From assembly GCF_013282805.1 (NCBI RefSeq), contig NZ_CP054038.1:1612001-1676000 (forward strand): a stretch of DNA of 64,000 bases, given 5' to 3'. The notes beneath the pieces are model-generated. The model was not told the DNA's origin. It saw only the letters and a program-made list of their open reading frames with translations, and did no database searches. Made by a program: the position numbers and the translations under genes. Of the stretch, positions 1 to 64,000 are shown piece by piece; position 1 is the stretch's first letter, and every line of letters starts with the position of its first letter. The stretch is from Microbacterium hominis. Lineage in GTDB: Bacteria; Actinomycetota; Actinomycetes; Actinomycetales; Microbacteriaceae.

Positions 1-72
1 GGAGTCGCGATCGGGTCGTCCATCTTCGAGCGTCGCGGCGGGGCGCTGATGGAATTCGCCGAGTCGATCTGA
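1..72 (+). CDS. C-terminal end of an unidentified protein (partial)
   Basis: An open frame enters from the left edge and ends at TGA (70-72). It encodes the last 23 residues of a protein, ending FAESI. Codon use fits the neighbours, so this is probably the true end of an upstream gene. The fragment is too short to identify the family. Confidence 0.5.
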   Translation, partial: GVAIGSSIFERRGGALMEFAESI

Positions 73-109
73 CGGCGCCGGCCGAGGCCCCGGCGCGCTC
101 GCCTGCGAC

Positions 110-115
110 TACACT
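110..115 (+). promoter_or_regulatory. -10 box for a near-leaderless transcript of the DUF3039 gene
   Basis: TACACT lies 8 nt before the ATG at 124 and there is no Shine-Dalgarno sequence. This matches the TAnnnT-then-start-codon arrangement of leaderless actinobacterial genes, repeated at several other loci here. The -35 region is not clear. Confidence 0.4.
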
Positions 116-123
116 GAACCCTC

Positions 124-390
124 ATGAGCACCCCGCTGGACAGCCCCGATCAGGGCGGCCTCGCCACCCTCGACCGCGAGCTCGAAGAGCTCATCCGCGA
201 GGAGAACGTCGAGCCGGGTGACCACGAGCGCTTCTCCCACTACGTGAAGAAGGACAAGATCCTCGAGTCGGCTCTCACCGGCAAGCCCGTGCGCGCACTG
301 TGCGGCAAGAAGTGGACCCCGGGGCGCGACCCGGAGAAGTTCCCGGTCTGCCCCACGTGCAAGGAGATCTACGAGTCGCTCGGCGGCTGA
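124..390 (+). CDS. DUF3039 family protein
   Basis: This 88-residue protein has an acidic N-terminal half and a C-terminal half with one Cys before KKW and a CPTC pair. That pattern (ALCGKKW...CPTCKEIY) is the DUF3039 signature, a small family found in actinobacteria. The three cysteines suggest metal binding, which is inference; the function is unknown. It stands alone and converges on pncB. The ATG at 124 is supported by the -10-like box 8 nt upstream. Confidence 0.8.
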   Translation: MSTPLDSPDQGGLATLDRELEELIREENVEPGDHERFSHYVKKDKILESALTGKPVRALCGKKWTPGRDPEKFPVCPTCKEIYESLGG

Positions 391-396
391 GCGGGC

Positions 397-1722
397 TCAG
401 GCCTCCACGTAGACGGTCGGGATCGCCGGGTCCGACCGGCTGAGCGCGAGCGCGCGCACGGGAAGCTCTTCGCGCACGCGCGCGTGGTGCGCGCGGGCGG
501 CGCGCACGCCCGTCCGGCCCTCAGCCGCGGCATCCGGCTCACCGCCCTCCGCGAGCACGACCTGCAGCGCGCGGGATCCGGGATGCTGGGCGACCGTGTC
601 CAGCGCCTCGAAGCCGTCGGAGACGGCGATCACCTCGGCGGTGGCCGTGCCTTCGTCGAGGGATCGGAACGCCGCCTTGCGGCCGCCGCGGGACCCCTTG
701 TCGGTCGACGCCTTCGCGACGCCGACCCAGCCTCCGGCCGCGTCCTGCCGGGCGACCAGCTTGTAGACCATGCCCGCGGTGGGGGTCCCAGACCCGGTCA
801 CCAGCTGCGTGCCCACGCCGTACGCGTCGACGGGGGATGCCGCGAGGGAGGCGATCGCGTACTCGTCGAGGTCGCTGGTCACGGTGATCCGCGTCCCCAC
901 CGCCCCGAGCGCGTCGAGCTGCTCCCGCACGGCCGCCGCCACCGTCGGCAGATCGCCCGAGTCGATGCGCACCCCGCCGAGACCGGTGCCGGCGACACGG
1001 ATGGCCGTCTCGACCCCGGCGCCGATGTCGTAGGTGTCCACCAGCAGGGTGGTCCCGACGCCGAGCGCGGCGATCTGGGCCCGGAAGGCGTCCTCCTCGG
1101 TGTCGTGCAGGAGCGTCCACGCGTGTGCCGCGGTGCCCATCGTCGGAATGCCCCACGTGCGCCCGGCCTCGAGGTTCGACGTCGCGTCGAAGCCCGCGAT
1201 GTAGGCGGCACGGGCCGCGGCGACCGCCGAGGACTCGCCCGCGCGGCGGGAGCCCATCTCGGCGAGGGGACGGTCGCCGGCCGCGATGCTCATGCGCGCG
1301 GCGGCCGTCGCGATCGCCGAGTCGTGGTTGAGCACGCTGAGCGCCAGGGTCTCCAGCACCACCGCCTCGGCGAACGTGCCCTCGACGGTGAGCACGGGGG
1401 AGCCCGGGAAGTAGAGCTCCCCCTCGCGGTACCCCGTGATCGTGCCGGTGAAGCGGTAGTCCTCGAGGAAGGCCAGCGTCGCGGCATCCACCACCCGCTC
1501 GTCGCGGAGGTAGCGCAGCTCGTCGTCGTCGAAGCGGAAGTCCCGCAGGAGGGTCAGCAGCCGGCCGATGCCGCCGACCACGCCGAAGCGGCGGGCGCCG
1601 GGAAGACGTCGCCCGAACAGCTCGAACACGCAGCGGCGATGGGCGGTGCCGTCGCGCAGCGCGGCATCGAGCATCGTCAGTTCGTACCGGTCGGTGAGCA
1701 GGGCGGTGCTGCGCGCGGTCAT
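397..1722 (-). CDS. pncB: Nicotinate phosphoribosyltransferase
   Basis: 441 residues. It converts nicotinate and PRPP to nicotinate mononucleotide in the Preiss-Handler NAD salvage route. Recognisable features are the N-terminal [13 protein letters not shown] segment, [29 protein letters not shown] in the barrel, and the phosphate-binding GVRIDSGDL. Length is normal for the actinobacterial family. I chose the ATG at 1722 because the frame stays open far upstream only as an antisense shadow of murI and rph, and a TAGGCT box lies 7 nt before this ATG. It is divergent from murI with 39 bp between them. Confidence 0.92.
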
Positions 1723-1729
1723 GGGGGTC

Positions 1730-1753
1730 AGCCTAATGAGCCTGGCGTAGGCT
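1730..1753. promoter_or_regulatory. Back-to-back TAGGCT -10 boxes for pncB and murI
   Basis: Two inverted TAGGCT hexamers occupy this short divergent spacer. One (1730-1735, reverse strand) lies 7 nt before the pncB ATG. The other (1748-1753, forward) lies 8 nt before the murI GTG. Neither gene has a Shine-Dalgarno sequence, so both transcripts are probably leaderless. The -35 region of each would fall inside the other gene's start. Confidence 0.5.
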
Positions 1754-1761
1754 GGACGATC

Positions 1762-2589
1762 GTGAGCGACGCGCCGATCGGAATCTTCGACTCCGGGGTC
1801 GGCGGGCTCACGGTGGCGCGTGCGATCTCGTCGATGCTGCCGCGGGAGTCCATCGTCTACATCGGCGACACCGCGCGATCCCCGTACGGGCCCAAGCCCA
1901 TCGCGGACGTGCGGCGCTATGCGATCGAGATCCTCGACGCGCTGGTCGATCAGGGCGTCAAGATGCTGGTGATCGCCTGCAACACCGCCTCGGCGGCGGT
2001 GCTGCGCGACGCGCGCGAGCGCTACGACGTGCCCGTCGTCGAGGTGATCGCGCCGGCCGTGCGCACGGCGATGTCGACGACCCGCAACGGTCGTGTCGGC
2101 GTGATCGGCACCGCGGGCACGATCGGCTCGGGCGCCTACCAGGACATGCTCGGGGTCAACGAGCGACTCACCGTCTTCGCGCAGGCCTGCCCGCGCTTCG
2201 TCGAGTTCGTCGAGGCCGGCATCACCGGTTCCCCCGACGTGCTGGCCGTCGCCGAGGACTACCTCGCTCCGCTGCGGCACGCGGGTGTGGACACGCTCGT
2301 GCTCGGGTGCACGCACTACCCCTTCCTGGAGGGGGCGATCAGCTACGTGATGGGTCCCGACGTGTCGCTGGTGTCCAGCGACACCGAGACCGCCAAAGAC
2401 GTGTACCGCCAGCTCGTCTCCCGCGATCTGCTCGCCGGGCCGGATGCGGTCGCCACGCACATCTACGAGGCGACCGGCGCCTCCGCCGACGAGTTCCTCG
2501 ACCTCGCCCATCGCCTGATGGGCCGCGAGGTCAGCCAGGTGCGCCTGGTCCAGACCGGTGCCATCGACCTGCCGCCGCGCGCGTCCTGA
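1762..2589 (+). CDS. murI: Glutamate racemase
   Basis: 275 residues, GTG start. It interconverts L- and D-glutamate for peptidoglycan synthesis. The N-terminal [12 protein letters not shown] motif, the first catalytic cysteine in ACNTAS and the second in [10 protein letters not shown] are all present. Length is typical. The start is set by the leaderless -10 box and by the conserved N-terminus beginning four residues later. It is followed by rph and rdgB, a common actinobacterial order; a 99-bp gap separates it from rph. Confidence 0.95.
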
Positions 2590-2688
2590 GGCAGGCATGT
2601 CCCGAATCCCGCACGTGGTGTCCCCGAAGCCATCCCCACCGACCGCCGTGCCGATCGACATCGGCACGCGATCCCCCCGAGGAGAGAA

Positions 2689-3444
2689 ATGACCGACATC
2701 GTCCGCGCCGACGGCCGCGCCGCCGACGAGCTCCGCCCGATCACGATCGAGCGCGGCTGGAGCGCCCACGCCGAAGGATCGGCCCTCATCTCGTTCGGGG
2801 GCACGAAGGTGCTGTGCACCGCCTCGTTCACCAACGGCGTGCCGCGCTGGCTCACCGGCAAGGGCAAGGGCTGGGTCACCGCCGAGTACGCCATGCTGCC
2901 GCGCGCCACGAATACGCGCGGGGACCGCGAGAGCGTGAAGGGCAGGATCGGCGGGCGCACGCACGAGATCTCGCGCCTGATCGGCCGCGCCCTGCGCGCC
3001 GTCGTCGACACCAAGGCGCTCGGCGAGAACACCATCGTCATCGACTGCGACGTGCTGCAGGCAGACGGCGGCACCCGCACCGCGGCCATCACCGGCGCGT
3101 ACGTGGCGCTCGCCGATGCGATCGAGTGGGGGCGTCAGAAGAAGTTCATCGCCCAGCGGGCGACGCCGCTGTTCGACTCCGTCGCCGCCGTCTCGGTGGG
3201 CATCGTCGACGGCGAGCCGCTGCTGGATCTCGCCTACGTCGAGGACGTGCGGGCCGAGACCGACATGAACGTGGTGGTCACCGGCCGTGGACTCTTCGTC
3301 GAGGTGCAGGGCACCGCCGAAGGGGCGCCGTTCGACAAGCGCGAGCTGGATGCCCTGCTCGACCTCGGCGTGGCCGGCTGCGCGTCGCTGCGCGAACACC
3401 AGCTCGCCGCGCTGACCCCGGCAGAGCCTGACGCGGGGGAGTGA
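2689..3444 (+). CDS. rph: Ribonuclease PH
   Basis: 251 residues. This phosphorolytic 3'-5' exoribonuclease trims tRNA 3' ends. The family block [20 protein letters not shown] and the segments [15 protein letters not shown] and [13 protein letters not shown] are intact. A GAGGAGAGAAATG ribosome binding site precedes the ATG. The stop overlaps the rdgB GTG (GTGA), so the two are translationally coupled. Confidence 0.95.
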
Positions 3445-4055
3445 GCGGGATGCCGCGCCAGGTCGTGCTCGCGACCCACAACCCGCACAAGGTCGAGGAG
3501 TTCCAGGCGATCGTGGCAGCCACGCGCCCGGATCTCGAGGTGATCGGCTATGACGGACCGGAGCCTGTCGAGGACGGGGTGACCTTCGCCGCGAATGCGC
3601 TGATCAAGGCCCGCGCCGCCGCCGCCCACACGGGACTGCCCGCGCTCGCCGACGACTCGGGCATCTGCGTCGACGTGCTCGGCGGCGCGCCCGGTGTCTT
3701 CTCGGCGTACTGGGCCGGGCACGCCAAGGACGCCACCGCCAATCTGAGCTTGCTGCTCGACCAGCTAGCGGACATCGCCGACCCCCACCGGGCCGCGCAG
3801 TTCGTATCGACGATCGCCCTCGTCGTGCCCGGCGCCGACGCATCGGAGCGGGTCGTGGAGGGCCGCTGGCCGGGGAGGCTCGCGAACGCCCCTGCCGGGA
3901 CGGGAGGGTTCGGCTACGACCCGGTCTTCATCCCCGACGACCAGCCCGACGGCGCGCAGCGCACGGTCGGGCAATGGAGCGCCCAGGAGAAGAACGCCGC
4001 GTCGCACCGGGCGCGCGCGTTCGCCGCCCTGGCGCCGCTGCTGGCGACACTGTGA
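3441..4055 (+). CDS. rdgB: RdgB/HAM1 family XTP/dITP pyrophosphatase
   Basis: 204 residues. It hydrolyses non-canonical purine triphosphates (dITP, XTP) to keep them out of DNA. The sequence has [12 protein letters not shown] at the N-terminus, [20 protein letters not shown] and GFGYDPVF, all family signatures. The GTG start overlaps the rph stop; the ATG three codons later is an alternative start. Confidence 0.94.
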
Positions 4056-4134
4056 CGGGCGACTGAGAATCAGGATCATTCCCGACTTCGCCGTTTCGCC
4101 GCGGCAGCACCCGGGGCCGTCCTAGCCTGGCTTC

Positions 4135-5052
4135 ATGCACGATCACGCCCAGGCGCACGGGGGGCTGCGCGGCGCGAGCAACCGCCGGCTGCTCGCCTTG
4201 TCGCTGGGGGTCACCTCCGCCGTCATGGTCGTGCAGATCGTGGGCGCGGCGCTCAGCGGCTCGCTCGCCCTGCTCGCCGACGCCGCACACATGTTCACCG
4301 ATGCCGCGGCCCTCGGCATCGCGCTGATCGCGACAGCGGTCGCCGCACGCCCCGCCGACGACCGCAACACCTTCGGCTACCAGCGCGCCGAGGTGCTGGG
4401 CGCCCTCGCCAACGCGGTCATCCTGATCGTGCTGTCGGTGTGGGTCGCCGTCGAGGGTGTGCAGCGCCTGATGGATCCGGGCGAGGTCGAGATCGCCGGC
4501 GGACTGATGCTCGCCGTCGCCGCGGTGGGGCTCGTGGCCAACGCCTTCGCGATGTGGCTGCTCGGGGCCGCTCAGCGGCACAGCATCAACGTGCGCGGTG
4601 CCTACCTCGAGGTCCTCGGCGACCTGCTCGGCTCCGCGGCTGTCATCGTGGCGGCCCTCGTCGTGCTGTTCACCGGCTGGGTGCAGGCCGATGCGATCGC
4701 CTCCCTGCTGATCGCGGCGATGATCGTGCCCCGCGCGATCGGCCTGCTCCGCGAGGTCGTCTCGGTCCTCGGCGAGTCCGCGCCCAAGGGCACCCACGTG
4801 CAGGACATCCGGGCGCACATCCTCGCCACCGCCGGCGTCGTCGACGTGCACGATGTCCATGTGTGGCAGCTGACGCGGGGTGCCCCCGTCTTCACGGCGC
4901 ACGTCGTGGTCGATGACGCCGCGTTGGCGGACGGACGCGCGGCGACGATCCTCGCCCAGCTGCAGTCATGCCTGTCTCAGCACTTCGACGTCGAGCACTC
5001 CACGTTCCAGCTGGAGCCGGCCGGGCACATCGAGCACGACGCGCACGCGTGA
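4135..5052 (+). CDS. Cation diffusion facilitator (CzcD/ZitB-type metal exporter)
   Basis: 305 residues with a His-rich N-terminus (MHDHAQAH), six predicted membrane helices and a cytoplasmic C-terminal domain. Metal-binding residues are visible in ALLADAAHMFTDA (helix 2) and EVLGDLLGSA (helix 5), the HxxxD and DxxxD-type motifs of the CzcD/ZitB branch. It probably exports Zn2+ or related divalent metals by proton antiport. TAGCCT at 4123-4128 lies 6 nt before the ATG with no Shine-Dalgarno sequence, so the transcript is probably leaderless. Substrate is inferred from family only. Confidence 0.9.
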   Translation: MHDHAQAHGGLRGASNRRLLALSLGVTSAVMVVQIVGAALSGSLALLADAAHMFTDAAALGIALIATAVAARPADDRNTFGYQRAEVLGALANAVILIVLSVWVAVEGVQRLMDPGEVEIAGGLMLAVAAVGLVANAFAMWLLGAAQRHSINVRGAYLEVLGDLLGSAAVIVAALVVLFTGWVQADAIASLLIAAMIVPRAIGLLREVVSVLGESAPKGTHVQDIRAHILATAGVVDVHDVHVWQLTRGAPVFTAHVVVDDAALADGRAATILAQLQSCLSQHFDVEHSTFQLEPAGHIEHDAHA

Positions 5053-5055
5053 GCG

Positions 5056-7635
5056 TCAGTCCTCGCGTCGCACGTCGGACGGGCTCTTGTCGGGCCGCAG
5101 CCCTCGCCAGCGGGCGTGGCGCAGGATGCCGCCGGGGGTGAACTCGGCGAACTCGACCTCGCCCACGAGGTCGGGCCGCACCCACAGGGCGTCTCGCGCG
5201 TCGAGGTCGGGCACGCCCTCGAACGGGTCGACGTCCGTTCGCAGCGCCGTGAGCGCCGACTCCAGGGTGCGCAGCGCGCTCTCGGAGAAGCCCGAGCCCA
5301 CGCGCCCGGCGTAGCGCAGTGCGCCGTCGGCGTCCGGAACGCCCACGAGCAGCGAGCCGATCTGCCCGGTGCGCCCGCCGCGGCCGGGCCGGATGCCGCC
5401 GATCACGACCTCCTGCGTGTGCGTGATCTTGACCTTCAGCCAGTCCTCGCTGCGCAGCCCGCGCCGGTAGGGGGAGGCGGGGTTCTTGACGACCACACCC
5501 TCGAGGCCGAATCTGCGCGCCATCGCGAGCGCGTCGTCCACGTCATCGAGCACAGGCGGCACCTCGATCGGCGCGGCCGAGTCGCCGGCGATCCGTTCGA
5601 GCAGCTCGCGGCGCTCCGACAGCGACAGCGGCGCGGCATCCGTCCCGTCGACGGCGAGCACGTCGAACACGAACCAGCGCACCGGTGTGCGGGCGGACTC
5701 GCGAGCGATCTCGCCGGGCCGCACGAGGTTCATGCGCGTCTGCAGGAGGGGGAAGCTGGGGCGACCCTGGCCGTCGAGGGCGACCAGTTCGCCGTCGAGC
5801 ACCGCCGGTGTCGGGCCGAGCCCGGCATCCACCCCGGTCAGCTCGGGATAGGCGGCCGTGAGGTCGTTGCCGCTGCGCGCGCGCAGCTGAAGCCGGCGAC
5901 CGTCCCACACGCCGATGGCGCGGATGCCGTCCCACTTCACCTCGACCCAGGGCGAGCCGCCCGGCGCCCATCGCCGGGCCGCCTCCCGGGCGAGGCCCGG
6001 AGTGGCCGCGGTGGACAGCATCGGCCGCAGCTCGGACGGCCACGGCGGGGGAGGTGCCGACGGCGGGGAAGGTGCCGACGGCGTCGAGACCCGGTCGTCC
6101 CGCTCGGACCCGCGCTGGTCGGACGGGTCCGTCGAGGGATCATGGGTCTCGCCGTCACCGTCGCCGCCCCCATCGACGCCGACGTCTCGGCCGTCGCCGT
6201 CGGCCTGCTCCGACGCGGAGACCGGCACGCCATCGGACTGGGGCCGGCCCGCGGCATCCACCTTCATCCGGTGCAGCAGCCACGTCGACTTCTCGCCGGC
6301 GCCGTCGGTGCGGATGAGCACAAGCCGCACCCGGCCGAGCGGTCCGCCGGGGCGGCCCTCCAGCGTGAAGATGATCTCGTCGTCGCGCCACTTCTCCAGC
6401 TCGTAGCGGCCGTCGTCCCAGATCGTCATCGTGCCGGCGCCGTACTCTCCGCGCGGGATCGTGCCCTCGAAGGTCGCGTACTCCATCGGGTGATCCTCGG
6501 TCATGACGGCCAGGTTGTTGCGGGCCGTCGAATGCGGGATGCCGCGCGGCACCGCCCAGCTGACCAGCACGCCCTCCCGCTCCAGGCGCAGATCCCAGTG
6601 CAGGCGTGTCGCATGGTGCTCCTGGATCACGAACCGGGGGAGAGCCCCCGGCGTGCTCGAGGCGCCCAGGGCGTTCGCCGGCACCGGCTCGGGCGTGCGG
6701 GCGGCACTGCGCTTGGCGATGTACGCGGCCAGCGGCCCGTGGGGGCTCGTGCGGGCGCCTGCGTGGTAGCCGAGCGGATCGAGCGGGTCGCCGAGCGTCT
6801 CGACGCGCTCCAGCACCTCGGCGAACTCCAGGTGGCGCAGGTCGGGATCGTCGAGTTCGTCCCACGTGCGCGGGGCGGCCACCGTCGGGCGGGCGCGGCC
6901 CCGCAGCGAGTAGGGGGCGATCGTGGTTTTGGCCGCGTTGTTCTGGCTCCAGTCGATGAAGACGCGGCCCGCGCGCTCCACCTTGGCCATCTGGCTCACC
7001 ACCAGGTCCGGGTGATCGGCCTCGATCGCGCGGGCGAGCTCCCGGGCGATCATCGAGATCTGGTCGCTGGTCTGATCCTCGGCGATCGCCGCATACAGGT
7101 GGATGCCCTTGCTGCCGCTGGTCACCGGGAAGGGCTCGAGCCCCATGCCCTGCAGGATCTCGCGGGCCCACCGCGCCACCTGGGCGCACTCGGCCAGGCC
7201 CACACCCGGCCCCGGGTCGAGATCGAGCACCAGGCGGTCGGGATCGCCGCGCGCCCCGTCGGGGCGGAACCGCCACTGCGGGACGTGCAGCTCCAGGCTC
7301 GCCACCTGGGCGAGATAGGCGAGCGTGGGCACATCGCCCACGAGCGGATAGTCCTTGGTGCCCCCCGAGTGCGGGATCGGCATCCTCCGCACCCAGCGGG
7401 GCGCGCCCGGTTCGAGGTCCTTCGCGAAGAAGGGCTCGTGATCGACGCCCTCGGGCCAGCGCTTTCGGGTCACCGGGCGACCGATGACATGGGGGATCAG
7501 CGCCGGAGCCACCCGGGTGTAGTAGTCGATCACCTCGCCCTTGGTGGTGCCGGATGCCGGGTACAGCACCTTCTCGAGGTTCGTGAGGCGCAGGCGGCGG
7601 CCGTCGATGCGCACCAGCTGCTCCTGTCCGGGCAT
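5056..7635 (-). CDS. ligD: Multidomain ATP-dependent DNA ligase D (polymerase-phosphoesterase-ligase)
   Basis: 859 residues in the actinobacterial domain order. The N-terminal polymerase/primase domain covers about 1-290 (LTNLEKVLYP; the LDLDPG catalytic acidic motif). A 3'-phosphoesterase domain follows at about 330-490 (FVIQEHHATRLHWDLRLE). The C-terminal ATP ligase domain covers about 560-859 (catalytic Lys in EVKWDGIRA). It repairs double-strand breaks by non-homologous end joining with the divergent Ku. The linker before the ligase domain is unusually acidic and Gly/Pro-rich. I chose the ATG at 7635 (MPGQEQLV) because upstream codons only shadow the ku promoter region. Confidence 0.95.
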   Translation of the reverse strand: MPGQEQLVRIDGRRLRLTNLEKVLYPASGTTKGEVIDYYTRVAPALIPHVIGRPVTRKRWPEGVDHEPFFAKDLEPGAPRWVRRMPIPHSGGTKDYPLVGDVPTLAYLAQVASLELHVPQWRFRPDGARGDPDRLVLDLDPGPGVGLAECAQVARWAREILQGMGLEPFPVTSGSKGIHLYAAIAEDQTSDQISMIARELARAIEADHPDLVVSQMAKVERAGRVFIDWSQNNAAKTTIAPYSLRGRARPTVAAPRTWDELDDPDLRHLEFAEVLERVETLGDPLDPLGYHAGARTSPHGPLAAYIAKRSAARTPEPVPANALGASSTPGALPRFVIQEHHATRLHWDLRLEREGVLVSWAVPRGIPHSTARNNLAVMTEDHPMEYATFEGTIPRGEYGAGTMTIWDDGRYELEKWRDDEIIFTLEGRPGGPLGRVRLVLIRTDGAGEKSTWLLHRMKVDAAGRPQSDGVPVSASEQADGDGRDVGVDGGGDGDGETHDPSTDPSDQRGSERDDRVSTPSAPSPPSAPPPPWPSELRPMLSTAATPGLAREAARRWAPGGSPWVEVKWDGIRAIGVWDGRRLQLRARSGNDLTAAYPELTGVDAGLGPTPAVLDGELVALDGQGRPSFPLLQTRMNLVRPGEIARESARTPVRWFVFDVLAVDGTDAAPLSLSERRELLERIAGDSAAPIEVPPVLDDVDDALAMARRFGLEGVVVKNPASPYRRGLRSEDWLKVKITHTQEVVIGGIRPGRGGRTGQIGSLLVGVPDADGALRYAGRVGSGFSESALRTLESALTALRTDVDPFEGVPDLDARDALWVRPDLVGEVEFAEFTPGGILRHARWRGLRPDKSPSDVRRED

Positions 7636-7681
7636 GACGCCAGGGTAGCCGCGACCGGTGTGGCGGGTGTGTACTGGTGGG

Positions 7682-8566
7682 GTGAGAGCGATCTGGAAGG
7701 GCGCCCTGACGTTCGGGCTCGTGAACGTGCCGGTCAAGGTGTACTCCGCGACCGAGGACCACGATGTGTCGCTGCACCAGGTGCACAGCACCGACGGCGG
7801 CCGCATCCGCTACCAGCGCATCTGCGAGATCGACGGCGAAGTGGTGCCGTACAGCGATATCGACCGGGCATATGACGACGGTGAGAAGACCGTCGTGCTC
7901 ACCAAGGACGACTTCGCGGCGCTGCCGAGCGAGAAGTCCCGCGAGATCGACGTGGTCGAGTTCGTGCCGAGCGACCAGGTCGACCTTCTGACCCTCGACA
8001 AGGCGTACTACCTCGAACCGGACTCGGCGTCGCCGAAGGCGTACGTCCTGCTGCGCAAGACGCTCGAGCAGACCGATCGCACCGCCATCGTGCGGTTCTC
8101 GCTGCGGCAGAAGACCCGGCTGGCCGCGCTGCGGGTCCGGGGCGACGTGCTGGTCCTCCAGACGCTGCTGTGGGCCGACGAGGTGCGCGAAGCAGCCTTC
8201 CCGTCGCTCGACGAGCCCGTGAGGATCTCCGCGAAGGAGCTCGAGCTGTCGGCATCCCTCGTCGAGAGCTTCGCGAGCGACTTCGACCCGACGGAGTTCT
8301 CCGACGAGTACCAGGATGAGCTGCGCACCCTCATCGAGGCCAAGCTCGAGAAGGGCGACGCGCTGGATACGAGCGAGACCTTCGGAGACCGCGAGGACGA
8401 GGATGCCGGCGCCGAGGTCATCGACCTCATGGCCGCGCTGCGGGCCAGCGTCGAGCGCTCGCGCGCTGCGCGCGGCGAGAGCACCGAGGCGACCGACGCG
8501 GACGATGCCCCCGCCGAGGGGAGCCGGAAGAAGCCCGCCGCGAAGAAGAAGGCGAAGGCGTCGTGA
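7682..8566 (+). CDS. ku: Ku protein, non-homologous end-joining DNA-end binder
   Basis: 294 residues, GTG start. The N-terminus RAIWKGALTFGLVNVPVKVY is the bacterial Ku signature, and YQRICEIDGEVVPYSDI and KAYYLEPD follow as usual. The C-terminal tail is rich in Lys and Ala (KKPAAKKKAKA), typical of actinobacterial Ku and likely to contact DNA. It forms a homodimer that binds DNA ends and recruits LigD, which is divergently encoded 46 bp away. Confidence 0.96.
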   Translation: MRAIWKGALTFGLVNVPVKVYSATEDHDVSLHQVHSTDGGRIRYQRICEIDGEVVPYSDIDRAYDDGEKTVVLTKDDFAALPSEKSREIDVVEFVPSDQVDLLTLDKAYYLEPDSASPKAYVLLRKTLEQTDRTAIVRFSLRQKTRLAALRVRGDVLVLQTLLWADEVREAAFPSLDEPVRISAKELELSASLVESFASDFDPTEFSDEYQDELRTLIEAKLEKGDALDTSETFGDREDEDAGAEVIDLMAALRASVERSRAARGESTEATDADDAPAEGSRKKPAAKKKAKAS

Positions 8567-8958
8567 GCGATCCGGGCGCGCCGCTCGGCCTCGGCGCCTT
8601 CTCGGTGAGCCTCAGCGTCGCCGACCTCGCCGCGTCGCGCGCGTTCTACGAGCGGCTCGGCTTCGTCGCCTTCGGCGGCGACCCGGAGCAGAACTGGCTG
8701 ATGATGCGCAACGGCGATGCGGTGATCGGGCTGTTCCAGGGCATGTTCGAGGGGAACATCCTCACCTTCAACCCCGGCTGGACTGCCGAGGGCGTCGACG
8801 TCGACGGCGCGTTCGACGACGTGCGCACCGTGCAGAAGCGGCTCCGGGATGCCGGCATCGAGCCGATCTCCACGACCGACGAGTCCGGCTCGGGGCCGGG
8901 TCACCTCACGCTCGTGGATCCCGACGGCAACAGCATCCTGATCGATCAGCACCGCTGA
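8563..8958 (+). CDS. VOC (glyoxalase/bleomycin-resistance fold) protein
   Basis: 131 residues. The pattern VSLSVADLAASRAFYERLGFVAFGG at the N-terminus and GHLTLVDPDGNSILIDQ at the C-terminus defines a single VOC-fold domain. Its GTG overlaps the ku stop (GTGA), so it is coupled to ku. Family members include metal-dependent dioxygenases, isomerases and binding proteins, so the substrate cannot be given. Confidence 0.8.
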   Translation: MSDPGAPLGLGAFSVSLSVADLAASRAFYERLGFVAFGGDPEQNWLMMRNGDAVIGLFQGMFEGNILTFNPGWTAEGVDVDGAFDDVRTVQKRLRDAGIEPISTTDESGSGPGHLTLVDPDGNSILIDQHR

Positions 8959-8967
8959 CGGCTCAGG

Positions 8968-9753
8968 TCACTGCTTCGGCGCGTCGGGGTCGTGGTGGTC
9001 CGGGCCGCGCTCGAAGACCTCGGGGTCGAGCACGAGCTCCCGCGCCTCGTCGGGGTCGGTGACGACGTCGTCTCCGGCGGCAGCGGCCTTCTTCGCCTTG
9101 CTCCGCTCGCGCAGGTAGTGCCACAGCGTCACGAGGGCCGTGCCGCCGACGGCGACCAGCAGGATCAGGTCGATGTAGTTCTCGACGAAGTGCGCGACCG
9201 GCGGGATGAAGCCGATGACGTAGCCGAACATCGTGAGGCCGAAGCCCCAGAGCACGGCGCCGATGAAGTTGTACAGCGTGTACTTGCCCTTGTGCATGTG
9301 GCCGATGCCCGCGGCCACGGGAGCGAAGGTGCGCACGATCGGTACGAAGCGGGCGAGGATGATCGTGAGGCCGCCGAAGCGCTCGAAGAACGCGTTCGTG
9401 CGCTCCACGTTCTTCACGCTGAACAGCCCGGATTCCTTGCGCTCGAACACCGCGGGGCCGCCCTTGTGGCCGATCAGGTAGCCCACTTCGCCCCCGACGA
9501 ACGCGGCCAGGCCGATCAGCAGCGCCACCCACCACACGCTGATGCCGAATACGCCGTTCGGCGCGTAGTCCTGCGGGTGGGAGAGCAGGCCCGAGATCAC
9601 GAGCAGCGTGTCGCCGGGGAGGAGGAAGCCGACGAGCAGGCCCGTCTCGGCGAAGACGATGAAGCACACCGCCGCGAGCGCCCACGGTCCCGCCCATGCG
9701 ATGATCTCGGCAGGGTCGAGCCAGGGGATCAGTGCTGCGGGAACTTCTATCAC
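8968..9753 (-). CDS. DedA family membrane protein
   Basis: 261 residues, GTG start, with about five hydrophobic segments. The family signatures are visible: FAETGLLVGFLLPGDTLL near the N-terminus and ILARFVPIVRTFAPVAAGIGHM in the middle, with the conserved Arg residues. DedA proteins are implicated in lipid-carrier recycling and envelope homeostasis. The C-terminal 60 residues are charged and cytoplasmic. It converges on the VOC gene. Confidence 0.88.
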   Translation of the reverse strand: MIEVPAALIPWLDPAEIIAWAGPWALAAVCFIVFAETGLLVGFLLPGDTLLVISGLLSHPQDYAPNGVFGISVWWVALLIGLAAFVGGEVGYLIGHKGGPAVFERKESGLFSVKNVERTNAFFERFGGLTIILARFVPIVRTFAPVAAGIGHMHKGKYTLYNFIGAVLWGFGLTMFGYVIGFIPPVAHFVENYIDLILLVAVGGTALVTLWHYLRERSKAKKAAAAGDDVVTDPDEARELVLDPEVFERGPDHHDPDAPKQ

Positions 9754-9790
9754 GGTGGGTGTCCCGTCGGTCGGTGGATGCAGCGGCCAG

Positions 9791-9872
9791 TGCGGAAGGT
9801 GGGACTTGAACCCACACGCCCGGAGGCACAGGAACCTAAATCCTGCGTGTCTGCCAATTCCACCACTCCCGC
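9791..9872 (-). tRNA. tRNA-Leu (anticodon TAG)
   Basis: Read on the reverse strand this 82-nt sequence folds as a class II tRNA. The acceptor is GCGGGAG pairing with CTTCCGC, there is a long variable arm, and the T arm reads GTGGGTTCAAGTCCCAC. The anticodon loop TTTAGGT gives TAG (Leu). CCA is not encoded. Confidence 0.95.
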
Positions 9873-9994
9873 GAGTGGGTTCAGTCTACTGAGCGCGCGC
9901 GACTTCGCGGCTGGGGGTCAGCCGGGGGATTCGCGGCGGACAGCCCTGTGGATAACTTTCCGGTGCGCCGCGCGGACCTTGCCATGATGCTGGA

Positions 9995-11152
9995 ATGCTC
10001 ACCGCATCCGCCCCGCACGCCGCGCCGGCGGCGATCGTCGCCGAACGGGTGCGCGAGCGGCTGCGTGCGGAGCGCGCCGATCCCGCCCGCGACCCGGAGT
10101 TCGCGGCGCGCATCGCCCGGGACGAGGTGCGCAGGCACAACGACTTCGCCCTGGCGCGGGGACTGGTGCCGATCGACGACGAGAACGCGTGCGTGCGCGG
10201 CGTGCTCGCGGTCGTCGCAGGCTACGGGCCGCTGCAGGTCCACCTCGATGACCCCTCGGTGGAGGAGATCTGGATCAACGCGCCGGATCGCATCTTCGTC
10301 GCGCGCGGGGGCGTCTCCGAGCGCGTGCCGCTGACACTGACCGACGCCGCGGTACGCGACCTCGTGGAGCGGATGCTGCACGCCACCGGCCGCCGGGTCG
10401 ACTTGAGCCAGCCGTTCGTCGACGCGTCGCTGCCCGACGGAAGCCGGCTGCACGTGGTGATCCCCGACATCACCCGCCGTCACTGGGCGGTCAACATCCG
10501 CAAGTTCCTCCCGGCGTTCCGCGACATCGATCGCCTCGTCGAGGCGGGCATGCTCGCCCCGGAGGCCGCCCTCCTGCTCGTTCGGGGGCTTCGCGCCGGG
10601 CGCAGCATCCTCGTCTCGGGGGCGACCCACGCCGGCAAGACGACGGTGCTCGGGGCGCTGCTGGCCGCCAGCCCGCCCGAGCACCGCATCGTCACGGTCG
10701 AGGAGACCTTCGAGCTCTCGATCGCCGTGCCCGACGTCGTCGGCCTGCAGGGACGCCAGCCGAGCCTCGAGGGCACAGGCGAGGTCACGCTGCGGCGACT
10801 GGTCAAGGAGGCGCTGCGCATGCGACCTGATCGCCTGGTCGTCGGCGAGGTGCGCGACGCGGAGGCGCTCGATCTGGTCCTCGCCCTGAACACCGGAGTT
10901 CCGGGGGCCGCGACCATCCACGCCAACTCCGCACGCGATGCGCTCGCCAAGCTCGCGGCGCTTCCCCTGCTGGCCGGGCGCAACATCGATGCGGCGTTCG
11001 TCGTGCCCGCCGTGGCGGCATCCGTCGACCTGGTCGCCCACTGTCACCGCGACGCCGACGGGCGCCGTCGCGTCGTCGAGATCGTCCGGCCCACCGGCGT
11101 GCACGAGGGCGCCGTCGTCGCCGAGACGCTGTACCGGGCCGAGGACGCATGA
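9995..11152 (+). CDS. tadA: TadA/CpaF family pilus assembly ATPase
   Basis: 385 residues. This is the cytoplasmic secretion ATPase that drives assembly of Flp/Tad pili. The N-terminal region (about 1-160) is the usual CpaF domain. The core has Walker A GATHAGKTT (about 207-215), the Asp-box-like VTVEETFEL, Walker B RLVVGEVRDAEA and the His-box HANSARDALAKL. Its stop overlaps the tadB start (ATGA). It is the first gene of a tad operon whose third gene, tadC, is broken by the integrated element. Confidence 0.92.
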   Translation: MLTASAPHAAPAAIVAERVRERLRAERADPARDPEFAARIARDEVRRHNDFALARGLVPIDDENACVRGVLAVVAGYGPLQVHLDDPSVEEIWINAPDRIFVARGGVSERVPLTLTDAAVRDLVERMLHATGRRVDLSQPFVDASLPDGSRLHVVIPDITRRHWAVNIRKFLPAFRDIDRLVEAGMLAPEAALLLVRGLRAGRSILVSGATHAGKTTVLGALLAASPPEHRIVTVEETFELSIAVPDVVGLQGRQPSLEGTGEVTLRRLVKEALRMRPDRLVVGEVRDAEALDLVLALNTGVPGAATIHANSARDALAKLAALPLLAGRNIDAAFVVPAVAASVDLVAHCHRDADGRRRVVEIVRPTGVHEGAVVAETLYRAEDA

Positions 11153-12009
11153 TCGTCCTGTGGGGCGCGACGCTTGCCGCGGGGCTCCTGCTCACGTTCT
11201 CGCCGTGGCTGTGGCCGTCGCGGCCGCGCCGAGTGCGCACCGCGGTCGCCGGGGGAGTGGCGGAGCGGGTGCTCGGGGCGGCGGGGTTCGCCTCGACGCC
11301 GGCGGCCGTGCTGTACGCCACCTCGGCCGGGGCGGGAGCGCTCGGCGCCGCCGTGGCATGGCTGATCGCGCCGGTCGCCCCCCTCGCGGCCGTCGCGGCC
11401 GTCGCCGGGGCCGCCGCGCCGACGATCTGGCTCCGCTCGCGTGCCGCGCGGCTGCGGAGGTCGCGGCGGACGCTGTGGCCTGATGTGTGCGATCTGCTCA
11501 TCGCGTCGGTGCGCGCGGGGATGTCGCTGCCCGATGCGGTGTCGGCGCTCGCTGATTCCGCACCCGCCCAGATGCGCCCGACCTTCGCGGCGTTCCGCGC
11601 CGACATGTCGGCGTCGGGGCACTTCGACTCGAGCATCGCCACGCTCAAGGCGACCCTCGCCGATCCGATCGCGGACCGCATCCTCGAGACGCTTCGCATG
11701 GCGCGCCAGGTCGGCGGAACCGAGCTGACCACCGTCCTGCGCTCGCTCGCGACCTCGGTGCGCTCGGAGGCGACGGTGCGCGCCGAGGTCGAGGCGCGGC
11801 AATCCTGGACCCGGGGTGCGGCCGTGCTGGGAGTCTCGGCGCCGTGGGTGATCCTCGCGATGCTCGCCCTGCGGCCGGAAGGCGCGCAGGCCTATGGGAG
11901 CCCGGAAGGGGTCGCCCTGGTGATCGGCGGCGCGGTGATGTCGGTGGTCGCGTTCCGCCTGATGATCCGGCTCGGTCGGCTGAGCGAACCGCGGCGGTGG
12001 TTCGAGTGA
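11149..12009 (+). CDS. tadB: TadB-like pilus assembly inner-membrane protein (type II secretion F domain)
   Basis: 286 residues. Two hydrophobic stretches at the N-terminus, a cytoplasmic T2SSF domain (about 110-220: ICDLLIASVRAGMSLPDAVSALAD) and two C-terminal membrane helices make a TadB layout. With TadC it would form the membrane platform for the TadA motor. It overlaps tadA by 4 nt and tadC by 4 nt (GTGA). Confidence 0.87.
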   Translation: MIVLWGATLAAGLLLTFSPWLWPSRPRRVRTAVAGGVAERVLGAAGFASTPAAVLYATSAGAGALGAAVAWLIAPVAPLAAVAAVAGAAAPTIWLRSRAARLRRSRRTLWPDVCDLLIASVRAGMSLPDAVSALADSAPAQMRPTFAAFRADMSASGHFDSSIATLKATLADPIADRILETLRMARQVGGTELTTVLRSLATSVRSEATVRAEVEARQSWTRGAAVLGVSAPWVILAMLALRPEGAQAYGSPEGVALVIGGAVMSVVAFRLMIRLGRLSEPRRWFE

Positions 12010-12856
12010 CCGGTGTCGCGATCGACGCCCTGGCGTACGCGCTGGTGCTCGGGATCTCGTTCGGCGTGGGCGTGTGCCTCCTGGTGTCCGTGGCGCCGCG
12101 CTGGGGCGCCCCGTCACTCGCGCGCCGGATCGCGCCGTACATCCGTGACGTCACCGACCCGCGCGGCACGTCGCTGCCGCTGCCGGGGAGGGCATGGGGA
12201 GCGCAGGAGATGTGGCGCTCGGCCGCACAGACCTTCTCCCGGTTCTCGAGCGGATCCGAGGTCACCCAGTTGCGGCTGAGGCAGGCCGGATGTGAGCTGG
12301 ACCTCGCCGGATTCCGCGGCCGTCAGCTCGGGTGGGCCGTCGCCGGCGTCGCTGTCGGCGCGGTGCTGCTCGTCGTGCTCGCGCTCGCGGGGCGCGGCGG
12401 ACCGGCCGTGTGGCTCCTGCCGGTCGTCGGCGCGGCGGCAGGTGCGCTCGGCTGCGACATCCACCTCACGCGGGCCGCCCGTGCTCGCGTCGCGAGGATC
12501 GAGGAGGAGCTCGCAACGGTGCTGGAGTTCATCGCGCTGTGCCTCGCTGCCGGGGAGGGCATCCACGATGCCCTGCGGCGAGTGAGCGCGCTCGGCGCCG
12601 GCGACCTGACCTCGGAGCTGCGCGGCGTCGTGGTCGAGGTCGGCACCGGGTCGCCGCTGGCGACCGCGCTCGGCGGCCTCGCGGGTGACCTCGAGATCGC
12701 CGCGCTGTCGAGGGCGATCGACCAGATCGTGGCCGCCCTCGAGCGCGGCGCGCCACTCGCGCAGGTGCTGCACGGGCAGGCCGCCGACGCGCGCGAGCAG
12801 TCCAAACGTGCGCTGATCGAGCAGGCGGGCCGCAAGGAGATCGCGATGCTCGTGCC
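12006..12856 (+). pseudogene. tadC: tadC, 5' portion, interrupted by an integrated element
   Basis: This carries the first 283 codons plus two bases of tadC, another T2SSF-domain platform protein of the Tad pilus. The GTG start overlaps the tadB stop. The frame runs into the inserted element after the codons for MLVP and reads foreign sequence to a stop at 13007, adding about 50 residues unlike any Tad protein. The chimera lacks the last membrane helix. Joining 12856 to 25456 restores an uninterrupted 310-residue TadC. The gene is therefore split, not decayed, and could be restored by excision. Confidence 0.88.
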
Positions 12857-12883
12857 CTACACCATTGCGAAAAGGTGCTACCA
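12835..12883 (+). other. attL: left junction of the element with tadC
   Basis: Host tadC sequence ends and element sequence begins around the GCC at 12854-12856, which is shared with attR. On the element side, CATTGCG (12863-12869) followed by a GGT-containing arm is the inverted partner of CGCAATG on the attR side. This is the half-site pattern expected of a large serine integrase. Confidence 0.75.
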
Positions 12884-12921
12884 AGGCGCGAATGCGAAAC
12901 GGGCACACCTGAGCGCTCGAC

Positions 12922-12927
12922 TAGGCT
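12922..12927 (+). promoter_or_regulatory. -10 box for a leaderless restriction endonuclease transcript
   Basis: TAGGCT lies 6 nt before the GTG at 12934, and no Shine-Dalgarno sequence is present. It lies wholly inside the element, so the endonuclease can be transcribed independently of tad read-through. The -35 region is poor. Confidence 0.4.
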
Positions 12928-12933
12928 CTGAGC

Positions 12934-13716
12934 GTGCCAGATGCCTCAGTTTCCGCCCCGGAAGACCTCACCAGCAAGATCGCATCCCTTCGCCCGCGCC
13001 AGCGTGAGCGCGTTGTGCAGCTTGTGGATGCCCTTATCGAAGGTGCCGTCTCCTGGATCAACCCCGAATCCGATTTCGCCGACCAGGACTGGGTCAACGA
13101 ATTCGGCGATCAGTTGCGGCTGCACCACGGCGGATCGGCCATCCCGCTCACCAAGGACAAGTTCGAATACGCGATGGTGAACACCTTCCTGGACTCGGGG
13201 CGCAGCAGCCGCAAGCTGGGCAACGGCAACCCCGGCGCAGACATCGAAGTTGACGGTGCCTTCTGGTCACTGAAGACCGAGGCGGCTGCTGCCATCAAGC
13301 CGGACAAGATTCACGTGTCCAAGGCGATGGAGCTTGGCAAGGGCAACTGGGAAACCGAGGAGGACATCGCCGTCCTGCGGGAGAAGTTCCTGGGCCACCT
13401 GACCAAGTACACACGGGTCTTCACGCTCCGCTGCCTGTCGCGCACACCGGCTGACGACTCATCGGTGGCCTACGCCTACGAGCTGGTGGAGATTCCGCAC
13501 GCGCTGCTGGAACGCGCCAAGGACGGGCGCATCGAGATGCGACACAACTCGCGGCAGAACCCGAAGCCCGCCTACTGCTACGTGAACGCCGAGGACGGCA
13601 CCCCCGGCTTCGAGCTGTACTTTGACGGGGGCACCGAGCGCAAGCTACAGATCAAGAACCTCTGGAAGCGTCACTGCATCGTTCACGCGAACTGGTCGTT
13701 CACTACGGCTTCGTAA
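12934..13716 (+). CDS. Type II restriction endonuclease, SmaI-like (predicted target CCCGGG)
   Basis: 260 residues, GTG start. From memory of R.SmaI I recognise matching blocks along the whole length: IHVSKAMELGKGNW, RVFTLRCL, YELVEIPHALLERAK, PKPAYCYV, LYFDGGTERKLQIKNL and HCIVHANWSF. The catalytic acidic/Lys cluster is probably NPGADIEVDG (99-108) followed by LKTE (113-116). The cytoplasmic enzyme should cut CCCGGG unless the partner methylase protects it; specificity is inferred from family. It converges tail-to-tail with the methyltransferase (14-bp overlap) and is the first element gene inside attL. Confidence 0.85.
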   Translation: MPDASVSAPEDLTSKIASLRPRQRERVVQLVDALIEGAVSWINPESDFADQDWVNEFGDQLRLHHGGSAIPLTKDKFEYAMVNTFLDSGRSSRKLGNGNPGADIEVDGAFWSLKTEAAAAIKPDKIHVSKAMELGKGNWETEEDIAVLREKFLGHLTKYTRVFTLRCLSRTPADDSSVAYAYELVEIPHALLERAKDGRIEMRHNSRQNPKPAYCYVNAEDGTPGFELYFDGGTERKLQIKNLWKRHCIVHANWSFTTAS

Positions 13717-14629
13717 CGGGCACGTCATAGCCCCCGCTCCGCTGCTGTAGGCGGCGCTTGGCGATCTCGACGTACTCCTCGTTCAGCTCAATGCCAACGA
13801 AGTCGCGCCCAGTGTTGCGCGCCACTTGGCCCACAGTGCCCGAGCCGAAGAACGGGTCCAGCACCACGTCGCCGGGCTTGGACGATGCCAGGATGCACGG
13901 CTCAACCAGCTTCGTGGGGAAGACGGCGAAGTGCGCCTCGCCATAGGGCTCGGTGTTCACGTTCCAGACCGAGCGCTTGCGTCGCGTCTTCTTGCCGTCG
14001 TCAGTCGGCTCAATGGTGGCCTGCACGTCGTAGCTGTACTTCAACGACTTGGTGAACATGAAGACGAACTCGTGGCTCCGTGTGGGGCGGTCGCGCACGC
14101 TCTCGGGGTTGGCGTTGGGCTTGTTCCACACGATGTCGGTGCGCAAGTACCAGCCAGCCTCTCGCAGCGCGAAGGCCAGCATCCAGGGCACACCCATCAG
14201 GTCCTTCGGCTTCATGCCCTCGGGCGTGTTGGGGCGGTAGTCCATGCCGCGTGCGTTCAGCTTCTTGTCCGCCTGCCGCCAAGTGCGTCCGCCCGACGTG
14301 TACCCATCACCTACGTTGAGCCAGAACACCCCATCGTTAGCAAGCACGCGACGGCATTCATCGAACACCCTCACCAGTGCTTCGATGTACTGCGGCAGCA
14401 GCGGCTCAGCCCCGATCTGCCCTTCCACCCCGTAGTCGCGGAGGCCCCAGTACGGGGGCGATGTGACGATGCACTGGACCGACTCATCCTCGAGCGTTGC
14501 AAGGCCGTCAAGCACGCTCGCGTGGACGATGCGACCGGTGCCCAGGTGGGCCTCGCCCGATGCGACTGTCAGGCGGTGTGGGCCAGTGGCCTCGGGCTCG
14601 TCGAACAGTGGCAAGGGCATGGTCGTCAT
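13703..14629 (-). CDS. Type II DNA methyltransferase, beta class (TSPPYW), SmaI-like partner
   Basis: 308 residues. The catalytic motif IV TSPPYWGLRDYG is near the N-terminus and the AdoMet-binding DPFFGSGTVGQVA is near the C-terminus. This IV-before-I order defines the beta class, in which TSPPYW is usual for N4-cytosine enzymes. It should protect the CCCGGG sites cut by the convergent endonuclease. The start is either ATG 14629 (a -10 box lies 7 nt upstream) or GTG 14635, two codons longer. Confidence 0.88.
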   Translation of the reverse strand: MTTMPLPLFDEPEATGPHRLTVASGEAHLGTGRIVHASVLDGLATLEDESVQCIVTSPPYWGLRDYGVEGQIGAEPLLPQYIEALVRVFDECRRVLANDGVFWLNVGDGYTSGGRTWRQADKKLNARGMDYRPNTPEGMKPKDLMGVPWMLAFALREAGWYLRTDIVWNKPNANPESVRDRPTRSHEFVFMFTKSLKYSYDVQATIEPTDDGKKTRRKRSVWNVNTEPYGEAHFAVFPTKLVEPCILASSKPGDVVLDPFFGSGTVGQVARNTGRDFVGIELNEEYVEIAKRRLQQRSGGYDVPVTKP

Positions 14630-14636
14630 GTCCACA

Positions 14637-14642
14637 ACTTTA
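14637..14642 (-). promoter_or_regulatory. -10 box for a leaderless methyltransferase transcript
   Basis: Read on the reverse strand, TAAAGT precedes the ATG at 14629 by 7 nt with no Shine-Dalgarno sequence. This would let the methylase be expressed on its own promoter, apart from the SOS-box operon upstream. Confidence 0.4.
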
Positions 14643-14738
14643 CTTTCCGCCTAGGACATGCCCGTCGATCGGCACGGGGCGGATCCCTGAGCGACCGCTG
14701 GCGAGCGAACGGGCCAGGCGTGCCCCAGCATGTCGGGA

Positions 14739-14764
14739 GACCCCCTAGCGTCGGCCAGAGGGTC
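14739..14764 (-). terminator. Hairpin after the 16370-14787 operon (related to two other element hairpins)
   Basis: GACCC and GGGTC arms enclose a loop with AGCG and GGCCAG. The same loop pattern recurs at 16545-16574 and 18418-18453, each just after the last gene of a leftward operon. There is no T-tract. The terminator role is inferred from position and recurrence. Confidence 0.45.
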
Positions 14765-14786
14765 GCCCGTGTCGGCAGCCGTGGGG

Positions 14787-15431
14787 CTACCGCGCCTTGT
14801 CAAACTGCACCAGCGCCGACCACGTGTGCCAGATGGGATGCTCGTAGCTGTACTCACCGGGCTGGCAGCCGTGGCAGGTGGCGTCGCCGCGCACATGTGA
14901 CGCGACCCGCAGGTAGGTCGCCTTCGGCTCGGTCAACGTGGCCAGCACGACAGGCTCACCGTCAACCCCGTCCACGCGGCTGGTGTCCACCGCGCCAAGG
15001 GTCTCGCCCGACAAGGCGTCAATGAGCTCAAACCTGACGACCTGGGTGCCCTGGGTGACCTCCACGCCGCGGATGCGTACCCCCGTGAGCTGCACCAGCA
15101 CTTCGCCCGCCTGCATGATGCGCGGTGCCTCGTACTGGATGGGGATGCCGTCACCCGGCTGGCTGGCATAGGTGCTCTCGGTGACGCGCACGATGTCAAC
15201 CTCGGCAGCAGCCAGGTCGGGGCGGGGTGTCATGGACGGGGCAGCCGTGGGCAGGGGCACGTCGGCCAGGGCGGGCGGATAGCTGGGTGCCAGCGCCACG
15301 GGGATGACCACCCCGGCAAGCACGCACGCCAGCAGCCCCCCGGCCACCATGCGCACGGCTGCCCTACGGACGCCGATGGGCTTGGGTGTCTGCACGTGCT
15401 GCCCCGTGGTGAACAGCTCGGGCAGGCTCAC
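14787..15431 (-). CDS. Membrane-anchored exported protein of unknown function
   Basis: 214 residues, GTG start overlapping the stop of the upstream 41-residue gene (GTGA). A single hydrophobic helix at about 21-43 anchors it; the remaining 170 residues would lie outside the cell. The exterior part is rich in beta-strand-like segments and contains a CHGC pair near the C-terminus that could form a disulfide or bind metal. I do not recognise the family. Its place in an SOS-box operon next to the restriction-modification pair makes an envelope or immunity role possible, but this is speculation. Confidence 0.65.
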   Translation of the reverse strand: MSLPELFTTGQHVQTPKPIGVRRAAVRMVAGGLLACVLAGVVIPVALAPSYPPALADVPLPTAAPSMTPRPDLAAAEVDIVRVTESTYASQPGDGIPIQYEAPRIMQAGEVLVQLTGVRIRGVEVTQGTQVVRFELIDALSGETLGAVDTSRVDGVDGEPVVLATLTEPKATYLRVASHVRGDATCHGCQPGEYSYEHPIWHTWSALVQFDKAR

Positions 15432-15553
15432 AGCGCGCACACCTTGTCGGCAGCGAGGTCGAACATGCCCCAGGTCACCAGCAGGATGGACGCCGACGTT
15501 ACAGCCGCAGCGGCGATGTTGCCCCAGTTGGGGACGAGGCGCGTGCGCTTCAT
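15428..15553 (-). CDS. Small single-helix membrane protein
   Basis: 41 residues: a short basic N-terminus, one hydrophobic helix (about 12-34) and a short tail ending KVCAL. Start and stop overlap both neighbours by 4 nt (ATGA upstream, GTGA downstream), which is the main reason to believe it is real. It may work with the exported protein encoded next. Confidence 0.6.
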   Translation of the reverse strand: MKRTRLVPNWGNIAAAAVTSASILLVTWGMFDLAADKVCAL

Positions 15554-15807
15554 GCGTGGCCTCCCCGCGTGCGGGCCTGCTCGTCGTTCCAACGCGCCTG
15601 GTGACGGTAGAGCACCGTGCGCACCACGACCCCGGCGTCGTCCAGCAGCAGCACACCGCACGCGATGGACCCGCGCTGGCGGACCTCCCCGTGCTGGTTG
15701 CCGTAGACGACCTCGGGCTGCTGCACGCACTGCTCGACCTCGGTGAGCGTGATGCCACGGGCAACCATCTTCTCGGCCGCGTGCGTCGTGACGATGACCC
15801 GGCTCAC
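15550..15807 (-). CDS. DUF4258-like small protein
   Basis: 85 residues. HAAEKMVARGITLTEVEQCVQQPEVVY at the N-terminus resembles DUF4258, a family related in fold to RelE/BrnT-type toxins. A central GVLLLDDAGVVVRTVLYR strand pair fits. No antitoxin is recognisable beside it, so a toxin role is only a possibility. It is coupled by 4-nt overlaps to both neighbours. Confidence 0.6.
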   Translation of the reverse strand: MSRVIVTTHAAEKMVARGITLTEVEQCVQQPEVVYGNQHGEVRQRGSIACGVLLLDDAGVVVRTVLYRHQARWNDEQARTRGGHA

Positions 15808-16370
15808 GCCTGGGCCTCGGCAGCCTTGAGCATGACGTTGATGTGACGGCTGAGCGCGGCCTTGCTGCCGTAGGACTGACCGCAGGTGCAGCCGTTGGCC
15901 TTGTTCGGGTTGACCTCGTGCACGACCGGCGCGCTGGCGTCCACGTGGCGCTGCTCGGCGATGACCACGCCTTCCTCGGTGGCGACCGTGCTGCCCTTGC
16001 TGGCGCGGGGCTTCTTGGCGGCAGGCGTGGCCTTGGCAGCCGGTGCCTCGGTCTTGGTGGCGCGGGGCTTGCGCTCGGGCTTCGGGGCGCGCTTGGGCGG
16101 GGTGACCGTCCAGCCGGTGGGCAGGCTGCCCGCGTTGGCGATGGCCCGCTGGGTGAGCGCCTCCAGATCGCCGGCCTCGATGCTCTCCAGGAGCGCCTGG
16201 TAGGCCAGCGCCCGGATGCCCTTGAGGCGAGCACGCTGCACGCTGACGCCGAACGTGTCAACGACCTGCTGAATGGCGGCTTCGATGGTCTCCAGGGCCT
16301 CGTCGGCAGTGGCCTGCTCAACGGTCTCGACGGGCTTCAGGGACTTGGTAGCGGTGCGCTTGGTAGCCAT
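15804..16370 (-). CDS. Lys/Ala-rich protein with C-terminal Cys/His finger-like motif
   Basis: 188 residues. An N-terminal helical domain (about 20-90) is followed by a basic Pro/Ala/Lys linker resembling histone-H1-like tails. A C-terminal segment, CTCGQSYGSKAALSRHINVML, looks like a degenerate C2H2 finger with only one obvious His. DNA binding is inferred from composition. I chose the ATG at 16370 over the in-frame start at 16439 because GAAAGG sits 9 nt before it, in the same leader found before the gene at 18192. First gene of an operon behind an SOS box. Confidence 0.65.
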   Translation of the reverse strand: MATKRTATKSLKPVETVEQATADEALETIEAAIQQVVDTFGVSVQRARLKGIRALAYQALLESIEAGDLEALTQRAIANAGSLPTGWTVTPPKRAPKPERKPRATKTEAPAAKATPAAKKPRASKGSTVATEEGVVIAEQRHVDASAPVVHEVNPNKANGCTCGQSYGSKAALSRHINVMLKAAEAQA

Positions 16371-16410
16371 GATGTGGAACCTTTCGTGGGGCTGGTGTGT
16401 GGAACTTGAC

Positions 16411-16426
16411 TCGAACGTTTGTTCGG
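16411..16426. promoter_or_regulatory. LexA/SOS box, one mismatch
   Basis: TCGAACGTTTGTTCGG matches the actinobacterial LexA consensus TCGAAC-N4-GTTCGA at 11 of 12 positions. It lies 40 bp upstream of the ATG at 16370, where a promoter for that operon should be. Confidence 0.7.
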
Positions 16427-16544
16427 TTAGTTGAACCATGCATCACCGTCCCGAGGGCATCCAAGACCGGGCCTCAGCCCGGCGTGTAGACCGCTGCTGC
16501 ACTATCGGGAACGGTCCCCTTCCGGAACTTGCCCGGCACAGCAA

Positions 16545-16574
16545 GAGACCCCCAGCGCTCGGGCCAGGGGGCTC
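16545..16574 (-). terminator. Hairpin after the resolvase operon
   Basis: GAG-CCCCC and GGGGG-CTC arms enclose a loop containing AGCGCTCGGGCCA. It lies just beyond the resolvase stop codon at 16587 and belongs to the recurring hairpin family also seen at 14739 and 18418. Confidence 0.55.
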
Positions 16575-16586
16575 AGTGCAGGGGTG

Positions 16587-17246
16587 TCAGGCCACGGCTG
16601 CCAGCTTGGTCGTCAGTCGGCGCTGGGCCTTGGCCACGCCGTTGACAGTCCAGGGGAGGCCGGTAGCCGTGGTGTGTCCCTCGGCGTTGAGTGCGGCAGC
16701 CGTAGCAGCGAGGGTGCGCGTGCGGCGCAGCGCCAGCAGCCGGTCGCCCGTGGCCGTGGGCAGTACCGACACGCGGCCCATGTGTCGCCCCTGGCGCTTG
16801 GCTGCCTGCATCGCCGCGCTGGTGCGCTCACCAATCACGCGGCGCTCCCACTGGGCTACCGACATCATCACGTTGGCCACAAGCTCGCCGGTCGGGGTGC
16901 TGGTGTCCACTCCCAGGTCAATGGCGACGAGCGCCCAGCCGCGTGAGCGGGCCAGCTCCAGCACGCGGGCGAAGTCCGCAACGCTACGGCTCAGGCGGTC
17001 CAGCTTGGCGACTATCAGACCTCCCACGTCCCGCTTCTTAGGGCTGGTGTTCAGTCGGGCGAGGGCTTCCTGTAGCTGAGGCCTATCCAGAGACTTGGCA
17101 CTGATGCCAGCATCCTCGTACCAGATGATCTCCCAGTCGTGCGCACTGGCGTAGTGCTGGATTGCATCACGTTGCGCGTCAAGCCCCAGGCCGCTGCTCG
17201 CTTGCTCGGTCGTGCTGACACGCAAGTACCCAATCATCGTCGTCAT
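16587..17246 (-). CDS. Small serine recombinase (resolvase/invertase family)
   Basis: 219 residues. The N-terminal catalytic domain has YLRVSTTEQ with Ser11 as nucleophile, then LDAQRDAI, the LIVAKLDRLSRSVADF block and GELVANVMMSVAQWERRVIGERT on helix E. A C-terminal helix-turn-helix-like segment follows (about 165-210). It may resolve element multimers or invert a segment. The ATG at 17246 has GGAGG 8 nt upstream and overlaps the HNH stop (ATGA). Third gene of an SOS-box operon and separate from the large integrase. Confidence 0.9.
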   Translation of the reverse strand: MTTMIGYLRVSTTEQASSGLGLDAQRDAIQHYASAHDWEIIWYEDAGISAKSLDRPQLQEALARLNTSPKKRDVGGLIVAKLDRLSRSVADFARVLELARSRGWALVAIDLGVDTSTPTGELVANVMMSVAQWERRVIGERTSAAMQAAKRQGRHMGRVSVLPTATGDRLLALRRTRTLAATAAALNAEGHTTATGLPWTVNGVAKAQRRLTTKLAAVA

Positions 17247-18010
17247 GCGCTGGCCTCCGCCCAGTTGCCACGGCTGGCCGACCGTAGGCGGTGGCAGTTG
17301 GCGCACACAAGCTCGCACTTCGCGATCTCAGCAGCGATCTCTTCCAGGGTGTAGGCCCGCGTGCTGCCGTCGGGGAGGGTGTGGAGCACCCTGCTCTGGA
17401 CCATGTCGGCCACCCCGGCCGTCTTGACATGCCCCGGCAGGTGGTCAAACTCCATCACGGTGGCGGGGTGCTGCACGCCACAGTCGTGACAAGGGTTCGC
17501 CTTCTGTTCAGCCATCCATGCGCGGCGCTTGGCCCTCCATGACTTACGCTGTCGGGTCTTGTCCCACCTGGCAGCAGTGCGCAGCCGGTGGCAGTTGGCA
17601 CAGACGACCTCACACTTGGCAAGCTCAGCCTCAAGCTGGCCCAAGGGGTATCTGCTCACTACCATCCTTGACAAGTCAGCGACCTTGTCCACGCCTGGCA
17701 GGTGGTCCAGATCGACCTGTCGGGGGTCGTAGCGCTTACCACAGTCGGAGCACGGCTGGGCCTTGGCAGCGTCCACGATGGCACGGCGCTCGGCGACCTG
17801 TAGTCGGGTAGCTGCTGGCGTGACTGGTAGGCCAGAAGCACGCAGGTCGGCCTTCCTCCGCTTTCTAGCTGCCGAGCTGGTTGAGATGCCAGCAGCACGG
17901 CGCTCAGCTTTACGGATGTTGCTACACACCCTGCACTGGCCATTCGAGCCCACGTTCTCCGGTGTCCGCTCGTGCCCGCGCTTGCACAGCCGGGGTTCCG
18001 GGGCGCTCAT
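17243..18010 (-). CDS. Tandem HNH-type zinc-finger nuclease-like protein
   Basis: 255 residues with two copies of one unit: CxxC (CSDCGKRYDP, then CHDCGVQHPA), a DHLPG His motif, and a closing CANCHRLR, spaced about 100 residues apart. That is the metal-binding frame of HNH endonucleases, duplicated in a single chain. A further CKRGHERTPENVG...CRVCSNIR finger is at the N-terminus. Nuclease action on DNA is inferred. HNH proteins in phages often sit with packaging genes, but none are present here. It lies between two coupled genes in an SOS-box operon. Confidence 0.8.
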   Translation of the reverse strand: MSAPEPRLCKRGHERTPENVGSNGQCRVCSNIRKAERRAAGISTSSAARKRRKADLRASGLPVTPAATRLQVAERRAIVDAAKAQPCSDCGKRYDPRQVDLDHLPGVDKVADLSRMVVSRYPLGQLEAELAKCEVVCANCHRLRTAARWDKTRQRKSWRAKRRAWMAEQKANPCHDCGVQHPATVMEFDHLPGHVKTAGVADMVQSRVLHTLPDGSTRAYTLEEIAAEIAKCELVCANCHRLRSASRGNWAEASA

Positions 18011-18192
18011 GAGAAGAGCCCCATGCGCTGCTCGATGTGGGCGATGATGCCGCCTGGCTCGTAGTCGTCGTCCAACTCCTGCTGGATGCGCTGGCGGGCT
18101 TCCTCGGTCGTGTTGGCCACCACGTCAATCTCTTCGATGCTGTCGGGGTAGCCAGGGTTCGCGAAGCGGACGAAGCCGGTGTAGGTGCTCAT
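18007..18192 (-). CDS. Small acidic protein, first gene of the SOS-box operon
   Basis: 61 residues, acidic, probably a compact alpha/beta fold (TGFVRFANPG, then EEARQRIQQELDDDY). No family recognised. The ATG at 18192 has GAAAGG 9 nt upstream in a leader nearly identical to that of the gene at 16370. Its stop overlaps the HNH start (ATGA). Confidence 0.65.
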   Translation of the reverse strand: MSTYTGFVRFANPGYPDSIEEIDVVANTTEEARQRIQQELDDDYEPGGIIAHIEQRMGLFS

Positions 18193-18221
18193 GGTGTGGA
18201 ACCTTTCGGGTGGGGCAAGTA

Positions 18222-18237
18222 TCGAACAGGCGTTCGA
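18222..18237. promoter_or_regulatory. Perfect LexA/SOS box
   Basis: TCGAACAGGCGTTCGA matches the actinobacterial LexA consensus TCGAAC-N4-GTTCGA at all 12 fixed positions. It lies 29 bp before the ATG at 18192, overlapping the expected promoter of the small protein-HNH-resolvase operon. Confidence 0.82.
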
Positions 18238-18417
18238 TTGCGCTGAGCAAGCTAGCCGGAAGGGCTGCCTTCTCGCAAGATCAGCTATCGGTGCTCGGTG
18301 TGGCCTTGGCCGCTGGTGCTGGCTGGCGCAGCGGGGGAGCACTGGGCGGGTCGTCGGCTAGATCGGGCCTAGATGCCCGTCTGCCCGAACGGCAGGGCAG
18401 CCCCGACCCCCTGGCAC

Positions 18418-18453
18418 CCCCTAGACCCCCAGCGTCTGCCAGGGGTCTAGGGG
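18418..18453 (-). terminator. Perfect 12-bp inverted repeat after the replication operon
   Basis: CCCCTAGACCCC (18418-18429) pairs exactly with GGGGTCTAGGGG (18442-18453) around a 12-nt loop. It lies about 80 bp beyond the last gene of the long leftward operon and upstream of the SOS operon. It is the strongest member of the three-hairpin family. Position suggests a terminator that insulates the SOS operon. Confidence 0.6.
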
Positions 18454-18477
18454 CACGGGGTTACCAGGCCCGCGCTT

Positions 18478-18518
18478 GGGCGGCAGGTAGAAAGGAGTCA
18501 GGAAAGACCCTGCCGCCC
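18478..18518 (-). terminator. Second hairpin directly after the 18530 gene
   Basis: GGGCGGCAGG (18478-18487) pairs with CCTGCCGCCC (18509-18518) across a 21-nt loop, starting 12 bp past the stop codon of the 18530 gene. With the hairpin at 18418 it fills most of the 337-bp gap between 18192 and 18530. Confidence 0.5.
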
Positions 18519-18529
18519 CGTCTGTGGGA

Positions 18530-19108
18530 TCAGCCGTTGGCGTCCGGAGCCTGGTAGGCGGCACCGTTGGCCATGTTGTACCCGACGCCGCTGGTGTAGC
18601 CCTCCACCCAGGTCAGGGCTTCCGCAACGCCACTGGTGTCGGGGTGAGCCGCCTGCCACGCTTCCGCAGCATTGATCCAGCCACTGTTCCGGGCCTTGGT
18701 GCCGATCGCGTGGGCCATCGTGTCGTCGCTGGTAGCCACGGCATCGGCCAGCACAGCGAGGGCTTCCTTCTCGTCCTGCACGCGACGGGCGCGGTCGGCA
18801 GCGTCACGACGCAGCATGATGCTGTTCGCGTCCTGCGGAAGGTTGCCACGCAGCTCCTTCTCCAGGCTGGCCTTGAGGCCCTCGACGTAGGACTGCTGCT
18901 CTCCCAGGATGCCCTGGATCTTGGCCACGGTCTGCTCCAGCAGGCGTGCGGCGTCCTCCTCCTGGGCCTGGGCGCTCAGCCGCGTGTCTTCCATGATGAC
19001 CTTGCGACCGTCGTAGTACTCCTGACGGGCTGCACGGGCGCGGCTGTGGAAGGCCTCGTGGCTGGCGATGACGTCGTTCTGGACGGCGAGAGGGGTGCGC
19101 TTGCTCAT
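18530..19108 (-). CDS. Coiled-coil protein of unknown function, last gene of the replication operon
   Basis: 192 residues. The middle (about 25-130) is strongly helical and charged with heptad-like spacing, so a coiled coil is likely. The C-terminal 60 residues are Ala/Gly-rich. It resembles phage scaffold or accessory proteins only in general character, and I do not assign a family. The ATG overlaps the WhiB stop (ATGA) and has an AAGGA site upstream. Confidence 0.6.
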   Translation of the reverse strand: MSKRTPLAVQNDVIASHEAFHSRARAARQEYYDGRKVIMEDTRLSAQAQEEDAARLLEQTVAKIQGILGEQQSYVEGLKASLEKELRGNLPQDANSIMLRRDAADRARRVQDEKEALAVLADAVATSDDTMAHAIGTKARNSGWINAAEAWQAAHPDTSGVAEALTWVEGYTSGVGYNMANGAAYQAPDANG

Positions 19109-19416
19109 GATGTGTGTTCCTTACTGGTTGTGATGGGTGCCGGGGAGACCGCCCCGGCGTCGGTGGTCTTGCGGGTGATGCGTGGTGTGCGCCCGTACTT
19201 GCGGCCTGCCCAGTAGCCCGCCTGCACCTTGGCTGCCGTGGCGTAGGCGTGGCACTCGATGAGCACTTCACACGACGCGCACAAGCTGCCCATCAGGGCG
19301 AGGTCATCCGGAGTCAGGCGCTCATCCGTCGTGTACAGCGGGTCGCCAGCGCACGGGGGCACGGTGTCCTCCAGCGCCTTGTCCAGCGCCTGCCAGGCGA
19401 CGTCCTCCTGGGTCAC
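19105..19416 (-). CDS. WhiB-family Fe-S transcriptional regulator
   Basis: 103 residues. It has one Cys at about 23 and a CASCEVLIEC cluster (C-x2-C-x5-C) that together form the four ligands of a 4Fe-4S centre, then GYWAGRKYG in place of the usual GVWGG turn. WhiB proteins bind sigma-factor region 4 and are often carried by actinophages. A regulatory role in the element's own cycle is likely but inferred. Start is GTG, overlapping the preceding stop. Confidence 0.85.
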   Translation of the reverse strand: MTQEDVAWQALDKALEDTVPPCAGDPLYTTDERLTPDDLALMGSLCASCEVLIECHAYATAAKVQAGYWAGRKYGRTPRITRKTTDAGAVSPAPITTSKEHTS

Positions 19417-19670
19417 TGTGTGGCCCGGTACAGGCGCTCGGCGCGGGCACCAGCCCGGCGAGCCTTCCGCTCGTCGTAGCTGTACTCGACCAGCCCTGCA
19501 CGCCTGTAGGCCGACAGCAGCGTGCGGACTTCCTCAGCGGGGAGGCCAGGGGTAGCGTCCAGCAGCTCGCGCAGCGCGTGGGGCTTGCCGTCTGCCAGCA
19601 CAGCCCACAGCGCTTCGTCGGTAGCGGTGTCCGGCTCGGCTGCTGCCTGCTCGGTCGTTGCGTCGGTCAT
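19413..19670 (-). CDS. Small winged-helix-like protein
   Basis: 85 residues. DEALWAVLADGKPHALRELLDATPGLPAEEVRTLLSAYRRAGLVEYSY has the spacing of a winged helix-turn-helix, so DNA binding is likely. I chose ATG 19670 because GAGAGGAACACC precedes it. An in-frame ATG at 19703 overlaps the upstream stop but lacks a ribosome site. Probably another regulator of the element. Confidence 0.6.
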   Translation of the reverse strand: MTDATTEQAAAEPDTATDEALWAVLADGKPHALRELLDATPGLPAEEVRTLLSAYRRAGLVEYSYDERKARRAGARAERLYRATQ

Positions 19671-19702
19671 GGTGTTCCTCTCAGTCGGGGTTGCGATGGT
19701 CA

Positions 19703-19999
19703 TCAGGGCAGCCGGTAGCCGTGCATGCGCTGCACGACCGTGACGTTGGACGCGGCCTCCACGTGGCGCGTAACGGGCACCGAGCGGACCTCGCCCGCCT
19801 TGCGTCCGTAGTGCAGCAGCGCCTTGACGACGCGGCGACTGACGCCGGTCTTGTGGACGACCTCGCTGACGGTCCATGTGCCCTTGGCCAGCAGCGCGCT
19901 GATCTTGCGCCAGTCGTTGTCCAGCCGGTGCGTGCTGCCGTTGCCCTGGAAGAACACGACGTAGGGGTTGTCTTCCGGTGTCGGGTCGGGGGTGGTCAT
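19703..19999 (-). CDS. Small helix-turn-helix-like protein
   Basis: 98 residues. The central KISALLAKGTWTVSEVVHKTGVSRRVVKALLHYGRKAGEV pattern is a plausible helix-turn-helix (TVSEVVHKTGVSRRVVKALL). The ATG at 19999 has GAAAGGA upstream. A 130-bp non-coding stretch (20000-20129) separates it from the previous gene; I see no clear promoter in it. Confidence 0.6.
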   Translation of the reverse strand: MTTPDPTPEDNPYVVFFQGNGSTHRLDNDWRKISALLAKGTWTVSEVVHKTGVSRRVVKALLHYGRKAGEVRSVPVTRHVEAASNVTVVQRMHGYRLP

Positions 20000-20129
20000 G
20001 ATGTGCGTCCTTTCGGGTTTTCTGTGGAGGCGCGGCAGGTGACGCTCTCCGGGGTGGGCTGTGTGCTGCTGCTTCGGCTCGTCCATGGGTGCTGCTCGGT
20101 ACTCGGCCGCACAGCCGCAGAGGTTTCGC

Positions 20130-20321
20130 TCACGAGGTCACCCCGTTCAGCCGGGGGCAGGTGTCGGCATGGAAGACGTGCAGGTGGTGAATGCCGTACT
20201 CGTCCAGTTCCAGGCGCTGGGTGCTGTCGCAGTCGGGGCATCTGTACGAGTTGGCGTACTGCACCGCCTGGGGATCAGTGCGCCCCGCCTTGGCTGCTGC
20301 TCGGCGCTGCTGTCGGTTCAT
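20130..20321 (-). CDS. Small zinc-ribbon-like protein
   Basis: 63 residues. A basic RQQRRAAAKAGR start is followed by CPDC and, 25 residues on, HHLHVFHADTC. A Cys2/His-Cys metal site is plausible. The ATG overlaps the stop of the preceding small gene (TGATG). Function unknown. Confidence 0.6.
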   Translation of the reverse strand: MNRQQRRAAAKAGRTDPQAVQYANSYRCPDCDSTQRLELDEYGIHHLHVFHADTCPRLNGVTS

Positions 20322-20503
20322 CACTGATCACCTCTTGCCTGCCAGTCACCGGCACGGCCATTCACCGTGCACTGGCACCCAAGGGTGTGTGCCGTGGGGC
20401 GGCGAAAGGGGGACGGGGAAGTGTTTTTCCTCGGGATTACGCGGTTCTCGGCCACGGCGTTCGGCGGCTGACGACGGTGAACGACCCCGGTGAAGCTGTT
20501 CAT
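20321..20503 (-). CDS. Small basic protein of unknown function
   Basis: 60 residues, rich in Arg and Pro. No family is recognised. It is accepted because the ATG overlaps the helicase stop (ATGA), has GGAG 5 nt before it, and its stop overlaps the next start. Confidence 0.5.
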   Translation of the reverse strand: MNSFTGVVHRRQPPNAVAENRVIPRKNTSPSPFRRPTAHTLGCQCTVNGRAGDWQARGDQ

Positions 20504-21669
20504 GACTGCTCCGCCTTCCGGTACTTGGTGCCGTTGCCCTTGCCTGTACGGACGACCGCGCCAGCGCCGATGAGCTTCTTCATGGCGGTCTCGTAGCGCT
20601 CGTCGGACCACGCTCCGGAGGGGTCGTCCCAGCCCTCGGCGAAGTCCGCGCGCTTGTGCTCTTCGCCGTCCACAAGCACCGCCAGGATGTGCGCCTGGTA
20701 GGGGTCGTGTGTCATGGCCATGCGCACGGCCACCTTCGACGGCCCCACGTCCTCCAGGTGCCAGCCGGGGATCGTCACGGTCGCAGCGTTGCGCTGCTTG
20801 CCCCCACGGCTGAACTCGGTGCTGATGACGAAGGTGCTGTTCGGCTCGGCTGCCTCGTCCTTCTGAGGCTTCTTGGACGGCACCAGCATCAGCACCGTGT
20901 CAACGTCGGCCCAGAGCGCCTTCGCCCCACGCAGCAGCCCTCCGGCGTTCGCGTGATGCATGATGACGACGGTGCAGCCCGGACGAGCGCGCCGGATGCG
21001 CACGGCTGCCTTGACCGCAGTGGCCATCTGCACGTTGTCGTTCTCGTTGAGCAGCCCGCCAAGCTGGCTGAGCGTGTCGATGACGAGCACGTCGATGCCC
21101 TTGCGCACGACTGTCACGCACATGCGCTGCACGGCTGCCGGGTCGGACAGGTTGAAGTCCTCGCCGTCGTGCACGAGGTAGTCGTGCTTGGGCACGGTGC
21201 GCTCGTTGTACTGCTCCCACGCAGCGACGCGGTCGGGGAAGAACTCCGAGCCCTCAGCTATCAGGTAGCCCACGCGGCCCTGGACCACGTTGTGCCCTTC
21301 CCACGGCAGGCCGAGAGCGATGTGCGCTGTCAGGTCCACGCCGACGAAGGTCTTGCCGATGTTGGTCGGCCCACCGATCACGCAGATGGAGCTCTCAGCG
21401 ATCAAGCCTTCGATCTTCCACTGGGGCTTGGGGCGGGCGCGCAGCTTGTCGAGCGTCATCATCGGGTAGCCGGTAGTGGACGGGTCGGCGTCAGGTTCCG
21501 CCTCGGCGTGCAGCGTGCTCCACTCCGCCTCCAGCGCGGCTTCCCGCTCTACCTCGCGCCGTGCCCGGTGCTGGCCCCGCAAGAGCGGCAGCATCCGCTG
21601 ATACTCGCGCTCCTCGGCTTCTTCGGGCGTCTCGGTGCCGTCCTCGGTTGATGGTGCAGGGGTGGTCAT
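20500..21669 (-). CDS. RepA-like hexameric helicase/AAA ATPase (replication)
   Basis: 389 residues. After about 70 charged residues a RecA-like ATPase fold begins: Walker A GGPTNIGKT (99-107), Walker B DVLVIDTLSQ, and the sensor segment CTVVIMHHANAGGLLRGAKALWADVDTVLML. This is the RSF1010 RepA/DnaB-related group common in plasmid and phage replication modules. The C-terminal 70 residues look like a winged helix. It overlaps the primase gene upstream (ATGA). The pair probably opens and primes the element's own origin. Confidence 0.87.
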   Translation of the reverse strand: MTTPAPSTEDGTETPEEAEEREYQRMLPLLRGQHRARREVEREAALEAEWSTLHAEAEPDADPSTTGYPMMTLDKLRARPKPQWKIEGLIAESSICVIGGPTNIGKTFVGVDLTAHIALGLPWEGHNVVQGRVGYLIAEGSEFFPDRVAAWEQYNERTVPKHDYLVHDGEDFNLSDPAAVQRMCVTVVRKGIDVLVIDTLSQLGGLLNENDNVQMATAVKAAVRIRRARPGCTVVIMHHANAGGLLRGAKALWADVDTVLMLVPSKKPQKDEAAEPNSTFVISTEFSRGGKQRNAATVTIPGWHLEDVGPSKVAVRMAMTHDPYQAHILAVLVDGEEHKRADFAEGWDDPSGAWSDERYETAMKKLIGAGAVVRTGKGNGTKYRKAEQS

Positions 21670-22394
21670 GCTGATGCCTTTCTGACGGACTCGACGATGC
21701 GTCGGGCCTCCTGTGGTGTGAAGCCGAGGTCTTCCGCAGCCTCGATGAGCTTGCGAAGCTGCCGCTCGGGCACTTGCTGCTCGATGGCCCTACGCACCGC
21801 CCAGTGATAGGCGTCGTGCCGTTGACCCTTGGGCTGCTTGCGCACGTAGCTGATGAGACCGCCGACGTCCTGGCTGTTGCCGCCCTGGCGCGGGCTGTAC
21901 ACCGTGGGCTGGATCAGGCTGATGACCTGGCGGGGGAGGCGGGCCACGGGCACGTCAGCGCCCCACCTGTACGGCTTGCCGGTGTCGGGGTGGATGCTGG
22001 GCGGCATCACGACCTGACCGTTGGACAGCACATCGATGCCCTCGGGCATGCGCACCTTGGTCGTCTTCGGGAACGGGCGCAGGTAGTGCAGGTGCACGCT
22101 GCCGTCACCACGGCCCGAACGGATGCTCAGCGTCGGGGGCATGCGCACCTTGGCCAAGTCCTCCAGGGCTGCCAGGCTGCCGCCATTGTGCGGGTCGATG
22201 TCGATGACGACGTGGTTGTCCGGGATGACCGCGCCGACGTTGAAGTCCTGCTCGGCCCACCACTCGCGGATCGTGGCCTTGTGTGTGGTGGCCTGCTGCA
22301 TCCAGTCGGTCAGGAAGGGCTTCTTGCCGTTCAACGGCAGCACGCGCCAGCCCGCAGCAGCCAGCCGCAGCGCAGCACGAACGGGCACGCTCAC
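21666..22394 (-). CDS. Primase-polymerase (PrimPol, N-terminal domain type)
   Basis: 242 residues, GTG start. The bifunctional primase/polymerase domain spans about 5-175: AALRLAAAGWRVLPLNGKKP, the catalytic DIDPHNGG (65-72), SGRGDGSVHLHY and GQVVMPPSIHPDTGKPYRW. The remaining residues are helical. Together with the helicase it forms a split Prim-Rep module, as in plasmids and phage satellites, where one fused protein is also common. Confidence 0.87.
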   Translation of the reverse strand: MSVPVRAALRLAAAGWRVLPLNGKKPFLTDWMQQATTHKATIREWWAEQDFNVGAVIPDNHVVIDIDPHNGGSLAALEDLAKVRMPPTLSIRSGRGDGSVHLHYLRPFPKTTKVRMPEGIDVLSNGQVVMPPSIHPDTGKPYRWGADVPVARLPRQVISLIQPTVYSPRQGGNSQDVGGLISYVRKQPKGQRHDAYHWAVRRAIEQQVPERQLRKLIEAAEDLGFTPQEARRIVESVRKASA

Positions 22395-22723
22395 GGCTGC
22401 ACCCCGTGGTCCGGAATGGGGCGGTTCCGGTCAATCGCCGCGCGCTTGCGCACCTGAGCGACGACCTTGTTCACCCACGCCTGGCCCAGCAGCACGTCCA
22501 GCGCAGCGACCTCGTCCCACGGCAGCCCCGGCGTGGCCGACAGCTCGGTGTGCACGGCCTTCAGCGCCACAGCAGCCGCCATGCGCACGCGGGCCTCGGC
22601 TACGGGGGACCAGGTGGCAGGGTCGCCCGCAGCAGCCAGGGCAGGCTCCATGCGGCGCAGCACGTCGGCGGGCACGCTGCCGTCGCCAAGCAGCGCACGC
22701 ACCGGCCTACGCGGGGCGCTCAC
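22391..22723 (-). CDS. Helical protein of unknown function
   Basis: 110 residues, Ala-rich and mostly helical, GTG start. No motif recognised. It is coupled by GTGA overlaps to the genes on both sides, directly before the primase, so an accessory replication role is possible. Confidence 0.55.
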   Translation of the reverse strand: MSAPRRPVRALLGDGSVPADVLRRMEPALAAAGDPATWSPVAEARVRMAAAVALKAVHTELSATPGLPWDEVAALDVLLGQAWVNKVVAQVRKRAAIDRNRPIPDHGVQP

Positions 22724-23118
22724 GACTCGTCCTCGTCGTCAGTCTCAATGACCGCGTACAGCCGGGGCACCGCAGCCGAGTCGGGCACGAAGTACATGAC
22801 GCTCTCGCACTTGTCGCACTTCGGGAAGGTGGGGTCGGTCTGGATGCCCTCGCCCGTGTGCCGGTGCCACAGCGCCTCCAGCCCAGCGCGCAGCCCCGCC
22901 TCGTCGGGCCAGGATGCGAAGTCGTAGTTGAACGCACCGCCGACGCTGTAGATGTGGATGTAGCCCCAGCCCTGGGCCTGGGTGTCGGAAAGATTCACCC
23001 CGCGTGCAGCCCAAGGCTCGAACCAGCGGAGGTCGGGACCGTGCTTGAGCACGTTGGCAGCTTCGGTCTCGGTGAGCGAGCGCTTGCTGGGGTAGTTGAC
23101 CTTGATGCGCGTAGTCAT
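22720..23118 (-). CDS. Hypothetical protein with a CxxC pair
   Basis: 132 residues. The C-terminal part has CDKCESVMYFVP, a single CxxC; the middle is aromatic-rich (WGYIHIYSVGGAFNYDF). The tail is acidic. No family recognised. ATG overlaps the preceding stop (ATGA). Confidence 0.55.
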   Translation of the reverse strand: MTTRIKVNYPSKRSLTETEAANVLKHGPDLRWFEPWAARGVNLSDTQAQGWGYIHIYSVGGAFNYDFASWPDEAGLRAGLEALWHRHTGEGIQTDPTFPKCDKCESVMYFVPDSAAVPRLYAVIETDDEDES

Positions 23119-23330
23119 CGCACACCGCCAGCCCGCAGCAGACCGGTCAGCCGGTGGATCTGCTGGTTGTTCAGCGGGGGCGCAGCAGCCAGCGCCTTGT
23201 CGATGGCGTCAGCGATCTTGGCTTCGGCCAGGTTGCGCCGGGCGATCGCCTCACGCTCGGGGTCCTTGAGACGCACAGCGACGGCCACGGGGCCAGCCGC
23301 CTGATGCGGGGTGAGTGGTGTGTCAGCCAC
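23115..23330 (-). CDS. Small helical protein, first gene of the replication operon
   Basis: 71 residues, Ala-rich, GTG start with AAGGA about 9 nt upstream. No family recognised. It heads the leftward run of coupled genes that ends at 18530, and a 16-bp palindrome (23347-23362) lies just before it. Confidence 0.5.
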   Translation of the reverse strand: MADTPLTPHQAAGPVAVAVRLKDPEREAIARRNLAEAKIADAIDKALAAAPPLNNQQIHRLTGLLRAGGVR

Positions 23331-23346
23331 GGGAGCATTCCTTCTG

Positions 23347-23421
23347 CGGAGTAGGTACTCCGGCAGGGAGCTCGACCGTCGGTCTGGGCACCGGGATATA
23401 TACGCGTCGTAGCGCGTCGTA
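23347..23421. promoter_or_regulatory. Control region before the replication operon: palindrome, TATATA box, phased direct repeats
   Basis: It contains a perfect inverted repeat CGGAGTA-GG-TACTCCG (23347-23362), TATATA at 23397-23402 and two CGCGTCGTA repeats (23403-23411, 23413-23421) with a 10-bp period. These fit an operator and promoter, or a small origin, but only two repeat copies are present. No LexA box is here. Confidence 0.5.
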
Positions 23422-23491
23422 CCGGCTGTGATGCCCTCGTGACCCTGACTTATATGCCGCCGATCACCAGCGGTGTGAAGTTGTGGAGTGG

Positions 23492-23773
23492 CTAGACCGT
23501 GAGGTACTGGCCTTCGTTCGCAGCCTGCTGAACCATGTGCTGCACGATGTCGGGGTCGATCCTAACGCGACGACCGCACGTGCAGGCGAACACCGGGCGA
23601 GCCTCCATCTGGATGCCCTCGGGGCCAGCGCTCACGAACATGTCGGTGCCGTTCCGGTCGGCGCGCTGCCAGACACCCTCGACCCGCTGGTAGCGGGCAA
23701 GGCGTCGCTTCGGGTGCGGCTGCTGGGCGGTGCCCCTGCAGACGACCTTGACGACGAATGGGATGTTTGGCAT
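23492..23773 (-). CDS. Hypothetical protein with CTCG motif
   Basis: 93 residues. The C-terminal half has ARPVFACTCGRRVRIDPD, like a half zinc ribbon; one further Cys is near the N-terminus. I chose the ATG at 23773 over the upstream start at 23797 because the conserved-looking strand begins right there. It stands alone between the integrase and the replication operon. The 238 bp between it and the integrase contain no gene that I can support. Confidence 0.5.
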   Translation of the reverse strand: MPNIPFVVKVVCRGTAQQPHPKRRLARYQRVEGVWQRADRNGTDMFVSAGPEGIQMEARPVFACTCGRRVRIDPDIVQHMVQQAANEGQYLTV

Positions 23774-24011
23774 GTGCCCTAGCCTGCCCCGGCGCAAGAA
23801 GGCCTCACAAGATCAAAACCCGAGCCGGCGACACAACTCCCTGGTCAGCGGACCAAAGATTTTTCTTGCGACAAGGTGTGTTGGAGTGGTATTGATCACG
23901 TCTAGCCGACGCCTGCGACCGCCTGCCCGACTGGTGCAGCCGTGGGGCACGTGGGGTAGCTGGGGTGCTGCCGTGTCGCCCTAGCCGACGTAGAGTTCCG
24001 GCCTTGGTGGA

Positions 24012-25427
24012 CTACGCCTTCCAGTGCACCTGCACCGTGTCCGGGTCGAACGCCTTGCCGCTGCCACTGGGCAGGATGGTCACCGTCACAAGCTCCTGCA
24101 GGACGGCGCGCTTGCTGTCCATCGGCAAGGCCTCCCACACCTGGCGCGCGTTCGCGCCGACAAGCTCAGCGGGCACGGCAGCAGGCAGCGCCTTGTCCAC
24201 CGCAGCGGCAGCCGTGGCCCGGTCAGCCCGCAGCCGCTCGGTGATGCGTGCAAGCTGGGCGGGGTCGATGGTGCCCTCGGCGAACATGTCAGCCGCGTTG
24301 GCCAGTCGGGCATCGATCGCCTCCAGCGTGTCGCGTGCAGCTTGCAGCGCAGCCGGGTCGCCCTGGGTGAACAACTGAGCAGCATCGGGCATCTGCAACC
24401 TGCCGACGACGATGCCTTCCACCAGTGCGTCAACGTGGTCTTGCTTGCGGCGCACGCGGTAGCACTCGCTGCACACGTAGCTCGGCGGCTGGCGCTTGCT
24501 GTTCCCGTTGGCCTGGCGCGTCCACCGGCCTACAGCGCGCACCATCACGCCTCCGCACGGCACAAGCTCGCCAGCGTCGTCCAGGGTGCCGTCGCACCGG
24601 CCACATCGGGCGATGCCGCCCAGCAGGTATTTCGGCTCCCGGCCAGCCGGGGCAGTGCGGCGCACGGGGTCTGTCAGCACGGCCTTGATCCGCTCGTGCG
24701 TGTCCTCGTCCAGCACGCGGGGGCTGTCGGCGGGGGTGCGCCCGACCACCTGCCCACGGTGCACCGTCAGCCCCGCAAGGCTCGGGCGGAGTAGTAGCTG
24801 CTTCAGTGTCGTGCTGTTCCACTTGGCACCACGGCCAGGCGTCGGCGCGTGCTGGGCGTCCAAGTCCTTGCAGATGGACCGCAGCGAGTCACCATCGAGC
24901 ACGCGCTGCACCGCAGCCCGGATCGTCGCGGCCTCGTCGTCGTGCAGCACCACGGCAGCCCCGTCGCGCCGGTAGCCGTAGCCCACACGGCCGGAGTGGA
25001 CCCCGCTGGCTGCCCGCTGCACGTTCGCTGCGACCTGGCGCGTGGCCTTCTGCTCGCCCTCGTACTGCGACCACGCTGCCACTGTGCGCGCGACTGCACG
25101 GCCTGCCGGGGTAGTGAGGTCCAGGGTGCCAGCCGTCACGGTGTACACCGGCACGTTCAGGGCGATGACGCGCTCCAGGTCGCGAGTCAGGCGCAGCAGC
25201 CGGTCCTGATGCCACGTGATGATCGCCGTGGGCTGGGCGTCCAGCATGGCCTCGAAGCCGGGGCGCACCTTGCCGCTCGTAGCGCTGATGTCGTTATCGG
25301 TGTAGACCTGCACCACGCGCAGCCCGAGCGACTTGGCCAGCTTGCGGCAGTCGGCCTCCTGGCGGGCAACGGCCAGCGCTTCGCCCGTGCGGTCGAGACT
25401 GACGCGCGTGTATATGACGCAATCCAT
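24012..25427 (-). CDS. int: Large serine recombinase (site-specific integrase)
   Basis: 471 residues. The N-terminal catalytic domain has YTRVS (Ser10 nucleophile), ATSGKVRPGFEAML and WHQDRLLRLTRDLERV. The Recombinase domain follows (about 150-260, GRVGYGYRRDG), then a zinc ribbon with CGRCDG and CSEC, and a C-terminal coiled region. It would join attP to attB in tadC using a 2-bp overlap. It starts 26 bp from the attR core, the usual place for an integrase gene. A TAACGT box 6 nt before the ATG suggests a leaderless transcript. Excision would probably need a directionality factor; none is obvious. Confidence 0.93.
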   Translation of the reverse strand: MDCVIYTRVSLDRTGEALAVARQEADCRKLAKSLGLRVVQVYTDNDISATSGKVRPGFEAMLDAQPTAIITWHQDRLLRLTRDLERVIALNVPVYTVTAGTLDLTTPAGRAVARTVAAWSQYEGEQKATRQVAANVQRAASGVHSGRVGYGYRRDGAAVVLHDDEAATIRAAVQRVLDGDSLRSICKDLDAQHAPTPGRGAKWNSTTLKQLLLRPSLAGLTVHRGQVVGRTPADSPRVLDEDTHERIKAVLTDPVRRTAPAGREPKYLLGGIARCGRCDGTLDDAGELVPCGGVMVRAVGRWTRQANGNSKRQPPSYVCSECYRVRRKQDHVDALVEGIVVGRLQMPDAAQLFTQGDPAALQAARDTLEAIDARLANAADMFAEGTIDPAQLARITERLRADRATAAAAVDKALPAAVPAELVGANARQVWEALPMDSKRAVLQELVTVTILPSGSGKAFDPDTVQVHWKA

Positions 25428-25475
25428 GAAGGTACGTTAGCGCAATGCTCTGGCCGCTCGTCTTCCTCATCCTGC
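25428..25475 (+). other. attR: right junction of the element with tadC
   Basis: Element sequence ends with a GGTA-containing arm and CGCAATG (25441-25447), then the GCC at 25453-25455 shared with attL; tadC resumes at 25456. Combining this arm with the attL arm gives an attP with inverted CGCAATG/CATTGCG half-sites centred close to the GCC. Confidence 0.75.
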
Positions 25476-25537
25476 CCCTCAGTGTGCTGTTCGCGGTGTT
25501 CCCGGGCATCGTGATGCTTCGACTCGGACTGGGCTGA
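25456..25537 (+). pseudogene. tadC: tadC, 3' portion (last 27 codons)
   Basis: It encodes the last membrane helix of TadC (LVFLILPLSVLFAVFPG) and ends at TGA 25535-25537. Joined to 12006-12856 it makes 933 nt, exactly 311 codons with no stop. An in-frame ATG at 25445 could start a 30-residue peptide, but it has no ribosome site. Confidence 0.85.
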
Positions 25538-25556
25538 CGCCCGAAGAAGGAGAACA

Positions 25557-25772
25557 ATGATGCGTTCCGCTCTCGCCCGCACCGCCGACCGTGTGCGGGT
25601 CGCCCTCGACGACCTCCACGACCTCCACGACGACGAGCGCGGAGATGTCCCCGGCTGGGTCCTCATCACACTCATGACGGCAGGTCTTGTCGTGTTGATC
25701 TGGGCTCTGGCAGGGCCGGCGCTGGAGGGCCTGTTCCAGCAGGCGATCCAGCGCGTGTCGGGGATCGGATAG
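25557..25772 (+). CDS. Flp/Tad pilin-like small protein
   Basis: 71 residues. A charged N-terminus with a DLHDLHDDERGDVPGW segment precedes one hydrophobic helix (about 32-52), the layout of small Flp-type pilins or DUF4244-like proteins in actinobacterial tad loci. AAGGAG precedes the ATG; a second ATG follows at once. It is likely the major pilin, processed before the helix, but the exact cleavage site is not clear. Confidence 0.7.
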   Translation: MMRSALARTADRVRVALDDLHDLHDDERGDVPGWVLITLMTAGLVVLIWALAGPALEGLFQQAIQRVSGIG

Positions 25773-25773
25773 C

Positions 25774-26193
25774 GTGCAGCGCCGATCCGCCGCACGACGG
25801 CGGCTGTCGGCCGCGGCGGCGGGTACGGAGGGGTCGGCGCCGGTGGAGTTCGTGCTGGTCGGAGCGATGCTCACCTTCCTCACCCTGGGCGTCCTCCAGT
25901 TCGGTCTCGCGGTCTACGTGAAGAACGTCGTCCACGACGCCGCGGTCGAGGGCGCCTACCACGCGGCCCTTGCGGACACCTCCCTGGCCGAAGGGGCGGC
26001 GCGCACTCGGGCGATCGTCGCGCGGACGGTCGGCGAGGCCTACGCCGCCGATGTCGTCGCGCGGACCCGGGGCGATCTCGGGCAGCCGGTGGTGCAGGTG
26101 ACCGTCGTCGCGCCGCTGCCCGTCGTGGGGCTGGTTGGTGTGCCCGGCACGATGGAGGTGACCGGTCATGCGCCGATCGAGTCGCTCGGGTGA
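25774..26193 (+). CDS. TadE-like pilus assembly protein
   Basis: 139 residues, GTG start. GSAPVEFVLVGAMLTFLTLGVLQFGLAVYVKNVV is the TadE domain: one membrane helix preceded by a Gly-x-x-x-x-Glu-Phe pseudopilin-type motif. The exterior part (about 55-139) is a minor pilin-like domain. It follows the pilin by 1 nt. Confidence 0.82.
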   Translation: MQRRSAARRRLSAAAAGTEGSAPVEFVLVGAMLTFLTLGVLQFGLAVYVKNVVHDAAVEGAYHAALADTSLAEGAARTRAIVARTVGEAYAADVVARTRGDLGQPVVQVTVVAPLPVVGLVGVPGTMEVTGHAPIESLG

Positions 26194-26647
26194 ACGCGTC
26201 GGGCGGTGCGGTGCCGGCGACCAGAGCGGGTCGGCGTCGCTGGAGTTCATCGTCGCCGGACTCGTGCTCCTCGTGCCGATCGTGTACCTCGTCGTCGCGC
26301 TGGGGATGATCCAGGGCCACTCCCTGGGCGCGGAGGCCAGTGCGCGTCACGTCGCGCGGGCGGTCGCGACGGCGTCGGGACCCGACCAGGCGCGCGGCCG
26401 AGCAGACCGCATCGTGCGCGCGGTCGCGGACGAGTACGGCATGTCGCCCGAACGCGTGAAGCTGGAACTGTCCTGTCGCCCGACGACGACCGAGTGCCCC
26501 GCGGCCGGTGGGACGCTTCTGGTGACCGTCCGCACCGCGGTGACGCTTCCGCTCGTCCCGGCGGTGCTCGGTCTCGAGCGCGTGGCGGCGATCCCGATCG
26601 AGGCCACCGCGGTGCAGAAGGTGTCGCGCTTCTGGGGCGCCCCGTGA
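26168..26647 (+). CDS. Second TadE/TadF-like protein
   Basis: 159 residues. QSGSASLEFIVAGLVLLVPIVYLVVALGMIQ repeats the pseudopilin pattern with Glu before Phe. An exterior domain with two Cys (about 97 and 104) could be disulfide-bonded. It overlaps the previous gene by 26 bp and the next by 4 nt (GTGA). Confidence 0.78.
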   Translation: MRRSSRSGERVGRCGAGDQSGSASLEFIVAGLVLLVPIVYLVVALGMIQGHSLGAEASARHVARAVATASGPDQARGRADRIVRAVADEYGMSPERVKLELSCRPTTTECPAAGGTLLVTVRTAVTLPLVPAVLGLERVAAIPIEATAVQKVSRFWGAP

Positions 26648-27084
26648 TCCGGCGGCCGCGCACGCGGCGCCCGTTCGCACACGGCGACGAGGAAGGCAGC
26701 GTCATGATCCTCACGATCGGCTACGCGATGCTCGCCCTGGCCGCGGTCATGGTGTGCGTGGATGCCACGAGTCTGTATCTGGCGCAGAAGAAGCTCGACG
26801 GCCTCGCCGACGCGGCCGCGCTCGCCGCGGCCGACGGGTTCATCCTCGAAGTGGTCGGCGGCGAACCGGTCGCACGACTTGTCGACGCGGAGGTGCGGCG
26901 TCAGGCCGATGCGCTCCTCGCCGTCGCGGCGGGCGATGCGCGGCTGGTCTCGGCCGTCACCCCAGACGGAGTCTCGGCGCGCGTGACGGTCGCCGGCACG
27001 TGGCATCCACCGGTCCTCACCGTGTTCGTGCCCGAGGGCGTCGCCCTCGAGGCGACGGCCACGAGCCGCACGGCGCTGCGCTGA
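26644..27084 (+). CDS. Tad-domain (TadG-like) membrane protein
   Basis: 146 residues, GTG start. EEGSVMILTIGYAMLALAAVMVCVDATSLYLAQKKLDGLADAAALAAA matches the TadE/G-like N-terminal helix and its following helix. The rest is an exterior beta-rich domain. Last gene of the tad locus. Since it lies beyond the 12.6-kb insertion, it may depend on element read-through or a local promoter. Confidence 0.75.
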   Translation: MIRRPRTRRPFAHGDEEGSVMILTIGYAMLALAAVMVCVDATSLYLAQKKLDGLADAAALAAADGFILEVVGGEPVARLVDAEVRRQADALLAVAAGDARLVSAVTPDGVSARVTVAGTWHPPVLTVFVPEGVALEATATSRTALR

Positions 27085-27105
27085 GGACGACTCGGGATCC
27101 GTGCG

Positions 27106-28404
27106 TCACGAAGGCCGCCGGGGCACGAACCGCGGCACCCATCGCACGAACGCGAGAGCGCCCAGCAGGCCGAGCACTCCCATCGCCGCGGTGGCCACAG
27201 CCAGCGAGGCGGCGGCAGCGATGCCCGAGACCAGCACGGGCGCGACCGCGCCGCCCGCGTCGGTCAGCGTGCGGTAGGAGCCGAGGAAGGGAGCGGGATC
27301 GTCCTCCGGGGCGACATCGGCGCCGAGGGTGAGCAGGATGCCGCTGGAGAGCCCGTTGCCGACGCCCAGCACCGCCGCGAACATCGCGAACCACATCGCC
27401 GCATCGGTCAGGTCGTGCGTCACCGACAGGGCGAGGAACCCGCCGCCCATGAGGACCATGGCCGGCAGGGCCGCCCACAGGCGCCCGAAGCGGTCCATGA
27501 CCTGGCCGCTCGCATAGAACAGCGCGAAGTCGATCGCTCCGGAGACGCCGACCACCAGCGCGATCGTCTGCGCGTCGAGGCCGATCGACACGCCCCACAG
27601 CGGCAGCACGACCTGGCGGGCCGAGCGCACCGCCGACAGCGATGCCGCCGCCAGGCCCAGACGCGACAGCACGTCACGGTGCTCCCTCATCGCCCGCAGC
27701 ACTCCGCCGCCGCGGTGCATGGTGCGCACGGGGCCGGTGACGGCCTCGCCGGTGTCCTCCGCCAGCGCACCGGCATCCGCCGTCCGCTCGAGGGGGACGC
27801 CCGCCCGGGGGAACCGCTTCTCCGGGTCGGGACCGAACACCACCAGGAGCACGGTCGCGGCCAGACAGACGCCGAAGAACCACACCGCGGCGATCTCCTC
27901 GCCGAAGACGGCCAGCAGCGCCGCCGCCACGAACGGCCCGACGAACATGCCCAGGCGGAACGTGCCGCCCAGCAGCGACAGTGCACGTGCGCGGAAGGCC
28001 AGCGGAACCCGGGTGGTCATGAACGAGTGGCGGGCCAGCCCGAACGCCGCGGCGCAGAACCCGATGAGGAAGACCGACGCCGCGAACACGCCCAGCACGG
28101 GCGCGAGGGCCATGCCGACCACGCCGCCGATCGAGACGAGCCCCGCCGCTGCCATGGTGAGGCGCTCGCCGATCCGGGAGACGGCCCATCCCGCCGGGAT
28201 GTTCCCTGCGAGCTGGCCGACGACGAGCGCGGAGGCGACCAGGGCCGCGGTCGCGATGTCGGCGCCCAGACGCGCGGCGATCACCGGGATGAGCGGGAGC
28301 ACCGCGCCCTCGCCGAGCGCGAACAGCACCGTCGGCAGGTAGACCATCGGACCGAATCGCCACAGGACTTCTCTCGCGGTGGGGGAGCCGGGACGATGGG
28401 TCAC
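27106..28404 (-). CDS. Major facilitator superfamily transporter
   Basis: About 432 residues with 12 predicted helices in two halves and a central cytoplasmic loop. The loop after helix 2 carries [13 protein letters not shown], the MFS motif A position. It is probably a drug or metabolite exporter; no substrate evidence. The start is GTG 28404 or TTG 28410. Converges with the tad locus and diverges from prfB. Confidence 0.8.
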
Positions 28405-28430
28405 GTCCAACCACGTTACGCTGGAGTGTC

Positions 28431-29540
28431 ATGCTCGATTTCGATCCGTCCGCCGATATCCAGGCTCTTCGCTCCACGTTCGCCGACATCAAGGCGGTCG
28501 TCGACGTCGATGCACTCACCGCCGACATCGCCCGCCTCAGCGAGGAGGCCGGTGCCCCCGACCTCTGGGACGATGTCGAGAAGGCGCAGAAGGTCACCAG
28601 CGCCCTCAGCCACCGCCAGTCATCGCTCAAGCGAATCACCGACATCGAGCAGCGTCTCGACGACCTCGAGGTGCTCGTCGAACTCGCCAACGAGATGGAC
28701 GACGAGGACTCCGCCGAGGAGGCCCGTCACGAGCTCGCCGAGCTCGAGGACATCATCGGCGAGCTCGAGGTGCAGACACTCCTCGACGGCGAGTACGACG
28801 AGCGCTCCGCGGTCGTCACCATCCGCTCCGGTGCGGGCGGCGACGACGCAACCGACTTCGCCGAGATGCTCATGCGCATGTACCTGCGCTGGGCGGAGCG
28901 CCACAAGTACGCCGTCAAGGTGATGGACACCTCCTACGCCGAGGGCGCGGGCATCAAGTCGGCGACCTTCGAGATCGACGCCCCGTACGCCTACGGCACG
29001 CTCTCGGTGGAGGCGGGCACCCACCGCCTCGCCCGCATCAGCCCGTTCGGATCGGCCGACAAGCGCCAGACGAGCTTCGCCGCGGTCGAGGTCATCCCCG
29101 TCATGGAGGAGGCCGTCGAGGTCGACATCCCCGAGGGCGACCTGCGCGTCGACGTCTTCCGCTCGTCGGGCCCCGGCGGTCAGTCCGTCAACACGACCGA
29201 CTCCGCCGTGCGCCTCACGCACCTGCCGACCGGCATCGTCGTCTCGATGCAGAACGAGAAGTCGCAGATCCAGAACCGCGCCGCCGCCATGCGGGTGCTC
29301 CAGACCCGACTGCTCCTGCTCAAGCGCGAGGAGGAGGCGGCCAAGAAGAAGGAGCTCGCCGGCACGATCACAGCGAGCTGGGGCGACCAGATGCGCTCCT
29401 ACTTCCTCTACGGGCAGCAGCTCGTCAAGGATCTGCGCACCGGCCACGAGGTCGGCAACCCGGCCGTGGTCTTCGACGGCGACCTCGACGGCTTCATCGC
29501 CGCCGGCATCCGCTGGCGCAAGCGCAAGGACGACGACTGA
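28431..29540 (+). CDS. prfB: Peptide chain release factor 2
   Basis: 369 residues. It recognises UGA and UAA through the [14 protein letters not shown] region (SPF tripeptide) and triggers hydrolysis through GGQ in [15 protein letters not shown]. The frame is continuous, so there is no programmed +1 frameshift. TACGCT lies 8 nt before the ATG, so the transcript may be near-leaderless. Followed by ftsE-ftsX and smpB, a classic actinobacterial cluster. Confidence 0.96.
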
Positions 29541-29671
29541 TCCTCGCCGGGAATGCCGGTGGATGCCGCGAGCGACGACGAGCGCGCCGTTCGGCGAGGC
29601 GGCGGGCGCTCTGACACTGTGAGGGTGTCGCGGTGGCCGCACCGGCGCCTCGCGCTTAGGCTCATTGAGCC

Positions 29672-30700
29672 ATGATCCGCTTCGAGAACGTCACCAAGCG
29701 CTTCCGCGGCACCGCCCGACCGGCCCTCAGCAAGGTCGACTTCGAGGTGGTGCGCGGCGAGTTCGTCTTCCTCGTGGGCGCGTCGGGTTCGGGGAAGTCC
29801 TCGTGCCTGCGCCTCATCCTGAGGGAGGAGACCCCGAGCGAGGGGCGCGTCGTCGTGCTCGGCCGCGACATCCGCACCCTCTCCAACCGCAAGGTGCCCT
29901 ACTTCCGCCGGCACATCGGCTCCGTCTTCCAGGACTTCCGTCTCCTCCCGGGCAAGACGGTCTTCCAGAACGTGGCGTTCACGCTGCAGGTGACCGGCTC
30001 ATCGAGCGCGTTCATCAAGCAGGCCGTGCCCGAGGTTCTGGCGCTGGTGGGGCTCGAGGAGAAGGACAAGCGGTTCCCGCACGAGCTGTCCGGAGGGGAG
30101 CAGCAGCGCGTCGCGATCGCGCGCGCACTGGTGAACCGACCCCAGGTGCTGCTCGCTGACGAGCCGACCGGCAACCTCGACCCGGCGACGTCGGTCGGGA
30201 TCATGCAGCTGCTCGCGCGCATCAACGCCTCCGGCACGACCGTCGTGATGGCCACCCACGAGGCCGGCTTCGTCGACCAGATGCAGCGGCGCGTGATCGA
30301 GCTGAAGGACGGCGAGATGGTGCGCGACGAACGCCACGGCGGCTACGGCGACACCTCCGGCATCCCGAGTCTCGCACCCGACGCCGAACGCGGCGCGGCA
30401 GCCGTGGCGGCCCTCACCGCCGTGCTCGAGGTGCAGCGCGAGGCCGAGCGGGCGATGGATGCCGGTTCGCAGACGGCGGGCGAGGTATCCACCATCGCTG
30501 CCCCGGCGCCGATCGCGACCGCACCCGCGGAGACGACCGAGGAGGATGCCGCGCCGGCAGCGGCCACGCCGCCGCAGCCCGGCACGCAGCCCATCCCGGT
30601 GACGGAGATCGCCGAGGTCGAGGTCGCGGAGATCGGGATCGCCGACCGGCTCGGGCTCGATGACGCCGAGGGCGACGACCGCGTGGGGCCGACCTCGTGA
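29672..30700 (+). CDS. ftsE: Cell division ATP-binding protein FtsE with long C-terminal extension
   Basis: 342 residues, against about 229 for most FtsE. The ABC ATPase core (1-230) has Walker A GASGSGKSS, the LSGGEQQRV signature, Walker B VLLADEPTGNLD and the ATHE switch His. FtsE with FtsX activates peptidoglycan hydrolases during division. Residues about 230-342 are an Ala/Glu/Pro-rich, probably disordered tail. TAGGCT lies 9 nt before the ATG. The stop overlaps ftsX (GTGA). Confidence 0.94.
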   Translation: MIRFENVTKRFRGTARPALSKVDFEVVRGEFVFLVGASGSGKSSCLRLILREETPSEGRVVVLGRDIRTLSNRKVPYFRRHIGSVFQDFRLLPGKTVFQNVAFTLQVTGSSSAFIKQAVPEVLALVGLEEKDKRFPHELSGGEQQRVAIARALVNRPQVLLADEPTGNLDPATSVGIMQLLARINASGTTVVMATHEAGFVDQMQRRVIELKDGEMVRDERHGGYGDTSGIPSLAPDAERGAAAVAALTAVLEVQREAERAMDAGSQTAGEVSTIAAPAPIATAPAETTEEDAAPAAATPPQPGTQPIPVTEIAEVEVAEIGIADRLGLDDAEGDDRVGPTS

Positions 30701-31611
30701 GGGCGGGGCTCATCCTCTCCGAGGCGTTCAGCGGACTGCGCCGCAACGCCTCGATGGTGATCTCGGTGGTGCTGGTCACCTTCGTGTCGCTCACCTTCGT
30801 GGGCGCTGCCATCCTCATGCAGCTGCAGATCCTCACGATGCGCGACTTCTGGGTCGACCGCGCGCAGGTCGCGGTGTTCATGTGCACGGAGATCTCGCAG
30901 ACGAGCACGTGTGCGGACGGCGAGGCGACGCAGGATCAGGTCGACGATGTGCGCGCAAAGCTCGAAGGGCCGGCGCTTGCGCCGCTCATCCGCGATATCC
31001 GCTTCCTCACGCACGAGGAGGCGTACCAGGAGGCGATCGACCTCGTCGGGGAGGAGGCCGCGAGCGTCGTGACCCCCGAGCAGGTGAACGAGACCTTCCG
31101 CGTCACCCTCGTGGACCAGCGGCGATCCGACGTCATCATCGAGGCGTTCACGGGAACCGCCGGGGTGGAGGCCGTGCTCGACCAGCTCCAGTACCTCGAA
31201 CCGCTCTTCTCCGCCCTGACCGTCGCGACCTACATCGCGGTCGGCATCGCGGGGCTCATGCTCATCGCGGCGGTGCTGCTGACGGCGACGACCATTCGGC
31301 TGTCCGCCTACGCGCGAAGACGCGAGCTCGGCATCATGCGACTGGTCGGCGCATCGAACCGCTTCATCCAGACCCCGTTCATCCTCGAGGGCGTGTTCGC
31401 GGCGCTGCTGGGCTCGGTCCTGGCCAGCGGTGCGATCATCGCGGGCATCCATTTCGGTGTGAACGGCTATCTGCGCCAGCGCGTCGAGTTCGTGACCACG
31501 TGGATCGGCATGGACGAGGCGCTGCTCGTGGTTCCGGTACTCGTGATCGGCGGCGCGCTGCTGGCGGCGGTGTCGGCGGGCTTCGCGATCCGCCGCTGGC
31601 TGCGCGCCTGA
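30697..31611 (+). CDS. ftsX: Cell division protein FtsX
   Basis: 304 residues, GTG start. One N-terminal helix (about 22-43), an exterior domain with two Cys (CTEISQTSTC) as in actinobacterial FtsX, and three C-terminal helices with the ARRRELGIMRLVGASN loop of the FtsX/MacB family. It couples FtsE ATP hydrolysis to extracellular hydrolases such as RipC-type proteins. Confidence 0.94.
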   Translation: MRAGLILSEAFSGLRRNASMVISVVLVTFVSLTFVGAAILMQLQILTMRDFWVDRAQVAVFMCTEISQTSTCADGEATQDQVDDVRAKLEGPALAPLIRDIRFLTHEEAYQEAIDLVGEEAASVVTPEQVNETFRVTLVDQRRSDVIIEAFTGTAGVEAVLDQLQYLEPLFSALTVATYIAVGIAGLMLIAAVLLTATTIRLSAYARRRELGIMRLVGASNRFIQTPFILEGVFAALLGSVLASGAIIAGIHFGVNGYLRQRVEFVTTWIGMDEALLVVPVLVIGGALLAAVSAGFAIRRWLRA

Positions 31612-31691
31612 GCGGTTCGGTCCGCGCGGATCGGCGCGCTAGACTGACAGGCTGTCGCGCGCCCGGTGCGACGCAGGAATGAGGAAGTGCC

Positions 31692-32168
31692 ATGCCCAGG
31701 GAACGCGGGGAGACGGTCGTCGCGACCAATCGTCGCGCGCGCCACGATTACGAGATCGAGAAGACGTACGAGGCGGGTCTGGTGCTCACCGGCACCGAGG
31801 TGAAGTCTCTGCGTCAGGGGCGGGCGAATCTCACCGACGGCTACGCGTTCATCCAGAACGGCGAGGCCTTCCTGGATGCCGTCCACATCCCCGAATACTC
31901 GCAGGGGCATTGGACGAACCACGCCGCCAAACGCATCCGCAAGCTTCTGCTCCACAAGGAGGAGATCACGAAGCTCTCCCACGCGGTCTCCGCCGGCGGC
32001 TACACCCTCATCCCGCTCAAGCTCTACTTCTCCGACGGACGGGCCAAGATCGAGATCGCGGTGGCGAAGGGCAAGCGCGAGTACGAGAAGCGCCAGACGA
32101 TCCGCGAGCGCGAGGACAAGCGCGAGGCCGAGCGCGCGATGCGCACCCGCAACCGCCTCGGGGACTGA
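31692..32168 (+). CDS. smpB: SsrA-binding protein SmpB
   Basis: 158 residues. It has the [29 protein letters not shown] block and a basic C-terminal tail ([18 protein letters not shown]). It delivers tmRNA to stalled ribosomes. AGGAATGAGGAAG precedes the ATG, and TAGACT at 31640-31645 may be its -10. Its RNA partner is 4.4 kb downstream. Confidence 0.96.
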
Positions 32169-32194
32169 TCGCCGCTCTGTGAGGCGCGTACTCC

Positions 32195-32869
32195 TCAGCG
32201 CGCCGTGAAGCGCGCCTCGACTGCGGCGCGCACCACGAGGTCCTGCGGCTGCAGCTCGATCCCGGCTCCGCCCGCTCCCTCGGGCATCGCCGCGGCGGCG
32301 AACATCGCGCGCGGGGCGCCGTCGGCTGCATCGAACGCACGCGGATGGGCGAGCAGTCCGAGGTCGGCCACCTCGCGCGGCGACACGTCGCTGAGGCCGA
32401 GCGCCCGCGCGTAGGCGGTCGCGCGGGCGACGGCGACGGCGACCGCGTCGGCGGCGACCTGCCGTTCCACTGCGGCACGGGTCTCGCGCGTGAGGTCCCA
32501 CGAGACATGGGAGATCTCGACGCCGTCGCGCTCGGCGATCTCGCCCGCCCACCACGACAGCGCCGCGAAGTCCGTGAAGGTCGCCGACAGCTGCAGGCGG
32601 GCATGGTGCACCGGGGCGAGTCGCGTGCCCTCCGCGTTCCAGGGGCGCTCCGACCACACCGCGACGCGTTCGCTGGACCATTCGCTGACCTCGCCGGTCT
32701 CGGCGCGTTCGGCCAGTTCCGCGCGCAAGGGCTCTCCGAGCGCCGCGATGCGCTCGACCACCGCGCCGCGCGCCGGTCCTTCGGCGTGGGCCGCCAGCGC
32801 GACGGTGCCGTGCTCGGGCGCCACGCGGCTCTCGTGCTCGCCGCGGACGGTGATGACGACCTCGCTCAT
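32195..32869 (-). CDS. SIMPL domain (DUF541) protein
   Basis: 224 residues. The start ITVRGEHESRVAPEHGTVALAAHAEGP and the region VARATAYARALGLSDVSPREVADLG are typical of SIMPL proteins, which have an OB-like oligomerising fold and no agreed function in bacteria. No signal peptide is visible, unlike many family members. Converges with smpB. Confidence 0.82.
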   Translation of the reverse strand: MSEVVITVRGEHESRVAPEHGTVALAAHAEGPARGAVVERIAALGEPLRAELAERAETGEVSEWSSERVAVWSERPWNAEGTRLAPVHHARLQLSATFTDFAALSWWAGEIAERDGVEISHVSWDLTRETRAAVERQVAADAVAVAVARATAYARALGLSDVSPREVADLGLLAHPRAFDAADGAPRAMFAAAAMPEGAGGAGIELQPQDLVVRAAVEARFTAR

Positions 32870-32903
32870 GAGCCGACTCTACGCGCGACCTCGTGGCGGC
32901 AGT

Positions 32904-33518
32904 TCAGCCCTGGCCGGAAGGGGTGATGTATCGCACGAAATCCTGCGAGAACGACCAGCGCACGTCGGCATCGGTGAAGAGGTACGCATCGCCGCCGTCG
33001 TTGATCGAGGCGACCAGCCAGATGCCTTGTGCATCTTCACTCAGGCCGTACCCGGCGGCGATGAGGGCGTCCTGGGCGCCGGCGGCGGCATCCGGATCCA
33101 TCGGAGCCCACGCGAGATCGATCACGTTGTCTGTCGGGATGTCGGGGGAGGCGCCCCAGCGGCAGATCACCTGATCGGCAGGCGCCCCACCGGGGAATCG
33201 GTCGAACGGTCGGGCCCCGATCTGCTCGTCCTGCGTCTGCCACCAGGTCCAGCCGTTGCCGGCTGCCAGGGCGAGGAACTCGTCGGTGGCGAGGTCGTCG
33301 CAGGGGATCGCGGCCGCGGTGGGGGTGGGAGTCGCGGTCGGCGTCGATTCCGGTGACGGTGACGGCGATTCCGTCGTGCCGGCGGTCGGGGTGGGCGACA
33401 CGGTCGGGGTGGGGGCGGATGCCGGGCCCGGGCCGCTCACCGCCAGCCACACGATCACCGCGACGACCACGGCGACGGCAACGGCCGCGGCGGTGATCCA
33501 GACGGCCCGCGCGCTCAT
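32904..33518 (-). CDS. Membrane-anchored exported protein, paralogue of the lipoprotein at 48243
   Basis: 204 residues. A single N-terminal helix (about 7-28) is followed by a Thr/Pro/Ser-rich stalk (30-70) and a domain of about 130 residues. The domain matches the one in the lipoprotein at 48243-48839 in order and spacing: WTW/WTV, CRW/CVW, W-x-P...AAAGAQDALIAAGYG/ESAQDQLIAQGWQ, then YLFTD/YLFGD. The family is unknown to me. I chose ATG 33518 because the helix follows it directly. Confidence 0.72.
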   Translation of the reverse strand: MSARAVWITAAAVAVAVVVAVIVWLAVSGPGPASAPTPTVSPTPTAGTTESPSPSPESTPTATPTPTAAAIPCDDLATDEFLALAAGNGWTWWQTQDEQIGARPFDRFPGGAPADQVICRWGASPDIPTDNVIDLAWAPMDPDAAAGAQDALIAAGYGLSEDAQGIWLVASINDGGDAYLFTDADVRWSFSQDFVRYITPSGQG

Positions 33519-33543
33519 GGATCCGACACTAGCCCGGGACCGG

Positions 33544-35019
33544 TCACACGTGCGGCATCGTCGCGGGCTCGCCGTCGGCGACCGCGGCAACGCGGTCGGT
33601 GAACGCGTCCTTCGGCACGACGGTGAGCAGAAGCGCCGCCGAGACGAACGCCGCCGCGCTGCACACGATCCACACCGTCAGGTACCCCGAGAACGATCCG
33701 GCCGTGCCCTCGGCGGCCGTGCCGGCGGCCGTCGCACCGTGGAACAGGGCGATGCCGAACACGCACGACGCGATCGCACCGCCGACGGTCTTCACGGAGT
33801 TGGTGAGGCCCGTCGCGACCCCGGTCTGCCGGTGGGGCGCCGCGGAGGCGGCGGCCGCCGGGAGCGCGGCGACCAGGGCGCCGGAGCCGAGGCCGACGAT
33901 GACCATGTTCACGATCACCATCGTGTAGCCGTCGTGGAAGGGCACGAACAGCAGGAAGCCGATGCCCACCAGGCCCGCCGCCGTGACGAGCGCGCGTCGT
34001 GGGGTGATGCGGCGGGCGACCGACGGGTACAGCAGCGCGCTCGCGATCATCGCGATCAGATACACGCCGATGACGAGCGACACCGAGAAGCCCGAGACGC
34101 CGAGCCCGTAACCGTAGACCTCGGGGTCGGTGCGCGCGAAGGTCGACAGCGGCGCCTGCGCGCCCAGCACGCTGATGCCGAACAGGCCCGCGGTCAGGAA
34201 CACCGGGCCGAGGGCGGGCGAGGCGAACATCCGCACGTCGATCAGCGGATCGTCATGGCGCAGCTCCCACCACACGAACGGCACGAACAGGCCGATGCCG
34301 ACGATGACGGCCAGCCACGACATCGGGTCGGCCGGGCCGTTGAGCCGCAGCAGCGAGAGCCCCCCGGTGAAGGCGACCAGCGCGATGGAGACGAGCGTGA
34401 GGCCCACCGTGTCGAGCCTGCCGCCGATCGGGTCGGGCGACTCCTTCACGCCGAACAGGATGATGAAGAAGCAGATCGTCACCGCGATGCCCGGGATCAG
34501 CAGCACGACCTGCAGCGGCAGCGTGTCGATGAGCGCGCCGCCCGCGAGGGCACCCGAGATCGCGCCGAGCTCCAGCGCGGCGACGAGGAAGCCCGCGGCC
34601 TTCGCGGTGACGGCCGCGCGGTTCGGGGCGGAACGGGCGCGCGACCAGATGAGTGCGATCTCCAGGGGCAGCCACACCGCGTAGAAGCCCTGCAGCGTCC
34701 AGGCCGCGAGGAACAGCGGGAACGAGTTCGCGAACGGCAGGGCGAGGGATGCCACGGCGGTCACCGCCGTGGAGATCACGAGCATGCGCTTGTGGCCGAA
34801 CATGTCGCCCAGGCGCGCGAAGGCGGGGATGACGAGGGCCGACAGCATGAGCTGGGTGCCTTCGAGCCAGTTCACGTCCGCGTCGTGCACGCCGAGGTGC
34901 CGGGCGATGTCCGAGAGCATCGGCGTGTAGTAGCCCTGGATCACGCCGCTGGTGAACTCGACGAACGCGAGGAATCCGACGACGGCGGCGAGCGCGCCGA
35001 ACGTGACGCGCTGCGTCAT
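33544..35019 (-). CDS. DHA2-type MFS transporter (14 helices)
   Basis: 491 residues. The repeated helices and the loop after helix 2 (FARLGDMFGHKRMLV, motif A) place it in the DHA2/EmrB drug:H+ antiporter branch. Substrate unknown. A short spacer separates it from the M20 peptidase gene upstream. Confidence 0.85.
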   Translation of the reverse strand: MTQRVTFGALAAVVGFLAFVEFTSGVIQGYYTPMLSDIARHLGVHDADVNWLEGTQLMLSALVIPAFARLGDMFGHKRMLVISTAVTAVASLALPFANSFPLFLAAWTLQGFYAVWLPLEIALIWSRARSAPNRAAVTAKAAGFLVAALELGAISGALAGGALIDTLPLQVVLLIPGIAVTICFFIILFGVKESPDPIGGRLDTVGLTLVSIALVAFTGGLSLLRLNGPADPMSWLAVIVGIGLFVPFVWWELRHDDPLIDVRMFASPALGPVFLTAGLFGISVLGAQAPLSTFARTDPEVYGYGLGVSGFSVSLVIGVYLIAMIASALLYPSVARRITPRRALVTAAGLVGIGFLLFVPFHDGYTMVIVNMVIVGLGSGALVAALPAAAASAAPHRQTGVATGLTNSVKTVGGAIASCVFGIALFHGATAAGTAAEGTAGSFSGYLTVWIVCSAAAFVSAALLLTVVPKDAFTDRVAAVADGEPATMPHV

Positions 35020-35071
35020 CGCTGCTCCTGTGGGGATGAGGTCCGCCCTCGGGGTGGGGCGACGGGTGGGA

Positions 35072-36424
35072 TCACTGTAGTCGCTCGATCAGCGTCCGAT
35101 GAAACCGCTCCCCGCGCTCGAGGGCGGCGATCTCGACCCGCTCGTCGACGCCGTGGATCGAGGCGCGCTGGGAGGCGCTCATCTCCAGCGGGGCGAAGCG
35201 GTACACCGCGGGCACGTAGCGGTGGAAGTGGCGCGAGTCGGTCGCGGCCATCATCACGTAGGGCACGGTCGCCGCATCGGGGTGCGAGACGGCGACCGCC
35301 TCGGCGATGAGGGCGAACTGCGCGCTGTCGGTGGCGGATTCGGGCGACGGGTCGTCGCCCTCGACGACCTCGACCTCGACCGCCCGGTCGGCGATGCGCC
35401 TGCGCACCCGCCGCACCGTCGCCTGGACCGTCTCGCCCAGAGCGATCCGCAGGTTGAGCGTCGCCGATGCCTGCGACGGGAGCACGTTCGCAGCGGTGCC
35501 GCCGGACTGCATCGTCGCGGCGACCGTGGTGCGCACGAGGGCGGCCGGCTCGCCGCCGAGCAACGTGAACACGCGCGCGGTGAGCGGCGGCGCCGCCGAG
35601 AGCAGGCGGTACACGACACGCGCCGCGCCGCTCGAGCGCTGCGAGAACAGCTCGAGCATGCGCGCGACGGCGGCAGGGGTGCGCGCGGGGAACGTGTCCG
35701 GCGACAGGCGCTCCACGGCCCGCGCGATCCGGCCGACCGCGGTCCTCTTCGGGGGTGCCGACGCGTGACCCCCCTCCCCGCGGGCGGTGAGCCGCAGGGT
35801 CAGGATGCCCTTCTCGCCCACGCCGATCATCGCGGCCGTTCCCTTGACGAAGGGCAGCGGCGCGTCGACCACCGCGCCGCCCTCGTCCAGCACGAGCCAG
35901 GGGCGCTCGCCGCGCTCGTGCAGGTTCCGGGCGGCGACACGGGCCGAGGCGCCCGAGACCTCCTCATCGCCGCCGAACGAGAGCACCACGTCGCGCGCCG
36001 GCGTGAATCCGGCAGCGAGGAGGTTCTCGACCGCCTCGAGCACCACCGCGAGCGGCCCCTTGTCGTCGAGTGCCCCGCGTCCGTAGACCCAGCCGTCCTG
36101 GATGCGTCCCTCGAAGGGCGGGTAGGTCCACGGGTCGCTCTCGTCGACGGGGACGACGTCGTAGTGCGCCATCAGCACGAGCGGAGCGGTGGATGCCGCG
36201 GCCTCGCGCCCGCGCCACCGGAAGGTCAGCACGGTGGCGCCGAGCCGCTCGAACGTCAGGTGCGCATGCACCAGCGGATACAGCTCCGTCAGGAGCGCCG
36301 CGAAGGCGTCGAACGGGGCGTCCCCGCGGGTATCACGCTCTGCCGATACGGTCGGGAGCTGGATCATTCGCGACAGACGATCGGCGATGCCGGGACGGGG
36401 GAGCGCGGTGGGCGAATCGGTCAC
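35072..36424 (-). CDS. M20 family metallopeptidase (carboxypeptidase/aminoacylase-like)
   Basis: 450 residues, GTG start. Metal ligands are visible in MAHYDVVPV, GRGALDDKGPL, GGDEEVSG and the later DSRHFHRY His, as in two-zinc M20 enzymes. The dimerisation domain lies between (about 200-330). It resembles yeast CPS1-type and aminoacylase-type members. It probably hydrolyses peptides or N-acyl amino acids in the cytoplasm. Confidence 0.88.
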   Translation of the reverse strand: MTDSPTALPRPGIADRLSRMIQLPTVSAERDTRGDAPFDAFAALLTELYPLVHAHLTFERLGATVLTFRWRGREAAASTAPLVLMAHYDVVPVDESDPWTYPPFEGRIQDGWVYGRGALDDKGPLAVVLEAVENLLAAGFTPARDVVLSFGGDEEVSGASARVAARNLHERGERPWLVLDEGGAVVDAPLPFVKGTAAMIGVGEKGILTLRLTARGEGGHASAPPKRTAVGRIARAVERLSPDTFPARTPAAVARMLELFSQRSSGAARVVYRLLSAAPPLTARVFTLLGGEPAALVRTTVAATMQSGGTAANVLPSQASATLNLRIALGETVQATVRRVRRRIADRAVEVEVVEGDDPSPESATDSAQFALIAEAVAVSHPDAATVPYVMMAATDSRHFHRYVPAVYRFAPLEMSASQRASIHGVDERVEIAALERGERFHRTLIERLQ

Positions 36425-36582
36425 CAGGCGACTCTACGTCGCGCCCGGGGGCGGCTGCGGAATGGCGCCGGGGTGCGATCCGTTGTACTCTGATGTGCTC
36501 GGTTGCGAAGCATCCCGAGCATTTGGAAACTCCACAGCGTGACAGCGGCCCCTCCGCGCGAGGGAACCTCCTTGAGGACCAC

Positions 36583-36950
36583 GGGGATGATCGGTTTCGA
36601 CATCGCCTGCGAATCTGCGAGAAGCGGGCCGAGGATGCAGGGTTATCTCGTTAACGATCTCTGCAAACCAATAACTGCCGAAAAGAAGCAGTCCGAGTTC
36701 GCCCTCGCTGCCTGAGCAGCGAGCCCGACTCCGTCAATCCGTGACTGATCCCGTCACGGGTATTGGCGTCATCTAGGGATCTTGCTGCGTGACGTCGCCT
36801 GAGCGTCACGCGGGACTTTTCTCAGGCTGGGCCCGTCGACTTGTGTGTCTGTGCCAAAGGTCGGGGCCGAGCAGAACGCTCACACAGACTGCGCCCGGAG
36901 AAGCCCCAGGCTTTCAGCGATGGACGGGGGTTCGATTCCCCCCATCTCCA
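36583..36950 (+). ncRNA. ssrA: tmRNA (transfer-messenger RNA)
   Basis: The 5' end GGGGATGATCGGTTTCGAC and 3' end GGTTCGATTCCCCCCATCTCCA form the tRNA-like acceptor (GGGGATG with CATCTCC) and T arm. The tag reading frame is AEKKQSEFALAA followed by TGA, resuming at a GCC codon near 36680; ALAA is the usual degron end. The length of 368 nt is normal. CCA is not encoded (CTG follows). Confidence 0.93.
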
Positions 36951-36970
36951 CTGCCGCTGTCACGGAGTTC

Positions 36971-37014
36971 AAGCCCCGCGATCCCTTACGAGAGTAAGGA
37001 TCGCGGGGCTTTCC
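36971..37014 (+). terminator. Intrinsic terminator after tmRNA
   Basis: AAGCCCCGCGATCC and GGATCGCGGGGCTTT arms form a long GC-rich stem, with the T-rich TTTCCTTT just beyond it. It lies 20 bp after the tmRNA 3' end. Confidence 0.85.
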
Positions 37015-37133
37015 TTTGCCTGCGGAGTGGCGCCGGGAACTCGAATCGCCCAGAAATCGCCCGTCACAGGTGCCACGGTGCCCGGCCGGCACAGGGCCTG
37101 ACATCGCGGCCCGATCGGACGTAGCATGTGCCC

Positions 37134-38075
37134 ATGTCCGGTCGCAGAGTTGCACGTACACTCTCCGTCGTCGCACTGGCAGGGCTGCTCGTCGTTTCGG
37201 CGGGCGCCGCCTACGGTGCGCAGGCGTCCCGAGGCGGTGGTGCGGTCGAAGACCTGATCCCGCTGCCCGACGGCTTCCAGCCCGAGGGCATCGCGATCGG
37301 TCCTGGCGGCACCGCGTATCTCGGCTCGCTCGCCGACGGCGACATCTACGCCGTCGACGTGCGCTCCGGAGAGGGTGAGATCATCAGCCAAGGCCCCGGC
37401 ACGCCCTCGGTCGGGCTGAAGATCGATCAGTTCGGACGCCTGTTCGTGGCGGGCGGCCCCTCCGGCACCGCACGCGTGATCGACTCGGCGACCGGCAGCC
37501 TGCTCGCCGACGTCGAGCTCGCCGCGGCGGGCGCGTTCATCAACGACGTCGTCCTCACCCACGACGGTGCGTGGTTCACGAACAGCTTCGCTCCGGAGCT
37601 GTACTTCGTGCCGGTCGGTCCCTCGGGCGCAGTGTCCGACGCGCCGATGACCCTGCCCCTGACGGGCGAGTGGGTGCAGCAGCCGGGCTTCAACGCGAAC
37701 GGCATCACCCAGACACCCGATCACAAGGCCCTCCTGGTGATCCAATCGGCGACGGCGACTCTCTTCCGAGTGGATCCCGCAACGGGAGAAGCCACACGCG
37801 TCGATCTGGGGGGCGCATCGCTGCCCGCCGGTGACGGGATGCTCGTCGTCGGTCGCACCCTCTACGTCGTTCAGAACCAGTTGAATCAGGTGGCGGTCGT
37901 CCGCCTGAATGCGAGCGGAACCAGCGGCGTGCTCGTGGAGACCCTCACCGATCCGGACTTCCGCGTGCCGACCACCGTCGCCCGCTACGGATCCAGTCTC
38001 CTCCTGCCCAATGCCCGGTTCGGTGTGACACCGACGCCCGACACGGAATACGAGGTGGTGCGCATCGACCGCTGA
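37134..38075 (+). CDS. Secreted beta-propeller protein (SMP-30/gluconolactonase-like fold)
   Basis: 313 residues. A signal peptide (about 1-30, VARTLSVVALAGLLVVSAGAAYGA) precedes repeated strands of the type PEGIAIGPGGTAYLGSLADGDIYAVD, INDVVLTHDGAWFTNSF and NGITQTPDHKALLVIQSATATLFRVD, which suggest a six-bladed propeller. Family members include lactonases and binding proteins; catalytic metal residues are not certain. ATG 37134 preferred over GTG 37128. Confidence 0.75.
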   Translation: MSGRRVARTLSVVALAGLLVVSAGAAYGAQASRGGGAVEDLIPLPDGFQPEGIAIGPGGTAYLGSLADGDIYAVDVRSGEGEIISQGPGTPSVGLKIDQFGRLFVAGGPSGTARVIDSATGSLLADVELAAAGAFINDVVLTHDGAWFTNSFAPELYFVPVGPSGAVSDAPMTLPLTGEWVQQPGFNANGITQTPDHKALLVIQSATATLFRVDPATGEATRVDLGGASLPAGDGMLVVGRTLYVVQNQLNQVAVVRLNASGTSGVLVETLTDPDFRVPTTVARYGSSLLLPNARFGVTPTPDTEYEVVRIDR

Positions 38076-38163
38076 GTCCGCCGGACCCTGGCCCGGTCGG
38101 TACTAGTCTGAGTGCCGCGCCGCGCGGTCGGCTCGGCGCCGGAGCGGCGAGGACGGAGACCGG

Positions 38164-38991
38164 GTGGCGAGAAAGAACCGCAGCGAGCTGAAGAGCCTGC
38201 CGTACGAGATCTTCATCGGCGCGCTGTCGATCCTGTCCATCGTCAACCTCGTGCTCATCGTGGTGTTCGCCGCCGACGGCGCGGTGCAGACGATCCTCTA
38301 CACGATGAATGCGCTGCTGAGCGCGATCCTGTTCGGCGACTTCCTCTATCGGCTCTTCACCGCCGAATCGGCGCTGCGCTACTTCTTCCGCGGGTTCGGA
38401 TGGGCCGACCTGATCGCCAGCGTCCCGCTGCCGGGACTCAAGGTGCTGCGGCTGTTCCGGCTCGGGCGCGTCATCCGCCTGGTCTCGCACGTGGGGGCGC
38501 GCACGATCTGGCTCACGCTCACGCGAGACCGCGCGAACAGCACGCTCCTCACGCTGCTGCTGATGGGCGTGCTCGTGATGCAGTTCGGAAGCATCGCCGT
38601 ACTCGCGATCGAGGGGCACGCCGAAGGCGCGAACATCACCACGGCGGCCGACGCCCTCTGGTACACGCTCGTGACGATCTCGACCGTCGGCTACGGGGAC
38701 CACTACCCGGTCACGAATGCGGGCAAACTCGTCGGCGCTCTCATCATCGTCGTGGGGGTCGGCATCTTCGGCACCTTCACCGGGTACCTGGCGAATCTGT
38801 TCCTCTCTCCCGCATCGGGCGACGACGATGCCCCCACCGCGGACGCGGTCGTCTTCCCGGAGCAGGTCGGGGCGGATGCCAGCCGGGCGGCGCAGCTTCG
38901 CACGCTGCTGGCGAGGTCGGAGGAGACCGTGGCGGAGCTGCAGCGGCTGCTGCGGGAGGAGCGCGAGGACGGGGCCGGCGCGAAGGACTGA
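38164..38991 (+). CDS. Potassium channel of the voltage-gated superfamily
   Basis: 275 residues, GTG start. Six helices with an Arg-rich S4 (LRLFRLGRVIRLVSHVG), then the pore loop TISTVGYGDHYPV with the TVGYGD K+ filter, S6 (LIIVVGVGIFGTFTGYLAN) and a C-terminal coiled coil (about 235-270). It would be a tetrameric K+-selective channel in the plasma membrane. Confidence 0.93.
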   Translation: MARKNRSELKSLPYEIFIGALSILSIVNLVLIVVFAADGAVQTILYTMNALLSAILFGDFLYRLFTAESALRYFFRGFGWADLIASVPLPGLKVLRLFRLGRVIRLVSHVGARTIWLTLTRDRANSTLLTLLLMGVLVMQFGSIAVLAIEGHAEGANITTAADALWYTLVTISTVGYGDHYPVTNAGKLVGALIIVVGVGIFGTFTGYLANLFLSPASGDDDAPTADAVVFPEQVGADASRAAQLRTLLARSEETVAELQRLLREEREDGAGAKD

Positions 38992-38992
38992 C

Positions 38993-39532
38993 TCAGACGG
39001 CGGGACGCTCGTGGATGTCCGTCTCCAGCGTCGCGCCGTTGAGATCGAGGTACACGTGGCGCTCCGTGACCGACAGCGTGGCGCTGTTGCGTCGCGCGAT
39101 CGCCGCTGTGGCGGCATCCACGAATCCGGGGTCGAAGCTGAAGACCGAGATCGCGTCGCCGCGGTGGATCTTCTTGCCGGCGTACAGCGCCGTCACCTTC
39201 TCGGGGTCGCGGTGCGTGTAGACGGCGACGCGCGGAGACCGGAGGCTGCCGGTGTGCAGGCGCGCGGCATCCGGCGCCCCGACCTCGATCCAGGCGGTGA
39301 GACGTCCCGTGGGGTCGCGCACGAGCACCGCGGGCTCGTCGGTCGCCGCGACGCCCTCGCTGAACGAGATTCCCTCCTCGTACTCGAGGCAGTACGCGAG
39401 CAGCCGCGTCAGCATGAACGCGTCGGTCTCGGAGGGATGCCGCGCCACGCGCAGCACCAGAGTCTCGTACACACCCCGATCCACGTCGGCGAGCTGGACA
39501 TCGAAAGTGTGGATCGTCGCGCCTGCGGCCAT
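38993..39532 (-). CDS. YaeQ family protein
   Basis: 179 residues. ATIHTFDVQLADVDRGVYETLVLRVARHPSET at the start and AWIEVGAPDAARLH in the middle match YaeQ, a PD-(D/E)xK nuclease-fold family of unclear function. The frame extends far upstream only as an antisense shadow of the MMPL gene. I chose ATG 39532 by the family N-terminus. Converges with the K+ channel gene, one base apart. Confidence 0.88.
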   Translation of the reverse strand: MAAGATIHTFDVQLADVDRGVYETLVLRVARHPSETDAFMLTRLLAYCLEYEEGISFSEGVAATDEPAVLVRDPTGRLTAWIEVGAPDAARLHTGSLRSPRVAVYTHRDPEKVTALYAGKKIHRGDAISVFSFDPGFVDAATAAIARRNSATLSVTERHVYLDLNGATLETDIHERPAV

Positions 39533-39610
39533 GACGATCGAGCCTACGCGGCGCACGCGCGCGGAAAGAATCTCTAGGGAGTTCGGGGCCTTTCGCCTAT
39601 CGTCTGTGCC

Positions 39611-41830
39611 ATGGCAACTGGGGACAATGCCGTTCTGGGGTCGTGGGCGAGAGTGCGGCGGATTCTGATCGTGGCGGGGGTGCTCGTCGTCTGGCTCGCG
39701 ATCTTCGCGGTCGGAGGACGCACGTTCAGCCAGCTGAACGATCTGGGGACGAACGATCGCGTGCAGTTCCTGCCCGCGAGCGCGGAATCGACGCTGGTCA
39801 ACGAGGCGCAGGCGGAGTTCCGCGCGGAGGGATTCATCTACGCCGTCGCGGTCTTCACCTTCGATGAGCCACTCGAGGGCCACGACTCCGCGCTGATCGC
39901 GCGGGACGTGCAGCGGATGGAGCCGATCGAGGGGGTCCCGATCTTCCGATCGACGCCTCTCATCGTCGCCGACGACGGGCTCGCCGCGGAGATGGTGATA
40001 CCCATCGAGTCGGAGGGCGCGGTCGACGAGGCGGTCGCGGGTCTGCGGGCGAATCTCGCCGACGCGGTGCCGACGGCGGCGGCGGTCTATGTGACCGGCC
40101 CGGCCGGCTTCACCGCCGACATCATCGCGGCCTTCGCCGGGATCGACGGTCTGCTGCTGCTGGTCGCGCTCGGAGCCGTGCTGCTCATCCTCATCATCGT
40201 CTACCGCTCGCCGATCCTGCCGCTGCTCGTGCTGTTCACGAGCCTGTCCGCCCTCTGCGGAGCGGTGCTCGTCGTGGCATCCCTCGCCCGATCGGACGTG
40301 ATCCTGCTCGCGGGACAGACCCAGGGAATCCTCCTGATCCTCGTGGTCGGCGCGACGACGAACTACGCGCTGCTCTACGTGTCGCGCTATCGGGAGGCGC
40401 TGCGCGTGCACCCCTCGCGGTGGCGGGCGACCGCCGAGGCGCTGCGGCGCAGCTGGCAGCCGATCCTCGCATCCGGTCTCACCGTGATCGCGGCGCTGCT
40501 GGTGCTGCTGTTCAGCCAACTCGACTCCAACCGCACGCTCGGCCCGATCGCCTCGATCGGCATCCTCTTCGCGTTGGCGGCGAGCTTCACCCTGCTCCCG
40601 ACCCTGCTGGCGCTGTTCGGGCGCGTCGCCTTCTGGCCGCGGCGGATCCGGCCGGCCGCGGGGGAGGGGCCCGTCGACGCGATGGCGGGCTCCGGCCTCT
40701 GGGTGCGCCTGGCGGCCCTCATCCGGCGGTCCCATCGCAAGGTCTGGATCATCACGGGTGTCGCGCTCCTGGTGCTGTGCGCCGGCATCACGCAGCTGCG
40801 GGCAGACGGTTCGCCGTCGAGCGAGTACGTGCTCGGGCAGTCGGATGCGCGCGACGGGCTCGCCGTGCTCGCCGAGCACTACCCGGCCGGTGCCGGGACA
40901 CCCGCGATCGTCATCGTCGACACCGCGCGCATGCTCGACGCGACCGCGGCGATCCTCGACGTCGAGGGCGTCGACCATGTGCGCATCGCGACCCTCGGCG
41001 GGCCGACGCCCATCACCGCCGAGGGCATCCAGCCCTTCGCGGCGGGCGCGGGCATCGCGCTGGCGCCCATCGTGGTCGACGACGAGGTGCTGCTCGAGGT
41101 GACCCTCGACGACGCCGCGGACTCGCTCGCGGCCGAGCAGACCGTGCGTGACCTCAGGGGCGCATTGGATGCCGTGGGCACCGACCTGCTCGTCGGCGGC
41201 CCCACCGCCGTCGACCTGGATGCCAACGCCGCGGCCGCCTCGGACCGTGCGATCATCATTCCGCTGGTGCTGCTGGCGATCACCCTCATCCTGATGCTGC
41301 TGCTGCGCTCGCTCGTCGCGCCGCTGCTGGTCATCGGCACGGTCGTGCTGTCGTTCGGCGCCGCACTCGGCGGTTCCGCCATCGTCTTCAACACGGTGTT
41401 CGGGTTCACCGGAGCCGATCCCACCGTTCCGCTGTTCGCGTTCGTGTTCCTCATCGCCCTCGGCGTCGACTACAACATCTTCCTGATGACGCGCGCCCGC
41501 GAAGAGACCTCGACCCACGGGGCACGCGAGGGGATCCTGCGCAGCCTCGTGCTCACCGGGGGTGTCATCACCTCTGCGGGGATCGTGCTGGCGGCCACGT
41601 TCGCGGCGCTCGGCGTGCTTCCGCTGCTCTTCCTCGCCCAGATCGCGTTCATCGTGGCGTTCGGCGTGCTTCTGGACACGTTCGTCGTGCGTACGCTGCT
41701 GCTGCCCGCGGCGGCCTACGACCTCGGCAGACGCACCTGGTGGCCCAGTCGGCTCTCGCGCGATGATCCTCCGCGAGAGGATCTGCCGGCTCCTGTGGCC
41801 GAAGAGCGACTCGAGCCGGTCGCGGGGTGA
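39611..41830 (+). CDS. MMPL family membrane transporter
   Basis: 739 residues with the RND-type layout: one N-terminal helix, an exterior loop (about 45-170), five helices, a second loop (about 385-535) and five more helices. GATTNYALLYVSRYREAL and GVDYNIFLMTRAREE carry the family's charged intramembrane motifs. MMPL proteins export lipids or other hydrophobic compounds; the substrate here is not known. Confidence 0.9.
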   Translation: MATGDNAVLGSWARVRRILIVAGVLVVWLAIFAVGGRTFSQLNDLGTNDRVQFLPASAESTLVNEAQAEFRAEGFIYAVAVFTFDEPLEGHDSALIARDVQRMEPIEGVPIFRSTPLIVADDGLAAEMVIPIESEGAVDEAVAGLRANLADAVPTAAAVYVTGPAGFTADIIAAFAGIDGLLLLVALGAVLLILIIVYRSPILPLLVLFTSLSALCGAVLVVASLARSDVILLAGQTQGILLILVVGATTNYALLYVSRYREALRVHPSRWRATAEALRRSWQPILASGLTVIAALLVLLFSQLDSNRTLGPIASIGILFALAASFTLLPTLLALFGRVAFWPRRIRPAAGEGPVDAMAGSGLWVRLAALIRRSHRKVWIITGVALLVLCAGITQLRADGSPSSEYVLGQSDARDGLAVLAEHYPAGAGTPAIVIVDTARMLDATAAILDVEGVDHVRIATLGGPTPITAEGIQPFAAGAGIALAPIVVDDEVLLEVTLDDAADSLAAEQTVRDLRGALDAVGTDLLVGGPTAVDLDANAAAASDRAIIIPLVLLAITLILMLLLRSLVAPLLVIGTVVLSFGAALGGSAIVFNTVFGFTGADPTVPLFAFVFLIALGVDYNIFLMTRAREETSTHGAREGILRSLVLTGGVITSAGIVLAATFAALGVLPLLFLAQIAFIVAFGVLLDTFVVRTLLLPAAAYDLGRRTWWPSRLSRDDPPREDLPAPVAEERLEPVAG

Positions 41831-41863
41831 CACCGACGCTGACGCGGGAGTAAGGTCTGGTCC

Positions 41864-42307
41864 ATGTCTGGGGGAGCAGCCCGCGTTCGCGGTGCCGTCG
41901 CGGCGGCACTCGTCGCGTTCGTGCTGCTGCTGGCCGGCGATGTCGTCGAGACCGACCGGCGGGGAGAGTCCTCGCCCACGACCACGCTGTCGGCGGACCA
42001 GGCAGTGTGGGTGGCCGATGACGTCACCGATGACGGGCTCGTCTGGCTGAGTCCGGTCGATGACCCTCTCGTCGCCTTCTTCGCCGCCCTCACCCTCCTC
42101 ATCGGCGTCGTCTCCCGAGTGGCCGGCTCTCCGGCCGCGGCGCGGGCGCCGCCCGTCCCCGGTCGGCGGCCGGGCTTCGGTCGCGGGGATGTGGGGTCGA
42201 TTCCGGACCTCGCCGCGTCGCGCGGTGAAGGGATCATGCAGCGCGCGGTGAAACGGACCGCAGGCAATTCTGTGTATTTGCTTGAAGTTCGCCAACGGGT
42301 GGAGTAG
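41864..42307 (+). CDS. Small two-helix membrane protein
   Basis: 147 residues with hydrophobic stretches at about 9-25 and 65-85, separated by a polar exterior loop, and a basic C-terminus. No family recognised. It follows the MMPL gene by 33 bp and may be co-transcribed. Confidence 0.5.
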   Translation: MSGGAARVRGAVAAALVAFVLLLAGDVVETDRRGESSPTTTLSADQAVWVADDVTDDGLVWLSPVDDPLVAFFAALTLLIGVVSRVAGSPAAARAPPVPGRRPGFGRGDVGSIPDLAASRGEGIMQRAVKRTAGNSVYLLEVRQRVE

Positions 42308-42402
42308 AAACACTCGTGTAGCCGGCCGCCCACCGGTTACCGGACGGCGATCAAAACTGGGGAACGTCGCCCGTCAACTGGGGAAATGGTGCTCGCACCG
42401 GC

Positions 42403-45400
42403 ATGGAGGCCGTTGCCGTGGACGCTCACGCAACCGATCCGACTGTCCGTACGCCGTGGGGAAGGGCCGCCGTCGCGGTCCTGGCCGCCGCGGCCATGAT
42501 CATTACGATGCTGATGGCATCGCCACCACCACCGGCGATAGCCGCGACAGATGACGATCCCTCTTTCGTCCTCACGCAGAACGACCTCGAATTCATCCTC
42601 CGCAACATCCAGATCTCCGAGGCCCACGCTGCCGATGTCCTGGATCCCTCGAACTACGAACTCCTCTGCGATCTCCCCGACGATCTCGCGCAGAACTGCG
42701 TGAACGACGCAGCCCGCCCCGCGGGCGTGCGCACCGTCGACGGATCGTTCAACAACCTCCTCATCGATCAGTCCGAATTCGGAGCCGCCGACAACGTGTT
42801 CCCGCGTCTGCTGGGAACCGAGTGGCGCCAGGCCGACCCGGAGGTGCTCGATCTGGGCTTCGAGGCGAACGCACCCGGCATCAGCGATGCCTGCGACCCC
42901 GGCACGACCTGCTACGAGCAGATCGAGGGCAACGTCTACGACGCCCACCCTCGGCAGATCAGCAACCTGATCGTCGACCAGACGACGGACAACCCGGCGA
43001 TCGTGAACCAGCTCGACGCTGGGACCGCCATCCCGGTTCCCGGCACCAACCGGGTGATCATCCCCAACAGCGCCCCCGACGAGGCCCTCTCCGCCCCGTT
43101 CAACACGTTCCTGGGCTTCTTCGGCCAGTTCTTCGACCACGGCCTCGACCTGGTCCGCAAGGGCGGCAACGGCACCCTGATCGTCCCGCTCGATGAGGAC
43201 GACCCGCTGTTCTGCACGCCCGAGGGCGTTCGCGTCGACGGCATCGACTGCGACCCGGACACGTACTCGAACTTCCTCACGCTCTCCCGCGCGACGCGCT
43301 TCGAGGACTCGACCGAGCACACGAACCTGACGTCGCCGTTCATCGACCAGAACCAGACGTACGCGTCGGTGCCCTCTCACCAGGTGTTCCTGCGCGAGTA
43401 CGAGCTCGTCGACGGAGTCCCGGCAGCGACCGGCCGGCTCATCGAGGGCGTCAACGGCGGAATGTCGAAGTGGCGCGACCTCAAGAACCAGGCGCGCGAC
43501 ATCCTCGGCATCAACCTGACCGACGCCGACCTCCTCGATGTTCCGCAGATCGCGGTCGACCCCTACGGTAACTTCATCCCGGGGGCGAACGGCTACCCGC
43601 AGTACGTCGTCGAAGGCGGCGGACTCGTCTCGGCCGCCCCGGGCGGCGTCGACGTGCCAGACAACGTGCTCGGCACCGGTCACGGCTTCCTCGACGACAT
43701 CGCGCACGGCGCGACGCCGGTCATCGACGACGACGGGAACCTGGTGCCGCGGTTCGACGAGAACGGCGACCCGATCCTCGACGAGAACGGCGAGCCGGTC
43801 CTCACCGGTTACGACAATGCGATCCTCAACGAGCACTTCATGGCCGGTGACGGTCGCGTGAACGAGAACATCGGCCTCACCGCGGTGCACCACGTGTTCC
43901 ACTCCGAGCACAACCGCATGGCCGGTCAGATCGAGGACGTGCTGAACGGGCTGCGTCCCGAGCTCGAGGCGCAGGACTCCGACGAGCGCGGCGGCATCGC
44001 CGAGTTCGCGAAGGCCTTCCGCGGCGAGCCGCACAGCTACGCGTCGGACAAGGCGGGAGAAGACCTTCCCGGGTACTTCCCGGCGGGAGGAGACCCGGCG
44101 TCGCTCCCGGACGGCTGGAACGCCGATGACTGGAGCTACCACGAGCGTCTGTTCCAGGCGGCGAAGTTCGCCACGGAGATGCAGTACCAGCACCTGGTGT
44201 TCGAGGAGTTCGGTCGCAAGATCGCGCCGCAGATCGATCCGATCGTCGGCAACGAGAACTCCTACAACGCCGCGGTCGATGCATCGATCACCGCTGAGTT
44301 CGCCCACGTCGTCTACCGCTTCGGCCACTCGCTGATGACCGAGGAGATCGGTCGCGAAGCGGTCGAGGGCGGCGCGCCGATGGAAGATGTGCCGCTGCTC
44401 ACCGGCTTCCTCAACCCGGAGCTGTTCGATGAGAACGGAACGCTCAGCCCGGACGAGGCGGCAGGATCCCTCATCAACGGCATGACCGGTCGGGTCGGCA
44501 GCCAGATCGACGAGCACGTCGTCGATGTGCTGCGCAACAACCTCCTGGGTCTGCCGCTCGATCTGCCCACGATGAACCTCCTGCGCGGACGCGACACCGG
44601 TGTGCCGGGTCTGCAGGAAGCTCGCGCGACGTTCTTCGGGGCGACCGGCGATCCGGCTCTCCGTCCGTACACGAGCTGGGACGACTTCGGCCGCAACACC
44701 AAGAACGGAGACAACTTCGGTCGCGGTGGCGAGCGTGCGTCGCTGGTCAACTTCATCGCCGCCTACGGCACGCACCCCACGGTGCAGGCCGCGACGACGA
44801 TCGATGAGAAGCGCGAGGCGGCATCGCTGCTGGTCAACGGTGCACCGGCCGGCCAGGAGTTCACGGTGCGTCTGGCAGGCACCGATCGCTTCCAGACGGC
44901 CGCGACGGTGAGCCAGCGCTCCTTCCCGGACGGAGGACCTGTCCCCGTCGCCTACATCACGAACGGCATGAACTTCCCCGACGGTCTGGCCGGCGGTGCC
45001 GCCGCTCGTGCGGAAGGCGGTCCGCTGCTGCTCGCGACGCACAGCGTCGACGGTGAGATCCCGTCGGCCACAGCGGCCGAGCTCGCGCGGCTGCAGCCTG
45101 AGCGCATCGTGATCCTCGGCGGCACCGGGGCGATCAGCGCCGAGACACAGGCAGTTCTCACGAACTACGCGACGAGCGGAGTGGTTGAGCGTCTGGGTGG
45201 AGCGACCCGCTTCGAGACCGCCGTGGCGATCAGTCAGCAGTTCGCGAACCCGGGTGTCGAGCGTGTGTTCGTCGCCAACGGCTTCAACTTCCCCGACGCC
45301 CTTTCGGCAGCGGCGGTTGCAGCCCGCGACGGATCACCGATCCTGCTGACGGCTCCGGACGCACTCGATGGAGCGACGCTCGCCGAGATCGACCGGCTCG

Positions 45401-47886
45401 ACCCGACGGAGATCGTTCTGCTCGGGGGTACCGGCGTCGTCGGCCCCAACGTCGAGTCGCAGGTCACAGGCCTCGCGCCGACAGTGACGCGCATCGGTGG
45501 CGCAGACCGGTTCATCACCTCGGCGCTCATCAGCGAGACGTACTTCCCGGATGGAGCCGCGTCTGCGTTCATCACGACTGGGTTCAACTTCCCCGATGCG
45601 CTTGCTGCTGGCCCCGCTGCGGGTCTCGCAGGGGCCCCGATCCTGGTGAGCTTCCCGACCGTGATCCCGGGCGTAGTGATGACCGAGCTCGACCGGCTCA
45701 ACCCCTCGCAGATCGCGGTGGTCGGCCTGCTGGGTGCTGTGTCGCTCGCTGCGGAGCAGCAGCTCCAGGTGTTCGCTCCGGCTCCCGTCGAAGCCCCCGC
45801 AGACCGACTGGACTTCCTGTTCAGCACGGGTGCCTGGGCCGGGCAGGAGACGGGCCTCGGCGACGTCGACTTCTGGATGGGCGGACTCGCGGAGCGGCTC
45901 GATCCGTTCGGCGGCATGCTGGGGTCGACGTTCAACTACGTGTTCGAGACGCAGCTCGAGAAGCTCCAGTTCGGTGACCGGTTCTACTACCTGTTCCGCA
46001 ACCAGGGCGAGCAGCTGTTCGCGGCGCTGGAGGGCAACACCTTCAGCGACCTCATCCAGAGGAACACGGACGCGTCCAACCTGCCGGCCGACATCTTCGC
46101 CCTGCAGGACCCGATCGTCGACATCGACGAGCAGGCTGCGCTTCCCGCCGGTGAGCGGGAGCCGGGGCTGAGCCTCATCAACGGGCAGTGGCGGTGGCAG
46201 ACCGACGCGCACGTCGAGATGCACGGCACCGCGGGCGATGACAACCTGCGCGGCGATGAGGGTGACGACAGCATCTGGGGTTACGACGGCAACGACCGGA
46301 TCGAAGGCGGATCCGGAAACGACGCCCTCGTCGGCGGCCTGGGTGACGACATCCTGACCGACTCCTTCGGTGACGACAACATCAAGGGAAAGCAGGGCAA
46401 CGACGCGATCAACACGGGTTCGGGCATCGACCTCGCGATCGGCGGTCTCGGTGACGACTTCATGGTCGACGGCGGTGGAGAGGCTTCGACCTACTTCGCC
46501 GGCATCGGAGATGACATCATCCTCGGCACGACCGGCCGGATCACCGTCTTCGGCGGCGAGTTCGACGACTGGCTCGAGGGCGGCGGCCACGCCGACCTCC
46601 TCCAGGGCGACAACGGCGATCAGTTCCAGAACGACACGCTCGGCGGCAATGACGTCGTGCTCGGTCGCCTCGGAAACGACGACGTGGAGGGCGAGGGCGG
46701 CGACGACATCATCGTCGGCACCCAGGTCGGCACGAACCGCCACCTCGGCGGTCTCGGATGGGACTGGCTGACCTACTACGGTCAGACCGCGAACGTCACC
46801 GCCGACATGGCCTTCACCCGCCTGTTCGAGCCGAACAACCCGCTGCGCTCGCGCTACGAGCAGCTCGAGGCCCTCTCGGGCGGGTCGGGCAACGACACGC
46901 TGCGCGGGCCGCTCGTCGCCCAGGAGTTCGCGCCGAACGAACTGCCGCACACGCAGGCGACCGAGGCGTCCCTCCAGCTGGTGGACGGCCTGGTCGAGAT
47001 GCTGCGGCCGACGGTCGACGGAGTCCCGCAGGACTTCTCGACGCCGTTCATGCGAGGCACCGACCCGACCGACATCGTGGGCATGAGCCTGCCGATCATC
47101 GGCGGACCGGGCAACGACCTCATCGAGGGTCGCGGCGGCGATGACTACATCGACGGCGACGCGATGCTCCGGGTGCGGCTGACCGCCGGCGGGAACTTCT
47201 TCGACAGTGCAGCCCAGCTGCGTGCCGCAGTGTTCGCCGGCCAGCTCAACCCCGGCGACATCGACATCGCCCGCGACATCGTGGTCGATCCGAACGCGGC
47301 GACGGCGATCGACACCGCGATGTACGTCGGATCGGTTGCCGACTACCTCGTCGAGCCGATCGGATCGCTCACCTCGGGCTACACCCGGGTGACGCACACC
47401 GCGGCGACCACGCCGGCCAACAACACCGGTACGGATGTGCTGCACGGCATCGAGCGGATCCAGTTCGCCGACGCCTGCATCCAGATCACGGCCGGCGGCG
47501 ACTGGGTCAACTGCAACAACCAGGTCGTGGCGGTCGTCATGGACAGCACCGACCCGGTCGAGGGAACCCCGGTGACCGCGCAGCTGTTCCAGTCGACGTC
47601 CCTCGGGGTCGCAACGGCCACGCCGTTCGACACCACCGGCGTCACCAACCTCCGCTTCACGTGGTGGGGTGGCGACGGCGAGGCGCCGAACGCGATCACG
47701 GACTGGCAGCCGCTCATCAACCCGCTGGGCTCGTCGTCTCCGACGTACGTCCCCGACGCGGACTCGGTGGACCTCTACCTCCGGGTCGTGGTGAGTCTCG
47801 TAGGCGCCGACAGCGTCTACCGACAGGCCGCATCTCCGATCTCGGACACCCCGGTGCTCGGGACGGTGACGCCGCCGGAGCCGTAG
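42403..47886 (+). CDS. Giant secreted haem peroxidase with inserted cell-wall-binding repeats and RTX repeats
   Basis: 1827 residues. Signal peptide (about 1-48, cleavage after PPAIA). The animal-type haem peroxidase domain starts near 90: distal His246 in FGQFFDHGLDL, HNRMA, proximal His642 in YRFGHSLMTEE. At 817-1130 three CW_binding_2 repeats (starting R823, R930, R1030; RLxGxxRFxTA pattern) interrupt it. The peroxidase then resumes with APADRLDF and DVDFWMGGLAERLDPFGG. RTX Ca2+-binding nonapeptides run at about 1277-1470 (GGxGxD type), with an Ig-like C-terminus. It probably acts on the cell surface, oxidising halides or phenols; the substrate is unknown. Confidence 0.9.
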   Translation: MEAVAVDAHATDPTVRTPWGRAAVAVLAAAAMIITMLMASPPPPAIAATDDDPSFVLTQNDLEFILRNIQISEAHAADVLDPSNYELLCDLPDDLAQNCVNDAARPAGVRTVDGSFNNLLIDQSEFGAADNVFPRLLGTEWRQADPEVLDLGFEANAPGISDACDPGTTCYEQIEGNVYDAHPRQISNLIVDQTTDNPAIVNQLDAGTAIPVPGTNRVIIPNSAPDEALSAPFNTFLGFFGQFFDHGLDLVRKGGNGTLIVPLDEDDPLFCTPEGVRVDGIDCDPDTYSNFLTLSRATRFEDSTEHTNLTSPFIDQNQTYASVPSHQVFLREYELVDGVPAATGRLIEGVNGGMSKWRDLKNQARDILGINLTDADLLDVPQIAVDPYGNFIPGANGYPQYVVEGGGLVSAAPGGVDVPDNVLGTGHGFLDDIAHGATPVIDDDGNLVPRFDENGDPILDENGEPVLTGYDNAILNEHFMAGDGRVNENIGLTAVHHVFHSEHNRMAGQIEDVLNGLRPELEAQDSDERGGIAEFAKAFRGEPHSYASDKAGEDLPGYFPAGGDPASLPDGWNADDWSYHERLFQAAKFATEMQYQHLVFEEFGRKIAPQIDPIVGNENSYNAAVDASITAEFAHVVYRFGHSLMTEEIGREAVEGGAPMEDVPLLTGFLNPELFDENGTLSPDEAAGSLINGMTGRVGSQIDEHVVDVLRNNLLGLPLDLPTMNLLRGRDTGVPGLQEARATFFGATGDPALRPYTSWDDFGRNTKNGDNFGRGGERASLVNFIAAYGTHPTVQAATTIDEKREAASLLVNGAPAGQEFTVRLAGTDRFQTAATVSQRSFPDGGPVPVAYITNGMNFPDGLAGGAAARAEGGPLLLATHSVDGEIPSATAAELARLQPERIVILGGTGAISAETQAVLTNYATSGVVERLGGATRFETAVAISQQFANPGVERVFVANGFNFPDALSAAAVAARDGSPILLTAPDALDGATLAEIDRLDPTEIVLLGGTGVVGPNVESQVTGLAPTVTRIGGADRFITSALISETYFPDGAASAFITTGFNFPDALAAGPAAGLAGAPILVSFPTVIPGVVMTELDRLNPSQIAVVGLLGAVSLAAEQQLQVFAPAPVEAPADRLDFLFSTGAWAGQETGLGDVDFWMGGLAERLDPFGGMLGSTFNYVFETQLEKLQFGDRFYYLFRNQGEQLFAALEGNTFSDLIQRNTDASNLPADIFALQDPIVDIDEQAALPAGEREPGLSLINGQWRWQTDAHVEMHGTAGDDNLRGDEGDDSIWGYDGNDRIEGGSGNDALVGGLGDDILTDSFGDDNIKGKQGNDAINTGSGIDLAIGGLGDDFMVDGGGEASTYFAGIGDDIILGTTGRITVFGGEFDDWLEGGGHADLLQGDNGDQFQNDTLGGNDVVLGRLGNDDVEGEGGDDIIVGTQVGTNRHLGGLGWDWLTYYGQTANVTADMAFTRLFEPNNPLRSRYEQLEALSGGSGNDTLRGPLVAQEFAPNELPHTQATEASLQLVDGLVEMLRPTVDGVPQDFSTPFMRGTDPTDIVGMSLPIIGGPGNDLIEGRGGDDYIDGDAMLRVRLTAGGNFFDSAAQLRAAVFAGQLNPGDIDIARDIVVDPNAATAIDTAMYVGSVADYLVEPIGSLTSGYTRVTHTAATTPANNTGTDVLHGIERIQFADACIQITAGGDWVNCNNQVVAVVMDSTDPVEGTPVTAQLFQSTSLGVATATPFDTTGVTNLRFTWWGGDGEAPNAITDWQPLINPLGSSSPTYVPDADSVDLYLRVVVSLVGADSVYRQAASPISDTPVLGTVTPPEP

Positions 47887-47899
47887 ACCGGTGATGACA

Positions 47900-47929
47900 G
47901 GCGGGCCCGGGAGCAGTCCCGGGCCCGCC
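47900..47929 (+). terminator. Hairpin after the peroxidase gene
   Basis: A perfect 13-bp stem (GGCGGGCCCGGGA with TCCCGGGCCCGCC) and a 4-nt loop lie 14 bp after the stop. The following sequence has no T-run. Confidence 0.7.
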
Positions 47930-48186
47930 TCACACCCAAAGCTCCACAGCGCAACTCAGAGCCACCCCGTTGGCACATCGTCGAGAGGAGACGCAGCGAC
48001 ATCAGTCACCGCACGCGCCCCCAACGTAGGCGGTGCCGCATCGGAGCACGCGGGGGAGAGGGGCGACCGCAGACGTCGATTCGTCGAACGGTCGCCGTGC
48101 GACCCGCTCCCGCAGGCTCTGGGCACGTCGCGTGGGATGCCCACCCCACCGGCAGGACCCCGCGATGTGTCAACGGGGCTTCACGA

Positions 48187-48224
48187 CAACGGAGGGCCGG
48201 ATCATCAGATCCGGCCCTCCGTTG
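48187..48224. terminator. Bidirectional hairpin before the lipoprotein gene's 3' end
   Basis: A 17-bp perfect stem (CAACGGAGGGCCGGATC) with loop ATCA. It lies 19 bp past the stop of the reverse-strand gene at 48243, so it mainly ends that transcript. With the hairpin at 47900 it occupies the 356-bp gap (47887-48242), in which I see no gene. Confidence 0.75.
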
Positions 48225-48242
48225 GTGCGCCGGCACGAGAGG

Positions 48243-48839
48243 TCAGCCGCGGGGCCAGTCGATGAGCACCAGGCCCTGCTTGGTATCGGCGAAGGTGACC
48301 ACGCCGTCGCCGAACAGGTAGGTCATGCCGTACCCGTCGTCGTCGGTGGCGATCGTCGTCTGCGAGTTCTCGGTGATGTACACGCCCGATGAGCCGTCCT
48401 CGCGCTGCCACCCCTGCGCGATGAGCTGGTCCTGGGCCGACTCGGCCTCCTCGGCGCTGATCGGACCCCAGCCGAACATCTGCAGGTGGTCTCCCGCGGG
48501 GCCCTCGAAGTCGGCCCAGACGCACTGGATGCCGTCGGTGAGCTCGAGATCGCCGATGTAGAACGGGTCCTCGCGCACCGTCCAGCCGATCTCCTCGAAG
48601 TCGGCGACGAGCGACGCGGAGATCAGGGTCTCGCAGGTGGGGGCGTCGCCGGGCTCCGGCTGCTCGTCGGCGGGCTCGAGCGTGGCCTCCGGTGCGGGCG
48701 CCTCCGTCTCGGTGGTGACGGTCGTGGGCTCGGTGTCGGGCTGGGATTCGGGTGCGGCGGCTCCGGCGCAGGAGGCGAGGAGGAGCGTCGCCGCGACGAG
48801 GCCGATCGGCGCGAGAACGCGCGGGTGAAGACGGGGCAT
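48243..48839 (-). CDS. Lipoprotein of unknown function, paralogue of the protein at 32904
   Basis: 198 residues. Signal with lipobox LLLASC, a Thr/Glu/Pro-rich stalk (about 30-65), then a domain of about 130 residues with two Cys (in APTCETL and GIQCVW). The same domain is in the protein at 32904-33518. It would be anchored to the outer face of the membrane. ATG at 48839. Confidence 0.78.
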   Translation of the reverse strand: MPRLHPRVLAPIGLVAATLLLASCAGAAAPESQPDTEPTTVTTETEAPAPEATLEPADEQPEPGDAPTCETLISASLVADFEEIGWTVREDPFYIGDLELTDGIQCVWADFEGPAGDHLQMFGWGPISAEEAESAQDQLIAQGWQREDGSSGVYITENSQTTIATDDDGYGMTYLFGDGVVTFADTKQGLVLIDWPRG

Positions 48840-48861
48840 GGGGGGACTCCGTGTCGGGGAT

Positions 48862-49695
48862 TCAGGTTCGGGTGGAGTGGAGCAGGTGCAGGAAAGTCTG
48901 GTGCAGAATGCCGTTGGTCGCGAGCGCGGAACGGTCCGAGAGCGTGTCGTCGCCGTCGAACGAGGTGAAGCGGCCACCGGCCTCGTGCACGATCGGCACG
49001 TGCGCGGCGATGTCGTACTCCTTGACACCGAACTCGGCGACGAACTCGAGCCGCCCCTCGGCCAGCAGCATGTACGGCCATGCATCGCCGTAGCCGCGGT
49101 CACGCCAGACAGCGCGGGTGAGCCTCAGCAGGTCGTCGGCGCGACCGACGTCGTCCCACTGCTGGACGCTCTGGAAGCTGACGCTGGCGCTCTCCAGCGA
49201 TGCGACGTCCGAGACCCGGAGCCGAGCCGATCCGCCATCGGGCGTATTCGTCCACGCGCCCTGGCCCGTCGCCGCCCACCACCGCCGACCGATCGCGGGC
49301 TGGCTGACGACGCCCACGCGGGGAACGCCGTCGATGACCAGCGCGATGAGCGTCGCCCACATCGGAATGCCCTTGAGGTAGTTCGCCGTGCCGTCGATGG
49401 GGTCGATGATCCATTGGCGTCGCGAGGCGCCCGAGACGCCGAGCTCCTCGCCGAACACGGCATCGTCGGGGCGGTCTTTTTCGAGCAGACCGCGGATCGC
49501 CCGTTCCGTCGCAAGGTCGGCTTCGGTGACGTGCGAGGCGTCGGGCTTCAGCGAGACCTCCAGGTCGGCCGCGTCGAAGCGGTTCATCGATGCCCGATCC
49601 GCCGCGTCAGCGAGGCGCAGCGCCAGCGCCAGATCCTCCGAGAGATCGCCGGGGAACGGCGTGTCGTAGGCGCCGGTCGGGTGGGGGGAACTCAC
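48862..49695 (-). CDS. hisN: Inositol monophosphatase family phosphatase, probably histidinol-phosphatase
   Basis: 277 residues. The Mg2+ sites are visible: VFGEELG (Glu), WIIDPIDGTANYLKG (DPIDGT motif) and VKEYDIAAHVPIVHEAGG. The actinobacterial HisN subgroup shares this length and the KPDASHVTEADLATERAI start. It is also possibly a general sugar or inositol phosphatase. GTG 49695 chosen over the longer TTG at 49704. Confidence 0.85.
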   Translation of the reverse strand: MSSPHPTGAYDTPFPGDLSEDLALALRLADAADRASMNRFDAADLEVSLKPDASHVTEADLATERAIRGLLEKDRPDDAVFGEELGVSGASRRQWIIDPIDGTANYLKGIPMWATLIALVIDGVPRVGVVSQPAIGRRWWAATGQGAWTNTPDGGSARLRVSDVASLESASVSFQSVQQWDDVGRADDLLRLTRAVWRDRGYGDAWPYMLLAEGRLEFVAEFGVKEYDIAAHVPIVHEAGGRFTSFDGDDTLSDRSALATNGILHQTFLHLLHSTRT

Positions 49696-49790
49696 GAGTA
49701 TCAAGGATACGTGGCCGGACCCGGCCTCGATTTCGCGATACTCAATCGTGATGCTAATGTTGATCCTCGGTTCGCCACGTTGCGAACTGA

Positions 49791-49863
49791 GCGCCTCTAG
49801 CTCAATCGGCAGAGCAACTGACTCTTAATCAGTGGGTTCAGGGTTCAAGTCCCTGGGGGCGCA
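49791..49863 (+). tRNA. tRNA-Lys (anticodon CTT)
   Basis: This 73-nt cloverleaf has acceptor GCGCCTC with GGGGCGC, D arm AGCTCAATCGGCAGAGCA, anticodon loop CTCTTAA (CTT) and T loop GGGTTCAAGTCCC. CCA is not encoded. Confidence 0.96.
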
Positions 49864-49870
49864 CAGCCAC

Positions 49871-49900
49871 CGAAAGGGCTCCGGAAACGGAGCCCTTTCG
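49871..49900 (+). terminator. Terminator after tRNA-Lys
   Basis: CGAAAGGGCTCCG and CGGAGCCCTTTCG form a 13-bp stem with a GAAA tetraloop, followed by CCTTTCTC. Confidence 0.8.
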
Positions 49901-49938
49901 CCTTTCTCGCTCCCGCTCAGGCCCGCCGAGCGGGCCGA

Positions 49939-50907
49939 TCACTGCGCGGCATCCCACCAGGAGAGCACCCGCGTGGCGAACAGCGTCAGCCAGCGCGAGG
50001 GTTCGCCCTCGGCGACGTCGACATCGAACCACGTGCGCCCCGCGAGCGGGGCGGACTGCAGCCACCGACCGTCCTCCCGCCGTGCGGCCCGCACGACTTC
50101 GATCGCCTCCGCGAGCCGCGGATCGGGGGGTGTGTCGTCGGCGAGGGAAGCGGCGCGGAAGTAGTCCAGCGCCGCCAGCGCGCTGTACCGGTGGCGGTTC
50201 GGGTACACGAATCGGGTGACGAAGTCGCCGACCGGCTCGCCCGTCGAGGCGCGGTACATCAGCCGACGTGTGAGCAGGTACTCCTCGCCGCTGCGCCGTG
50301 CGTCGCGCAGGCCGGGGTCGCCGGTGAGCTGCTCGTACGCGAGCATCCCGCGCAGCGCGTTGAGCGTGGAGTGGAACGAGGAGCGCACCGAATCGCCCTC
50401 CTCGGCCTCGCAGTTCCAGCCGCCGTCGGCCAGCCGATGAGCCGGGAACCACGCCGCGAGGTCGGTGACGTCCGCACCGAGCCAGGCGCCCGCCGCGAGC
50501 GTGTACGAGTTGATGCACACATCGACCTCGCCGCCCCAGTAGGGGAGATCGTCGTAGTCCCATCGACTGTTCACCGCGAGCCTGCGGGCGGTGTCCGTGA
50601 GCGCGGCCGCGTCGAGCCCCCACTCTCGCAGGTCCTTGAGCACCCACGTCGTCGCGATCCACGGCTGGCCAGGCTGTTGCGGCTCATCGCTGTCGAAGAA
50701 GCCGGCGGGGAAGAAGGAACCCCCGGCCCACTGGCCGTCGGCGTCCTGCAGCGCAAGCAGCCGCGCACCGAAGCCCTCGGTGCGAACGCGTGCTCGGGTG
50801 GCTTCCCAGACCTCGGGCGGGGCGCCGAGCAGGTCGCGCTCGACCTGCCACCGCAGAGCCGGATCCGAGTCGAGGAGCCAGTCCCGCAGCGTCTCGTCGA
50901 TCGTCAT
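49939..50907 (-). CDS. Alpha/alpha-toroid (prenyltransferase/squalene-cyclase-like fold) protein
   Basis: 322 residues. It has repeats of the QDADGQW, LADGGWNCEAEEGDSVRSSFHSTLNALRGM and REDGRWLQ type, the QW-like motif pattern of terpene-cyclase toroids. The catalytic DxDD of squalene cyclases is not visible, so I do not call it a cyclase. Probably cytoplasmic; function unknown. Confidence 0.7.
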   Translation of the reverse strand: MTIDETLRDWLLDSDPALRWQVERDLLGAPPEVWEATRARVRTEGFGARLLALQDADGQWAGGSFFPAGFFDSDEPQQPGQPWIATTWVLKDLREWGLDAAALTDTARRLAVNSRWDYDDLPYWGGEVDVCINSYTLAAGAWLGADVTDLAAWFPAHRLADGGWNCEAEEGDSVRSSFHSTLNALRGMLAYEQLTGDPGLRDARRSGEEYLLTRRLMYRASTGEPVGDFVTRFVYPNRHRYSALAALDYFRAASLADDTPPDPRLAEAIEVVRAARREDGRWLQSAPLAGRTWFDVDVAEGEPSRWLTLFATRVLSWWDAAQ

Positions 50908-50997
50908 ACCCGCACGCTACCGACGGCCGCCGACGTTCCGGAAGCGGTCGGGCAGGTCGCGATTCGGTAACGACGCCCGGCGAACACCGTGCTCAAC

Positions 50998-51027
50998 TTG
51001 ACGGCGACGCGCTCCCGTTCTTAGATT
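50998..51027 (+). promoter_or_regulatory. Sigma-70-like promoter of the liv-type operon
   Basis: TTGACG, an 18-nt spacer and TAGATT form the clearest -35/-10 pair in the window. The ATG of the binding protein is 72 bp further on. Confidence 0.65.
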
Positions 51028-51033
51028 GCAGAC

Positions 51034-51053
51034 ACCTGAATCAGTTTTCAGGT
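51034..51053. promoter_or_regulatory. Operator candidate after the liv promoter
   Basis: ACCTGAA (51034-51040) and TTCAGGT (51047-51053) form a perfect 7-bp inverted repeat with a 6-bp spacer right at the predicted transcription start. A TetR-type repressor, possibly the one encoded at 57403, could bind it. Confidence 0.5.
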
Positions 51054-51098
51054 AGCCCTCCCGGGCACCACCCCCTTCCAATGGTGAAAGGCACGCAC

Positions 51099-52301
51099 AT
51101 GCGGGTTACGAAGAAGTTGCTCCTGGGGTCCGTGGTCGCCACGGCCGCCCTCGTCCTGGCGGCGTGCGCGCCGAACACGGCCGCTCCCGCCGGAGACGCC
51201 ACCGAAGACGCCGGGCCCAGCGAGATCACGGTCGGCATCGTCACGAGCGAGACCGGACCGCTCGCCAGCTATGGCAAGCAGTACCTCGACGCCTTCGAGG
51301 CCGGGCTCGACTACGCGACCGGCGGAACCGGTGAGATCGACGGCACCACGATCGTCGTCGAGAATCGCGACGACGCGGGCGACGCCGACAAGGCCGTCAC
51401 CGCCGTCAAGGAGCTCATCGGCTCCGGCGTGAACATCATCGCCGGCACGGCGTCGTCGGGCGTGGCCCTCGCCGTGGCCGAGCAGGCCGCCCAGAACAAG
51501 GTCCTCTACATCTCCGGTCCCGCGGCTGCGGACGCGATCACGGGCATCAACGAGTACACCTTCCGCTCGGGCCGTCAGAGCGCGCAGGACGTCGCGACAG
51601 CCGGCACCTTCCTCGACGACGTCGAGGGCAAGACCGTCGCGGTCTTCGCGCAGGACAGCGCGTTCGGACAGGGCAACGCGGCGGCGGTCGAGGCGATCCT
51701 GGGCGCCAAGGGCGCGACCGTGACGCCGGTGCTCGTCGCCGAGGACGTCACGGAGTTCACGCCGTTCGCGCAGCAGGTGCTCGCGGCATCTCCGGATCTG
51801 GTCTTCGTGGCCTGGGCCGGCGCCACGTCGGGGGCCATGTGGCAGGCGATGAGCCAGCAGGGTGTGCTCGATGAGATCCCGGTCGTGACGGGTCTCGGTG
51901 ATGCGGCCACCTTCGGCGCGTACGGCGAGGCCTCGGAGAAGATCAACTTCCTCAACCACTACTTCTCCGGCGCGCCCGACAACGATGTGAACGCCGAGAT
52001 GGTCGACGCGATCGAGGCCGCAGGCGGCACCGCTGACCTGTTCAGCCCCGACGGCTTCAACGCCGCCATCATGATCGTGCACGCGATCCAGGAGGGCGCC
52101 GGCGACGTGGACGCCATGGTCGCTGCCCTCGAGGGCTTCGAGTTCGACGGCCCGAAGGGCACGATGACGGTCCGCGAGAGCGACCACGCGCTCATCCAGG
52201 ACATGTACCAGGTCAAGCTCGTCGCCGACGGCGGCTCCTTCGTGCCCGAGCTCATCGACACGGTGTCGGCCGACGAGGTCGCGCCCGCCGAAGCGCAGTG
52301 A
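51099..52301 (+). CDS. ABC transporter substrate-binding lipoprotein (branched-chain amino acid/short acid type)
   Basis: 400 residues. Lipobox LVLAAC at about 21-26. Then the Peripla_BP_6 pattern: EITVGIVTSETGPLASYGKQ, NIIAGTASSGVALAVAEQAAQNKVLYISGPAA and FAQDSAFGQGNA. It would capture a small acid outside the cell and pass it to the membrane proteins encoded next. ATG 51099 has GAAAGG 8 nt upstream; an earlier ATG at 51081 is less likely. Confidence 0.88.
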   Translation: MRVTKKLLLGSVVATAALVLAACAPNTAAPAGDATEDAGPSEITVGIVTSETGPLASYGKQYLDAFEAGLDYATGGTGEIDGTTIVVENRDDAGDADKAVTAVKELIGSGVNIIAGTASSGVALAVAEQAAQNKVLYISGPAAADAITGINEYTFRSGRQSAQDVATAGTFLDDVEGKTVAVFAQDSAFGQGNAAAVEAILGAKGATVTPVLVAEDVTEFTPFAQQVLAASPDLVFVAWAGATSGAMWQAMSQQGVLDEIPVVTGLGDAATFGAYGEASEKINFLNHYFSGAPDNDVNAEMVDAIEAAGGTADLFSPDGFNAAIMIVHAIQEGAGDVDAMVAALEGFEFDGPKGTMTVRESDHALIQDMYQVKLVADGGSFVPELIDTVSADEVAPAEAQ

Positions 52302-52320
52302 CCCGAGGCGGTCCCGCAGC

Positions 52321-53133
52321 ATGAGCATCCCCACCCCGTCCGCGCCCGGCGCAGCGGCTACGCTGCCGACCGGGTCCGGTTCCCGCCTCACCGTCGAGGG
52401 CCTCGGCCTGCAGATCGGCGGGGCGACCATCCTGAAAGATGTCGGGCTCGACATCGCCGCCGGCTCGCTGGTCGGCGTGATCGGCCCCAATGGCGCCGGC
52501 AAGACCACGCTGTTCAACGTGATCTCCGGCCTCATGAAGCCCACGGCAGGACGCATCCTGCTCGACGGGCGCGATATCACGATGGACTCCGTGCCCGCGC
52601 GTGCGCGGGCGGGAGTGGGGCGCACCTTCCAGACCTCCAGCATCTTCCCGCGGCTCACCGTGCTCGAGAACGTGCGGCTGGCGGCACAGGTCGTCCACGG
52701 CGGCTCGGCCTCGCTGCTGCGATTCCCTCGGAAAGGGGATGCCGCGACCACGGCCGCTCTGGAGAAGCTCGCCGCCGTCGGACTCGACCACAAGCTCGAC
52801 GCCGCGGCCGGTGACATCTCCCACGGGGACAAGCGCAAGCTCGAGATCGCGGTGCTGCTGGCCACCGACGCGAGCATCGTGCTGCTCGACGAGCCGATGG
52901 CAGGTGTCGGGTCGGGCGACGTGCCCGGGCTCGTGGAGAACATCCGCGCGATGCAGCGCGAGAAGGGATGCACCGTGCTGATGGTCGAGCATCACATCGA
53001 CGTGCTCATGGGGCTCGTCGAGAAGGTGGCGGTCATGTACTTCGGCACGATCATCGCCTACGACACCCCTCAGAACGTGATGAACGACCCCCTCGTGCAG
53101 AGCGCATACCTCGGAACGGGGACGACGGCATGA
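52321..53133 (+). CDS. LivG-type ABC transporter ATP-binding protein
   Basis: 270 residues. Walker A GPNGAGKTT, the signature region ISHGDKRKLEIAVLLA (SHG in place of SGG), Walker B IVLLDEPMAGV and a switch His in VEHHIDVLMGL. This is the LivG half of the ATPase pair. The signature change is common in LivG. Its stop overlaps the next start. Confidence 0.9.
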   Translation: MSIPTPSAPGAAATLPTGSGSRLTVEGLGLQIGGATILKDVGLDIAAGSLVGVIGPNGAGKTTLFNVISGLMKPTAGRILLDGRDITMDSVPARARAGVGRTFQTSSIFPRLTVLENVRLAAQVVHGGSASLLRFPRKGDAATTAALEKLAAVGLDHKLDAAAGDISHGDKRKLEIAVLLATDASIVLLDEPMAGVGSGDVPGLVENIRAMQREKGCTVLMVEHHIDVLMGLVEKVAVMYFGTIIAYDTPQNVMNDPLVQSAYLGTGTTA

Positions 53134-53867
53134 CCGACAGCATCCTGAGCGTGCGCGGACTGCGCTGCACGATCGCCGGCCAGCAGGTCGTGGAGGACGT
53201 CAGCTTCGACGTCCCGGCCACCGGCATCACGGCGGTGCTCGGCCGCAACGGCGTCGGCAAGACCTCGACGCTGCGCGGCATCCTCGGCCTGATCCACCGT
53301 CGCGGCGAGGTGGTCCTCGCGGGCGATCGCATCGACACGCTCCCCACGCACCGCATCGTTCGTCGCGGCGTGGGCTACGTGCCGGAGGACCGCGAAGTCT
53401 TCGCCAAGCTCTCCGTGGCCGAGAACCTCGCGCTCGCCGAGCGTCAGAAGTCTCCACGCCGCGAGTTCGTCGACGCGCTGTTCCCCGACCTGGTCGCCCG
53501 GCGCGAGCAGCCCGCGGGCACACTCTCGGGCGGTCAGCAGCAGATGGTCTCGGTGGCGCGGGCTCTCCTCAACGACAACCAGCTCCTCCTCGTCGACGAG
53601 CCGACCAAGGGCCTCGCGCCGAAGATCGTCACCGAGGTCGCCGACGCGCTCGCCGAAGCATCCAAGACGGTCCCGATCCTGCTCGTCGAGCAGAACCTCG
53701 AGGTCGTGCGCCGCCTCGCCGACGACGCGATCGTGATCGGGGGCGGCCGTGTCGTGCACGTCGGCAAGGCCCGCGACATCCTCGACGACGACGATCTGAC
53801 GCGGCGTCTGCTGGGCGTGCACGCCGAGCCGTCAGCCCACCACGAGTCACCGGAGCCTCGCGCATGA
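53130..53867 (+). CDS. LivF-type ABC transporter ATP-binding protein
   Basis: 245 residues. Walker A GRNGVGKTS, signature LSGGQQQMVSVARALL, Walker B LLLVDEPTKGLAPKI, switch EQN. Shorter than LivG, as usual for LivF. ATG overlaps the previous stop (ATGA). Confidence 0.92.
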   Translation: MTDSILSVRGLRCTIAGQQVVEDVSFDVPATGITAVLGRNGVGKTSTLRGILGLIHRRGEVVLAGDRIDTLPTHRIVRRGVGYVPEDREVFAKLSVAENLALAERQKSPRREFVDALFPDLVARREQPAGTLSGGQQQMVSVARALLNDNQLLLVDEPTKGLAPKIVTEVADALAEASKTVPILLVEQNLEVVRRLADDAIVIGGGRVVHVGKARDILDDDDLTRRLLGVHAEPSAHHESPEPRA

Positions 53868-54739
53868 GCACCCTCGTCCTCACCCTCGTCACCGGCGTCG
53901 GCCTCGGCGCCCTCTACTTCCTCGTCGCGAGCGGCCTGAGCCTCATCTACGGGCTCATGCACGTGCTGAACTTCGCGCACGGCGCCTTCCTCACGCTGAG
54001 CGCCTTCATCGGCTGGATGGTCGCGCAGTCGCTCGGCACGGACTCGTGGGGCTCGTTCCTGCTGTCGATCCTCGTCGGCGCCGGTGTCGGCGCGGTCTTC
54101 GCCACCCTCACCGAGCTCGTCCTCATCCGGCCGCTGTACGAGCGCCACATCGAGCAGGTCCTCGTCACGGTCGGCCTCTCCTTCGCGGCCGTCGCGCTGT
54201 TCGAGGGGATCTGGGGCACCGATCCCATCCACATCGCCGGTCCGCCCTGGCTGCGCCAGACGACGGAGGTGCTGGGGGCCCGCATCCCGAACACCTACTG
54301 GGTGCTCATGATCGCCGCCGCGCTCGTGCTGGCCGCGCTGGTCATCTTCCTCCAGAAGACCCGCTACGGCATGATCATCCGCGCGGGCGTGGAGAACCGG
54401 TCCATGGTGACGGCGCTGGGCATCGATGTGCGGCGCTCCTTCACCCTCGTGTTCGCCATCGGCGGCGCGGCGGCCGGCATCGGCGGAGTGCTGGCCATGC
54501 ACTACTCGACGTTCGTCTCGGCGCATCTGGGTGCGACACTGCTGATCTTCGCGTTCATCGTGACCGTGGTCGGCGGACTGGGCTCGCTCACCGGCGCCGC
54601 CGTGGCCTCCGTGCTGGTGGCGGTGCTCCAGCAGGTCGCCAACTCCTACCTCGGCGGCACGGGCGACTTCATCGTCGTGATCCTGCTCGCCGTCGTGCTG
54701 CTGGTGCGGCCGACCGGACTCCTGGGGAAGAAGGCATGA
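53864..54739 (+). CDS. LivH-type ABC transporter permease
   Basis: 291 residues, eight or so helices. GLSLIYGLMHVLNFAHGAFL near the N-terminus is the LivH signature, and the EAA-like loop ALGIDVRRSFTLVFAIGGAAAGIGGVL follows. It overlaps both neighbours by 4 nt. Confidence 0.9.
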   Translation: MSTLVLTLVTGVGLGALYFLVASGLSLIYGLMHVLNFAHGAFLTLSAFIGWMVAQSLGTDSWGSFLLSILVGAGVGAVFATLTELVLIRPLYERHIEQVLVTVGLSFAAVALFEGIWGTDPIHIAGPPWLRQTTEVLGARIPNTYWVLMIAAALVLAALVIFLQKTRYGMIIRAGVENRSMVTALGIDVRRSFTLVFAIGGAAAGIGGVLAMHYSTFVSAHLGATLLIFAFIVTVVGGLGSLTGAAVASVLVAVLQQVANSYLGGTGDFIVVILLAVVLLVRPTGLLGKKA

Positions 54740-55866
54740 CCATGCAGAATGCGACCTCGGGCGGCATCCGCCGCTTCATCCCGGCCCTGGGCGGCGCGGC
54801 TCTCGTCATCCTCATGGCGCTGCTGCCGCTGCTGAACATCTCGATCCCCGGCGTGCTGCCCACCCCCACCTACCAGCCGGGCACGCTCGCCCTGCTCTCC
54901 CTGTGCATGGTGTTCGCCTCTCTCGCGCTGTCGTACAACCTGCTGCTGGGCAGTGCCGGGATGCTGTCCTTCGGCCACGCACTGTACTTCGGCGCCGGCG
55001 CATACGGCCTCGGGATCGCGCTGGAGCACTTCGGCGTGCCGCTGTGGCCGGGCGTGTTCCTGGCGCTCGTGGGCGGCATGCTCATCGCGCTGCTCACCGG
55101 CGCGGTGGCCATGCGCGTGTCGGGCATCCCCTTCGCGATGGTCACCCTCGCTTTCGCGCAGGCGGGCTCCGTGCTGGTCCGCCGCAATTCGCAGGTGACC
55201 GGCGGCGAAGAGGGCCTGAGCCTGAACACCGAACACGTCCCCGACATCCTGATCGGCGTGATCAACACGCGCAACCTCTACTGGTTCACTCTCGCCGTGC
55301 TCGTCACCGTGTATCTCGTCACCCTGTGGGTGGACTCGTCGCGACTGGGCCACCTGGCGCGCGCCTCGCGCGAGAACGAGCAGCGTGTGCGGGTGCTGGG
55401 GCTGCAGCCTTACCGCGTCAAGCTGGTGATCTTCGTCGTCGCGGCCGTGCTGGCGAGCCTCGCCGGCGTCGCGTACATGCTGCTGCAGTCGGGAACGGTT
55501 CCCCGGTCCGTCTCCGCCGATCTCACGATCACGATCCTCGTCATGGTGGTTCTCGGTGGCGTCGGGTTCCGCTGGGGTGCCATCGTGGGGGGTGTGCTCT
55601 ACACGCTGCTGGACCAGCGGCTCACGGTTCTGGCCGGGTCGGAGATGATCGCGGGACTTCCGGATGTGCTGCGCGTGCCGCTGTCGGAGCCCCTGTTCCT
55701 GCTCGGCGTGCTCTTCATCCTCGTCGTCATGTTCCTGCCCGGCGGCATCGCCGGCACGATCGACGCCGCGCTGCGTCGCCGTCGAGGCGAGCGCACCCGC
55801 GGCGATCTGCAGCAGCTCGACGACGCGGCGGACCGCGACCGCGAGCCCGAGGTGGTGCGGGCGTGA
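54736..55866 (+). CDS. LivM-type ABC transporter permease
   Basis: 376 residues, about ten helices. ALSYNLLLGSAGMLSFGHALYFGAGAY and ASRENEQRVRVLGLQPYRVKLVIFVVAAVLASLAGVAY are LivM hallmarks. A charged C-terminal tail (about 340-376) is cytoplasmic. It overlaps livH and the ligase (GTGA). Confidence 0.9.
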   Translation: MTMQNATSGGIRRFIPALGGAALVILMALLPLLNISIPGVLPTPTYQPGTLALLSLCMVFASLALSYNLLLGSAGMLSFGHALYFGAGAYGLGIALEHFGVPLWPGVFLALVGGMLIALLTGAVAMRVSGIPFAMVTLAFAQAGSVLVRRNSQVTGGEEGLSLNTEHVPDILIGVINTRNLYWFTLAVLVTVYLVTLWVDSSRLGHLARASRENEQRVRVLGLQPYRVKLVIFVVAAVLASLAGVAYMLLQSGTVPRSVSADLTITILVMVVLGGVGFRWGAIVGGVLYTLLDQRLTVLAGSEMIAGLPDVLRVPLSEPLFLLGVLFILVVMFLPGGIAGTIDAALRRRRGERTRGDLQQLDDAADRDREPEVVRA

Positions 55867-57416
55867 GCTGGGACGACGGGATCGACGACGGCGCGCACAC
55901 GATCGGCCGCTGGCTGACCGATCGCGCCGCGGCATCCCCTCGACGCATTGCGATCGACGATCGAGGCGTCACGACCGATTACGCCGCGCTGGCGGCGCGC
56001 GCCACGGCCCTGGCGGCACGACTGCGCGCCGCAGGGTTCGGCCCGGGACACCGCATCGCGACGGTGTCGGGCAACTCCACCGACCATGTGGTGGCCTTCT
56101 TCGCCTGCGCGCTCATAGGCGCCGCGTTCGTCCCGCTGTCGTGGCGGCTGACCCCCCGCGAGCTCGGCGACGCCCTCGAGCGGGCGAACCCGGCCCTGCT
56201 GCTGGTCGAGGACGAGTACGCTGCGCTCGCCGACGCGGGCCTGCGGCTCGCCGCCGCCCGGCCCCCGGTCGCCCCGCTCGGATCCCTCGGGATCGAATCC
56301 TCGGCGCCGGCGTGCGCCGACCCCGTCGCGGCGCGTCCGGTACGCGACGACGACCCGCTGCTGGTCATCTTCACCTCGGGCAGCGAGGCGGCGCCCAAGG
56401 GCGTGGTGCTCACGCACGCCAACTGCTTCTGGAACAACCTCGCGCTCGGTCAGGCTCTGCCGCTCACGCAGGACGACGTGGTGCTCGCGATGCTGCCGCA
56501 GTTCCACATCGCCGCCTGGAACTGCCAGCCGCTGCTGGCGTGGTGGGTGGGTGCGACCGTCGTGCTCGAGCGCTCCTTCCAGCCGGCACGGGCTCTCCAG
56601 CTGATCCGCGAGCGCCGGGTGACGGCGATGATGGGCGTGCCGACCCAGTACGCCATGCTCGCCGCCGACCCGGGGTGGGCGGCCGCCGAGGTCGGAACGC
56701 TGACCCAGGCGCTGGTCGGCGGAGCGACGATGCCGCCGTCGGTGCGGCAGGCGTGGCTCGAGCACGGCGTGCCGCTCACGCAGGGCTACGGCCTCACTGA
56801 GGCCGCGCCCAACGTGCTGTACCTGCCCGCCGCCGAGGCGGCCGAGCACCCGGGCGCCGTGGGCCGCCCGTACCCGCATGTCTCGGTGCGGCTCACCGAC
56901 CCCGACACCGGTCTCGTCCTCGAGGGCGCGGCGACGGGCGAGGTGTGGGTGCGGGGTCTGAGCGTGTTCTCCGGCTATCTCGGCGATCCTGAGGCCACCG
57001 CTGCCGCGCTCGACGGCGACTGGCTCCGCACCGGCGACCTGGCGCGGCGCGACGAGGCGGGACGGTACTCGATCGTCGACCGGCTGAAGGACATCTACAT
57101 CTCGGGCGGTGAGAACGTCGCTCCCGCTGAGGTCGAGCACGCGCTGCGGCTGCATCCCCTGATCGATCAGGCAGCCGTCGTGGGCGTCCCCGATCCGGTG
57201 TGGGGAGAGCGCGGCGTCGCCTTCGTCGTCCCGGTCGCCGGGCGGGTCCTCTCGGTCGACGAGGTTCTCGCGCACGCGCGGCAGACGCTCGCCGCGTTCA
57301 AGGTTCCGGTGCGCGTGGAGTTCGTCGACGACCTCCCTCGGTCGGCCATCGACAAGATCGCGCGCTCCCGCCTGCGCGCCCGCGCCGTCGGAAGGACCTC
57401 CCATGCCGCTCAGTGA
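55863..57416 (+). CDS. Acyl-CoA synthetase (AMP-binding family)
   Basis: 517 residues, GTG start. It has A3 FTSGSEAAPKGVVLTHAN, QGYGLTEAAPN, TGDLARRDEAGRYSIVDRLKDIYISGGENVAP and the C-terminal catalytic Lys in RSAIDKIARSRLR. It activates a carboxylic acid to its CoA thioester, probably the acid brought in by the linked importer. Chain length cannot be read from sequence. Overlaps the TetR gene by 14 bp. Confidence 0.9.
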   Translation: MSWDDGIDDGAHTIGRWLTDRAAASPRRIAIDDRGVTTDYAALAARATALAARLRAAGFGPGHRIATVSGNSTDHVVAFFACALIGAAFVPLSWRLTPRELGDALERANPALLLVEDEYAALADAGLRLAAARPPVAPLGSLGIESSAPACADPVAARPVRDDDPLLVIFTSGSEAAPKGVVLTHANCFWNNLALGQALPLTQDDVVLAMLPQFHIAAWNCQPLLAWWVGATVVLERSFQPARALQLIRERRVTAMMGVPTQYAMLAADPGWAAAEVGTLTQALVGGATMPPSVRQAWLEHGVPLTQGYGLTEAAPNVLYLPAAEAAEHPGAVGRPYPHVSVRLTDPDTGLVLEGAATGEVWVRGLSVFSGYLGDPEATAAALDGDWLRTGDLARRDEAGRYSIVDRLKDIYISGGENVAPAEVEHALRLHPLIDQAAVVGVPDPVWGERGVAFVVPVAGRVLSVDEVLAHARQTLAAFKVPVRVEFVDDLPRSAIDKIARSRLRARAVGRTSHAAQ

Positions 57417-58086
57417 AGACCTCACGGCCGACGATGCCGTCGCCGTCTCCTCCGCCACCGGCAAGCCGCTCACCAAGCGCGGCGAGGCGACGCGCGGACG
57501 CCTGCTCGAAGCCGCCGAGGCGGTGTTCGCCGAGCAGGGCTACCACGAGGCGTCGATCGTGAAGATCACGGAGCGCGCCGGCATCGGACTCGGCACGTTC
57601 TATCTCTACTTCGACAGCAAGCAGACGATCTTCGAGGCGCTCGTCATCGATCTGAACCGTCGCGTGCGCCATTCGATGACCGAGGCGATGGCGGGAGCGT
57701 CATCGCGGCTCGAGGCCGAACGTGCCGGGTTCGCGGGATTCTTCCGCTTCACCGCCGAGCACCCGGCGCTGTACCGGGTCGTGCGCGAAGCGGAGTTCGT
57801 CTCACCCGAGGTGCTGCGCCTGCACTACACCCGCATCGTCGAGGGGTACGAGGCGGGCCTGCGCGCCGCGCAGTCCGCCGGCGATGTGGATGCCGCGCTC
57901 GACCCGGAGACGACGGCGTGGGCGCTCATGGGCATGGGTGAGCTGATCGGCATGCGCTTCCTCCTGTGGGAGCGGGATGCCGAGGGCAACCCGCCGCGCG
58001 AGCTGGATCCCGCCGTCTTCGCGGCCATGGCCCGCTTCATCGACAACGCACTCGCCCCCCGCGGGCAGGAAGGCGGTCCCGCATGA
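57403..58086 (+). CDS. TetR family transcriptional regulator
   Basis: 227 residues. The N-terminal helix-turn-helix is GRLLEAAEAVFAEQGYHEASIVKITERAGIGLGTFYLYFDSKQTIFEAL (about 27-75); the rest is a ligand domain. It sits inside the operon and may repress it through the palindrome at 51034. The ligand may be an acyl-CoA. Confidence 0.88.
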   Translation: MPLSEDLTADDAVAVSSATGKPLTKRGEATRGRLLEAAEAVFAEQGYHEASIVKITERAGIGLGTFYLYFDSKQTIFEALVIDLNRRVRHSMTEAMAGASSRLEAERAGFAGFFRFTAEHPALYRVVREAEFVSPEVLRLHYTRIVEGYEAGLRAAQSAGDVDAALDPETTAWALMGMGELIGMRFLLWERDAEGNPPRELDPAVFAAMARFIDNALAPRGQEGGPA

Positions 58087-58835
58087 CCGATCAGGACCTC
58101 ACCGGGCGCCGCGCGCTCGTCACCGGCGGTGCCAGCGGCATCGGCCTCGCCTGCGCGCACGAATTCGCCGGCCGCGGTGCGCACGTGATCATCGCCGACC
58201 TCAACGCGGAGGCGGCGAGCGAGGCGGCTGCCGCCGTCGGGGGAGAGGCCTGGGCGGTCGACCTGTCCGACACCGCCGCGCTCGAGGACCTCACCCTCGA
58301 CGTCGACATCCTCGTCAACAACGCGGGGATCCAGCGCGTGAGCCCGATCACCGAGTTCGATCCCGCGGCGTTCCGGCTGCTGCTGCGTCTCATGCTCGAG
58401 TCGCCGTTCCTGCTCATCCGCGCAGCCCTCCCGGCGATGTACGAGCGGGGCTGGGGCCGCGTGATCAACATCTCCAGCGCCCACGGCCTGCGCGCGTCGG
58501 CGTTCAAGTCGGCCTACGTCTCGGCCAAGCACGGACTCGAAGGGCTGTCGAAGGTGACGGCGCTCGAGGGCGGAGCGCACGGGGTGACGAGCAACTGCAT
58601 CAACCCGGCGTACGTCCGCACGCCACTGGTCGAGAAGCAGATCGCCGATCAGGCCACGGTCCACGGCATCCCCGAGAGCGAGGTCGTCGAGAAGATCATG
58701 CTCACCGAGACGGCGGTCAAGCGCCTGGTCGAGGCCGACGAGGTCGCCTCGCTCGCCGGCTGGCTCGCCTCCGACAAAGCCGGCATGGTCACCGGCGCCT
58801 CGTACACGATGGACGGCGGGTGGACGGCACGATGA
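58083..58835 (+). CDS. 3-hydroxybutyrate dehydrogenase-like SDR enzyme
   Basis: 250 residues. Rossmann motif TGGASGIG, NNAG, and the catalytic set in ISSAHGLRASAFKSAYVSAKHG (Ser, Tyr, Lys). SSAHGL...SAYVSAKHG is characteristic of bacterial BdhA. It would oxidise (R)-3-hydroxybutyrate to acetoacetate with NAD+. The nearby CoA transferase and thiolase complete that route. Confidence 0.83.
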   Translation: MTDQDLTGRRALVTGGASGIGLACAHEFAGRGAHVIIADLNAEAASEAAAAVGGEAWAVDLSDTAALEDLTLDVDILVNNAGIQRVSPITEFDPAAFRLLLRLMLESPFLLIRAALPAMYERGWGRVINISSAHGLRASAFKSAYVSAKHGLEGLSKVTALEGGAHGVTSNCINPAYVRTPLVEKQIADQATVHGIPESEVVEKIMLTETAVKRLVEADEVASLAGWLASDKAGMVTGASYTMDGGWTAR

Positions 58836-59776
58836 GCGGGCACAGCTATCGCGAGGTGGATGTCCAGGTCGACGGCGGCGCGCTGCGCGCCGGGGTCTGG
58901 GAGCCGGATGCCGCACCCGGCGCGCACGGCGCGCCCACGGTGCTCCTGATCCACGGGGTCACCTCATCGCACCTCGCCTGGCCGTTCGTCGTGGAGCGGC
59001 TCCCCGGCGTGCGCGTCATCGCGCCCGACCTGCGCGGGCGCGGACGCAGCAACGACCTGTCCGGCCCCGCCGGCATGGCTGCGCACGCCGACGACCTGGC
59101 GGCCCTCCTCGACGCACTGGGCGTCGCGCAGACGCTCGTGGTGGGTCACTCCATGGGCGGCTTCGTCTCGGTGGTGCTCGCACACCGGCATCCCGAGCTC
59201 GTGTCGCGGCTGGTGCTCGTCGACGGCGGGATGCCGCTGGATGTGCCCGCCGGCCTGGATGCCGACACCCTCGTCGCAGGGATCCTCGGCCCCACCGCGC
59301 AGCGCCTCGGGATGAGGTTCGCCACGGCGTCGGACTACCTCGACTTCTGGCGCCGCCACCCGGCGTTCGCGCACGACTGGTCGCCCGAGCTCGAGGCCTA
59401 CCTCGCCTACGACCTGGTGGACGACGGCGACGGGGCGCTGCGCCCGGCGACGAGCTACCAGACCACCGCCGAGGACACCGTCGACATGAACACGGGGGAG
59501 GCGCTGCCGGCGGCGCTCGGCGCCCTGAGGCATCCCACGGTGCTGCTCACGGTGCCGCGCGGCCTCCAGGACGAGCCGCCCGGCCTCTACTCCGCGGACT
59601 ACCTCGACGGCATCCTGGGCGCGTTCGGCGCCGTGGCGCATCGGCGGATCCCGGGGTTCAACCACTACACGATCGTGCTGTCGGCCGCCGGTGCGGAGGT
59701 GGTCGCCGCGGTGATCCGCGCCGAGCTCTCCGCGGCCGCCGCGGAGGTCAGCGACTCGTCGCGATACGCGTTGTGA
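58832..59776 (+). CDS. Alpha/beta hydrolase
   Basis: 314 residues. It has the oxyanion HGVTSSHLAW, DLRGRGRS, the nucleophile elbow VGHSMGGF (Ser), and a C-terminal His in GFNHYTIV. Family members are esterases, lactonases and C-C hydrolases. An ester or oligomer of 3-hydroxybutyrate is one conceivable substrate. It overlaps bdh by 4 nt and converges with IclR by 29 bp. Confidence 0.82.
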   Translation: MSGHSYREVDVQVDGGALRAGVWEPDAAPGAHGAPTVLLIHGVTSSHLAWPFVVERLPGVRVIAPDLRGRGRSNDLSGPAGMAAHADDLAALLDALGVAQTLVVGHSMGGFVSVVLAHRHPELVSRLVLVDGGMPLDVPAGLDADTLVAGILGPTAQRLGMRFATASDYLDFWRRHPAFAHDWSPELEAYLAYDLVDDGDGALRPATSYQTTAEDTVDMNTGEALPAALGALRHPTVLLTVPRGLQDEPPGLYSADYLDGILGAFGAVAHRRIPGFNHYTIVLSAAGAEVVAAVIRAELSAAAAEVSDSSRYAL

Positions 59777-60536
59777 GCTGGTGGGCGTGCGCCAGGAGCG
59801 CGCGCCCGAGCTCGGGAAGGCGATCCGCGCCGAACCGGAACTCCACCCCGGTGAGGCTCAACGCCCACTGCGGGTGACCCTCGCGGCTGAACACCGCGGC
59901 CCCCATGCCCCAGCTGCCTTCCACGATGAGGCCCGGGTTCACGGCGTAGCCGCGCTCCTGGGTCTCCCGCATCCGCGTGCGCAGGCGCGGCTCGGCGTGC
60001 GACGCCCCCCATCGGTCGCTGAGCGCCGGGTGCCGCTCGAAATACGCGTCCACATCGTGGGTGGGGAGGAAGGCGAGGATCGCGAGCCCCGCCGACGCCA
60101 CGCCGAGCGGAAAGCGCACACCCTCCGACAGGACGAAGGACCGGATGGGGAAGCTCCCCTCCTCGCGCAGCAGGCAGACGGTCTCATCGCCCCGGCGCAC
60201 CGAGAGGAACGCGCTCTCCTCGGTGCGCACCGCCAGGGACCGCACGATGTCGCGGGCGATCGCGGTGATGTCGTACCGCGCGGCGGCGACGGTTCCCATG
60301 AGGTAGAGCTCGGGGCCCGGCATCCACCGTCCGCTCCGGTCGTCCTGGTCGACGAGGCCCTCGTTGCGCAGCGCGGTGAGGAGGCGGTGCGTCGTCGGCC
60401 GGGTCAGGTCGGCGCGTCGCGCCAGGTCCGCGGCCGCCAGCCCCGCTTCGCCCGCTCCCGAGACCAGGCGCAGCAGCCGCGCGGCGCGCGCGACCGACTG
60501 CGCGCCCGGAACCGAACGGGTCGAACTGTTGTCCAC
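59748..60536 (-). CDS. IclR family transcriptional regulator
   Basis: 262 residues from GTG 60536. An N-terminal winged helix (AARLLRLVSGAGEAGLAAADLARRADLTRPTTHRLL) is followed by the IclR effector domain. It is divergent from the CoA-transferase genes and probably controls them. The start is uncertain because GTG 60536 lies inside a palindrome (60531-60545) and other in-frame GTG codons lie upstream. Confidence 0.87.
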   Translation of the reverse strand: MDNSSTRSVPGAQSVARAARLLRLVSGAGEAGLAAADLARRADLTRPTTHRLLTALRNEGLVDQDDRSGRWMPGPELYLMGTVAAARYDITAIARDIVRSLAVRTEESAFLSVRRGDETVCLLREEGSFPIRSFVLSEGVRFPLGVASAGLAILAFLPTHDVDAYFERHPALSDRWGASHAEPRLRTRMRETQERGYAVNPGLIVEGSWGMGAAVFSREGHPQWALSLTGVEFRFGADRLPELGRALLAHAHQLTTRIATSR

Positions 60537-60545
60537 GATATGGAC
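60531..60545. promoter_or_regulatory. Palindromic operator candidate between iclR and scoA
   Basis: GTCCA-CGATA-TGGAC is a perfect 5-bp inverted repeat with a 5-bp spacer, the usual size of IclR-type operators. It lies about 105 bp before scoA and at the proposed iclR start, allowing autoregulation. Confidence 0.45.
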
Positions 60546-60649
60546 GCTACGACGAATTGTCTCCACATCGCAAGCGCGGGCGTGCGTTCGGGCGATCGTC
60601 GTCGCACGATAGGGGAGGATCACCGACGACGACGTCAGAAGGAGCACAC

Positions 60650-61450
60650 GTGATCGACAAGACCTGGGCCTCGGCGGCGGACGCCGTCGCCGACATCCCC
60701 GACGGCGCTTCGCTCGCCGTCGGCGGGTTCGGCCTCTCCGGAAACCCGATCGCCCTCATCGAAGCGCTGCTGGCGCAGGGGACCGGGGAGCTGAGCATCG
60801 TCAGCAACAACTGCGGCGTCGACGATTGGGGGCTGGGCATCCTGCTGAACGCGAAGCGCATCCGCAAGATGACCTCCTCATACGTCGGCGAGAACAAGGA
60901 GTTCGAGCGGCAGTTCCTCTCGGGCGAACTCGAGCTCGAGCTGACCCCGCAGGGCACCCTGGCCGAGAAGCTGCGCGCCGGGGGAGCAGGGATCGCCGCG
61001 TTCTTCACGCAGACCGGTGTGGGGACGCAGGTGGCGGAGGGCGGCCTGCCCCGTCGCTACGACGGCGCCGGCGGGGTGGCGGTCGCGTCGCCGGTCAAGG
61101 ACGTGCGCATCTTCGATGTCACCGGCCGGCCCCGCGAGTATGTGCTCGAGGAGGCGATCGTGACCGACTTCGCCCTCGTGCACGCCGCCAAGGGAGACCG
61201 TCACGGCAATCTCGTCTTCAACAAAGCCGCCCGCAACTTCAATCCTCTCGCCGCGATGGCGGGGCGCGTGTGCATCGCGCAGGTGGAGGAGCTCGTCGAG
61301 CCGGGCGAGCTCGACCCCGACAGCATCCACCTGCCCGGCATCTACGTGCACCGCGTCGTCGAGGTCGGCACCGGCATCGAGAAGCGCATCGAGCGACGCA
61401 CCGTCTCGGTCGCACAGTCGTCCGCCCGCGACCTTCCCGAAGGAGCCTGA
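60650..61450 (+). CDS. scoA: 3-oxoacid (succinyl-CoA) CoA-transferase subunit A
   Basis: 266 residues, GTG start with AAGGAG 6 nt upstream. It starts with ADAVADIPDGASLAVGGFGLSGNP and has NNCGVDDWGLG and GGLPRRYDGAGGVAVAS. It works with subunit B to move CoA from succinyl-CoA to acetoacetate. The beta-ketoadipate homologue pcaI is similar, but the linked dehydrogenase favours acetoacetate. Confidence 0.88.
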   Translation: MIDKTWASAADAVADIPDGASLAVGGFGLSGNPIALIEALLAQGTGELSIVSNNCGVDDWGLGILLNAKRIRKMTSSYVGENKEFERQFLSGELELELTPQGTLAEKLRAGGAGIAAFFTQTGVGTQVAEGGLPRRYDGAGGVAVASPVKDVRIFDVTGRPREYVLEEAIVTDFALVHAAKGDRHGNLVFNKAARNFNPLAAMAGRVCIAQVEELVEPGELDPDSIHLPGIYVHRVVEVGTGIEKRIERRTVSVAQSSARDLPEGA

Positions 61451-61453
61451 ACC

Positions 61454-62125
61454 ATGGCACGCACCCGCAACGAGATGGCCGCCCGCGCGGCGGCAGAGCT
61501 CGCCGACGGCTCGTACGTGAACCTCGGCATCGGCCTGCCCACGCTCGTGCCGAACTTCGTGCCCGACGGCGTCACCGTCGTGCTGCAGTCCGAGAACGGC
61601 ATCCTCGGCGTCGGGCCCTACCCGACCGAGGAGCGTGTCGATCCCGACCTCATCAACGCCGGCAAGGAGACGGTGACGACCCTTCCCGGGGCCGCGTTCT
61701 TCGACTCGGCCACCAGCTTCGGGATGATCCGGGGCGGCAAGATCGACGCCGCGATCCTCGGTGCGATGCAGGTGTCGGCGGGCGGCGACCTCGCGAACTG
61801 GATGATCCCCGGGAAGATGGTGAAGGGGCCCGGCGGCGCCATGGACCTCGTCCACGGCGCGGCCACGGTGATCGTGCTGATGGAGCACGTGGCGAAGGAC
61901 GGCTCGGCGAAGATCGTCGAGGAGTGCTCGCTGCCGCTCACCGGCCGCGGGGTCGTCGACCGCATCATCACCGACCTCGCCGTGATCGATGTGACGGCGG
62001 ACGGCCTCGTTCTCGTCGAGGTGGCTCCGGGCGTGACCGTCGACGAGGTCATCGCGGCGACCGAGCCGCCGCTGACCGTCGCCGCGGAGCTGCGCACGGC
62101 CGAGGAACTTAGGGTGGAAGCATGA
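61454..62125 (+). CDS. scoB: 3-oxoacid (succinyl-CoA) CoA-transferase subunit B
   Basis: 223 residues. The catalytic Glu is in [21 protein letters not shown] and [21 protein letters not shown] are also family blocks. ATG 3 bp after scoA; the stop overlaps the thiolase ATG (ATGA). Confidence 0.9.
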
Positions 62126-63306
62126 ACCACGACGACGTCGTCATCGTCGCTGCCGCGCGCACGCCGCAGGGGCGACTGAAGGGCCAGCTGGCTCCGCTGA
62201 CCGCGGTCCAGCTCGGCAGCGCCGCCATCCGCGGCGCGCTCGAGAAGGGCGGCATCCCTGCCGAGGCCGTCGATGCGGTCCTCGTCGGCCAGGTGCTCGC
62301 CGCCGGCTCGGGTCAGAATCCCGCCCGTCAGGCGGCGGTCGGGGCCGGCATCCCCTGGGACGTGCACGCCGGGTCGGTGAACAAGGTGTGCCTGTCGGGG
62401 CTGACCGCGGTCATCGACGGCGCGCGCATGATCGCGACCGGGGATGCCGCGGTGGTCGTGGCCGCCGGCATGGAGTCGATGACGCGGGCCCCCCACCTCC
62501 TGATGGGCTCCCGCGACGGCTGGACGTACGGGTCGATCGAGGTCCTCGACCACATGGCCCACGACGGTCTCACCGACGCATATGACGCGGAGAGCATGGG
62601 CGCCTCCACCGAGCGGCACAACGGCCGGCTCGAGATCACACGCGAGGCCCAGGACGCCGTCGCCGCCCGTTCCCACCAGCGCGCCGCCGCCGCCCAGGCC
62701 GCCGGGGTCTTCGACGCGGAGATCGTGCCGGTCCCGATCCCGCAGCGCAAGGGCGACCCGATCGTCGTGACCGCCGACGAAGGAGTGCGACCCGAAACGA
62801 CCGTGGACACACTCGCGGGGCTGCGGCCCGCCTTCGCCGCCGGCGGATCCATCACGGCGGGCAACTCCTCGCAGATCTCCGACGGCGCCTCGGCGGTCGT
62901 CCTCACCTCGCGCTCGCACGCCGACGAGAACGGCTGGGAGGTGCTGGCGGTGGTCGGCGCATCCGGTCAGGTCGCCGGCCCCGACAACTCCCTCCACGCG
63001 CAGCCGGCGCGCGCGATCGAGAAGGCCCTCGCCAAGCAGGGCATCTCGGTGGCGGACCTCGACGTCGTGGAGATCAACGAGGCGTTCGGCGCGGTCGTCG
63101 CGCGATCGCAGAGCGAGCTCGGGCTCTCGGACGATGTGGTGAATCCGCACGGCGGCGGCATCGCGATCGGCCACCCCATCGGGGCATCCGGCAACCGCCT
63201 CGTCGTGCACGCGGTGCACGAGCTCGTGCGGCGGGGCGGCGGCACGGCCGCTGTCGCGCTGTGCGGGGGCGGCGGTCAGGGCGACGCGCTCATCCTCACC
63301 CGCTGA
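62122..63306 (+). CDS. Acetyl-CoA acetyltransferase (thiolase)
   Basis: 394 residues. Active-site Cys in VNKVCLSGL, His in [10 protein letters not shown], and the second Cys in [11 protein letters not shown]. It splits acetoacetyl-CoA to two acetyl-CoA. With bdh and scoAB it completes 3-hydroxybutyrate breakdown. A beta-ketoadipyl-CoA thiolase (pcaF) is the main alternative. Confidence 0.9.
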
Positions 63307-63351
63307 TCCCGCCGGGGCGTCCGCACGCCGGGCGCCCCTGTTCGGCGGATG

Positions 63352-63603
63352 TCAGCCGCGCATGCGCGCGCGCAGGATCTTGGCCTCCTTGCCCGAGATC
63401 GGGGAGTCGGCCGGCGCGAGCGTGCCGCGGCGCGCACGCCGCGTGTCGACGATGGCGCCGATCGCCAGCGCGAGAGTGATCCCCCAGCTGATCCACGCGA
63501 GCGCGGTGCGCCATGTGAACTCGTCGTCGCGGAGGCCGCGCATCAGCGTCATCCCGGCGGTGATCGCGCTGAACAGGCCCGTTCTGAAGAGGTAGGTGCG
63601 CAT
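63352..63603 (-). CDS. Small two-helix membrane protein
   Basis: 83 residues. Two hydrophobic segments (about 5-22 and 32-55) and a basic C-terminus. ATG 63603 is preferred to the longer frame. No family recognised. Confidence 0.6.
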   Translation of the reverse strand: MRTYLFRTGLFSAITAGMTLMRGLRDDEFTWRTALAWISWGITLALAIGAIVDTRRARRGTLAPADSPISGKEAKILRARMRG

Positions 63604-63686
63604 GGGCACCACGCTACCGGGGCGGACATCGCGAGCGCACCGCCCTGTAGCCTGAAAGACGGCAGTGCCGCAATCAGGGAGGTCCC

Positions 63687-64000
63687 GTGACCCAGGCAGA
63701 ACTCGTCGTCGTCGCCAACCGTCTGCCCGTGGACAGGGTGGTCGGGGCTGTCGGGGAGGAGGCCTGGCGGCGATCGCCAGGCGGCCTCGTGACGGCCCTC
63801 GAGCCGGTGATGAGGCGGGCCGACGGCGCCTGGGTCGGGTGGGCCGGTCAGCCCGACCTCGACGTGGAGCCGTTCGAGTTCGAGGGCACCTTCCTCGTCC
63901 CGGTGCGGCTGAGCGCCGAGGAGATCGAGAACTACTACGAAGGCTTCTCGAACGACACGATCTGGCCCCTCTACCACGACGTCATCGCCGCACCCCGCTA
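63687..64000 (+). CDS. otsA: Trehalose-6-phosphate synthase, N-terminal part (runs off the window)
   Basis: The first 104 residues are present. GTG start with AGGGAGGT upstream. [34 protein letters not shown] and [10 protein letters not shown] match OtsA (GT20), which makes trehalose-6-phosphate from UDP- or GDP-glucose and glucose-6-phosphate. The catalytic C-terminal half lies outside the window. Confidence 0.93.

Follow-up and report, generated by a model that had tools for sequence, protein, structure and literature searches.

A serine-integrase element within tadC of Microbacterium hominis and the probable disabling of natural transformation

Described elements in competence genes and the tadC locus

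The prophages of Listeria comK and the skin element each use a serine integrase, and upon their excision the interrupted gene is restored exactly and in frame. Mobile genetic elements found in comYC, comFA, comK, and comM have been interpreted as acting against transformation (Croucher et al. 2016, PMC4774983), and in Acinetobacter baumannii, elements of many kinds interrupt comM, with Tn7-like AbaR islands accounting for over half of the inactivations (PMC11472951). In Micrococcus luteus, individual deletion of each tad ORF, with one exception, abolished transformation, with polar effects not excluded (Angelov et al. 2015, PMC4322843).

The locus described here lies in a window of 64,000 nucleotides (the whole stretch of DNA that was analysed) from Microbacterium hominis. 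Its element shares with the comK prophages and the skin element a serine integrase and, as predicted from an in silico join, exact in-frame restoration, but no structural phage genes were found in the ORFs scanned. As in the systems of Croucher et al. (PMC4774983), genes with a presumed role in transformation are split site-specifically across species, by related and also by divergent integrases, and a putative competence pilin is among the targets. However, the hosts here are Actinobacteria (the string "actinobact" does not occur in the main text of that study), the pilus is a Tad/Flp pilus, with tadC, flp, tadA, and dprA as targets, and those tadC elements for which both ends were located measure 7.7-15.5 kb, apart from one 453-bp remnant. 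The splitting of comM by many kinds of elements is likewise shared with A. baumannii (PMC11472951), but in place of AbaR islands we found integrases of the serine and tyrosine families, which interrupt comM at about four positions. Finally, the M. luteus Flp/Tad pilus is similar in that tadA, tadB, tadC, and flp genes occur in an actinobacterium, whereas its tad lesions were laboratory deletions and those reported here were made by elements (PMC4322843).

Within the window, tadC is interrupted by a 12,599-bp element (12857-25455), the crossover lying at CC in a conserved Pro codon (Table 1). Joining 12856 to 25456 in silico gives a single open TadC frame of 310 codons that ends in ...GRKEIAMLVPLVFLILPLSVLFAVFPGIVMLRLGLG and a stop, and intact TadC tails from the same genus are near-identical to it (e.g., ...GRKEIYMLVPLVFLILPLSVLFAVFPGIFMLRLGIG and a stop in L006). 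The preliminary description had claimed a clean split of tadC, in-frame restoration upon excision, and a run of MLVP into LVFL as in TadC proteins, all of which these comparisons bear out, and the GCC that it placed at both junctions is present (12854-12856 and 25453-25455). The 12.6-kb element that it described is real, but the span that it assigned, 12006..25537, is that of the whole split gene. The CC at the Pro codon recurs at both junctions in all 20 genomes in which both were found, this one included, and this match of the core dinucleotide is more than chance. In addition, the attP halves of this element are mirrored about the CC at 15 of 24 pairs, the top value among 51 centres tested; across 20 elements, CC ranked first as the centre in 11, and of the others, three belong to a second group of large serine recombinases (LSRs). 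The insertion site, the att sites, and the in-frame restorability are established here at the level of sequence. We also considered whether the element supplies its own tadC 3' end, which was rejected, as the frame past attL (YTIAKRCYQG...), compared by eye, is unlike a TadC tail.

Table 1. Features of the split tad locus and of the integrated element (window positions)
Feature	Position	Strand	Evidence
tadA, Tad pilus ATPase (T2SSE)	9995..11152	+	Pfam T2SSE 2.9e-40; TadA family ATPase as top NCBIfam match, under the cut-off of that family
tadB, pilus platform protein (T2SSF)	11149..12009	+	Pfam T2SSF 2e-10
tadC 5' piece, 283/310 codons plus two bases of the next	12006..12856	+	T2SSF 5.3e-11, domain cut short; 63% identity to G159 TadC
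attL crossover dinucleotide CC	12855..12856	.	Junction comparison, attP symmetry
Integrated element, 12,599 bp	12857..25455	.	Join and junction comparison
SmaI-like type II restriction endonuclease	12934..13716	+	Pfam SmaI 9.2e-66
N4/N6 DNA methyltransferase, presumed partner of SmaI-like enzyme	13703..14635	-	Pfam N6_N4_Mtase 9.7e-56; PADLOC type II MTase
Small serine resolvase	16587..17318	-	Pfam Resolvase 1.6e-40
HNH-type endonuclease	17243..18010	-	PHROG 3106, 1e-43
WhiB-like regulator	19105..19416	-	Pfam Whib 2.4e-5
AAA replicative helicase-like ATPase	20500..21669	-	Pfam AAA_25 8e-31; phage primase/helicase PHROGs
Prim-pol	21666..22394	-	Pfam Prim-Pol 2e-31
71-aa protein, present in 10/19 other tadC elements compared	23115..23330	-	tblastn
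Large serine recombinase (LSR, integrase)	24012..25427	-	Pfam Resolvase and Recombinase; PHROG 95 integrase 1.3e-82; tadC clade of tree
attR crossover dinucleotide CC	25454..25455	.	Junction comparison, attP symmetry
tadC 3' piece: third Pro-codon base, final 26 codons, and stop	25456..25537	+	In silico join, junction comparison
flp pilin, whole here, split in relatives	25557..25772	+	Without Pfam match
tadE-like pseudopilin	25774..26193	+	Pfam TadE 2.7e-10

The integrase gene begins 28 bp inward from the right end of the element, and its 471-aa product combines PF00239 (1.3e-20) and PF07508 (8.5e-12) in one protein, as expected of LSRs, which measure about 450-600 aa. The PF13408 zinc ribbon, which most of the further LSRs scanned at flp, comM, or tadC possess, gave no match in this integrase at E<=1e-3 (Pfam). 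No capsid, terminase, tail, or lysis genes were found among the 19 element ORFs with Pfam, or in 10 of these with PHROGs, and no relaxase or transfer genes among the 19 with Pfam. A complete prophage was rejected, as the ORFs scanned contain no structural genes, and so was an ancient dead insertion, since the integrase, att sites, and frames are all intact. No match at >=60% identity was found in the plasmid or phage collections; the viral_contigs collection gave one relative, which adjoins a flp 3' half. The element is probably a small integrative element capable of replication, akin to phage satellites or integrative plasmids.

Recurrence and movement of the tadC elements

From an even draw of 198 Microbacterium genomes, 25 without a tadC match were set aside. 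In the remaining 173, tadC is split at the same point in 16, stops at a contig end in one (G137), and runs through in 156, including two (G091 and G184) that carry a frameshift but reach the C-terminus. The preliminary description had proposed a search for intact tadC in relatives, and the tails of intact genes in the genus are near-identical to the joined sequence; its wording that the gene is "paused rather than dead" also fits, with no stops in the 5' pieces (23 of 23 cut genes open) and the consensus retained in all 20 tails recovered. One further locus, in G035, is a hybrid that pairs a tadC attL with a flp attR, and its tadC tail was not found; in G036 and G156 the tail was not found in about 58 kb, and in G305 it adjoins an integrase, the 5' half being absent from that short contig.

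The elements of G002 and G187 are 91% alike, while their flanking host DNA is only 69% alike, which indicates that the elements move. Integrase similarity likewise exceeds tadC similarity in six of seven genome pairs, and together these observations rule out the vertical descent of a single element as the cause of recurrence. Recurrence and between-species movement are established by comparisons of this kind.

In three genomes of sister species (G136, G204, and G035), the tadC site is occupied in all. Between G136 and G204, similarity is 84% for the integrases and 93% for tadC, so the site has apparently either lost one element and gained another or been invaded on separate occasions. This pattern, the exact in-frame join, and the intact halves would suit active lysogeny, in which regulated excision and reintegration serve the host as an on/off switch for the pilus, similar to the Listeria comK phage or the sigK skin element, as the preliminary description had suggested. 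We consider such a switch quite unlikely. Related integrases are also found in two genes outside the pilus set, dprA and comM, no regulator of excision was identified, and some copies look past repair, specifically the mere 453-bp remnant held by tadC in G019 and the tadA genes of G244 and G335, which have been broken a second time. The comparison with prophages in comK was well chosen, comK being a competence gene, but the use of the integration state as a pilus switch is not supported, given that the dprA and comM products are not parts of the pilus and that the five targets share an expected role in natural transformation.

Target genes of related and distant integrases

Integrases related to this one at E<=1e-40 were collected at 56 loci in the genus, of which 38 adjoin tadC (17), flp (7), tadA (6), comM (5), or dprA (3). 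Three are unclear (G090, G309, and G364), the first because its integrase runs into the contig end, flp there being cut at the usual point. At the other 15, none of the five genes lies at that edge, although a transformation gene could be overlooked in this count, because the neighbours were named by eye from translations, without a family search; they include hrpB and HNH genes. The host gene could be traced as two halves in most, though not all, of the cases with tadC or flp and in several of those with dprA, comM, or tadA. A tree was built from 59 integrases (7 from other collections and 52 of the 56, leaving out G090, G309, G364, and the copy in G258). In it, the tadC users form one clade (100/99), the flp, tadA, comM, and dprA users require two changes each, and 24 of the 40 rows beyond the tadC clade still target these genes. 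Part of the target pattern is inherited site preference, because the set starts from a tadC-borne integrase, and the rows are not independent of one another.

The genus-wide scans covered tadC, flp, and comM. For flp, 366 genomes were scored and 29 with low or double matches were opened; G061 and G039 were dropped (weak, with stops), nine single weak matches were left unclassed, and G237, G143, and G090, with halves on different contigs, were counted apart. Eight flp cuts lacked a known integrase, and all five of those opened end in an LSR. For comM, 51 of the 366 genomes scored were opened; six were dropped as frameshift-like (G308, G304, G255, G171, G299, and G129), eight were counted as whole (G142, G217, G230, G286, G165, G003, G019, and G000), nine whose halves lie on separate contigs, potentially through breaks in the assembly, were counted apart, and G001 and G030 had one half only. 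Among the 21 comM cuts without a known integrase, five were opened, and these revealed two LSRs, two tyrosine integrases, and one case with neither.

One potential explanation for these distributions involves no selection on target function, in that LSRs take conserved DNA of non-essential genes and keep the site by descent, the tad and com genes merely being such genes. Each target class is indeed largely one or two clades, the TadC tail 3' of the site is nearly invariant among intact genes, and some LSRs adjoin other genes, such as one at the P-loop of an hrpB-like helicase (named by eye). Nevertheless, we regard this explanation as unlikely, as several separate target changes remain inside one pathway, more distant LSRs reach flp and comM, tyrosine integrases reach comM, and a second LSR group, 23-26% alike, inserts in tadC 6 bp from this site. 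Alternatively, the loss of the Tad pilus could remove the receptor of pilus-dependent phages and thereby exclude superinfection, in line with three of the five targets being pilus genes and with the SmaI-like restriction pair that the element also carries. This appears highly improbable, given that DprA and ComM work within the cell and that, to our knowledge, no Tad-dependent phage of Microbacterium is known.

Natural transformation as the probable shared target

The factor common to tadC, flp, tadA, dprA, and comM is presumably natural transformation, and the repeated landing of related and unrelated elements in genes with expected roles in taking up or using foreign DNA suggests that these passengers disable a process able to remove them. 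By analogy with the systems above, the element probably disables natural transformation and thereby avoids curing, rather than acting as a pilus switch. The LSR uses the CC of the Pro codon in the TadC MLVP/LVFL motif as attB, and integration takes off the last 26 residues of TadC and severs flp and tadE from the upstream operon. Micrococcus luteus and Microbacterium belong to the same order, and the Microbacterium Tad pilus may, as extrapolated from M. luteus, be its DNA-uptake pilus. A carrier would then be non-transformable, and the element would therefore not be deletable by recombination with DNA from an empty relative. Selection for escape from curing would explain the presence of related and unrelated integrases on tadC, flp, tadA, dprA, and comM; excision would bring back both gene and trait, with the host disabled while the element stays.

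The split genes were identified by homology, and their requirement for transformation is known only in M. luteus. A literature search gave no relevant report of transformation in Microbacterium, which counts against the proposal, as do the 15 of 56 loci that adjoin other genes and the fact that Tad pili serve adhesion too. Two of these lesions occur together in ten genomes, where the second adds little. In G000, with its split tadC, ComEC and ComEA (named by eye), DprA, ComM, TadA, TadB, and Flp are retained, so tadC is the sole lesion seen among the genes examined.

On balance, it seems more likely than not that several lineages of serine integrases in Microbacterium and its relatives have converged upon five or more transformation genes (tadA, tadC, flp, dprA, and comM), with tyrosine integrases having reached at least comM, such that at any time roughly one in six species genomes would carry a passenger disabling DNA uptake or its recombination. 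These observations supply named att sites for tadC and flp and candidate ones for tadA, comM, and dprA, together with a collection of serine integrases whose targets are defined. If the proposal is true, Actinobacteria would join Firmicutes and Proteobacteria as hosts in which mobile elements and transformation are in conflict, with transformation genes forming a predictable set of attB sites. Many Microbacterium would be predicted to be transformable, with some strains silent owing to a removable element, and Tad-dependent transformation would be widespread in these Actinobacteria and potent enough to be a main threat to their integrated elements.

The insertion and its element

The preliminary description held that an element splits tadC and that its removal would restore the frame; this is borne out, as joining position 12856 to 25456 in silico yields an uninterrupted TadC frame of 310 residues, with a C-terminus that agrees with that of intact homologues. 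Its placement of the crossover at a shared GCC also stands, with the attP site (the two element ends joined) showing a dyad about the CC of this triplet that pairs at 15 of 24 positions, the top among 51 centres. The anatomy of the insertion is that of ordinary large serine recombinase (LSR) integration. The element comprises 12,599 bp at 67.1% G+C in a Microbacterium genome assembled as a single contig of 3,908,277 bases, of which the window spans G000:C1:1612001-1676000. Neither capsid, terminase nor relaxase genes were found among its scanned ORFs (Pfam, 19 ORFs; PHROGs, 10 of the 19).

Features of the tad operon and of the element within it (window positions)
Feature	Position	Remark
tadA	9995-11152	tad operon
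tadB	11149-12009	after tadA
tadC	starts 12006	interrupted by element after 283 codons
element	12857-25455	inserted in tadC
SmaI-like endonuclease and N4/N6 methylase	12934-14635	restriction-modification pair
71-aa protein	23115-23330	element gene
LSR integrase	24012-25427 (-)	471 aa; right end of element
serine resolvase, HNH nuclease, WhiB-like regulator, AAA helicase, prim-pol		further element genes
flp	25557-25772	3' of element
tadE	25774-26193	after flp

SmaI recognizes CCCGGG, which is absent from the element (0 versus 5.5 expected) and occurs 35 times in the remainder of the window versus 37.5 expected; GGGCCC is likewise absent from the element (0 versus 3.7 expected), with no avoidance in the remainder. 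The 71-aa protein, present in 10 of the 19 other tadC elements compared, is a candidate recombination directionality factor or replication helper. The top NCBIfam match of the integrase was XisF, the fdxN element excision recombinase, far under the cut-off.

Recurrence and movement at the tadC site

The preliminary description had proposed searching relatives for an intact tadC, and such genes were found: with intact TadC as the query, 173 of 198 evenly drawn Microbacterium genomes carried tadC, of which 156 continue through the site, 16 end there, and 1 ends at a contig end. Among 26 further genomes outside this draw, chosen for holding a related integrase, 7 were also cut at the site, bringing the total to 23. 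The tadC 3' tail lay within 20 kb in 20 of these (spacing, 453 bp to 15.5 kb), and all 20 had CC at both junctions and kept the tail consensus. None of the 23 5' pieces contained a stop, and their pairwise dN/dS among the occupied sisters G136, G204, and G035 (0.066 to 0.077) falls inside the 0.054 to 0.189 seen among the empty pairs listed.

Two LSR groups use this spot, the majority being related to the window's LSR, while the second (G037, G177, and G258) is 23 to 26% alike to it over half its length and has its attP centre 6 bp upstream. In two Cryobacterium genomes, a tadC tail adjoins a close integrase (82 and 77%). Sequence comparisons indicate that the tadC elements move. Specifically, over 7.7 kb the G002 and G187 elements share 91% identity, whereas the adjoining 1.8 kb of host DNA is 69% identical, and integrase likeness exceeded host tadC likeness in six of seven pairs compared. 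In the exception, G136/G204, tadC is 93% and the integrases 84% alike, and therefore different elements occupy one site in sister species.

Several loci were unusual. In G019 (L074:2315-2768), the tadC halves are just 453 bp apart, and 330 bp of this is 77% like part of the G069 element; the insert is what a deletion left behind and could not accommodate an integrase. In G035 (L075), the tadC 5' piece and an attL resembling that of the window's element are followed by the flp 3' half, and neither the tadC tail nor the flp 5' half was detected in the intervening stretch, an arrangement suggestive of recombination between two adjacent elements. A Microbacterium-type tad locus also occurs in G305 (L103, G305:C388), whose record bears the title Stenotrophomonas maltophilia strain P13 and which the genome collection assigns to Microbacterium.

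Targets of related and unrelated integrases

Matches to the window's LSR at E ≤ 1e-40 comprised 56 loci in 51 of 366 genomes, neighbouring tadC (17), flp (7), tadA (6, of which two adjoin a tadA-like gene just 42 to 45% identical to the window's tadA), comM (5), and dprA (3); 15 had other genes at that edge, including HNH, SIP, and hrpB genes named by eye, and 3 were ambiguous. DprA and ComM were identified through Pfam and NCBIfam on whole copies. The flp gene is cut in its hydrophobic helix, between GWVLVTLMTAGL and VVLIW, with halves 7.0 to 8.8 kb apart in seven loci, one belonging to Agromyces salentinus; comM is cut at residue ~479 (G022, G121, and G289), dprA at ~251 (G229), and tadA directly after the Walker A motif (G337). 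In G335 (L141) and G244 (L151), tadA is apparently broken twice, after residue ~140 by the element and at ~160 to 167, and G335 has a second LSR-like match 2 to 3 kb further on. HNH genes adjoin other LSRs of the related set, and in G026 (L135) the LSR lies next to the P-loop of a helicase gene that, by eye, resembles hrpB.

In a tree of 59 integrases, tadC users form one clade, and inherited site specificity accounts for part of the tadC count. For each of the flp, tadA, comM, and dprA classes two changes are required. Setting these five genes, as transformation genes, against all other targets requires five, of which supported branches force at least three; several long branches make single placements uncertain.

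Across the 366 genomes, flp was present in 315 and opened in 29 (low or double matches); its halves shared a contig in 15 of these (1.0 to 50.6 kb apart) and lay on separate contigs in 3. The comM gene was present in 359 and opened in 51, where its halves shared a contig in 26 (~8 to 66 kb apart) and lay on separate contigs in 9. Most comM inserts and a few flp inserts are known from the spacing of the halves alone. Ten of the cuts lacking a known integrase were inspected: all five in flp had an LSR at the end, and of five in comM, two had an LSR, two a tyrosine integrase, and one (G306) neither in the outer 4 kb of the insert. The tyrosine integrases edge comM cuts at residue ~347 in G081 (L167) and G288 (L172), with halves 52 and 21 kb apart, and bring a second, independent superfamily of recombinases to this gene. 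Interruption of tadC, flp, or comM was seen in 33 of the 198 evenly drawn genomes, and ten genomes combined two of the five target-gene lesions.

Possible pilus switching or probable conflict with transformation

A pilus switch, in which integration state would govern the pilus, is a possible but weaker reading than conflict between the elements and transformation; DprA and ComM are not pilus components. In the window's genome, ComEC, DprA, and ComM are intact, as is a ComEA-like frame named by eye, and tadC is therefore the sole lesion seen among the genes examined. In Micrococcus luteus, deleting any ORF but one of both tad clusters abolished transformation, with polar effects possible (PMC4322843). 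Prophages and islands lying in comYC, comFA, comK, and comM were described by Croucher et al., whose argument was that such insertions shield the element from removal via transformation; the string “actinobact” is absent from the main text (PMC4774983). Later work in pneumococcus (PMC12637031; “actino” 0 times in the text available) and in Acinetobacter and Legionella (PMC11472951; “actinob” 0 times, likewise) backs this conflict. Among the open-licence papers that our searches listed, no earlier account was found of an element integrating into a tad gene or of comparable elements in Actinobacteria. The target choice is out of the ordinary and, by analogy with those systems, points to a probable conflict of integrated elements with transformation in Actinobacteria.
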